The notes under the pieces were generated by a model. That model was not told where the DNA came from. It did not search any database and saw only the letters and a program-made list of their open reading frames with translations. A stretch of DNA of 64,000 bases, from the NCBI RefSeq assembly GCF_910596095.1, contig NC_056543.1, positions 24,810,542 through 24,874,541 of the forward strand. Reading direction: 5' to 3'. This document shows, in pieces, positions 1-64,000 of this stretch. Position numbers and translations under genes: made by a program. Source of the stretch: Thunnus maccoyii. Taxonomy: Eukaryota > Chordata > Actinopteri > Scombriformes > Scombridae. Every line of letters starts with the position of its first letter. Position 1 is the stretch's first letter.

Positions 1-519
1 ATTCTACTTGATTGTCATTTTGGAGGCTGTTGTTTGTGGTGTTTAACTGTATTTTGCTGCAGAGGTATTTTTATCATGTAGACAAAAAACATAGAAACAC
101 TTCAGTTTAACAGTGTGTTTAGTATTTAGTCAGAGGTAAGTGGTCTTTTCTCTATCAAATTAAAACATATTGAGAAACACCTCTGTGTAACTCAATACAG
201 CTCCACAACCTACCACCTCCAAAACAACCACTGAGTCAATTTACTTAATCAGTTTAGTCAAAAACTGAATATAACCTTCACTAAAGTTTGATTTCTTGCA
301 GGGTTGTTGTATTAGACTGATACTTCTATTTATATAGTGCTAGCCTGGTATGGTCTAGTTTAAGAGAGTATGTTCTCATCAGTCCTTTCATCTTTGTCAT
401 CAGATATTTATAAAAGACACAGTACAGCTGACAAACCCACCACCTAATGTTTTATATTAAGTGTAAAATGTCCCAGTCTGTCATTTGGTGTTAGTGGCAG
501 ACAAGACTGTAATCCACCC
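1..519. other. Intergenic DNA downstream of rpl8, no gene seen
   Basis: AT-rich sequence without a convincing coding exon, RNA gene or recognisable repeat. It lies beyond the 3' end of the minus-strand rpl8 gene. Confidence 0.5.
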
Positions 520-718
520 TTTTCACAGCATTTTGTCATCACAGTAGGAAAAGCACAGGTGTTGATAATGATGGTTCAGTTCTGTTGAAGTGTCCCAGTA
601 AACCAGTATGCACCAGCACCAGGACCCTGAAACTGAAGTGGCTACATGGAATTCAGTCATTAATATTTACACCTGTGCTTTTTCTACTGTGACGAGTCAA
701 AATGTCTTCCATGACAGA
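520..718. mobile_element. Short non-autonomous DNA element (MITE), copy A
   Basis: The ends form an imperfect inverted repeat: AAAAGCACAGGTGTTGATAA near 549 faces its reverse complement TTACACCTGTGCTTTTTCTA near 667. The middle contains CCAGCACCAGGACCCTGAAA. The same sequence recurs on the other strand at 28698-28925, so this is a dispersed family of roughly 200 bp with no coding capacity. Its superfamily is not certain. Confidence 0.7.
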
Positions 719-837
719 CTATTGTGATAATTTATGCATTTATCATCTAGTTGAGTATTTTACCACTACATCTGTCCCACATTTGAACTGTGACGACCCG
801 CAAATGAAGCAAATGAACAGATTCTTTTGGAACAGAT

Positions 838-843
838 TTTATT
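838..843 (-). terminator. rpl8: rpl8 poly(A) signal
   Basis: AATAAA on the minus strand, only about 17 nt beyond the stop codon at 860-862. This gives a very short 3'UTR, as is usual for ribosomal protein genes. Confidence 0.7.
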
Positions 844-859
844 ATCAAGAAAGTCAGGC

Positions 860-5010
<4,151 letters not shown>

Positions 5011-5084
5011 TTATTCTGTCTGTATTTAAAACGGCCTTGTTTGATAGATTTAAAAGATTTGGGAAGCAAGAAGTTCACAACAAT

Positions 5085-5420
5085 TAAACTTGATTCAACT
5101 TTGTCATTGCTCAAAGTTCAAGTACTGAGACAACAAAATGCAATTTAGCATCTAACCAGAACTGCAAAAGTAGTAGTAAAGTGCAGTGTAGTACTAAATA
5201 GAGTAAACAGTAAGGGTAGGTATGAATTAGATATATACAGTGTGAACACTAGTAACTTAGCAGTATGAAGTATACACGCTAGGAAATGCAGAGTAAACAG
5301 CTCGATGTCTTATCAGAATACGATGAACACACTATAGATCATATATAAACACTATAGACAGAAGTATGAGTGTGAAAACACTATATAAGATATAACTAGT
5401 ACACACAGTGGTTTAAGTGT
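5085..5420. repeat. Probable LINE/SINE tail fragment in rpl8 intron 1
   Basis: Contains CAACTTTGTCATTGCTCAAA, CTGAGACAACAAAATGCAAT and repeated AAGTGCAGTG-type words, which resemble fish non-LTR 3' tails in reverse. No coding part is visible. Recognition is by memory of fish repeats only. Confidence 0.45.
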
Positions 5421-5841
5421 GGTATAAATAGCGAATGTGTGTCAGCTACTGCTAGTTAGCATGCTAGCCGGCGTTAACAGTTAACAGTTTAGTAAATGTT
5501 TCGGTACTTTAACAAAGTCACAGATGAACTTGCTGTCAAATTTGATAGTCAAATACAAATTAAGCTTTCTCTAGCTTCTGTCAGTGGTTCACATTTAACA
5601 CATATGCTCCGTTTGAGGCCTTTTAGCGGCTACACATTACTGTTACAAACACCGTGTCACCAACGAGCTGGACAGAACTACAAAAATACTTTAATATCAA
5701 CTTCTGCCGCTAAAATACTCAGTAAGAGTTGTTTTTATACATTTTCTACACATTTAGAAATGTCCGTTTAAAGCGGATGACATCTTAAAATCATGATTTA
5801 AAGCAGATTTTGTGAAGGGAATAAGACCGAAGCTGTCCTAC

Positions 5842-5905
5842 CTAAACTCCGTAGACGGAAAGAGGAAGTGCAAAGGGAAAAGCGAAGGTTTTCTTCCGGA
5901 GAAAT
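5842..5905 (-). promoter_or_regulatory. rpl8: rpl8 first noncoding exon, TOP-type start and promoter
   Basis: On the minus strand the pyrimidine run CTTCCTCTTTCC (5868 down to 5857) has the form of a 5' terminal oligopyrimidine start, expected for mTOR-regulated translation of ribosomal protein mRNAs. A donor GTAGGA follows the exon end at 5842. A CCGGAAG ETS-like site lies just upstream near 5893. The exact start site is inferred. Confidence 0.7.
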
Positions 5906-6638
5906 CACCGCAGGGGCTGATGGGAAGTGGAGGCAAATATAGTGTCTATCGATATATCTATCTTGGTAGGAAAAAAAAGATAAATCAATGATTAACGTGT
6001 TTTTTAGAAGCTAAAGGATTATTATCAAAGCAGTTTTAGAAAGTCAAGACATACTGTAATATGTTTAGAGGATAAAGTAAGGGATATGCAAAGGTACAAA
6101 TGCGCAATTATTTTTTCCCAAATATGTTTATTGTATTTACACATAACATAAAATAACATACACTTTACATTGAACATAAAAGACACAAAAGTGGCTTAAA
6201 CAAAACACATAAAGCCACTTTAAATACAATTTGGCCAAGTTACGTTCGGCTGTCATATTTGTAGATAGGATACTTAAATCATAAAAATCAATGATCTAAT
6301 ATAATAGATAGTGGATAATATAGTATTCACTTAAAACTCAAGGTAAAACAAAACATAAAGAAAATTCACAGAGGTTCAATGCAAGGCCTCAACAATTACA
6401 TTTCCCCTCCAGAAATGTCATGAATGAGCCCCAAATCTTTTCAAAAGGGTTGGATTTTGCTTTTACTATATATGTATAAGAATATGTGTATATATGTATG
6501 TAAGTTTTTCCATAGGCAGGCTATGAACCAGTCCCTCCATCCAGCTTTGCTTGCTGGGTCTAATAATGGATTTCCATGACAGGGTAATTTTATGATTTAT
6601 GAACAAACATAACCATCATCTTAATTAGATTTTTCAGT
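5906..6638. other. Intergenic AT-rich DNA, no gene seen
   Basis: Between the rpl8 promoter and a Tc1 element. It holds AT-rich sequence with a TATATGTAT-type simple stretch near 6470-6500. Part may be old LINE sequence but I cannot place it. Confidence 0.4.
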
Positions 6639-7949
6639 TTACAGGTTACAGGAAAAATGACCAAAATTATTGGTACCCTTCCATTTTATTAAAATAATGC
6701 ACCATTCGCCCTGAACATTAAACATGGAAAACAGAAGGAAAAGTAGAGAATGGTGCAAAGAGACTAGTAAAAAAGTAATAGCCAAGCATGGTCAACATAA
6801 AGGTTACAAGACTATCTCCAAAAAGCTTGATGTTCCTGTGACCACTGTTGCCAATATTATTAAGAAGTTTAAGGTCCATGGAACTGTAGCCAACATCTCT
6901 GGATGTGGTTGCAAGAGGAAAATTGGCCTGAGATTGAACAGAAGGATTGCTTGAATTGTCAAGAGTGAACCAAGGAAAACTTCAACACAGATCCAAGCTG
7001 ATCTTCAAGTTCAAGGTACAATAGTTTCAAGTCGCACCATCCATCGCTGTCCGAATGAAAATGGGCTCCATGGTAGAAGACCCAGGAAGACCCCACTTCT
7101 AAGAGGGAGACACAAAAAAGCCAGACTGGACGTTGCCAAAATCCATGTTGACAAGCCACAGTCCTTCTGGGAGAATGTGTTTTGGACAGATGAAACAAAA
7201 TTAGAGCTTTTTGGTAAATCACACCAACCCTATGTTTACAGGAGAAAAAATAAGCCTTCAAAGAAAAGAACACCATGCCTAACGTGAAACTTGAAGGAGG
7301 CTCAGTGATGTTTTGAGCTTACTTTGCTGTCTCAGGGACTGGGTGCCTGGGTGCACAATGAAATCAGAGGACTATCAGTGCATTTTGGAGCCTTATCAGA
7401 AAGTTGTGTCTTAGTCGCAGGTCATGGGTCTTCCAGCAGGATAATGACCCCAAACATACATCAAAAAGCACCAAAGAGTGGATGAGAAGAAAATGTTGGA
7501 TCGCTCTAAGGTGGCATGTAATAAGTCCTGATCTGAATCCCAGTGAACAGCTGTGGAAAGAGCTGAAATTTGCAGTTGGGAGACAGCACCCATCAAACCT
7601 GAGAGAACTGGAGCAATTTGCTCAAGAAGAGTGGACCGAACTACCAGTGGAGAAGTGTAGAAATCTTATTCAGAGTTACAGAAAGTGCTTGACTGCAGTT
7701 ATTGCCTCCAAAGGTTGTGCTGCAAAATATTAAATTGAAGGTACCGATATTTTTGGCCTTGTCATTTTCATTTGTTTTAATGTATTAAATAATATGTTAA
7801 GTTGTAAATCAAAAACAAAGTTTCAGTTATATTAAATGTGAAATAAAGAATGATGCATATTTCTGTCAGAATCAACTTAATACAGAGGAAATTTAGTTTT
7901 TGTTTTTCTTAAAGTGGAAGGGTACCAATATTTTCAGCCACGTCTGTAT
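6639..7949 (+). mobile_element. Tc1/mariner-type DNA transposon with broken transposase
   Basis: About 1.3 kb, bounded by related ends: CAAAATTATTGGTACCCTTC near 6663 and, inverted, AAAATATTGGTACCCTTCCA at the right end, next to TA. The N-terminal part (6724-6954) has the Tc1 helix-turn-helix arrangement GYKTISKKLDVPVTTVANII followed by a basic stretch. A later frame (7404-7733) has the catalytic signatures FQQDNDPKHTSK (second Asp) and SPDLNPSEQLWKELK (third acidic residue). A stop after the N-terminal domain and at least one frame change separate these parts, so the transposase is dead. Confidence 0.92.
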
Positions 7950-9854
7950 ACAGTCTATGATCATGATATAGGCCTCTGGTGTATTTAGTGAGATCTGAGA
8001 TCTATTAGTGTGTTAGTGGTGTTGCTATTTGCAGACAATGAAACAACATATGGAAAAGAAGGAGATATGAAAAAAATATTCTCAATAAAAGGTGGAGGTG
8101 TGGGCACTAGAGTCGGACATTTATGGAAAGGAATTGGAAACAATTGAATACTTAAATATTGGAGAATATGATTAAACAAAAGACTTACATGGGTTTATAT
8201 ATTTACAGAAAACAATGTAAAAATGCAACAAAGTGTTGAATGTCATGAGTGAAAAGAAAAAGTGACAAGGCTGTAACACCCAGTGGAGCTTATTCAGTCC
8301 TTTCCCTTTGCACTTTTGGTGAACATTTAGCGGTTTTGGCTTATTGGGAAAAGTGATATAATATAATAAAAGTATACATTTCTGTTCCAGTGGGGAAGAC
8401 AATTGTCCAGATCATTGTAAATATTTTATCCATTAGTTGATGAATGTGAAATTGCGAAAATGGTCTGTCATTATAAATACTTAACAGTAAAATCTGGAAA
8501 AAGAAACAATCTTATGTCAGCCATTAGGTCATTGCTGTAAACGTGAAATATTATTATTGCCCAGCAGATGGGGCCACAAGCCCTGCCACGCAAACCTCAA
8601 TTATACAGAGGACAAACTGTGGACTCCATAAATACATTTTGTGTTGTGATTATTCTGAAGTTATATCAAAAACCTGAAGACTTCAAGTGTTCCTAGAAAT
8701 AAAAGAAGATAAGGTTCATATCAACCTTTATTCAGTCTGAATACAACACATATTAAGTGTTACAGGTTTATGTAATTGATCCACACCTCACACCCACTCT
8801 GTCAGATTTGTATAAACAAGTTAAGCAACATTTTTGAGTAGGCAGGTGCACCTTGGTGCTTTCCGTGTCTGTACAGGAAAACAGTGTGTGTCATTGGATG
8901 TCTATTGGATAATGACTAATTAAGTGACGCACTAAGTCGAGAGGTGTGTCTGATCTGTGTGTGTTCTCAAACTTTGGCTTATCTCAGGAGTGGACTTGGA
9001 CGACATAATATTGATTAACTTTACATGATCTCTTGGGGATGGAGTAAGGGGGGATTTGCTAGGCATCAGCCTCTCTTCTCATCTCTCATTTTGGCAATCT
9101 CTCACCAGTTGACCTTTCTCCTAGTTGCCTATTACCTCCACTGTACCTTATCCCCTCAACATATGGTCTCATCAGCCCTCTCTCTGCTGGTACAGTGTAA
9201 TGCAGGGGATAAATAACTGTGAACAGGCCTCACAGCCTGCGTGTATAGACAACAGAAGGCACACCGTTAGAGAAAAGACAGAGTGAGGGGGGTTGTGAGT
9301 GGAGGAGAAGAGGGAGGCTGGGAGAAGGCTTTGGCTTTGCTAATGCTTGACTCTGCCTGACCTTACAAAGGACATTTGAAACCATATGATTAGGAGATGA
9401 TCAGCCATCCCAGATGTCACATGTCCCATTTTGAGCAGCTTTGGGAAACAGTTTATGTAAATTAAATTTAAGTTTTAAAAAGCAGTTAAATAAAAATTTA
9501 ACTACTTTTGACTGGTGCTGTATATAGTATAAAACGTTCCAGATCGTCTTCCTCCAGGAGACTCACACCTCTTGTCTCTTCTCTCTCTGTGTGAATGGTA
9601 TTGTTGAGTTTCTTGTATGTATGTAGCCTCTTTCCAGGTCTCCATTGCAGAGAGAAGGTTGTTTTATTCTGTTCTCTTCTTGTATTTACATAATATTATC
9701 ATTCCATTTATCTTAAGTGTTGTTGTTTCTGTCTACTCCGTGCATATGACATCATATGACATTATCTCAAACTACAGTCTAAGCATACAGGGTGTCTGCA
9801 CTAATTGTAAAGCCCTTTGAGGAAAAGTTGTGATTTTTGGGTGGCCTATATAAA
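7950..9854. other. Intergenic DNA, no gene seen
   Basis: Nearly 2 kb between the Tc1 copy and repeat debris. I find no exon with homology I recognise and no structured repeat. Confidence 0.4.
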
Positions 9855-10034
9855 CTGGAGTACCGGGTTGAAAACCACGTTTTATACATTTCCAAACATC
9901 ATGTGTAAAGCAAACACAGGTGGCAATTCAGGTGACACAGATGATGGCTTTTATTACCAAATGATGTGATTATCCTATAGGATGCCTTGTGATGTTTGGA
10001 AAAAGTGATTTTCAACCCAGTATTCCTGTTTGGT
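9855..10034. repeat. Inverted-repeat element, MITE-like
   Basis: A left arm near 9858-9903 (CGGGTTGAAAACCACGTTTT, then TTTCCAAACATCATG) is matched in reverse complement by a right arm near 9989-10031 (GATGTTTGGAAA, then TTTTCAACCCAGTATTC). The spacer is about 85 bp. No coding capacity. Confidence 0.6.
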
Positions 10035-10204
10035 CCCTGATGAAGGTGTAAGGTGTAAATGCTGGACTTTATTTCAGCACAATGCTGTTTGAATAAAGAA
10101 GTTGATGAAACTAACAAGTATGTGTGCATTCCTCCTCATTCAACTATTTAAGAGTTAGCTAGTTACCAGCACCAAAGGGTTGAGGTGCTTCTTCATTTGT
10201 AGCC

Positions 10205-10440
10205 TATATCAGACTATCTTTATTGTCAACTCATTCATATACAGGTATGCATTTGGGTCTATATGGTGCAACAGTAAAACAGGTAGACAGTGCAAGACAG
10301 AAAATTCACAATATAAAACATAAGGACATAAACTGAACAAATCTGTGCATAACATAATATTGCAAATATGATAGACACTATAAGACAGAACAGTAGTGCA
10401 AAGACAATGTAAACTGTAAAACAAGACACTAATGCAAAAG
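10205..10440 (-). mobile_element. Probable LINE 3' tail, antisense
   Basis: ATCTTTATTGTCAACTCATT followed by words such as GTGCAAGACAG and AGTGCAAAGACAATG resembles the reversed 3' tail of fish non-LTR elements, which end around GACAATAAAG. Truncated, with no ORF. Confidence 0.5.
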
Positions 10441-10611
10441 GACAGTGATATATATAAATGACATTTACTTGATTTGAAGTAAAAGTTGTTGGGGTTTGGT
10501 TTAGTATATATTGTTTATGGAGCCCACTCCAATTAGTTTATTAAGTTGTCTGGAAAACTTAAGAGTGAAACCTTATATCCAGGTACACTCATTGAAACAG
10601 GCCTCATATAT

Positions 10612-10775
10612 TCAGTCCGTGTATGACTAATCCCCTCTATGTTCCCACAGCAATAAGACTGTTCAATTCCTCCTGAATTGACTGGATAGTTTTTTGTTTT
10701 CATATTTTGATGAGCTCTTGACAGTTTGAATTTCCCTTCGGAAAGTAATAAAGTAATATCTATCTATCTATTATT
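10612..10775 (+). mobile_element. Truncated fish LINE 3' tail ending in (TATC)n
   Basis: TTTGAATTTCCCTTCGGAAA followed by GTAATAAAGTAATATCTATC is the 3' end of a common fish non-LTR family (Rex/Babar-like, from memory), which ends in ATCT repeats. Only the tail is present, upstream of ddx3x. Confidence 0.7.
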
Positions 10776-10909
10776 ATTATTATCATGTTTTTTGTTTAGT
10801 TTAGTTTTGTTTTTAACTGCGTCATTGTAAACTGTTTAGGTTTCGGTCCTGGGGTTTTATAGGTACACAGTGAAGCATGTGCAAATGACGCGTCAAGACA
10901 GAGTTATAT

Positions 10910-11102
10910 GACCAACCGCATTATTTTTCCCACCTGCATTCTGTGAAGACCCGCCTCTACTCTGCCTCTGATTGGCTCTGACTCTGAGACTTATGCATAA
11001 ATCTAACCAACCTAATCAACGAAGGTAAGGAGTACCGGCCAATCAGAGGCAAAGTAGGGCGGGTCTTTGCAGAATGCGGGTAGGAAAAAAATAAGGCTGA
11101 CC
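10910..11102. mobile_element. MITE with long inverted repeats in the ddx3x 5' flank
   Basis: Two arms of about 65 bp are imperfect reverse complements. Left arm 10910-10976 contains CCCACCTGCATTCTGTGAAG and CTCTGCCTCTGATTGGC. Right arm 11036-11102 contains GCCAATCAGAGGC and GCAGAATGCGGG. Each arm brings one CCAAT box (ATTGG near 10971, CCAAT near 11039) and a GC-rich box. It lies about 410 bp upstream of the ddx3x ATG, so it may contribute promoter elements. Confidence 0.75.
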
Positions 11103-11515
11103 AATCTATAATGATCGGTTTCATGTGTCTACCAATAGCTGCGAAGGAGAAACATCGCGATGTTTGTGTAACAGCCCCCTGGCTGAGGCGATATCTCGCG
11201 TTACCTGAGCACTCGATGCCTCATTCCGCCACGGTCGAGCCTGCCGAGAGGGGGGTTTCTGTTCAACAGCGCTGCTGCAATCCTTTCATTTGGAAACTTG
11301 AACAGAATTTATATTTATAACAAACATCACTGTTTTATTTATTTTAAGTAAACGTTATTATCTAGCTAACTTCATAAGTAACCGTTGGCTCAAGGTAGTA
11401 ATTTGTACAGAATAAGAGAAGCTAAGTTAACGTTACAGTTACATTAGACCCGGGTCGTGCTAACAAAGAAAATCCTTTCTCTTCAGAAATAATCCCCCAC
11501 TACTCTCTTTTAGTT

Positions 11516-24642
<13,127 letters not shown>

Positions 24643-27475
24643 TCACCATAGGAGTAGGTTGCCATGCCAACCCAACCCAATGGAAACCACATGTTAACTT
24701 AAGCCAGACCATAACAACCCTCCCTGTGTAGCTTCACTGACACACAGTACATTACCAACCCTGGTTCTCTGCCGTTCGCTTCTCTCAAAATGAAGTGTAG
24801 CACGACGCAAAGGAAAGTCACCAGCACGTGCAATGCACCGGAGACCGCAGAGATTTGCACACCTCAGAGTGAGCATGGATGCTGACATGCATTGTCCGAT
24901 AGCAACCTCGGACTTTCATTGTTAGAAGTATTTTTGTTCTTTTTGTGGAAAAAACCCAATTGAATAACCTGAGGATCATTTGTATGTTAATGTACTGTGC
25001 CTTTTGAATTTAAACAGGAAATCTGTGTTTTCATTTCACCAGATGAACATGGCCAAGAGCTCTAAATTTGTTTTTACTATTATTTTTGTTTGGTGAAAAA
25101 TATTAGAAAGGTAAAAAAAAAAAAAAAAAAAAAAAAAAAGCTTAGACTTAATCAAACCTTGGCAAACACTGGGACATTGTGGCTCTCGAGTCATGATTCC
25201 ATTTGAACTTCAAATTTATTGCAGAAACATCATGTAGCCTTTTCTACAAACAGCTAATGGAGCCATTACTATATCGAATACAAACTGGGCCACTCTGTGA
25301 AGCAACCGTATTTTAATTCTAAGGGACAAAGTTACATTTGTTTGTTCTTTTTTGCTCACTCTATCCTGGACAGGCTCCTTTTTATGGATATGGTAGTCTT
25401 TGAAATAGCCATTCCTATTGTAATCTTAAGAAACACAGAAGTCATTAAGCTCAGTGCCAACAATCGCTGAGGTTTAAACAAGAATAATCAATGCTGGAAC
25501 TTGTTACTCCACATTTTTCAATTGACTTGACAGTGTTATGGCAGCTAGTATGTTACCAAGTGCTAGCTACATAAAGTGGGCGGTGTTTTTTGTTTGTTTT
25601 TACTTGAGACATTTTTGGTGCAGGTGTGTGCAAAATTGAAAAACTCAGTCAGTTTTTTGATTTTTGTTTTTTTGGGGGGGGGGATTGTTTCTCTACAAAT
25701 ATGTATCAAAACAAAAAATGCCTGCCATCTTGAAAGTGAAGTTCAAAGTGGCTGCATAAAGGACCACAGCATCGGGAGGGCATAGCGTGGTGTTAGTGTT
25801 TACTGAATCGACTGACCACCGCGTGGCCCACATGGTATTCTACGCTTGCAAGTGTTTTGTTTTTTGGTCAAGGAGAAAGGACAAGTGAACTGAGTCGCAG
25901 GCTTAACTTAATTACAAACGTTTTCTCTTTTCAAGCTGCGTTGGAGGCATGGTTCATCTTTAAGAGACAGGCAGGAGAATGATCACTGAGGTTTATCAAT
26001 TAAACAGGAACAGAGCGGGGTTGAGCAGCACTCCGACCACCGGGGTTAGGGAATCTAGGGTAGGCGTGGGGCGCAGTTTTCAGTGCACCGCTGTTGTCAG
26101 TGGCTTTGGTTTCCATTGCTGCATAGTGTAACTGTGGAGGCGGCCAAAGATGAGGGAGTGTCCACTTCCTTATGGAACATTAAAGTACTGTCAGGTCCTC
26201 TGGGAGTTCATCTGCTCTGTCATGTATAAAAATCTGTGGCTTTGTAAAGCCAGAGCAGGCTTTTCCTCTCAAAGAGGAGCAGCCATCGAGAGGAGGAGAG
26301 ATGGGGGCGTTTGACCTCAAAATGCTCCAGTTTTCTCAACGGGTGTGTTGTGCCTTGAAAACTTTTTTTTAAAGAAATTGAACTAAAAGTGGATGCACTG
26401 ACAGTGTTGAGAACTTGAGATTGAATGGTGCTACTTGATTTAGGTGTGTAGACCCTTGTACGTCGTGCCCATCAAGTTTTACAAAAGTTATTTTATTGCA
26501 CATCTAGAGTTTTATATAGATGTCTTGGATGATATGTGTCCTTAAGCTTCCAAATATTGTGTGTGAGGAGATTGTGAAAAACGCAGCTTGTTTACAAAGG
26601 GGAAGGGTTCTCAACGTTTAAACCAGGATTTATTTGGGACCAGGGGATTTAGCAGTTGGGGGAATTTAGCCATTTGCACAGATTTCTAGATTCTACTTTT
26701 GCTGCTAGTTTTGTGTAATTTATTAAGCATTTTTGACAAATATTTATTTTTGTAAGCCTCAAAGTGATTCTTTGAAAGTTTCAGAAACTTGACCAAAAGA
26801 CAGTACAAAAAACACTGGCACTTGAATGTTGAATGTCACCTGTATGCGTGAAATTTATATATTTCGGGGTAGTGTGAGCTTTTTAATGTTTAAGATACAT
26901 TGGACTCAGTAAATATCCACAGCTGTTTCAGGGCCTCCTCAGGGCCAGTCATCTCTACTAGATTATACTAATTGGTCAACGAAATTTGAAATGGAATTGA
27001 ACAAACATGCCAAGGTTTGGAATGAAGCTGTCAAAAGAGCAAATAAATTTCCTAAGCATATCAGTGCAGAAGTGTTCAGATTCTCCAATTGTGTGCATTA
27101 TTGATTCTTTACTCTAATTTGACCTGATAATTATTTTTCTCCAGTGAATGTCTGGCACATGGCAATCCTTAAAGAAACAAACATGTGGTTTATTCTCATT
27201 GTTGTATTTGCATATATTAAAACTCTGGAGTTCTCCTTGAATGTGGAGCACGTCTACAGCATTGATTTCCAAAGCAGCCATCAGTGCCGTTTGGGATGAA
27301 CAGCAGGCTCTGTGCAGGCAGAACCCGAGACCTGTTCCACGTCCACTAGAGAACCCTAGAGCTCTTTAGATGTAGACTTTGCTTTCTGTATTAGCTTATA
27401 GGCTACTGCACTGCATGGGAAATACTCAGCTGTGCAATTGTATGATTTTACCAAATAAAATGTTTGAATGCAAAA
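24643..27475 (+). other. ddx3x: ddx3x 3'UTR with poly(A) signal
   Basis: About 2.8 kb without ORFs or recognisable transposons follows the stop. It ends near an AATAAA at 27454-27459. A 27-nt poly(A) run lies at 25113-25139. Long conserved 3'UTRs are known for vertebrate DDX3 genes. The end point is inferred from the signal. Confidence 0.7.
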
Positions 27476-27863
27476 TTATCTGGAAGAATCCAGCATGTTT
27501 CCTGAAGACTTGTTTACTGTAGTTGTGCTGAGAAGACCTGTAGCAAGCGGTCTGTCGCCCTGTGTGGATACGGGGCAGGCGGGCGGCAAAATCCAAATTG
27601 GTATAGATTGGATGGGCTTAATTTCTTTTGAAGAAAATATATAAAGATTTCATTTGTAAATTCAACTGTGTCACTTGTGTTATTTTCCCAAACATGTTAT
27701 TGTAACTGAGTTGTCCTAAACTGCATCATACAGTGATGTCTGTCCATTCAGTGTGTGTGCTGTCACAACCTGCCTCAACAAAGGGTGAAGATGCATTGTC
27801 ATAACAGTATTTATGTTCAGCTAGGAGACACAAACTCAATATAGTACAACATACACGAACCTA

Positions 27864-29015
27864 ATACACTATACGGTCAAAAGCATGCGGATACCTGTGG
27901 ATGGGTGTTTTTCATGGTTGACACTAGTGTCCTTGAGTCCAATTCAGGAGAAAATGTAAGAGAAATCTTCATGTTACAGTATTAACTGATCAATGATAGT
28001 GTGCTTCTAACACACTATCGTTGGCAACAGTTTGGGGAAAACCTTTTACTATTTTACCAGGAGACACAAATGTCAAATTCTATGCAGGTGCTCAGTAATG
28101 ATTTGCACAAAACTGCACACTACTGTCTTGTTTCCAAATCATGAATTATGTTATATGTAAGGGAGGGTGTTAGGTGACTTCTCTACTACTGTAAAAACAC
28201 ATGATTGAATGTATATATGGGTAAATGTATTTATTCATAGATTCATATGTTTTTAAGGAAACAAATCAAGAGCAAACCTGCTAAAAATGTATAGAAACCT
28301 CATCACAAAAAAAGAAAAGGGGAATATGAAAACATGGAACTCTGAGCACTAAAGCACACTGAACTCATGAAATCTGAAATGTTAAAGAAAATAAATAATA
28401 AATTAGCGGCCCACTAAACATCCTAGTAAATACATGATCTCAGTCCCAGTCCCCACCATCTGGCCTCTGTCCTTATCTGTTTCAACCACTGACTATATAA
28501 AGATGACAATGACCCCATGAACAAAGCAAGATCCTTAAAAAGAAACTGTTTTCCCAGTTTCATGTGGAAGAAACTGACTGACCTTCACAGAGCCCCGACC
28601 TCAACCTATCCCAACACTTTAGGGATGAATTAACACTAACTGTGAGCATGGTCTTACTGCCCAACATTATTAGTGACTGACTCTCACTAAAAGGCCTTTT
28701 GCACTGAAAGCATTTTGACATGTCAGTTGGAAAAGAAGCAGGTGTAATTAATAAAATTAATGACGGCTGAATTCCATTTAGCTGCTTCAGTTTCAGGGTC
28801 TTGGTGCTGGACCACTCACACTGTCACAGTTGACTGGGAGACTTGAATAGAATAAAGTCATCATTAACGTTATTAGTAACACCTGTGCTTTTCCTGCTAT
28901 GACAAGTCAAACTGTCTGCTGTGATAAAGGCCTGCGCTCTTGAGGCTGAACGGGAGAAAATCCCTGCAGCCAGATTCCAAAATCTTGTGGAAAGCCTTTC
29001 TCAGTGCAGCAGGCA
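27864..29015 (+). mobile_element. Degraded non-autonomous Tc1-type element, itself interrupted
   Basis: Starts TACACTATACGGTCAAAAGC, a variant of the familiar fish end 'CACTATATGGACAAAAGTAT'. Further in, 28570-28680 (CTTCACAGAGCCCCGACCTC) and 28934-29000 (GGCTGAACGGGAGAAAATCC, CAGATTCCAAAATCTTGTGG) match the internal and distal parts of the same family. A second MITE (28698-28925) sits between these parts. The stretch 28050-28480 is not recognised. The right terminus is lost. Confidence 0.7.
28698..28925. mobile_element. MITE copy B, nested in the Tc1-type element
   Basis: Reverse-oriented relative of the element at 520-718: it shares CAGTTTCAGGGTCTTGGTGC and ACACCTGTGCTTTTCCTGCT. It is flanked on both sides by AAAGGCCT (28690-28697 and 28926-28933), a probable 8-bp target duplication that would point to hAT-type mobilisation. 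Confidence 0.75.
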
Positions 29016-29611
29016 GTCAGATGGTCAGGCTGAATCTCCCAGACGACCCAAATCCAGAGGCCTGACATTATTTCCTCTCATGGTAACCAGACATGCCGAG
29101 AACATGGTAACCCTGTGTGCTGAATTTTAAACTGACGTGGGATATGAGGTTAAAATTCAACCGTCTGACCTGTATTTCCTGTCTCTACAGATGGTTTCTA
29201 CTTTGGCCATCTGTGGGAGCTTTTTAGGCAGTGAAAAGACATTACATACCCTGCATGAAAACCATGTTTACCCCAATTTTGGGAGGTTTTTCGTGTTACT
29301 CTTGAAAGAAAGGCCACATGGTCACCTAATGTGCTGAGTAGGTTTCATAACCACAGAGGCAGTGACACCCATTAAAACCCTGTTGTGTAATTTCTGTGTC
29401 ATTTTGAAAATAAGGACATTCAAGTCTGGTGAACACATACAGCTCTCAGGGGAGAAAAGATGGTCATCCATACAGCTTCAACAGCACACTAATCTCATTT
29501 AATAAATTTTATTGATCAGCTCTCATCAGATCACACTACTGATGGCCTGCTCATCCCCTAATCCATTTCAACATCTGCATTTCTGACAAGTTTCATGTCC
29601 AACTTCATGCT

Positions 29612-29636
29612 CTGTGTGTGTGTGTGTGTATGTGTA
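29612..29636. repeat. (TG)n microsatellite
   Basis: Interrupted TG dinucleotide run upstream of nyx. Confidence 0.8.
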
Positions 29637-29820
29637 GGTGGTTGGGTGTAATCTAAGTGCTGTGTGTTTCTAAGTTACCCCTCTGCCTCGGCTGTTTGAT
29701 CTGAAAGCTTTGCTTTACTTCTGTAATCCCGCCAACCGCCCATCTCCATCTCCATCCATCTAGCCCTCTCTCCATCACTCCATCCAGGGGATTTGACTGC
29801 CATTAAGAGATGGCTTTTTG

Positions 29821-29845
29821 GTGTGTGTGTGTGTGTGTGTGTGTG
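29821..29845. repeat. (GT)n microsatellite
   Basis: Uninterrupted GT run of about 12 units, about 560 bp upstream of the nyx start codon. Confidence 0.85.
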
Positions 29846-30380
29846 CTTATGATGGGACATGCAGACACACAGTGAAGGGGGGAGGATGAGGTGTAGAAAC
29901 ACAACCTCATACTCTTTGACTGGAGAACTGTCAGGCAGAGGCGTCCAGTAATCTGGCTCAGTTATGCTGTTGAAGGTGCACTGTGCAGACTGATATGGGA
30001 CAGGCAGGATGGACAAATGCATGAGTATTTGGATTGTGACTTTTACACACACACATGGATGCTACTGTCTGGAAAGATCTACAGGTATGTCACTTTAATT
30101 TCTGCGTGTCGTATTTCTTGAATGTCTCGGTTGTCTGTTTGCCCCAAATTAACAATTATGATGTAGAATAGCAACCACAAAGATTTCAGATTGTAACTCA
30201 CCTTGTTTTCCCATTTAAAGTTAAAATCATTGTCCTTAAAACTATATCAGACCTCCAACCACAGGCTTTGTCATATATTTATGTAATTCATAGTTTTCCG
30301 TCATAAGTGCTACTCTGCTCTTTTTGTGCTGTTTCAGACCTCCGTTAATCCTGGCATGTCCCAGATGAGAGACTACAGTA

Positions 30381-33300
30381 ATGACTGTCATCACTTTCAC
30401 TGGTCAGTTTCAATCCCTTCACTCTTCAACTGCTTTTTTCCCCCACGTCAGCTGTAAAAATGGTCTCACGCCCTGTAATGGCTTGTTGAAAGTTGTAAAT
30501 CCTGTTATCAACATCATAGATCAGACTTGTTTCTTCCAGGACATAAATATTTTGTTGAGTGAGAGAAGAATGATGAAGACCTTCATCTATAGAGAATAAT
30601 TGATTAAGCTAAGAGGCAGGCCCAAACTCAAGCTAATGTGAACTGAATGGAGGGTGAAATCCCAGGCACAGACAATACCTATTGTTGTGGGGCTAATCTC
30701 TGATGTAAGCCGTTCTGTCTTAATCACATCATCATTTCACCAGCAGCTGGCAAAGAGACAGTTTAGCCCTCAACCTGCCAGTCAACGTGACTCAAACATC
30801 AAATCATTACTCCGCCAGTGTCCTTGTGTTACTGCAAACATCGATGCAAGCATTTAATCTTGGGAGGGGGTTAATAGAGGAGCTGATCTGCATGTTTTTT
30901 TTCTTAGTTTGTTTACTAATGTCAAATGTTTTAGAGATTTTGGTGGACTGGAGTTGTACAAATACTTGTTTTCTTTGGAGCAAATTTAGTTTTGGTACGA
31001 ATTAAATAAACCAGATATGATGTGTTAGTTAGTGTGCTTCTCAGGTGCTGGTAGGTGGTTACCTTCAGACAGAGCTAGGCTAGCTGTTTCCAGTCTTTGT
31101 GTTAAGCTAAGCTAACCATCTCCTGGCTATAGCTTTGGAATGGACAGATAGTGGTATCAATCTTTTCATCCAACGCTCAGCAAGAAAGTGAATAAGTGCA
31201 TTTCCCAAAATGTTAAACTATTCCTCAAACCAAGGCTGGATCACCAAACGGTAAAACCCAGCAACTGCCCAAAAGTATCAGGTTTACCTTGTATCATTTG
31301 AGTCTACATCATTTTATTAATCGCAAATTTGTTAGAAATTGGCACCAGTGCACCATCAACTCTGTGTTAAAATGTAGCTTCAAGATGTTAATTGTTTTAG
31401 TTTATATTGAGCTCATTTGTTGTAAAATTTTGTTTTATGAAACTGCACACAAAACTGAGGGCAAGGTTGTATTATTCATCATATCATAGGAGTACTGTAA
31501 GGCTGCAACCATCAATTAACAACCACAATAAAAATGAATCAATTTCATTATTAATAGGTCTGACAATTATTTTATTTAATAATCAACTAATTGTTCAGTG
31601 TATAAAATGACAGGAAATAGTGAAAAATGCTGATCATTACAGACACAGAGGGAAATATTGTGAAAGTATTGTTAAATGTTCAAATGATCCAATATTTCAC
31701 CAAAAATCAAAGATCAGAGAAAAACTCCAAAAACTGAAAACAGATTTGTGTATCAGAACTTTGTTTTTTATTTTTTCCTCTCCCATTAATCATCTGACGA
31801 CCCCTCAGATTTATCTGGTGACCCTTTGGAGGGGCCCGACCCCTAGGTTGGGAACCAGTGGACTAAACTAGTAACTGTATATAAAGTAGTTGAAACTAGC
31901 TCCACCTCCAGCAGCTACAGCAGTACCATGCTGCTCACACACTGATGCTTCAGTATTAATTATCTAATGATGTCATATCCATACCACTACTTTTACTGCA
32001 ATACTTTAACTACATCAAGCTCATAATACTTATGTACTTTTCCTCAAGTATTAAGGTGGATTTTTAATGCAGGACTTTTACTTGTAATGGAATATTTTTA
32101 CACTGTTGTATTGGTACTTTTACTTCAGTAAAGGATCTGAGTACTTCTGGCACCACTGGCAGTCAACAGTACTGAAACACTTGAGCCTGAACGCTGATTT
32201 TGGAGTAGAGGCCTCTCTAGTGGCTCTTTGCAGTAAAGTACTTCTGACTACAGTGTTGTTTTCACTTCGAGGCTTTGACATTCGTGCCCTCTCTCTGTCG
32301 TCCTTTCAGTCTCTGTGCTGTTCGTGCTGCCTCAGGCGGTTCTGGCACGGTGGGCGTGTGTTCGGGCCTGTCCGGCGTCTTGCTCCTGCACTCAGGAGAG
32401 GAGCTGCAGCGTCCTGTGCGACCGGTCCGCCATGGCTGAGCTGCCCAAAGAGTTTCCCTGCGAGGCCTCCGCCATCAACCTGGACAAGAACAGACTCAAG
32501 TTCCTGCCAGAAAGGGCCTTCGGTACCCTGCCCTCCCTCAAGACTCTCTCCCTGGACCACAACAACATCTCCTTCATTACCCCTGGAGCCTTCAAGGTCT
32601 GCCTCACCTTGCTGGGTTTTTATGCTGAATTGTGATTGCACATTTCCCTCAAATGAGGCACAGATTCAGATACCAGGTTCAGTACAGAAATTATTTTGTC
32701 CTTTTCCATTCATGTATTTTTATATGATACCTCATCCTTGCAGTTGCAGATAGTTTCGGTTTTATTTGCTGGTATTTTGTGATATTTGATGCTAAAATAT
32801 TTGTCACCACCCCAAAATAATGGAGGGATATGGAACTATGATGGTAGCGCCCAAAACATATAACCTATAAGTGTTATATTCAAAAGCTATTTGCCTTTCC
32901 AGAAACAATACATAACAGGACACAGATCTTGCTGTGGACAGTTTTAGTTGGAACCAATTTTTAACCATTTTCACCATTATCAGATTAAACCAACATCTGC
33001 TTAATTAGATAAGTATAAATAAGTAGATAAGTGGGATTATGTTCTTGGGAATGAACTGCCCCTTTAAGGAATTGGAGCTGCATAAAAAAACTCACTTGTT
33101 CCTTTGCCCATAGTCTAAGTCAATTCCACAAAATTTCCCACAACCTGTTTTATCCCACAAACAAGTAATTTATACTGCAAACATAAACCTTTTCTACTGA
33201 GGAAATGATGACATATTACTGATGAGTAGTCAAGTAAAACAGTTCTCCAGAACATAGTTTTGACTTAACCTCTGTTCTGCAGGGCCTCGCCAACCTGGTG

Positions 33301-36264
33301 GAGCTGAAAATGGCGCACAATGACTACATCAGCTACCTTCATACACGAACCTTCACCGGGCTGAAGAAGCTGGTGCGCCTGGACTTGTCAGACTGTAACC
33401 TCTTCAACATCCCAGACCGCATCTTCATTGAGCAAATAGTGCTGAAAGAGTTACTCTGCTTCCAAAACAACTTCCGCAGGATCCCTGGAGCCATCAGAGG
33501 CATGGAGAATCTGACTCACATCTACCTGGAGAGGAACAAGATAGAGGCGGTGGCTTACAACTCCCTGCTGGGCCTCGGCAGCCTCAAGTAAGTCACTGGC
33601 TGATCTACCTCATGTATCACCTCTCATAGCTACTGGCAGGAATTAATTTACCAACAGTCTGGCAATGTAATCTACTCATGGCATGGCAGAAAATCTTCTT
33701 AGTGACTGTAGATGGGGAAAAATGACACCAGGTAAGCATAAAGAAACAGGAATAACTTCTTCCATTATTAACCAATTAAAACCATGTACAGTAAAATCAA
33801 AGATGGTGCAGGAAGCAGTGTCCTCGGTGCTGCTACTTGTGGCAGGGAAGATAATTTAAAGTAGTACTACTGAATAAAACAGTGTACTTTAAATATTTTT
33901 CACCCACCAGTGGCTACACTGAGCACAGTACTGCTGAGTAGCACTGTCGGCAGGGTTGAGGAAGAACTCCTGCACCATCTTTGATTTTATATGTTTTGTA
34001 ATGACTTTAATGAAAGGGACCTTTCTTGGTAGGAATAAATCATGCTTTTTTGTTACATCACACCATCCTGACTCTGTTTTTTTTTTCCATCTGAGGTCTT
34101 GGGGAGTACTCCTGCATATATAAAAAACATTTTGTAAACCCTTTTGTTGCTCCAGAAGGAGCTGCACAAAGTCTGATAAATTGCCTCAAGTAACGTAATA
34201 AAAATAAAGGAATAAAAAAGACTTTGCATTTTGGTTCTGCTGAATTGATATTGATACAGTTGTTTTATTTGTTATAGAAGTGCAATGCTAAATTGATGAT
34301 GAATCCTTTTAAGGACCTGGATTCTGGGAGATGGTCATCCAGGACCATGATAACATAGTATGGCTGCCAATAATCAGGGATAGATAATAAACACGCAGGT
34401 TGTTAGATGATTATTCCTGTATAGTTACAGCCTATGGATCTTTATATTCTACATTCTTATTATTATTCTACATTTATGTCAACTAATCCCATGAAAAGAC
34501 CAAAACAGACAATAAATTTAAAATATTGTCTATGTATCCAAAGCCTGAGCTACCTCATTCCTCTGTCTCATAGACCTTCATTGTTATCCAAAAGCTATTA
34601 AAAATACATATGAGCCACACAATGTCCATTTATTTCCATTAACATGGTCAATCCTAGGCACACTATCCTGGGGCACCAAATTTGTATCAATCCACAGCTG
34701 AAAATGGTACTCAAAAATGCACTATTTACTCCTGCTTGAATAGTATTTACTAAAAACTAGTTACCCAGCTGTTTTAGATTTTTTTAATGGAATTACTAGG
34801 CCATTAAAAAAAATAATCTACAAATTTGTGATCCATTTTTAAAGATTTACTCCTTTAGGGACAAATGGACTTGTGGTTGGAAAGTATTGAGAGACAGAGT
34901 AACACTTTCGGTTTTCATTTTGTCATATGATTTGTTGACCATAAGAAAACCTCTAGAATAACACAAGTCTTACCTTTTAAGATACCAGCCTCGTAGGATG
35001 TTGTTCACATCTTCTTCTCAGCACTTGGTCTTGTGTTTTCCCGCAGCCTGCCAATAAACATTGATTGGAGAGCTTCAGTATTTTTACCACTGCTCAGTTA
35101 TTCCCTTCCCCCATAATTATTTTCTTGTTAAAGATTTCTACTTTTGAGTTTTGATGTTAGAAAATATTTTTTGATTCGGAGCTCATTTCTCTTTATGGTT
35201 TTGCTTTTTCCTTTTGTATGTGCTTTGGTATGCAGCATTTTTGGATTTGGAGAGCATTTTCATTAAGTTTGTGATTTTGCTTTTGTATGGGTTTTGGCCT
35301 TAAGGGCCACCATACTCTGCTGGTTTTCCATCTCTTTGGTTGAAGATATGCTGACACCAGAGAGCACTGTGTTTAGTCACTCTAAGAAGGTCCTATTGTG
35401 ACGAAATCACTCTAAAGTCCTTTTCCTTATATCAGGTACCTGAACCTCCAAGAGAACCGCATCAATGTGATCCATGACCAGGCCTTTCAGGACCTTGTGC
35501 GACTGGAGAACTTCTACCTCAATGACAATCTGCTGTCTGACCTGCCCCGGCTTGCCTTCAAGGGCCTAGGCCGCCTCAAGATGCTCAACCTTGGGGGGAA
35601 CCAGTTGACCAACGTGTCCAAGACCTGGTTCAGTGACCTGGTGGAGCTGGAGGTGCTGTACCTGGACAGGAACCAGCTGCTAAACATCGAGGAAGGAACT
35701 TTTGAGAACCTGACCAGCCTGATCACGCTCCACCTGAACAGCAACAACCTCACCACCCTTCCCTTTCCTGTTTTCCAGCCCATCTATTTCCTGGGCCGCC
35801 TCTACCTCTTCAGAAACCCATGGGAGTGCGACTGCTCCCTCGAGTGGCTGAAGGAGTGGATGGAAAACTACAAGCTGGTACGGGACATCCCCTGTGCTTC
35901 TCCGTCCTCCGTGACCGGGCTGGATCTCAGCGAGGTGGTCTTTGCCAAGCTGAATGGCACATGTGTGGATCCCGCAGAGCTGAACCTGACCACGGCCTCC
36001 TCAGAGATCGTCTCCACCACGGAGAACCGTTTCAACAGTCTCATTTCAAAGCTGCTCCAACAGGAGCTCAGAGAGGAGATGGGGAACGGTACCGAGAGCC
36101 TCCGCAACGGAACTCTATTGGAATCCGAGGACGGGGAGCTCTCTGCAGGGGTCAAAGGGCAACGAGCCGAGGCGAGCCAATCACTTCTCTGCTTCCTTGT
36201 AGTGTGGCTCATCTTTGGTTTGATTGGCCAGTCTGACATTAATGTCTGTCTTTCTTGCACATGA
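30381..36264 (+). CDS. nyx: Nyctalopin, leucine-rich repeat protein of ON bipolar cells
   Basis: Leucine-rich repeat protein of retinal ON bipolar dendrites that helps place TRPM1 and mGluR6 at the postsynapse; human NYX mutations cause X-linked congenital stationary night blindness. Four coding exons join in frame: 30381-30402, 32310-32596, 33283-33587 and 35436-36264, giving 480 residues (human 481). The 22-nt first exon gives MTVITFT, which joins [13 protein letters not shown] into a plausible signal peptide; other upstream ATGs give worse ones. Next come the N-terminal cysteine cap ([11 protein letters not shown]), about eleven repeats including [22 protein letters not shown] and LNLGGNQL, and the C-terminal cap [18 protein letters not shown] and NGT glycosylation sites follow. 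A hydrophobic stretch [16 protein letters not shown] near the C terminus fits a membrane anchor. It follows ddx3x on the same strand, as in human. Confidence 0.95.
31020..31230. repeat. Common teleost dispersed repeat in nyx intron 1
   Basis: TCAGGTGCTGGTAGGTGGTT, AGAGCTAGGCTAGCTGTTTC and GTTAAGCTAAGCTAACC in this order, ending CCCAAAATGTTAAACTATTC, are the core of a very abundant fish non-autonomous repeat. Its class is uncertain. Confidence 0.7.
31495..31700. mobile_element. Partial hAT-type MITE
   Basis: GGCTGCAACCATCAATTAAC through CAACTAATTGTTCAGTGTAT AAAATGACAGG corresponds to the left half of the same fish family as 16347-16640. The right half is missing. Confidence 0.6.
31785..32165. 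mobile_element. Fish MITE fragments in nyx intron 1
   Basis: GACCCCTAGGTTGGGAACCA followed by GTAGTTGAAACTAGCTCCAC and repeated TACTTTTACT words up to CAGTAAAGGATCTGAGTACT is a widespread teleost repeat. No coding part. It ends about 145 bp before nyx coding exon 2. Confidence 0.7.
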
Positions 36265-38439
36265 GAACTGTGGAAATGTTTGCTTCCTGACCCACAGGCA
36301 CAACTAGGAGTAGCTTTTGTGATTGCCGATGAGATAAAAGATGATTTTATTTATTTAAGAGCTGAGGATTACTCATGCTTGCATGTGTAGTTTACTGGTG
36401 TGTGTCTGCCCGGCTAAACATAGGATTTGGGGATTTCTTGATTGAAGATTGACAATTACATGGCAGCAGTTATTTTCCTATGAGCTATTTATATATAATA
36501 ATCTATCATATTTATAGATTAACTATTATAAAAGAGAAATCAGAACTAGTCATCTGATACATGTCTGTTTCTTGGTTAATGAACAGCTATGTCAAGCTGT
36601 ATGGTTGCAGGATTCATTTTCACAGTTAATAGAAGCGGGTGTTTATTTCAAACTGTGGATTAATGTGGAGATGTGATGAAAATGTATATGTTAACTTCGA
36701 CCTTTTGTTGCATAATACTCCATTTTAATTAATATTATGTAATATTCATAGCATTACATAGTCTGTTACAAGTGTTTTTTTTTGTATTTTCATTCACATG
36801 TATGTGTAAAGTTAAGGGAGATAAGACCTCCTGTAGTTATTTCTGAAACAGATGTCCTTTCTGCTCATTTTTATTCATTCAACTCTAAATGTAGATTCTG
36901 CAGCTTTTCCATAAATGCATTAATCTTCTTATCGCATACGGCTCAGTGTCGTCGCTGCTTGTGTATGCTACAACGTAATGGAGGGACTTTGTCATTGCTT
37001 TTGCCTCCTATGGATGGACTTTTTTTCCCCTTTATGGACATGATCTCTCTCTATACAGGGGGTGTGGTGGGTGTGATTGCCATATGTCAGGATGTGGATG
37101 GGGGAGGTAATAGTGTGAAAGCATTTCAGTTCTCTTTGGGATAAGAAAAGCTTTCAGGACGATATGCTGCACACAAATGAACTGTTATTTATTTGCAATA
37201 TGTCTTGTGTACTGCAAACATCAAATACAGTACACACTGATGTGCTTTGTGTAGCTGAAAAAGTCAAATAATATTCCTGTTCTAACACCAACCACTGGTC
37301 TGACAGCCAGTTATTAGACATAAAAGTCTGTCACATGATTTATTTTTCTAAATAAAAAAAAAATGCTGTTGAACTTTGACATGCCTGCTCGGTGACTCCT
37401 TTAAGCCTCAGTTGAGGAGTCGACCATTCAGCGATGAACACCAGTTAATCTGCACATTGGCCTGATGGCCCTTTAATGTGGGATTAGGCTGCAAATAAGA
37501 AAACTGGGGAGGCTGGATGCTGCAACTCATCCCTCTCATGCAGCTGTTTTAATTGTGGACCACTGCAGAAATGTAGTATATTCACAACATCTTTAATTTA
37601 TCTGGGCCAAAGTTGAAATGACAGTGTTGAGCCACTGTAGTAAGCTCACTATTTTACTCTCTCATTAGTGTAAATCTTACAGCTGCACTAGTAAAATCTG
37701 GTAACACTTTATTTTATGTCCTGTAATGTGCTAATAATTTCCTTGAAAGTTTCCATGAAAAGTCCTGTAATTTGATACTAATTATAGGGAAAATAGAGAC
37801 AATGTTATGAGACAGCTACCTGAGTTTAGTTAGTTGTTTTGAGTTTATAAGTTTTCATTTTCAGAGGCAATTACTGGAAAATCCAAGTAAGTATTCATTT
37901 ATTATTGGAAACGTTTTTTTTCTCCATATTTGTTTGACAAATGTGACATTCATGCATGTTCATTTAACCTGCTGCACATTGACTAAAAACTCTATATTAC
38001 ATTGTGCTTTTGGGGTACCTTAAGAATTTACAAATGAAATAGTCTGCCTCATAATCTGTCATGTCACATGTATATGTAACCAATATGAACATGTGATTTT
38101 GTCTCGTTTTGTCTCTCATTCTGTGAATAAGACATCAAGTCTGTAGCTCTGTGAGACTCCATTACTTACCAGAAAACGAGTTTATTCATTGAATCACGGA
38201 TGGTTCTGGAGTGGGTCCAGTTTTAAGGGGCTATAATACCCCTGTGACAAAAAGCAAGGACGTCCTAATGTGTGAAGGCGTTTTCTCCTGAAGCCAGGGC
38301 TTCCCCGTTTTTCAAACTAGCTATCATTGTCATTTTAATAAAAAGATAAAATTCATTTCTTGACCATTTAACAGCCACTGTTCACATCATATTATCAGCC
38401 TCGGTTTACTAGTTGTTTTTTGAGCAGCTGTATGACTTT

Positions 38440-38840
38440 AGCGCCGACTTGTCTGAAAACGAGAAATCTGTCAAACGGTGCCGCCGGTGCCTAGCAACGG
38501 TTGCTATGACAGAGTCGCGGGTTTAGTAAATAGTCAGTTACTTTATTCTGTGACGTAATCATGACGAGTGATCAACGTGTAGCCTAGTTACACTTTGATT
38601 TGTGACGTGTAGTCATAGATATGTGACGTGGTCATGAGCAGTGATCAACGTGTAGTCTCTCTTTGATCTCTGTAGTCTCACTTTGATCTCTGTAGTCACA
38701 CTTTGATCTCTGTAGTCACACTTTTATCTGTATCGTCACCCTTTGATTTGTGCTTTGATTCTTTGATCTAGTCACAGATAAAAGCTATGAAAGTGGAAAC
38801 ATTTATGTATATAGGGCACCAGAATATTCAAGACCAATAC
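38440..38840 (+). promoter_or_regulatory. Promoter of orphan gene copy 1
   Basis: In order: the palindrome TAGCAACGGTTGCTA (38492-38506), two half-sites of the RFX X-box type; several TGACGT words (CRE-like) at 38551-38630; a 20-bp tandem array with CTTTGATCTCTG cores (38653-38735, three intact and one altered copy), matching the TCF/LEF consensus; two more TTTGAT words; and TATATAG at 38808-38814. Motif assignments are inference. The positions, spacing and conservation in all three units are seen. Confidence 0.6.
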
Positions 38841-38992
38841 GATAAACATCGAAGATAATCAATCCTGATAGCTACAGTTAATAAGCATCGAAGGTAATCA
38901 AGCTTACAGTTTGATTACAGTAACAGAGCATCGAAGCTAATCGCGCTTACAGTCGGATTACAGTAACAGAGCATCGAAAACAAGAGAAGAAA
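38840..38992 (+). repeat. 43-bp leader repeat before gene copy 1
   Basis: The probable 5'UTR consists of imperfect 43-bp repeats around GATTACAGTAACAGAGCATC and CGAAGCTAATC. CATCGAA recurs four times. Copies 1 and 2 have one repeat more than copy 3. TAATC/GATTA words are OTX-like, but that may be chance. Confidence 0.7.
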
Positions 38993-41020
38993 ATGGCAGT
39001 CGTTACAGTTGATGATGTGCGCTCAGTGATCCATTCCTTTTTGGAGAAGATCACAGAGGAGCAATGGATACTGTTGAAGGAAGGAACTCCTGATGATGCC
39101 ACAATGTACCTGTTGGCAGAAATGATCACAGAATTCATCATATTCATTACAAATACAATATTGGCGAATCTACGGAGCAAAGATGCGGACGTCTGTAAGG
39201 AGGAGCTTCTCAATAGCCTGAACGAAACTCTCCATAAGAGTTTCGTTCAGGCTCTGGAGTTTACGGAGGAAATGCAGTCAGTCAGTTCAGAGAGCTTAAC
39301 AAAACTAATAGCAAAAGAGGTTGCTGAGAGCGTCAACTCGGCCCTCTCTGCTTCTACTGACTCTGAAAGTAGAGATTTTGTGGTTCCTCATGACAAAGTC
39401 GGTGGCTTTCGTGTCACACCATCCCGCAGACTAAACACAATGGTTGGTCATGCAAGCGCTGTGCTTCGTGACTTCATGACCAAAGTGAAAAGTCTGTGCC
39501 CACCTCAGCCACGTCAGTCAAGGTCATATAGGGCCACCGATGTAGAAAACACAGACAAAGAGGATATGGTACCACCAATGGAGTCTCCAGAGCATGAGGA
39601 TGCAGAAATGGAAGATCTGGAGACTTCAGATAAAGAAATGGAGGAGGATAAAGTAGAGAGGCCCGACACTGGTGACCGCCTAGAGTCACCAGTGAAAAGT
39701 GAAAGGCAGGACACACCGGAGAAGATGGCATCGGAAGACAGCTTTCTGGCTCAAACCAGTAAAGCTGTCCAAGAGATAATCAGACAAGAGCTTTACGAGT
39801 TAACAGAACCCGTACTACATACAGTGGAGGAGTCTGAATATGAACTCCTGCAATCTGATTTCTCTTTAGAGATTGAGGTTATAGGGGACGACATATCTCA
39901 GATTCTTACGGAAGAGGCAAAGAGTCTACAACATTCTGAAACTGAGAGTCCGAGAGAAGAAAATAATCTGAAGAGCAAGATCAAGACACTTTTTGCTAAG
40001 CTGTTTGCCAAATCATTGATTCATCGTATGGTGGCACAGCTGAAGTCCAAATACCATAAAATCTTCAAAGGTAAAGGCAGACACTCAGCGCAGTCCCTCA
40101 GGTCTAGTGTTGAGTCTCTGCTTCTGGATGAGTACGACATTACAGAGGGTGGAAATGAGGTTTCTGTGTTTCGGCAGTTAGAGATAATCTCCAGTGGGAA
40201 ACATCTGGTTTTCACAAAAGAACTCAGCGATCTTGTCTACAATCACATCAAAGATGGGATGGTGACGACCGAGATTGTCCCTGAGTCAGTGAGGAAGAAG
40301 TCCATAAGAAAGACTCTTAAAGAGCACTATGACGCCCTGTACAACGATGTAGGCAATAGAGTGAAGTGTTTTCTCAGCCTGATGAATTGGTGGCTTAAAA
40401 TGAAGGTTGGCAGCTACTGCAATAGGGTTGTACTTGCTCTTAAGAACACCAAGATATTCTCACGAATGCCCCCAACAGAAGTCACAGCAGAGGAGGATGC
40501 AACAAGGTCCGAGGAGGATGCAACAAGGTCCGAGGAGGATGCAACAAGGTCCGAGGAGGATGCAACAAGATCCAAGGAGGATGCAACAAGGTCCGAGGAG
40601 CGAGACACTGAATCTGAAGAGGATGCAGCGCTCAAGAAAAGGTACATAGCTGTTAGCGTGCTCGTTGAGAAGCTGGTGTATCGTGTCCTCACCAAAACAA
40701 AGAACACTATTATGAACGCAGAGGCCCTGACTCGCCACATCATCAAGAAGACGTGGGCGGAAGTTGAGACTCTAGATTTTAAGGTAACGGAAAAAACTAT
40801 AAAAAACATCGACAAGGCCATTTTCAAGGATTTGTGCAAGGTCTGGAAGAGTGCAGACATGGTGGTGATATTTATGAAATCAGGGGATCCGCTAATAGAA
40901 AAATACATAGCCGTGTCTTTTAAATCTCACCTGACGCTGAAAAAGCCCAGCACCATCCACCGTTTCTTCTCCTGTGTACGCAGGGTTTTGGCCGAGCCTT
41001 TTCTGAGAATTTTTGTATAA
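38993..41020 (+). CDS. Orphan intronless gene, copy 1 (675 aa)
   Basis: I do not recognise this protein. The ATG is in good context (GAAAATGG) and the frame is open for 675 codons to TAA. No signal peptide or clear membrane span is seen. Predicted layout: helical N terminus (about 1-120, VRSVIHSFLEKITEEQWILL); a basic patch with VTPSRRLNTM (about 140); an acidic Glu/Asp linker (about 180-245); a second helical block (about 250-490) with Lys-rich LKSKIKTLFAKLFAKSLIHR and the pair of Trp in SLMNWWLKMKVGSY; five EEDATRS heptads (500-534); and a conserved C-terminal block from KKRYIAVSVLVEKLVYRVLT to the end FLRIFV. The three copies differ at only a few residues. An intracellular scaffold or structural protein is possible, but no function is assigned. 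Confidence 0.85.
   Translation: MAVVTVDDVRSVIHSFLEKITEEQWILLKEGTPDDATMYLLAEMITEFIIFITNTILANLRSKDADVCKEELLNSLNETLHKSFVQALEFTEEMQSVSSESLTKLIAKEVAESVNSALSASTDSESRDFVVPHDKVGGFRVTPSRRLNTMVGHASAVLRDFMTKVKSLCPPQPRQSRSYRATDVENTDKEDMVPPMESPEHEDAEMEDLETSDKEMEEDKVERPDTGDRLESPVKSERQDTPEKMASEDSFLAQTSKAVQEIIRQELYELTEPVLHTVEESEYELLQSDFSLEIEVIGDDISQILTEEAKSLQHSETESPREENNLKSKIKTLFAKLFAKSLIHRMVAQLKSKYHKIFKGKGRHSAQSLRSSVESLLLDEYDITEGGNEVSVFRQLEIISSGKHLVFTKELSDLVYNHIKDGMVTTEIVPESVRKKSIRKTLKEHYDALYNDVGNRVKCFLSLMNWWLKMKVGSYCNRVVLALKNTKIFSRMPPTEVTAEEDATRSEEDATRSEEDATRSEEDATRSKEDATRSEERDTESEEDAALKKRYIAVSVLVEKLVYRVLTKTKNTIMNAEALTRHIIKKTWAEVETLDFKVTEKTIKNIDKAIFKDLCKVWKSADMVVIFMKSGDPLIEKYIAVSFKSHLTLKKPSTIHRFFSCVRRVLAEPFLRIFV
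40490..40594 (+). repeat. Coding VNTR, 21 bp x 5
   Basis: Five tandem 21-bp units each encode EEDATRS (one reads KEDATRS), in frame in gene copy 1. The matching array has four units in copy 2 and one in copy 3, which accounts exactly for the differences in protein length. Confidence 0.97.
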
Positions 41021-41031
41021 TAACAACTGCC

Positions 41032-41087
41032 TTCATCTTGAAGGAAAAAAGAATAATGGAGGTTTCTCTTTTTTCCTTCAAGATGAA
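41032..41087 (+). repeat. Perfect 21-bp inverted repeat after the stop codon, unit 1
   Basis: Arms 41032-41052 and 41067-41087 are exact reverse complements around a 14-nt loop, starting 12 nt after the TAA. The arms are purine-rich on one side (GAAGGAAAAAAGA). The transcript would form a strong stem-loop. The same structure recurs at 42083-42138. Confidence 0.95.
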
Positions 41088-41104
41088 CGCAAGAAGTTAA
41101 GTCC

Positions 41105-41950
41105 CACCTCACATCTACCTATCTCCTCATTATCACGGACTCACATCTACCCACCTCCTCCTCCACTGGCCTCCATCCTACATTGTCACGGACTCACATC
41201 TACCCACCTCCTCCTCCACTGGCCTCCATCCTACATTATCACGGACTCACATCTACCAACCTCCTCCTCCACTGGCCACCATCCTACATTATCGCGGACT
41301 CACATCTACCCACCTCCTCCTCCACTGGCCTCCATCCTACATTATCACGGACTCACATCTACCCACCTCCTCCTCCACTGGCCTCCATCCTACATTATCA
41401 CAGACTCACATCTACCCACCTCCTCCTCCTCTGGCCTCCATCCTACATTATCACGGACTCACATCTACCCACCTCCTCCTCCACTGGCCTCCATCCTACA
41501 TTATCACGGACTCACATCTACCAACCTCCTCCTCCACTGGCCACCGTCCTACATTATCACAGACTCACATCTACCCACCTCCTCCTCCACTGGCCTCCAT
41601 CCTACATTATCACAGACTCACATCTACCCACCTCCTCCTCCACTGGCCTCCATCCTACATTATCACAGACTCACATCTACCCACCTCCTCCTCCACTGGC
41701 CACCATCCTACATTATCACAGACTCACATCTACCCACCTCCTCCTCCACTGGCCTCCATCCTACATTATCACAGACTCACATCTACCCACCTCCTCTTCC
41801 ACTGGCCTCCATCCTACATTATCACAGACTCACATCTACCAACCTCCTCCTCCACTGGCCTCCGTCCTACATTATTACTGATTCCCATCTACCCACCTCC
41901 TCCTCCACTGGCTTCTGTCCTACATTATTACGGACTCACATCTACCTATA
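41105..41950 (+). repeat. 53-bp minisatellite, unit 1 (about 15 copies)
   Basis: The unit begins GGACTCACATCTACCCACCT and continues with CTCCTCCACTGGCCTCCATC, then CTACATTATCAC. The pyrimidine-rich plus strand has no in-frame stop in long stretches of every frame. Since 53 is not a multiple of three, the open frames encode a 53-residue period spanning three units. Likely noncoding 3' flank. Confidence 0.95.
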
Positions 41951-41955
41951 ACCTA

Positions 41956-42138
41956 GAGGTTTCTGTGTTTCAGCAGTTAGAGATAATTTCCAGTGGGAAA
42001 CATCTGGTTTTCACAAAAGAACTCAGCGATCTTATCTACAGTCACATCAGAGATGGGATGGTGACGACCGACAACTGTAGCCTTCATCTTGAAGGAAAAA
42101 AGAATAATGGAGGTTTCTCTTTTTTCCTTCAAGATGAA
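41956..42138 (+). pseudogene. 116-bp relict of the orphan gene plus second hairpin, unit 1
   Basis: 41956-42071 is a near copy of the coding segment 40157-40272 (EVSVFRQLEIISSGKHLVFT region). It is joined abruptly to a copy of the post-stop sequence with the 21-bp inverted repeat (42083-42103 and 42118-42138). It looks like the leftover of a second gene copy whose middle and 3' coding parts were lost. Confidence 0.9.
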
Positions 42139-42149
42139 CGCAAGAAGTC

Positions 42150-42335
42150 CCGCCTCACATCTACCTATCTCCTCATTATTACGGATTCACATCTACCTAT
42201 CTCCTCATTATTACGGATTCACATCTACCTATCTCCTCATTATTACGGATTCACATCTACCCACCTCCTCCTCCACTGGCCACCGTCCTACATTATTACT
42301 GACTCACATCTACCTGCCTCCTCTTTCCTCCTGCA
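42150..42335 (+). repeat. Short 32-bp minisatellite after the relict, unit 1
   Basis: Repeats of ATTCACATCTACCTATCTCC plus TCATTATTACGG, about three copies, then one 53-bp type copy. The 32-bp unit is a shortened form of the 53-bp unit. Confidence 0.85.
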
Positions 42336-42379
42336 CCACTGGTCTCTGTCCTAAAACATCGAGGGGCAGAGACCAGTGG
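42336..42379 (+). repeat. 13-bp perfect inverted repeat, unit 1
   Basis: CCACTGGTCTCTG (42336-42348) and CAGAGACCAGTGG (42367-42379) enclose an 18-nt loop. The same structure is present in unit 2. Confidence 0.85.
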
Positions 42380-42439
42380 AGCAGGTTAGTTACCTCACTG
42401 AGGGGGTTAAGGTTAGGCTTAGGGTTACCTTGATGTAGG

Positions 42440-42632
42440 GCAGGACTGAGGGCCACTTCAGTGACACCTTATAGCTAGGAGATGAGGGTTCGAGCCCCGA
42501 GCCTGAGTCTCTTCTAGTTTGTGCGCTGTCTGCTGTGGTGGTGTGGGTTTACTCTGGGGACTCTGGTTTCCTACCATTTTTCATTAATTGGACACTCTAA
42601 ATTACCCCCAAAGCTTAACTGGTTCATGATTA
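42440..42632 (+). mobile_element. SINE-like fragment, unit 1
   Basis: GATGAGGGTTCGAGCCCCGA contains a tRNA-type B box (GGTTCGAGCC). The following GTGTGGGTTTACTCTGGGGA, CTCTGGTTTCCTACC and ATTGGACACTCTAAATTACC resemble the body of a widespread fish repeat. The 5' A-box part is poorly preserved. Confidence 0.55.
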
Positions 42633-43616
42633 CAAAAATGCAATAAAAATCATTCAATAAAAAATTAAAATTTCACATCTGCTTTCAATTATTCTTTTAT
42701 CTTTTGCAGTCAAAACATCACTGGTTCAATTAAAGACAATCATACTTTTACAGTTGAATTCTGTGTAAAGGCATACAAATACAAGAAATATATATTCACT
42801 GTTATTTATTGTGTACATCTATTGTTGTAAAGATTTCAAACTATGTAAGCTTCCGTTGTGCCTGGATTGTGCTTCTTCATGAGTACCATCTTCAGAGGTA
42901 AAATCAAACACTCAGAGTTCTGTTGCAAATAACTAGATTTAAAAATAAATAAATATTGGTACAATTAAGAAGAAACGGTAATGTTGTCTTGTAGCACTCA
43001 CACTATTTCAACACATTTGTTGTTGCTGATTAAAAACAGACATGCTGTTCCTTGATTGTGTTATATGTTTCAAATTTGAGGAAAACTCTTAGTTGAGCGT
43101 TCAATGTGTGTTGAGGCAACAGACAGGAAGAATGACACATGACAACTGCACAATTAATTTAAAGTATTTTATTGATATAAGCCATTAAGCTTCCATTAAG
43201 CAGAGGAAAGACTTGGATTGAAGCATTGTTTGAGCTGTTATTGCACTGTCAGCAAATATGAATTAATCTTTTACTAATGTAAGAGTAATTATATTTGACC
43301 TTCTATTGAATACTTTACACAAAATATCACAAAATTGTATAAAATTGCTTTCTACATTTATGCCCGAATGCTTTTTAGGCATGTCTTGAAGCATTTGTTT
43401 CATGTTGTTGAAAAATGCTCACTTTCAACCATGTCTTCCAAGGCGTACTGTACCTATCTGCAGACGGCTTCAAATGTTTTCACCAAACATTTAAGCAGGA
43501 TGATGTTTGGGCACGTTGAGCTCTATAGTACAGCTGTGAGGACAAATCCTGTGAAAACAAATCAGTATTAGATAGTTGGTTTCGTTAGGTTCCAGTTTCA
43601 ACAATCATTTAATCTG
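42633..43616 (+). other. Unit flank with candidate poly(A) signals, no gene seen
   Basis: Two AATAAA motifs at 42642 and 42656 are the first good poly(A) signals after gene copy 1, so a transcript might run through the minisatellites to here. The remaining sequence has no supported gene. Confidence 0.4.
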
Positions 43617-44946
43617 TTAAAGGGAATGCATCATGTACATTTCCAGGTCTAGAATTATATTTTGGGGTTCAACAGTTCAAAAAACACTTTATGCTTGTCA
43701 GCTCCTCCCCTGTTTGAAACAGGCTGTTTTAGCTCCTGTCTCTTTAAGACCCCCTCCCCGATGAGCCTGCTCTGTTCTGATTGGTTAGCTCCAGCTAAGT
43801 AGTACAGTGGAAACCACATATAATCATCATGTCTGTGTCAGTTTTTCTTTATTTCTCATGCAGATTACCATCTAACTGACATTTGTATATTTATGCACAA
43901 ATAATCTTGCTTTTAATTTGACAAGCTTACATTATTGATTTCTAGTTGACATTGTGGCTGTATGTGATGTGCTATTGTGTGTAGCTTTGTATTTTGCATT
44001 ATGTGTCCTGTGTGTTTTTTGCTTTGTAATGTTTGTTATTGTTCCGTTATATGTTTTAATTGTGACCTGCCAAAGGGACTGCAGATGAAAATTAGCTATA
44101 AGCTAACTCTGGTACAGTACATCAAATGGTAACATTTATGTTTAACACTGTACATGGTCCCAATAAATATTTAAATAAATAAATATTACATGAATGCTGT
44201 TTCAAACACTTGTTTCGCTGCTGCATCTCATTGGCTCGTTTATGGCAGTTTGTCATAAACTTCAAGGAGACTATGTTTTTCATTGCGACAAAATGACTTT
44301 TATTTTCCTGTCATGATTCCAGTGTGCATGCAGCACCAGCCTCAGGTAACCAGCGCGAAGCAGACGGGTTACTGCGGTTACAGCTGCACATATACATATC
44401 ATACGTGTATCATGGGAGTAAAGTGAAAAAAAAAAAAAAAAAAAGAATTACCACAGTTTTACATTTTTTTCCATATGTTGTCATGTATGAAAAGACCCAA
44501 AATGAACACTGTAAGCAGACTACTTGATTACTATAGGTGAATTATTTAAACAGCATTTGTATAGGAATGATTCTGTCCCGAGCTTTTTGATCCATATAAG
44601 CGGTCAATCACTGTAACTGTGATCATTATAAGCAGTTTCCACTGTAGTAGATTTCACTTATTTTTCTAATTTTTTTACTCGAAATGCAAACTTTTCAAAT
44701 ACATCCGTATATGTTTGAGCAAAGGCTACGAAATGGATGGCCATTTGTGGTCATGCGTGTAATAATGTGATGTCATCATGAGGACGAAGTAGAGATAACA
44801 TTGCAAACTGAGCATTCAGAGCTCAGGGAGCATTTTTACATATGTTCACCTCATGTTTTGGACCTTTGACTGAGTTTAACATAGTCGTCATCATAACAGT
44901 ATAAAAATAACAGAAAATCACATAAAGCATGATAGGTCCCCTTTAA
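43617..44946. mobile_element. TTAA-flanked non-autonomous DNA element, unit 1
   Basis: Bounded by TTAA at 43617-43620 and 44943-44946, with ends AGGGAATGCATCATG and CATGATAGGTCCCCT, a variant of the common fish 'TTAAAGGGGACCTATTATG' element. TTAA duplication suggests piggyBac-type mobilisation. A LINE-like 3' tail (TGACCTGCCAAAGGGACTGC to the AATAAATAAATA run, about 44060-44190) is nested inside. No transposase. Confidence 0.75.
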
Positions 44947-45648
44947 CAGTTCTCAATAACGAATTTATATCTGATGAATAATAAATAATGAACTTGGTAA
45001 ATAAAATACATTGCTCCAAACCCCCACTATGTAGGAGTTCAATGCAGATGATGATATAGACCTGTTACTTTCTGTCACCTTATAACACAGGCTTAACAGA
45101 ATCTACATAAAATAAAATAAAATAAACATTACAGCTGACTGTAAATTCACAGCGCTGTGATGAAGTGAATGTATCTGACTGGGTTCCATGCCCAAAGCCC
45201 ACTGAACAGTGGAAATTGAGTTATCGAGAGCCAGTTTCTTTCTGCCCACTCATTGCACAACAAAGACACGTGAGCCAGAGTTGAGTCTCAAGGGGCAATA
45301 TTAACCCCCCCCCCCCCCCCAATATGTCCAGTTACAACCAGTTATCATTCTCTGGATTGCAGTGCTGTTCAGACTCTGAAATCAACAGTCCTCAAGAGGG
45401 TAAAGCCTTGCATCTTCCCACTGTGTATGTACCTGTATGTACAATAGTGATGCATTATTAGACAGGAGAGATTTTTTAAGTATTTTAATACAAACCATGA
45501 CAATTCAGACCATTTAACATACCAAAGATCATGGTCCATGGGTCCATTAGCATTTGGTATCCATGAGACACAGCTGAAAGCCACATCTGTATATAAGACA
45601 TCAATTTATATAAGTAATTCTTAAGATATGTGTCTACAGATTTTAAAA
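44947..45648 (+). other. Unit 1 distal flank, no gene seen
   Basis: AT-rich DNA with an AAATA run near 45108 and a poly(C) tract at 45307-45320 that is shorter in unit 2. Ends at the junction with unit 2. Confidence 0.5.
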
Positions 45649-45754
45649 CTGTTGAACTTTGACATGCCTGCTCGGTGACTCCTTTAAGCCTCAGTTGAGG
45701 AGTCGACCATTCAGCGATGAACACCAGTTAATCTGCACATTGGCCTGATGGCCC

Positions 45755-47505
45755 TGTTGGAACGGGCAGTAGTGCGTGTGGTTATTAGCAATAATTCATA
45801 ATTATCATAGATATTATGAATTATGAAAATAAGATATTGTTAACCTTAATCAATAATTCGGGCACCAACTGTTGGATCTATGAGGAACACAGTTGATTAT
45901 TTGCAATAATTATCAAGGATAATAAACCAATTATGACAATTAATAGAATTATTAATATGAATTAACAAATACGGGGCACCACCCGGAAACCGGGACCAAT
46001 AACCAAACAAGGTAGTCTCATAAATGGGAGTTCACCTAGAATGTTAATATCTGAGAGATAAACATTCAAGGATGAACAAAGAAGGGTTGAATTCGAGCTC
46101 TGACTCCTTCAATCAGCCACTTTTCACAATATTACACACAATAATGACAGAAGAACTTCTCTTTAAAGATATAACAGTGTTTATTAAACTTAGCAAAATT
46201 AACAAAGTTAACAAATGCTTCATTCAATAAACAACTATCCTAAGATCTAATCCTACCAAACAAAACACAAACAGCTATGTACAGGGTTGGACACATGCAG
46301 GGGAATGCGTGTGTGTGTGTGCGTGCGTGCGTGTGACACAAGATGGCAACGGGGCCTGACGTGATGACATCGCCGGACGTGACTATGGGAGGAAGTCACG
46401 TCGCGCGAGAACCGGATGGCAGAAATGTGGCGGTGTCTTGGTTAGACAGAAGCAAGACGGCGCCGCCTGGCGGAAGAGAAGCTTTGTCCACAGACAGCGT
46501 GTGTACGGACGGCAGTCTGTAACGCACGTTGTCTGGTTTCTGATCGACAAAGCAACTTACTTTCTCTCTCACGATGGCACAAACAGCAGTAGTCCCGAGC
46601 GGGACAAACACAAAACAGTCTAGCGTGGTGAACACAACTAAACAGGCAGCAAACTTAAAATACTCCTAAGAGTAAAGCAGGAAAAAATGGACTCGGCGGT
46701 CCGTAAACAACACAACAAACAATAGCAAAAGCTAAGAGCTAAATGCTAAGCAACAGCAACTGATGCTGATAAGAACACACAATTAACACTGCCTCTGCCC
46801 AGACTTATGCCTATTACTTGGTCGCTTCAGATAGCGAGCAGGGTGTGTGTGTAATCCGTCTTTATGTCCGGCTTTGTCCTGGGCTCGGATGCAGACGGTG
46901 GCCGTTCTCGCACGGTCGGCGAAAAACACGGCAGCTGGCTCTCGGCGGGGTGGCGGAGAGAACAGCAGAGTCGACTCGGTGAAGAAGCGTTTCTTCCGTC
47001 TCGAGGAAATTGAGGACGCTGGTTGCAGCAGCGGTCTCTCTCGGATCCGGGAATGTGTTCGGGTGAACACGGGCGAAGTCTCGTCTCGTCCGGCGAGGGG
47101 AGTCTTCGATGAGGGGAAAACACGTGCGTGGGGTACCCCCTTTAGTCAGCTGACTCACAGAGGAACCGGAGTTACCCCTTGCTCAGTGACATGGGAAAGG
47201 CGTGTGCGTCGGGGCACATTCAGTTTTTAAAGGGGTGGTGATGTCATGGCTGCGTCATCAGGACTCTCCGCTGTGCAGGAGCGTCTCCGCCAATGAGACT
47301 GTATGTTGACTGCTCCTTGCTGAGGTGTGAAAATCGCAAAGCATCCTTGGAAATGGAGTTTGCAATGGACTCCCATCGTCTAAGCAGTATTTTTGTCGCT
47401 ATTCCTTTGTCTCGGGGAAAACAAAGGAATAAAGCACCTCGTGGTCAGGCCTCACAGGTTACATGTAGGCCTTCTTTGTGTGACCTCATGGTTTGAGGCC
47501 CAACA
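45755..47505. mobile_element. LTR-like element (probable solo LTR), unit 2
   Basis: 1.75 kb with TGTTGG and CCAACA ends, inside a 4-bp GCCC duplication. Unit 1 shows the empty site (GATGGCCCTTTAATG). TG/CA ends, the short duplication and the absence of coding sequence fit a solo LTR of unknown family. Near-identity with the copy in unit 3 reflects duplication of the host unit. Confidence 0.65.
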
Positions 47506-48102
47506 GCCCTTTAATGTGGAATTAGGCTGCAAATAAGAAAACTGGGGAGGCTGGATGCTGCAACTCATCCCTCTCATGCAGCTGTTTTAATTGTGGACCA
47601 CTGCAGAAATGTAGTATGTTCACAACATCTTTAATTTATCTGGGCCAAAGTTGAAATGACAGTGTTGAGCCACTGTAGTAAGCTCACTATTTTACTCTCT
47701 CATTAGTGTAAATCTTACAGCTGCACTAGTAAAATCTAGTAACACTTTATTTTATGTCCTGTAATGTGCTAATAATTTCCTTGAAAGTTTCCATGAAAAG
47801 TCCTGTAATTTGATACTAATTATAGGGAAAATAGAGACAATGTTATGAGACAGCTACCTGAGTTTAGTTAGTTGTTTTGAGTTTATAAGTTTTCATTTTC
47901 AGAGGCAATTACTGGAAAATCCAAGTAAGTATTCATTTATTATTGGAAACGTTTTTTTTCCATATTTGTTTGACAAATGTGACATTCATGCATGTTCATT
48001 TAACCTGCTGCACACTGACTAAAAACTCTATATTACATTGTGCTTCCTAAGAATTTACAAATGAAATAGTCTGCCTCATAATCTGTCATGTCACATGTAT
48101 AT

Positions 48103-50754
48103 GGGTGGTTGACGTGACGCTCCATTTTTGTGTTCTTGGTGACAAATGTAAATAATAATATATAATATTTCATTAAAATCTCTGTTTTTTATACAGTATA
48201 ATCGTCCAGAACTAATACATCTGTAATTAATGAGCATTACAATTCAAATATGTAAATATTTTGTTTTAAACATGACATTTGTCCACTGGCGTGACTGTCC
48301 GGAGTAGCATTGCTCATCTCAAAACTACTGTATTTAAATTAATAATAAGTCAAAATACATTAAAATACTTGAATATATATTATAGTAGTGTTAACTTACA
48401 GAAACTAAGGTTATAAGTCTTAAGGTCACCATTTAGAATAATTATGAAACGTTACATTTTGTCCGCAAAACTGGTGTCCACCTGGTGTGAAGCCACTCTG
48501 TAGATATAAAACAGGCATTAATTTGGGTACCCTATTACTGAGAGGGGTCCTTCTTCATCCAGGAAGTACAGTAGACATCACTGGAGCAGATGCACTGCAC
48601 ACAAGGTGAGTTCTGTCTCAAATCTTTTCATAATTTTGCTATTTCTGTGCATTGTTAGAAATGGGATCCATTGTGCAGTCCTTTTGTGTGACGTAATTTA
48701 AGCACTGATCTGAAAATTTTCATCAATTTATATTGATTGACTATTGAAAATAATGTAAACCTTTGGTGTGACAGCACTGTCCTATAGTGTGACATGAACT
48801 GAACGTCACACTGGTGGACATGGCTGTCACACCAGTGGATGTAGGTTCTATGAAGGAGTACAAACCCATCACTCTCTCTCTCCTAACCACTCAATAGTCA
48901 CTCAATACAGGAACAAGGCTAACTGTTACCTTTTAAGCAGTGTACCCTACACATGGGGGCTAAAGCGAATAATGTGGAACTATTCAGAGAGAGCTCATGG
49001 GAAAGGTGCTCCTGATGGAGTTGGGGGAGCAGTGAAACGAATGGCAGACAACCACATCCATGGGGGGCAAGACCTTAAAAGCCCAAAGGATGTCTATGAG
49101 TTCCTAGTCCAAAAAGAGGTCACAAACATAAGATTCAAGTGGATCGATGAGGCAGATATCCAGGTGTTTGACGAGATGTTGCCACCGTCTGTCCCAAAAG
49201 TACCCGGCATATTAAACACGCACCAAATACTTTCCTTCTCTGTCGGAGAGATCTTCTATAGGGCACTCAGCTGTTTCTGCCGGTTCCCAGAGATGTGCCA
49301 CTGCTTCTCTCCAAGCAAGATGAGGCCAGACAAATCAAAAGATTTGGAGGAACCACTCACCTCTGAAGTCCAAGCGACCCAGCCTGAGAATCCCAATAGT
49401 GGAGAGGAAGCTGAGGAAGAGCTTGACGACAAGTACACTGTAGGGAAATTCGTCATTGTCTGCTATGACCAGAAGCCATTTGTGGGCCAGATCACACAAC
49501 TAAATGCTGAGCATATTGAGGTCAATTGCATGGTGCAAATTTGTGGGAAAAACATCTTCAAATGGCCTGCTAAGCGAGACTGCATTATGTACAGCAAGGA
49601 CGAACTTGTCAGTGTCATCTCTGAGCCAGAGCCCCACCAGCGTGGAGCCCAACTCACCAAATATGACTGGCTGCTGTTCAATGAGGTGTGAAAGGAGGAG
49701 GATGAGTCCTTAAACACTACAGCTTTTTTTTTATTTTGTTTGTATTTCAAGCTGTACTCTTGTGCTGGGTTGTTTAATGAATTTTACCCAAACAGTAGTT
49801 TTTAGGTCAGTTCCAGTGGTTATGAATTGTGACAAGTATGGCTATTTGAAAAATGATTTTACTTGAGCACTAAAAATGGGACTGAATTTAATACAGAGAA
49901 CTCTAATTTTAATTCTTTATCCTGTCTAGTTTTGACTTGAACAAAAATGTAATGAATTTTAAGATAAATTTGAAAAAGAAAAGTAATAATAAGCCAGGAC
50001 AATTTTGTTTACATGTTCATGTTGTGTTGCTAAATGTTACTAGTCTGGCTATCTTAATTGTACAAAAAACATTTGAACTTCAGGTTATAACTTTATTTTA
50101 ATGAATTGTTAATGATTTTGAAGGTAATGAATTTTAAAATAAATTTGAACAGGAAAAAATAAATGTGACTTTGTAACAAAACATGGGCATAAGGTATTTA
50201 TTGTCCAATGGTGTGACGGAATGTCCTGTGGTGTGACAAACTGAATTATGAGTGGAAAAGGCATTTTAATGCACAAATTCATGTAAAAAGTGTTGAATAG
50301 CATAATAATGATATCATCACTATGCACATATAAGGATGAATTGAAGCTTCATTAGGTTTTATACTAATTATAATGAATATAACCCAACCGTTTGGGTGAA
50401 GTCCCTATGTGGACATCTTATAGTAGGGTAATGACATGATTGCGAATTTTTATTGGTTACTTTTGATGTGGAAATATAATTAGAACAAATTGATAAGGAT
50501 TATGCATATTTGTCTTATCTGGCAAACAATCTCTGAATTAAATATTAATATTAAAAATGTTGTCCCACCGGTGGACAATTTTTAGGAGTACCACACAAAA
50601 AAGTGAAAAAAATCTAAAATAAATGAGGAATTGGTAATGAACACAATCAATTTTGAGTTACTTACATATAAAGCAATACAATTATGTGTCATTTGACATA
50701 AATTTTAAAAATATATTTTTTTCCACTTTGGATTTGAGTTCACGTCAACCACCC
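48103..50754 (+). mobile_element. DNA transposon with 15-bp TIRs and ATAT duplication
   Basis: Exact ends GGGTGGTTGACGTGA and TCACGTCAACCACCC, flanked by ATAT on both sides; unit 1 shows the empty site. Both subterminal regions carry repeated GTCCANTGGTGTGAC-like words on both strands: near 48281, 48476, 48762-48835, 50201-50238 and 50560. These are probable transposase-binding sites. It holds one open transposase-like exon on the plus strand and nothing recognisable in its left 0.8 kb, so it may be internally deleted. The 4-bp duplication would fit Sola-type elements, but the superfamily is not established. Confidence 0.85.
48972..49691 (+). CDS. Transposase-like protein, 3'-terminal exon (239 codons)
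   Basis: Open frame from ATG to TGA inside the 2.65-kb transposon. The frame extends upstream without stops to an acceptor TTTTAAGCAG at 48931-48940, adding PYTWGLKRI, so this is probably the last exon of a longer transposase. The N-terminal part, MWNYSERAHGKGAPDGVGGA VKRMADN, carries the HGKG-x-DG-GG-KR signature that I recall from uncharacterised transposase-like proteins of fish and cnidarians. A Glu-rich linker (about 120-150) leads to a beta-rich C-terminal module (VGKFVIVCYDQKPFVGQITQ, ending WPAKRD) resembling a small SH3/Tudor-like fold. The start methionine is not established. The uninterrupted frame suggests the element is young. Confidence 0.65.
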   Translation: MWNYSERAHGKGAPDGVGGAVKRMADNHIHGGQDLKSPKDVYEFLVQKEVTNIRFKWIDEADIQVFDEMLPPSVPKVPGILNTHQILSFSVGEIFYRALSCFCRFPEMCHCFSPSKMRPDKSKDLEEPLTSEVQATQPENPNSGEEAEEELDDKYTVGKFVIVCYDQKPFVGQITQLNAEHIEVNCMVQICGKNIFKWPAKRDCIMYSKDELVSVISEPEPHQRGAQLTKYDWLLFNEV

Positions 50755-51119
50755 ATATGTAACCAATATGAACGTGATTTTGTGTCGTTTTGTCTCTCAT
50801 TCTGTGAATAAGACATCAAGTCTGTAGCTCTGTGAGACTCCATTACTTACCAGAAAACGAGTTTATTCATTGAATCACGGATGGTTCTGGAGTGGGTCCA
50901 GTTTTAAGGGGCTATAATACCCCTGTGACAAAAAGCAAGGACGTCCTAATGTGTGAAGGCGTTTTCTCCTGAAGCCAGGGCTTCCCCGTTTTTCAAACTA
51001 GCTATCATTGTCATTTTAATAAAAAGATCAAATTCATTTCTTGACCATTTAACAGCCACTGTTCACATCATATTATCAGCCTCGGTTTACTAGTTGTTTT
51101 TTGAGCAGCTGTATAACTT

Positions 51120-51570
51120 TAGCGCCGACTTGTCTGAAAACGAGAAATCTGTCAAACGGTGCCGCCGGTGCCTAGCAACGGTTGCTATGACAGAGTCGCG
51201 GGTTTTGAAAATAGTCAGTTACTTTATTCTGTGACGTAATCATGACGAGTGATCAACGTGTAGCCTAGTTACACTTTGATTTGTGACGTGTAGTCATAGA
51301 TATGTGACGTGGTCATGAGCAGTGATCAACGTGTAGTCTCTCTTTGATCTCTGTAGTCTCACTTTGATCTCTGTAGTCACACTTTGATCTCTGTAGTCAC
51401 ACTTTGATCTCTGTAGTCTCTCTTTGATCTCTGTAGTCACACTTTGATCTCTGTAGTCACACTTTTATCTGTATCGTCACCCTTTGATTTGTGCTTTGAT
51501 TCTTTGATCTAGTCACAGATAAAAGCTATGAAAGTGGAAACATTTATGTATATAGGGCACCAGAATATTC
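51120..51570 (+). promoter_or_regulatory. Promoter of orphan gene copy 2
   Basis: Same order as copy 1: TAGCAACGGTTGCTA at 51173-51187, TGACGT words, a 20-bp CTTTGATC array expanded to six intact and one altered copy (51333-51475), and TATATAG at 51549-51555. Between TATA box and ATG it keeps about 60 bp (including CAAATCGAGTTATTCTGACA) that copies 1 and 3 lack. Confidence 0.6.
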
Positions 51571-51794
51571 AAGACCAACCTCAAATCGAGTTATTCTGAC
51601 AGACCACTGAGTGAAAACTAAGCCAAGCGCAGTTCTCAATACGCAAAACATCGAAGATAATCAATCCTGATAGCTACAGTTAATAAGCATCGAAGGTAAT
51701 CGAGCTTACAGTTTGATTACAGTAACAGAGCATCGAAGCTAATCAAGCTTACAGTCGGATTACAGTAACAGAGCATCGAAGACAAGAGAAGAAA

Positions 51795-53801
51795 ATGGCA
51801 GTCGTTACAGTTGATGATGTGCGCTCAGTGATCCATTCCTTTTTGGAGAAGATCACAGAGGAGCAATGGATACTGTTGAAGGAAGGAACTCCTGATGATG
51901 CCACAATGTACCTGTTGGCAGAAATGATCACAGAATTCATCATATCCATTACAAATACAATATTGGCGAATCTACGGAGCAAAGATGCGGACGTCTGTAA
52001 GGAGGAGCTTCTCAATAGCCTGAACGAAACTCTCCATCAGAGTTTCGTTCAGGCTCTGGAGTTTACGGAGGAAATGCAGTCAGTCAGTTCAGAGAGCTTA
52101 ACAAAACTAATAGCAAAAGAGGTTGCTGAGAGCGTCAACTCAGCCCTCTCTGCTTCTACTGACTCTGAAAGTAGAGATTTTGTGGTTCCTCATGACAAAG
52201 TCGGTGGCTTTCGTGTCACACCATCCCGCAGACTGAACACAATGGTTGGTCATGCAAGCGCTGTGCTTCGTGACTTCATGACCAAAGTGAAAAGTCTGTG
52301 CCCACCTCAGCCACGTCAGTCAAGGTCATATAGGGCCACCGATGTAGAAAACACAGACAAAGAGGATATGGTACCACCAATGGAGTCTCCAGAGCATGAG
52401 GATGCAGAAATAGAAGATCTGGAGACTTCAGATAAAGAAATGGAGGAGGATAAAGTAGAGAGGCCCGACACTGGTGACCGCCTAGAGTCACCAGTGAAAA
52501 GTGAAAGGCAGGACACACCGGAGAAGATGGCATCGGAAGACAGCTTTCTGGCTCAAACCAGTAAAGCTGTCCAAGAGATAATCAGACAAGAGCTTTACGA
52601 GTTAACAGAACCTGTACTACATACAGTGGAGGAGTCTGAATATGAACTCCTGCAATCTGATTTCTCTTTAGAGATTGAGGTTATAGGGGACGACATATCT
52701 CAGATTCTTACGGAAGAGGCAAAGAGTCTACAACATTCTGAAACTGAGAGTCCGAGAGAAGAAAATAATCTGAAGAGCAAGATCAAGACACTTTTTGCTA
52801 AGCTGTTTGCCAAATCATTGATTCATCGTATGGTGGCACAGCTGAAGTCCAAATACCATAAAATCTTCAAAGGTAAAGGCAGACACTCAGCGCAGTCCCT
52901 CAGGTCTAGTGTTGAGTCTCTGCTTCTGGATGAGTACGACATTACAGAGGGTGGAAATGAGGTTTCTGTGTTTCGGCAGTTAGAGATAATCTCCAGTGGG
53001 AAACATCTGGTTTTCACAAAAGAACTCAGCGATCTTGTCTACAATCACATCAAAGATGGGATGGTGACGACCGAGATTGTCCCTGAGTCAGTGAGGAAGA
53101 AGTCCATAAGAAAGACTCTTAAAGAGCACTATGACGCCCTGTACAACGATGTAGGCAATAGAGTGAAGTGTTTTCTCAGCCTGATGAATTGGTGGCTTAA
53201 AATGAAGGTTGGCAGCTACTGCAATAGGGTTGTACTTGCTCTTAAGAACACCAAGATATTCTCACGAATGCCCCCAACAGAAGTCACAGCAGAGGAGGAT
53301 GCAACAAGGTCCGAGGAGGATGCAACAAGGTCCGAGGAGGATGCAACAAGGTCCGAGGAGGATGCAACAAGGTCCGAGGAGCGAGACACTGAATCTGAAG
53401 AGGATGCAGCGCTCAAGAAAAGGTACATAGCTGTTAGCGTGCTCGTTGAGAAGCTGGTGTATCGTGTCCTCACCAAAACAAAGAACACTATTATGAACGC
53501 AGAGGCCCTGACTCGCCACATCATCAAGAAGACGTGGGCGGAAGTTGAGACTCTAGATTTTAAGGTAACGGAAAAAACTATAAAAAACATCGACAAGGCC
53601 ATTTTCAAGGATTTGTGCAAGGTCTGGAAGAGTGCAGACATGGTGGTGATATTAATGAAATCAGGGGATCCGCTAATAGAAAAATACATAGCCGTGTCTT
53701 TTAAATCTCACCTGACGCTGAAAAAGCCCAGCACCATCCACCGTTTCTTCTCCTGTGTACGCAGGGTTTTGGCCGAGCCTTTTCTGAGAATTTTTGTATA
53801 A
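51795..53801 (+). CDS. Orphan intronless gene, copy 2 (668 aa)
   Basis: Same protein as copy 1 apart from one fewer EEDATRS heptad and a handful of substitutions (for example FIIF to FIIS near residue 50 and HKS to HQS near 82). The start ATG, the stop context and the inverted repeat within the coding region are conserved. The frame is intact over its full length, which argues that the protein is made from more than one copy, or that the duplication is too recent for decay. Upstream lies the 2.65-kb transposon, about 1 kb from the ATG and beyond the promoter motifs. Confidence 0.85.
   Translation: MAVVTVDDVRSVIHSFLEKITEEQWILLKEGTPDDATMYLLAEMITEFIISITNTILANLRSKDADVCKEELLNSLNETLHQSFVQALEFTEEMQSVSSESLTKLIAKEVAESVNSALSASTDSESRDFVVPHDKVGGFRVTPSRRLNTMVGHASAVLRDFMTKVKSLCPPQPRQSRSYRATDVENTDKEDMVPPMESPEHEDAEIEDLETSDKEMEEDKVERPDTGDRLESPVKSERQDTPEKMASEDSFLAQTSKAVQEIIRQELYELTEPVLHTVEESEYELLQSDFSLEIEVIGDDISQILTEEAKSLQHSETESPREENNLKSKIKTLFAKLFAKSLIHRMVAQLKSKYHKIFKGKGRHSAQSLRSSVESLLLDEYDITEGGNEVSVFRQLEIISSGKHLVFTKELSDLVYNHIKDGMVTTEIVPESVRKKSIRKTLKEHYDALYNDVGNRVKCFLSLMNWWLKMKVGSYCNRVVLALKNTKIFSRMPPTEVTAEEDATRSEEDATRSEEDATRSEEDATRSEERDTESEEDAALKKRYIAVSVLVEKLVYRVLTKTKNTIMNAEALTRHIIKKTWAEVETLDFKVTEKTIKNIDKAIFKDLCKVWKSADMVVILMKSGDPLIEKYIAVSFKSHLTLKKPSTIHRFFSCVRRVLAEPFLRIFV
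53292..53375 (+). repeat. Coding VNTR, 21 bp x 4
   Basis: Four in-frame EEDATRS units at the position that holds five in copy 1. Confidence 0.97.
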
Positions 53802-53812
53802 TAACAACTGCC

Positions 53813-53868
53813 TTCATCTTGAAGGAAAAAAGAATAATGGAGGTTTCTCTTTTTTCCTTCAAGATGAA
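53813..53868 (+). repeat. 21-bp inverted repeat after the stop codon, unit 2
   Basis: Same perfect stem and 14-nt loop as after gene copy 1, again 12 nt beyond the TAA. Confidence 0.95.
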
Positions 53869-53885
53869 CGCAAGAAGTTAAGTCC

Positions 53886-54465
53886 CACCTCACATCTACC
53901 TATCTCCTCATTATCACGGACTCACATCTACCCACCTCCTCCTCCACTGGCCTCCATCCTACATTATCACGGACTCACATCTACCCACCTCCTCCTCCAC
54001 TGGCCTCCATCCTACATTATCACGGACTCACATCTACCCACCTCCTCCTCCACTGGCCTCCATCCTACATTATCACGGACTCACATCTACCCACCTCCTC
54101 CTCCACTGGCCTCCGTCCTACATTATCACAGACTCACATCTACCCACCTCCTCCTCCACTGGCCTCCGTCCTACATTATCACAGACTCACATCTACCCAC
54201 CTCCTCCTCCACTGGCCTCCATCCTACATTATCACAGACTCACATCTACCCACCTCCTCCTCCACTGGCCACCATCCTACATTATCACAGACTCACATCT
54301 ACCCACCTCCTCCTCCACTGGCCACCATCCTACATTATCACAGACTCACATCTACCCACCTCCTCCTCCACTGGCTTCTGTCCTACATTATTACTGACTC
54401 ACATCTACCCACCTCCTCCTCCACTGGCTTCTGTCCTACATTATTACGGACTCACATCTACCTAT
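53886..54465 (+). repeat. 53-bp minisatellite, unit 2 (about 10 copies)
   Basis: Same unit as at 41105-41950 but about five copies shorter. Variant positions (CATCC/CGTCC, CACGG/CACAG) run in blocks, as expected from local expansion. Confidence 0.95.
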
Positions 54466-54471
54466 AACCTA

Positions 54472-54655
54472 GAGGTTTCTGTGTTTCGGCAGTTAGAGAT
54501 AATTTCCAGTGGGAAACATCTGGTTTTCACAAAAGAACTCAGCGATCTTATCTACAGTCACATCAGAGATGGGATGGTGACGACCGACAACTGTAGCCTT
54601 CATCTTGAAGGAAAAAAGAATAATGGAGGTTTCTTTTTTCCTTCAAGATGAACGC
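54472..54655 (+). pseudogene. 116-bp gene relict plus hairpin, unit 2
   Basis: 54472-54587 repeats the coding fragment, followed by the hairpin sequence with a 2-bp shorter right side. Equivalent to 41956-42138, so the relict predates the unit duplication. Confidence 0.9.
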
Positions 54656-54953
54656 AAGAAGTCCCGCCTCACATCTACCTATCTCCTCATTATTACGGAT
54701 TCACATCTACCTATCTCCTCATTATTACGGATTCACATCTACCTATCTCCTCATTATTACGGATTCACATCTACCCACCTCCTCCTCCACTGGCCACCGT
54801 CCTACATTATTACTGACTCACATCTACCTGCCTCCTCTTTCCTCCTGCACCACTGGTCTCTGTCCTAAAACATCGAGGGGCAGAGACCAGTGGAGCAGGT
54901 TAGTTACCTCACTGAGGGGGTTAAGGTTAGGCTTAGGGTTACCTTGATGTAGG

Positions 54954-55148
54954 GCAGGACTGAGGGCCACTTCAGTGACACCTTATAGCTAGGAGATGAG
55001 GGTTCGAGCCCCGAGCCTGAGTCTCTTCTAGTTTGTGCGCTGTCTGCTGTGGTGGTGTGGGTTTACTCTGGGGACTCTGGTTTCCTACCATTTTTCATTA
55101 ATTGGACACTCTAAATTACCCCCAAAGCTTAACTGGTTCATGATTACA
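54954..55148 (+). mobile_element. SINE-like fragment, unit 2
   Basis: Duplicate of the piece at 42440-42632, with the same GGTTCGAGCC B-box-like word. Confidence 0.55.
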
Positions 55149-56130
55149 AAAATGCAATAAAAATCATTCAATAAAAAATTAAAATTTCACATCTGCTTTC
55201 AATTATTCTTTTATCTTTTGCAGTCAAAACATCACTGGTTCAATTAAAGACAATCATACTTTTACAGTTGAATTCTGTGTAAAGGCTTATAAATACAAGA
55301 AATATATATTCACTGTTATTTATTGTGTACATCTATTGTTGTAAAGATTTCAAACTATGTAAGCTTCCGTTGTGCCTGGATTGTGCTTCTTCATGAGTAC
55401 CATCTTCAGAGGTAAAATCAAACACTCAGAGTTCTGTTGCAAATAACTAGATTTAAAAATAAATAAATATTGGTACAATTAAGAAGAAACGGTAATGTTG
55501 TCTTGTAGCACTCACACTATGTCAACACATTTGTTGTTGCTGATTAATAACAGACATGCTGTTCCTTGATTGTGTTATATGTTTCAAATTTGAGGAAAAC
55601 TCTTAGTTGAGCGTTCAATGTGTGTTGAGGCAACAGACAGGAAGAATGACACATGACAACTGCACAATTAATTTAAAGTATTTTATTGATATAAGCCATT
55701 AAGCTTCCATTAAGCAGAGGAAAGACTTGGATTGAAGCATTGTTTGAGCTGTTATTGCACTGTCAGCAAATATGAATTAATCTTTTACTAATGTAAGAGT
55801 AATTATATTTGACCTTCTATTGAATACTTTACACAAAATATCACAAAATTGTATAAAATTGCTTTCTACATTTATGCCCGAATGCTTTTTAGGCATGTCT
55901 TGAAGCATTTGTTTCATGTTGTTGAAAAATGCTCACTTTCAACCATGTCTTCCAAGGCGTACTGTACCTATCTGCAGACGGCTTCAAATGTTTTCCCCAA
56001 ACATTTAAGCAGGATGATGTTTGGGCATGTTGAGCTCTATAGTACAGCTGTGAGGACAAATCCTGTGAAAACAAATCAGTATTAGATGGTTGGTTTCGTT
56101 AGTTTCCAGTTTCAACAATCATTTAATCTG

Positions 56131-57466
56131 TTAAAGGGAATGCATCATGTACATTTCCAGGTCTAGAATTATATTTTGGGGTTCAACAGTTCAAAAAACA
56201 CTTTATGCTTGTCAGCTCATCCCCTGTTTGAAACAGGCTGTTTTAGCTCCTGTCTCTTTAAGACCCCCTCCCCGATGAGCCTGCTCTGTTCTGATTGGTT
56301 AGCTCCAGCTAAGTAGTACAGTGGAAACCACATATAATCATCATGTCTGTGTCGGTTTTTCTTTATTTCTCATGCAGATTACCATCTAACTGACATTTGT
56401 ATATTTATGCACAAATAATCTTGCTTTTAATTTGACAAGCTTACATTATTGATTTCTAGTTGACATTGTGGCTGTATGTGATGTGCTATTGTGTGTAGCT
56501 TTGTATTTTGCATTATGTGTCCTGTGTGTTTTTTGCTTTGTAATGTTTGTTATTGTTCCGTTATATGTTTTAATTGTGACCTGCCAAAGGGACTGCAGAT
56601 GAAAATTAGCTATAAGCTAACTCTGGTACAGTACATCAAATGGTAACATTTATGTTTAACACTGTACATGGTCCCAATAAATATATAAATAAATAAATAA
56701 ATATTACATGAATGCTGTTTCAAACACTTGTTACGCTGCTGCATCTCATTGGCTCGTTTATGGCAGTTTGTCATAAACTTCAAGGAGACTACGTTTTTCA
56801 TTGCGACAAAATGACTTTTATTTTCCTGTCATGATTCCAGTGTGCATGCAGCACCAGCCTCAGGTAACCAGCGCGAAGCAGACGGGTTACTGCGGTTACA
56901 GCTGCACATATACATATCATACGTGTATCATGGGAGTAAAGTAAAAAAAAAAAAAAAAAAGAATTACCACAGTTTTACATTTTTTTCCATATGTTGTCAT
57001 GTATGAAAGGACCCAAAATGAACACTGTAAGCAGACTACTTGATTACTATAGGTGAATTATTTAAACAGCATTTGTATAGGAATGATTCTGTCCCGAGCT
57101 TTTTGATCCATATAAGCGGTCAATCACTGTAACTGTGATCATTATAAGCAGTTTCCACTGTAGTAGATTTCACTTATTTTTCTAATTTTTTTACTCGAAA
57201 TGCAAACTTTTCAAATACATCTGTATATGTTTGAGCAAAGGCTACGAAATGGATGGCCATTTGTGGTCATGCGTGTAATAATGTGATGTCATCATGAGGA
57301 CGAAGTAGAGATAACATTGCAAACTGAGCATTCAGAGCTCAGGGAGCATTTTTACATATGTTCACCTCATGTTTTGGACCTTTGACTGAGTTTAACATAG
57401 ACAGTCGTCATCATAACAGTATAAAAATAACAGAAAATCACATAAAGCATGATATGTCCCCTTTAA
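56131..57466. mobile_element. TTAA-flanked non-autonomous DNA element, unit 2
   Basis: Duplicate of 43617-44946, with TTAA at both ends and the same nested LINE-like tail. It was therefore present before the units duplicated. Confidence 0.75.
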
Positions 57467-58267
57467 CAGTTCTCAATAATGAATTTATATCTGATGAATA
57501 ATGAATAACAAATAATGAACTTGGTAAATAAAATACATTGCTCCAAACCCCCACTATGTAGGAGTTCAATGCAGATGATGATATAGACCTGTTACTTTCT
57601 GTCACCTTATAACACAGGCTTAACAGAATCTACATAAAATAAAATAAAATAAACATTACAGCTGACTGTAAATTCACAGCGCTGTGATGAAGTGAATGTA
57701 TCTGACTGGGTTCCATGCCCAAAGCCCACTGAACAGTGGAAATTGAGTTATCGAGAGCCAGTTTCTTTCTGCCCACTCATTGCACAACAAAGACACGTGA
57801 GCCAGAGTTGAGTCTCAAGGGGCAATATTAACCCCCCCCCCCCAATATGTCCAGTTACAACCAGTTATCATTCTCTGGATTGCAGTGCTGTTCAGACTCT
57901 GAAATCAACAGTCCTCAAGAGGGTAAAGCCTTGCATCTTCCCGCTGTGTATGTACAATAGTGATGCATTATTAGACAGGAGAGATTTTTTAAGTATTTTA
58001 ATACAAACCATGACAATTCAGACCATTTAACATACCAAAGATCATGGTCCATGGGTCCATTAGCATTTGGTATCCATAAGACACAGTTGAAAGCCACATC
58101 TGTATATAAGACATCAATTTATATAAGTAATTCTTAAGATATGTGTCTACAGATTTTAAAACTGTTGAACTTTGACATGCCTGCTCGGTGACTCCTTTAA
58201 GCCTCAGTTGAGGAGTCGACCATTCAGCGATGAACACCAGTTAATCTGTACATTGGCCTGATGGCCC

Positions 58268-59910
58268 TGTTGGGACGGGCAGTAGTGCGTGTGGTTATTA
58301 GCAATAATTCATAATTATCAGATAATTATGAATTATGAAAATAAGATATTGTTAACCTTAATCAATAATTCGGGCACCAACTGTTGGATCTATGAGGAAC
58401 ACAGTTGATTATTTGCAATAATTATCAAGGATAATAAACCAATTATGACAATTAATAGAATTATTAATATGAATTAACAAATACGGGGCACCACCCGGAA
58501 ACCGGGACCAATAACCAAACAAGGTAGTCTCATAAATGGGAGTTCACCTAGAATGTTAATATCAGAGAGATAAACATTCAAGGATGAACAAAGAAGGGTT
58601 GAATTCGAGCTCTGACTCCTTCAATCAGCCACTTTTCACAATATTACACACAATAATGACAGAAGAACTTCTCTTTAAAGATATAACAGTGTTTATTAAA
58701 CTTAGCAAAATTAACAAAGTTAACAAATGCTTCATTCAATAAACAACTATCCTAAGATCTAATCCTACCAAACAAAACACAAACAGCTATGTACAGGGTT
58801 GGACACATGCAGGGGAATGCGTGTGTGTGTGTGTGCGTGCGTGCGTGCGTGTGACACAAGATGGCAACGGGGCCTGACGTGATGACATCGCCGGACGTGA
58901 CTATGGGAGGAAGTCACGTCGCGCGAGAACCGGATGGCAGAAATGTGGCGGTGTCTTGGTTAGACAGAAGCAAGACGGCGCCGCCTGGCGGAAGAGAAGC
59001 TTTGTCCACAGACAGCGTGTGTACGGACGGCAGTCTGTAACGTACGTTGTCTGGTTTCTGATCGACAAAGCAACTTACTTTCTCTCTCACGATGGCACAA
59101 ACAGCAGTAGTCCCGAGCGGGACAAACACAAAACAGTCTAGCGTGGTGAACACAACTAAACAGGCAGCAAACTTAAAATACTCCTAAGAGTAAAGCAGGA
59201 AAAAATGGACTCGGCGGTCCGTAAACAACACAACAAACAATAGCAAAAGCTAAGAGCTAAATGCTAAGCAACAGCAACTGATGCTGATAAGAACACACAA
59301 TTAACACTGCCTCTGCCCAGACTTATGCCTATTACTTGGTCGCTTCAGAAAGCGAGCAGGGTGTGTGTGTAATCCGTCTTTATGTCCGGCTTTGTCCTGG
59401 GCTCGGATGCAGACGGTGGCCGTTCTCGCACGGTCGGCGAAAAACACGGCAGCTGGCTCTCGGCGGCGTGGCGGAGAGAACAGCAGAGTCGACTCGTCTC
59501 GAGGAAATTGAGGACGCTGGTTGCAGCAGCGGTCTCTCTCGGATCCGGGAATGTGTTCGGGTGAACACGGGCGAAGTCTCGTCTCGTCCGGCGAGGGGAG
59601 TCTTCGATGAGGGGAAAACACGTGCGTGGGGTACCCACTTTAGTCAGCTGACTCACAGAGGAACCGGAGTTACCCCTTGCTCAGTGACATGGGAAAGGCG
59701 TGTGCGTCGGGGCACGTTCAGTTTTTAAAGGGGTGGTGATGTCATGGCTGCGTCATCAGGACGCTCCGCTGTGCAGGAGCGTCTCCGCCAATGAGACTGT
59801 ATGTTGACTGCTCCCTGCTGAGGTGTGAAAATCGCAAAGCATCCTTGGAAATGGAGTTTGCAATGGACTCCCATTGTCTAAGCAGCATTTTTGGCGCTAT
59901 TCCTTTGTCT
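58268..59910. mobile_element. LTR-like element, incomplete copy, unit 3
   Basis: Begins TGTTGG at exactly the same host position as the element in unit 2 and is nearly identical to it over most of its length; it is incomplete. The shared site shows that the insertion predates the split of units 2 and 3. Confidence 0.7.
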
Positions 59911-60289
59911 GATGATGTGATTTTGTGTCGTTTTGTCTCTCATTCTGTGAATAAGACATCAAGTCTGTAGCTCTATGAGACTCCATTACTTACCAGAAAA
60001 CGAGTTTATTCATTGAATCACGGATGGTTCTGGAGTGGGTCCAGTTTTAAGGGGCTATAATACCCCTGTGACAAAAAGCAAGGACGTCCTAATGTGTGAA
60101 GGCGTTTTCTCCTGAAGCCAGGGCTTCCCCGTTTTTCAAACTAGCTATCATTGTCATTTTAATAAAAAGATCAAATTCATTTCTTGACCATTTAACAGCC
60201 ACTGTTCACATCATATTATCAGCCTCGGTTTACTAGTTGTTTTTTGAGCAGCTGTATGACTTTAGCGCCGACTTGTCTGAAAACGAGAA

Positions 60290-60730
60290 ATCTGTCAAAC
60301 GGTGCCGCCGGTGCCTAGCAACGGTTGCTATGACAGAGTCGCGGGTTTTGAAAATAGTCAGTTACTTTATTCTGTGACGTAATCATGACGAGTGATCAAC
60401 GTGTAGCCTAGTTACACTTTGATTTGTGACGTGTAGTCATAGATATGTGACGTGGTCATGAGCAGTGATCAACGTGTAGTCTCTCTTTGATCTCTGTAGT
60501 CTCACTTTGATCTCTGTAGTCACACTTTGATCTCTGTAGTCTCTCTTTGATCTCTGTAGTCTCACTTTGATCTCTGTAGTCACACTTTGATCTCTGTAGT
60601 CACACTTTGATCTCTGTAGTCACACTTTTATCTGTATTGTCACCCTTTAATTTGTGCTTTGATTCTTTGATCTAGTCACAGATAAAAGCTATGAAAGTGG
60701 AAACATTTATGTATATAGGGCACCAGAATA
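60290..60730 (+). promoter_or_regulatory. Promoter of orphan gene copy 3
   Basis: TAGCAACGGTTGCTA at 60316-60330, TGACGT words, the longest 20-bp array (seven intact CTTTGATC cores and one altered, about 60477-60640), and TATATAG at 60712-60718. The leader has one 43-bp repeat fewer than in copies 1 and 2. Confidence 0.6.
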
Positions 60731-60853
60731 TTCAAGACCAATACGATAAACATCGAAGATAATCAATCCTGATAGCTACAGTTAATAAGCATCGAAGGTA
60801 ATCGAGCTTACAGTTTGATTACAGTAACAGAGCATCGAAGACAAGAGAAGAAA

Positions 60854-62797
60854 ATGGCAGTCGTTACAGTTGATGATGTGCGCTCAGTGATCCATTCCTT
60901 TTTGGAGAAGATCACAGAGGAGCAATGGATACTGTTGAAGGAAGGAACTCCTGATGATGCCACAATGTACCTGTTGGCAGAAATGATCACAGAATTCATC
61001 ATATTCATTACAAATACAATATTGGCGAATCTACGGAGCAAAGATGCGGACGTCTGTAAGGAGGAGCTTCTCAATAGCCTGAACAAAACTCTCCATAAGA
61101 GTTTCGTTCAGGCTCTGGAGTTTACGGAGGAAATGCAGTCAGTCAGTTCAGAGAGCTTAACAAAACTAATAGCAAAAGAGGTTGCTGAGAGCGTCAACTC
61201 GGCCCTCTCTGCTTCTACTGACTCTGAAAGTAGAGATTTTGTGGTTCCTCATGACAAAGTCGGTGGCTTTCGTGTCACACCATCCCGCAGACTAAACACA
61301 ATGGTTGGTCATGCAAGCGATGTGCTTCGTGACTTCATGACCAAAGTGAAAAGTCTGTGCCCACCTCAGCCACGTCGGTCAAGGTCATATAGGGTCACCG
61401 ATGTAGAGAACACAGACAAAGAGGATATGGTACCACCAATGGAGTCTCCAGAGCATGAGGATGCAGAAATAGAAGATCTGGAGACTTCAGATGAAGAAAT
61501 GGAGGAGGATAAAGTAGAGAGGCCCGACACTGGTGACCGCCTAGAGTCACCAGTGAAAAGTGAAAGGCAGGACACACCGGAGAAGATGGCATCGGAAGAC
61601 AGCTTTCTGGCTCAAACCAGTAAAGCTGTCCAAGAGATAATCAGACAAGAGCTTTACGAGTTAACAGAACCTGTACTACATACAGTGGAGGAGTCTGAAT
61701 ATGAACTCCTGCAATCTGATTTCTCTTTAGAGATTGAGGTTATAGGGGACGACATATCTCAGATTCTTACGGAAGAGGCAAAGAGTCTACAACATTCTGA
61801 AACTGAGAGTCCGAGAGAAGAAAATAATCTGAAGAGCAAGATCAAGACACTTTTTGCTAAGCTGTTTGCCAAATCATTGATTCATCGTATGGTGGCACAG
61901 CTGAAGTCCAAATACCACAAAATCTTCAAAGGTAAAGGCAGACACTCAGCGCAGTCCCTCAGGTCTAGTGTTGAGTCTCTGCTTCTGGATGAGTACGACA
62001 TTACAGAGGGTGGAAATGAGGTTTCTGTGTTTCGGCAGTTAGAGATAATTTCCAGTGGGAAACATCTGGTTTTCACAAAAGAACTCAGCGATCTTATCTA
62101 CAATCACATCAAAGATGGGATGGTGACGACCGAGATTGTCCCTGAGTCAGTGAGGAAGAAGTCCATAAGAAAGACTCTTAAAGAGCACTATGACGCCCTG
62201 TACAACGATGTAGGCAATAGAGTGAAGTGTTTTCTCAGCCTGATGAATTGGTGGCTTAAAATGAAGGTTGGCAGCTACTGCAATAGGATTGTACTTGCTC
62301 TTATGAACACCAAGATATTCTCACGAATGCCGCTACCAGAAGTCACAGCAGAGGAGGATGCAACAAGGTCCGAGGAGCGAGACACTGAATCTGAAGAGGA
62401 TGCAGCGCTCAAGAAAAGGTACATAGCTGTTAGCGTGCTCGTTGAGAAGCTGGTGTATCGTGTCCTCACCAAAACAAAGAACACTATTATGAACGCAGAG
62501 GCCCTGACTCGCCACATCATCAAGAAGACGTGGGCGGAAGTTGAGACTCTAGATTTTAAGGTAACGGAAAAAACTATAAAAAACATCGACAAGGCCATTT
62601 TCAAGGATTTGTGCAAGGTCTGGAAGAGTGCAGACATGGTGGTGATATTAATGAAATCAGGGGATCCGCTAATAGAAAAATACATAGCCGTGTCTTTTAA
62701 ATCTCACCTGACGCTGAAAAAGCCCAGCACCATCCACCGTTTCTTCTCCTGTGTACGCAGGGTTTTGGCCGAGCCTTTTCTGAGAATTTTTGTATAA
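60854..62797 (+). CDS. Orphan intronless gene, copy 3 (647 aa)
   Basis: Intact third copy. The start is set at the ATG at 60854, which matches copies 1 and 2; the frame is also open a little upstream, but only without an ATG. It has a single EEDATRS heptad, followed like the others by EERDTESEEDAALKKRYIAV. Substitutions include NET to NKT near residue 78, SAV to SDV near 154 and PPTEV to PLPEV before the heptad. Two silent or conservative changes in the EIISSGKHLVFT region are shared with the relict fragments and not with copies 1 and 2, hinting at gene conversion. Function unknown. Confidence 0.85.
   Translation: MAVVTVDDVRSVIHSFLEKITEEQWILLKEGTPDDATMYLLAEMITEFIIFITNTILANLRSKDADVCKEELLNSLNKTLHKSFVQALEFTEEMQSVSSESLTKLIAKEVAESVNSALSASTDSESRDFVVPHDKVGGFRVTPSRRLNTMVGHASDVLRDFMTKVKSLCPPQPRRSRSYRVTDVENTDKEDMVPPMESPEHEDAEIEDLETSDEEMEEDKVERPDTGDRLESPVKSERQDTPEKMASEDSFLAQTSKAVQEIIRQELYELTEPVLHTVEESEYELLQSDFSLEIEVIGDDISQILTEEAKSLQHSETESPREENNLKSKIKTLFAKLFAKSLIHRMVAQLKSKYHKIFKGKGRHSAQSLRSSVESLLLDEYDITEGGNEVSVFRQLEIISSGKHLVFTKELSDLIYNHIKDGMVTTEIVPESVRKKSIRKTLKEHYDALYNDVGNRVKCFLSLMNWWLKMKVGSYCNRIVLALMNTKIFSRMPLPEVTAEEDATRSEERDTESEEDAALKKRYIAVSVLVEKLVYRVLTKTKNTIMNAEALTRHIIKKTWAEVETLDFKVTEKTIKNIDKAIFKDLCKVWKSADMVVILMKSGDPLIEKYIAVSFKSHLTLKKPSTIHRFFSCVRRVLAEPFLRIFV
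62351..62371 (+). repeat. Coding VNTR, single unit in copy 3
   Basis: Only one EEDATRS unit, where copies 1 and 2 have five and four. Confidence 0.95.
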
Positions 62798-62808
62798 TAA
62801 CAACTGCC

Positions 62809-62864
62809 TTCATCTTGAAGGAAAAAAGAATAATGGAGGTTTCTCTTTTTTCCTTCAAGATGAA
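62809..62864 (+). repeat. 21-bp inverted repeat after the stop codon, unit 3
   Basis: Same perfect stem-loop at the same distance from the TAA as in the other two copies. Confidence 0.95.
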
Positions 62865-62881
62865 CGCAAGAAGTTAAGTCC

Positions 62882-63670
62882 CACCTCACATCTACCTATC
62901 TCCTCATTATTACGGATTCACATCTACCCACCTCCTCCTCCACTGGCCACCATCCTACATTATCACGGACTCACATCTACCAACCTCCTCCTCCACTGGC
63001 CTCCATCCTACATTATCACGGACTCACATCTACCAACCTCCTCCTCCACTGGCCTCCATCCTACATTATCACGGACTCACATCTACCAACCTCCTCCTCC
63101 ACTGGCCTCCATCCTACATTATCACGGACTCACATCTACCAACCTCCTCCTCCACTGGCCTCCATCCTACATTATCACAGACTCACATCTACCAACCTCC
63201 TCCTCCACTGGCCACCATCCTACATTATCACAGACTCACATCTACCAACCTCCTCCTCCACTGGCCTCCATCCTACATTATCACAGACTCACATCTACCC
63301 ACCTCCTCCTCCACTGGCCACCATCCTACATTATCACAGACTCACATCTACCCACCTCCTCCTCCACTGGCCTCCATCCTACATTATCACAGACTCACAT
63401 CTACCCACCTCCTCCTCCACTGGCCACCATCCTACATTATCACAGACTCACATCTACCCACCTCCTCCTACACTGGCCTCCATCCTACATTATCACGGAC
63501 TCACATCTACCCACCTCCTCCTCCACTGGCCTCCATCCTACATTATCACAGACTCACATCTACCCACCTCCTCCTCCACTGGCCTCCATCCTACATTATC
63601 ACAGACTCCCATCTACCCACCTCCTCCTCCACTGGCTTCTGTCCTACATTATTACGGACTCACATCTACC
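62882..63670 (+). repeat. 53-bp minisatellite, unit 3 (about 14 copies)
   Basis: Same repeat. Many units here read CTACCAACCT where unit 2 has CTACCCACCT, showing a distinct amplification history. Confidence 0.95.
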
Positions 63671-63679
63671 TATAACCTA

Positions 63680-63862
63680 GAGGTTTCTGTGTTTCAGCAG
63701 TTAGAGATAATTTCCAGTGGGAAACATCTGGTTTTCACAAAAGAACTCAGCGATCTTATCTACAGTCACATCAGAGATGGGATGGTGACGACCGACAACT
63801 GTAGCCTTCATCTTGAAGGAAAAAAGAATAATGGAGGTTTCTCTTTTTTCCTTCAAGATGAA
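63680..63862 (+). pseudogene. 116-bp gene relict plus hairpin, unit 3
   Basis: Third copy of the coding fragment (63680-63795) and its hairpin. The short minisatellite after it is cut by the window end. Confidence 0.9.
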
Positions 63863-64000
63863 CGCAAGAAGCTAAGTCCCACCTCACATCTACCTATCTC
63901 CTCATTATTACGGATTCACATCTACCTATCTCCTCATTATTACGGATTCACATCTACCTATCTCCTCATTATTACGGATTCACATCTACCCACCTCCTCC

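Follow-up and report, generated by a model that had tools for sequence, protein, structure and literature searches.

Replication-dependent histone genes are intronless and duplicated and carry a stem-loop shortly after the stop codon, while the transferrin-receptor IREs are repeated 3′UTR stem-loops in one mRNA. Many testis genes are intronless, multicopy and fast-evolving. RFX2 regulates spermiogenesis in the mouse, CREM-tau has a late role in male germ cells, and the gene sets of the two are largely non-overlapping (PMC4498915, in excerpt). The hpRNA loci of the Drosophila testis tie hairpins to fast-evolving multicopy genes (PMC10317233; PMC10292708, both in excerpt).

The gene family described here shares something with each of these. 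It is intronless and duplicated and has a stem-loop soon after the stop, as histone genes do, but its stem is far longer, poly(A) signals lie downstream, and no histone domain scored above the Pfam cut-off in the family proteins. As in the transferrin-receptor mRNA, one stem-loop is repeated several times after the stop codon and ahead of the poly(A) signal, yet stem size, sequence and number (up to 56) differ. The promoters of subfamilies A and B resemble, by motif only, those of RFX2/CREM spermiogenic genes (PMC4498915, in excerpt) in having X-box-like and CRE-like sites; unlike in those genes, the promoter island misses the published X-box consensus in 5 of 13 A/B promoters (those of A and C12), and the C17 and C13 members read are without an X-box. 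Compared with the Drosophila loci (PMC10317233; PMC10292708, in excerpt), the hairpins here are likewise tied to fast-evolving multicopy genes, but they are 21 bp long, sit in the gene's own 3′ flank, and have no complementarity to the coding regions tested. Among the literature matches listed, no title names such a family or 3′UTR hairpin arrays.

The window, by which we mean the whole 64,000-nt stretch analysed (G000:C11:24810542-24874541, within a 782-Mb genome), holds three units. An earlier note had reported three intact reading frames of 675, 668 and 647 codons in direct repeats, encoding nearly the same protein; all three are present, their proteins are 98–99% identical, and the units also have about 1 kb of upstream sequence and their downstream arrays in common.

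38993..41020, + strand, ORF A1, 675 aa, intronless, with paralogues found
40490..40600, + strand, in-frame 21-bp (7-codon) acidic repeat of A1, 5.3 copies
41124..41946, + strand, 53-bp minisatellite 3′ of A1, 15.5 copies
41956..42071, + strand, copy of an internal ORF fragment (96–97% DNA identity), before hairpin 2 of A1
51795..53801, + strand, ORF A2, 668 aa
53292..53381, + strand, in-frame 21-bp repeat of A2, 4.3 copies (shorter still in A3)
53905..54462, + strand, 53-bp minisatellite 3′ of A2, 10.5 copies
54472-54587, + strand, copy of the internal ORF fragment, before hairpin 2 of A2
60854..62797, + strand, ORF A3, 647 aa
62901..63670, + strand, 53-bp minisatellite 3′ of A3, 14.5 copies
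63680-63795, + strand, copy of the internal ORF fragment, before hairpin 2 of A3

The unstable repeats that had been described at several levels are indeed there: 20-bp and 43-bp repeats upstream, the 21-bp repeat in the ORF, and 53-bp and 32-bp repeats downstream. The "heptad" of the earlier description is a 7-residue acidic repeat, EEDATRS. The expected continuation of the array beyond the window is borne out only for the third unit's tail (1,224 bp) and not for a fourth copy, none being listed on C11 by a whole-genome DNA search (7 matches) or a protein search (48 matches). The 116-bp ORF-internal piece directly before the second hairpin in all three units is a trace of an old partial duplication.

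A, B and their relatives are a real, fast-evolving intronless gene family. We found at least 18 intact intronless members on eight contigs (written C5, C7 and so on, with genes as C5a, C5b), together with another open frame and a number of dead copies; the count is a lower bound, the genome searches scoring only the best candidates. Paralogues across the genome rule out a local-only triplet: the three tandem copies stand as claimed, within a family that is dispersed genome-wide in several subfamilies. Subfamily B comprises intact full-length relatives of A at 37–40% identity on C5 (three), C7, C8 (three), C12 (two) and C19. More distant intact members lie on C17 (four, of 868–888 aa in the three read) and C13 (one, 546 aa), a 694-codon open frame on C17 is a still more distant relative, and broken relatives occur on C4, C8, C13, C17, C19 and C23 among others. 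A tree grouped the C11 triplet with full support, its deeper order being unsure owing to long branches.

Profile searches of Pfam, NCBIfam and PDB found no relative above cut-off. The PDB search returned two chance matches only (E 0.15 and 0.19), and NCBIfam a single match, to C12b, far under its cut-off (17.2 vs 90 bits, E 0.004). The family is one without a curated profile or a solved relative in the libraries searched. AlphaFold models of the three window proteins were all-helical with mean pLDDT 36 and pTM 0.22, too poor for fold comparison; on that poor model the proteins are probably mostly helical, as had been supposed. The C-terminal 18-residue window has the protein's highest helical hydrophobic moment in 12 of 17 members, and ranks 4th in C8a and 6th or 7th in A, while for C13 the tail window used missed the motif. 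Internal domain duplication was rejected by hhalign of four segments (best E 0.07, probability under 1%).

A dN/dS below 1, which the earlier note had looked to as support, was found when A1 was compared with two B genes, dS being near 1.4–1.5: 0.37 against C5b (dS 1.48) and 0.40 against C12a (dS 1.40; NG86, as throughout), so the family frames are under selection. The description of a fast-changing, unnamed, intronless multigene family is borne out, with these values between diverged paralogues and no transposon or viral match. Within the A triplet the ratio is 0.38–0.69, from 3–6 synonymous and 4–12 replacement differences. The three C5 copies differ by 0 or 1 synonymous and 4–5 replacement changes, giving ratios of 1.2, 1.5 or undefined from numbers too few to judge; remaining pairs within B and within C17 range over 0.30–0.86. 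When six B pairs were pooled, the N-terminal segment and segment 381–486 were most constrained (0.42 each) and two linkers least (1.17 and 0.87).

Shared upstream flank extends about 1 kb among A copies and, in pieces, to 1.3–2.4 kb among B copies. Judging by these flanks, the copies arose through duplication of DNA that included promoter and 3′ flank rather than through retroposition; the processed-copy reading was rejected, since the copies have homologous upstream flank. Part of the shared B upstream block looks like a repeat element, and also occurs as a separate inverted copy. At the C7 locus (L062), the −700 to −1300 upstream block is present in inverted form about 3.2–3.9 kb upstream of the gene, probably as a repeat element.

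The promoters of A and B genes have in common an upstream island with GCCTAGCAACGGTTGC. The TATA box that had been reported before each A ORF is also in place, as TATATAGGG, though not at the same place in most B genes.

38489..38504, + strand, 16-mer GCCTAGCAACGGTTGC overlapping the RFX X-box-like site, A1
38551..38558, + strand, CRE-like TGACGTAA, A1
38808..38816, + strand, TATA-like TATATAGGG, A1
51170..51185, + strand, 16-mer GCCTAGCAACGGTTGC, A2
51232..51239, + strand, CRE-like TGACGTAA, A2
51549..51557, + strand, TATA-like TATATAGGG, A2
60313..60328, + strand, 16-mer GCCTAGCAACGGTTGC, A3
60375..60382, + strand, CRE-like TGACGTAA, A3
60712..60720, + strand, TATA-like TATATAGGG, A3

Genome-wide the 16-mer, which overlaps an RFX X-box-like site, occurs 12 times: 11 of these sites are at family genes and the last is on C3. 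The C3 site (G000:C3:22177134-22177149) has no family match in the 3 kb around it. An X-box-like site with at most one mismatch to an X-box consensus is present in 13/13 A/B promoters, against 0.1–0.33 expected per promoter, and in none of the four C17/C13 promoters read. The restricted consensus GYTRYY N1-3 RRHRAC (PMC2375033, in excerpt) is fitted exactly at the island in 8 of the 13 (C5 three, C7, C19, C8 three; 0.07–0.17 expected). A1–A3 fit it only elsewhere and on the opposite strand, and C12a, C12b and the four C17/C13 promoters have no fit anywhere; according to the same source, an X-box by itself is not predictive of RFX control. In 12/13 A/B genes, for the patterns tried, a CRE-like TGACATCA or TGACGTAA lies about 45–75 bp beyond the X-box-like site, the exception being C8a. 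Since three C17 promoters carry TGACATCA as well, this motif is not special to A/B. Taken with the roles of RFX2 and CREM, the A/B motifs point to spermatids or ciliated cells as the best guess, and only a guess, for where the family is probably expressed.

The hairpin, mentioned in passing in the earlier note, is the most unusual feature of these genes: among the matches listed it occurs at family loci only, in up to 56 copies. The stem is TTCATCTTGAAGG(A/G)AAAAAG(A/T), 21 bp around a loop of about 12–14 nt; past a two-pyrimidine mismatch, two G-C pairs lengthen it further. The post-stop hairpin claimed for A1, A2 and A3 is there, with a perfect 21-bp stem (fold z about −7), and a second lies 0.8–1.06 kb past each A stop, behind the internal ORF fragment copy.

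41032..41087, + strand, hairpin 1 of A1, 21-bp stem, 14-nt loop
42083..42138, + strand, hairpin 2 of A1
53813..53868, + strand, hairpin 1 of A2
54599..54652, + strand, hairpin 2 of A2, 2 nt shorter
62809..62864, + strand, hairpin 1 of A3
63807..63862, + strand, hairpin 2 of A3

Exact 13-nt arms 16–44 nt apart were found at 38 sites in 782 Mb, all at family genes (C5, 5; C7, 6; C8 at 6.46 Mb, 8; C8 at 23.97 Mb, 5 + 8; C11, 6), and a reversed control gave 0. BLAST of the 71-nt unit yielded 189 matches, those listed falling at the exact-arm loci, at C19, at pseudogenes on C4, C19 and C23, and at one C7 site, which is a remnant with family 3′ flank and no coding match. From the fetched loci, allowing up to 4 mismatches per arm, we extracted 97 units, 51 of them distinct: 56 after C8a (over 4.7 kb), 14 after C8c, 7 after C7, 6 on C11, 5 on C5, 5 after C8b, 1 after C19, 2 at the C4 pseudogene and 1 at the C19 pseudogene. 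Of the 13 A/B genes, 11 are followed by the hairpin, with copy numbers from 1 to 56, which would be a natural dose series among paralogues for relating stem-loop number to mRNA fate. The intact C12a and C12b have none in 1.48 kb downstream, and the C17/C13 members none in the 0.5–0.7 kb downstream read. Rfam 15 returned nothing at gathering threshold for window positions 37300-64000, the best score being 31.9 bits vs 80 and the matches being to miRNAs only; a known structured RNA family was rejected on these scores. The C5 genes (L011, L012, L014) have a second, smaller inverted repeat past the stop, CAGTCCTGCC...GGCAGGACTG, of which C7 has a less perfect relative past its own stop.

Arms of A are identical to the commonest B form at 39 of 42 positions, and C19 at 37 of 42, against 45–51% identity at four-fold sites, in a segment chosen after the fact; the stem-conservation P values are post hoc. 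Nine locus consensuses show compensatory differences at two pairs (pair 9 in C19, pair 24 in A vs B): the pair that closes the stem reads A-U in A and U-A in B, and in C19 a C-G pair is replaced by G-C. A G-U wobble at pair 17 is kept in 44 of 51 distinct units. All 21 pairs are intact in only 36/94 units at intact genes (14/56 in C8a), which tells against strong constraint; next to 0/3 at pseudogenes, the numbers are too small to decide. Mispairs in distinct units are A-C in 33 cases vs G-U outside pair 17 in 19, and because A-C outnumber G-U there is no unit-by-unit sign of sense-strand RNA selection; it may be enough for a 3′UTR to have one good copy, or else the arrays may be subject to drift.

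In 10 of the 11 genes that carry hairpins, AATAAA or ATTAAA first appears only after the end of the last complete unit, which places the hairpins in the putative 3′UTR. Distances past the stop, with the two signals located in the window, are as follows.

A1, last unit ends at 1121 nt, first poly(A) signal at 1621 nt (AATAAA, 42642..42647, + strand)
A2, 854 nt and 1354 nt (AATAAA, 55156-55161)
A3, 1068 nt and 1573 nt
C5a, 1022 nt and 1479 nt
C5b, 881 nt and 1338 nt
C5c, 676 nt and 1133 nt
C7, 914 nt and 1404 nt
C8b, 411 nt and 438 nt
C8c, 1166 nt and 1193 nt
C8a, 4684 nt and 4815 nt

The 4.7-kb array of C8a is free of AATAAA and ATTAAA, its first signal coming 131 nt past the array; C19 has no poly(A) signal in the 1.08 kb read.

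The reading that we tentatively prefer, with confidence somewhat short of even, is of a fast-evolving family with a private 3′UTR hairpin for RNA-level control. The dispersed intronless genes would encode hydrophilic proteins that are probably helical and have acidic linkers; the majority would end in an amphipathic basic helix, perhaps a membrane- or partner-binding tail, and new copies would arise by DNA duplication carrying promoter, ORF and 3′ flank as one. Transcription of A and B is probably RFX-driven through the X-box-like site, of which there are often two, and a CRE-binding factor may contribute; such a drive would resemble that of spermatid or ciliated-cell genes. The predicted transcript would run through a 3′UTR with one to dozens of the private 21-bp hairpins and then the poly(A) signal, and the hairpin would most likely be bound by a double-stranded-RNA-binding protein setting the timing of translation or mRNA stability. 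Such a cis-acting element with its binding factor is favoured over both small-RNA production and a functionless minisatellite. Speaking for this reading are the intact paralogues, the dN/dS values between A1 and B genes, the location and conservation of the hairpin, its place ahead of the first poly(A) signal and the common promoter motifs. Weighing against it are C12a and C12b without a hairpin, the lack of one in the sequence read after C17/C13 members, C19 without a poly(A) signal in its 1.08 kb, the low share of fully paired units, the missing sense-strand bias, the five A/B islands off the published consensus, the X-box-free C17/C13 promoters with TGACATCA in those of C17, and the TATA box that most B genes do not share. 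If germline-specific expression is true, the family would be a further example of fast-changing coding sequence linked to a conserved RNA tag, and would be relevant to the question whether tags of this kind originate by selection or by template switching. A broader version, which we consider unlikely, treats the family as a self-contained gene-plus-RNA module, in which the shared hairpin would let one trans-acting factor control most A/B members together. That factor could be a double-stranded-RNA-binding protein, or the hairpins themselves could be cut into small RNAs that play this part; the protein family would perhaps be germline, and array length (1 to 56) would either tune dosage as it evolves or record an arms race.

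Among the alternatives to RNA-level control, the hairpins may be mutational by-products, a functionless quasi-palindromic minisatellite that spreads by unequal exchange and whose pairing is maintained through template switching or gene conversion. We think this somewhat unlikely. In its favour, array units vary freely, as the 14 perfect units of 56 in C8a show, mispairs lack an RNA-sense bias, the window loci are rich in other minisatellites, and template switching is able both to create and to mend hairpins (PMC8794818, in excerpt). It fits poorly with arm conservation between A and B in excess of four-fold sites, and with the persistence of G-U at pair 17, which template switching would be expected to turn to Watson-Crick. 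The loops of A and B differ, which argues against recent whole-unit conversion, and every unit found, among the matches listed, is at a family gene, pseudogene or remnant. Dicer-like processing into 21-nt small RNAs, by which the family would carry its own silencing or autoregulatory RNA, is in our judgement distinctly improbable. The 21-bp stem, short loop and arrays of up to 56 suit it, and hpRNAs of the Drosophila testis that restrain selfish genes offer a comparable precedent (PMC10317233; PMC10292708, in excerpt). A 21-nt arm has 166 genome sites when one mismatch is allowed, and since those among the matches listed (about 100) are all family or remnant loci, the targets of any arm product would be chiefly the 3′ flanks of the family itself. 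Complementarity of the arms to coding regions of seven family members was no better than that of shuffles, however, and the idea of arms aimed at family coding regions was rejected for these members. The stem is, moreover, shorter than typical Drosha substrates, and the Rfam miRNA matches are far below gathering scores.

Movement of ORF and hairpin as a mobile element by a transposase, with a protein derived from a transposon or virus, would account for dispersal over many chromosomes with shared flanks and for the hairpin beside the ORF, but we regard it as very improbable. The earlier note had named a strong match to a transposon-encoded protein as what would tell against a gene family; there was no transposon match in Pfam, the Pfam and NCBIfam searches, in which a transposase, integrase, RT, capsid or other mobile-element profile was sought, had only matches below cut-off, and neither PDB nor the viral contigs held a relative, so a transposon or virus origin of the protein was rejected on the Pfam and viral-contig results. 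Upstream homology stops at about −1.4, −1.6 or −2.4 kb depending on the pair, with no common edge, the hairpins lie in variable numbers inside the 3′ flank, and dN/dS is below 1 between subfamilies.

Some further features of the window were noted. A 609-bp direct repeat (97.5%), at 37468-38076 and 47506-48103, flanks the first gene unit and may mark an edge of the duplication. A 239-codon ORF at 48972-49691, inside the longer first repeat unit, has no Pfam match. The LRR ORF at 35581-36264 (Pfam LRR_8) is the basis of the putative "next to nyx" label. At 22379-22951 an open frame with Helicase_C (Pfam) is probably a helicase-gene exon with adjoining intron.
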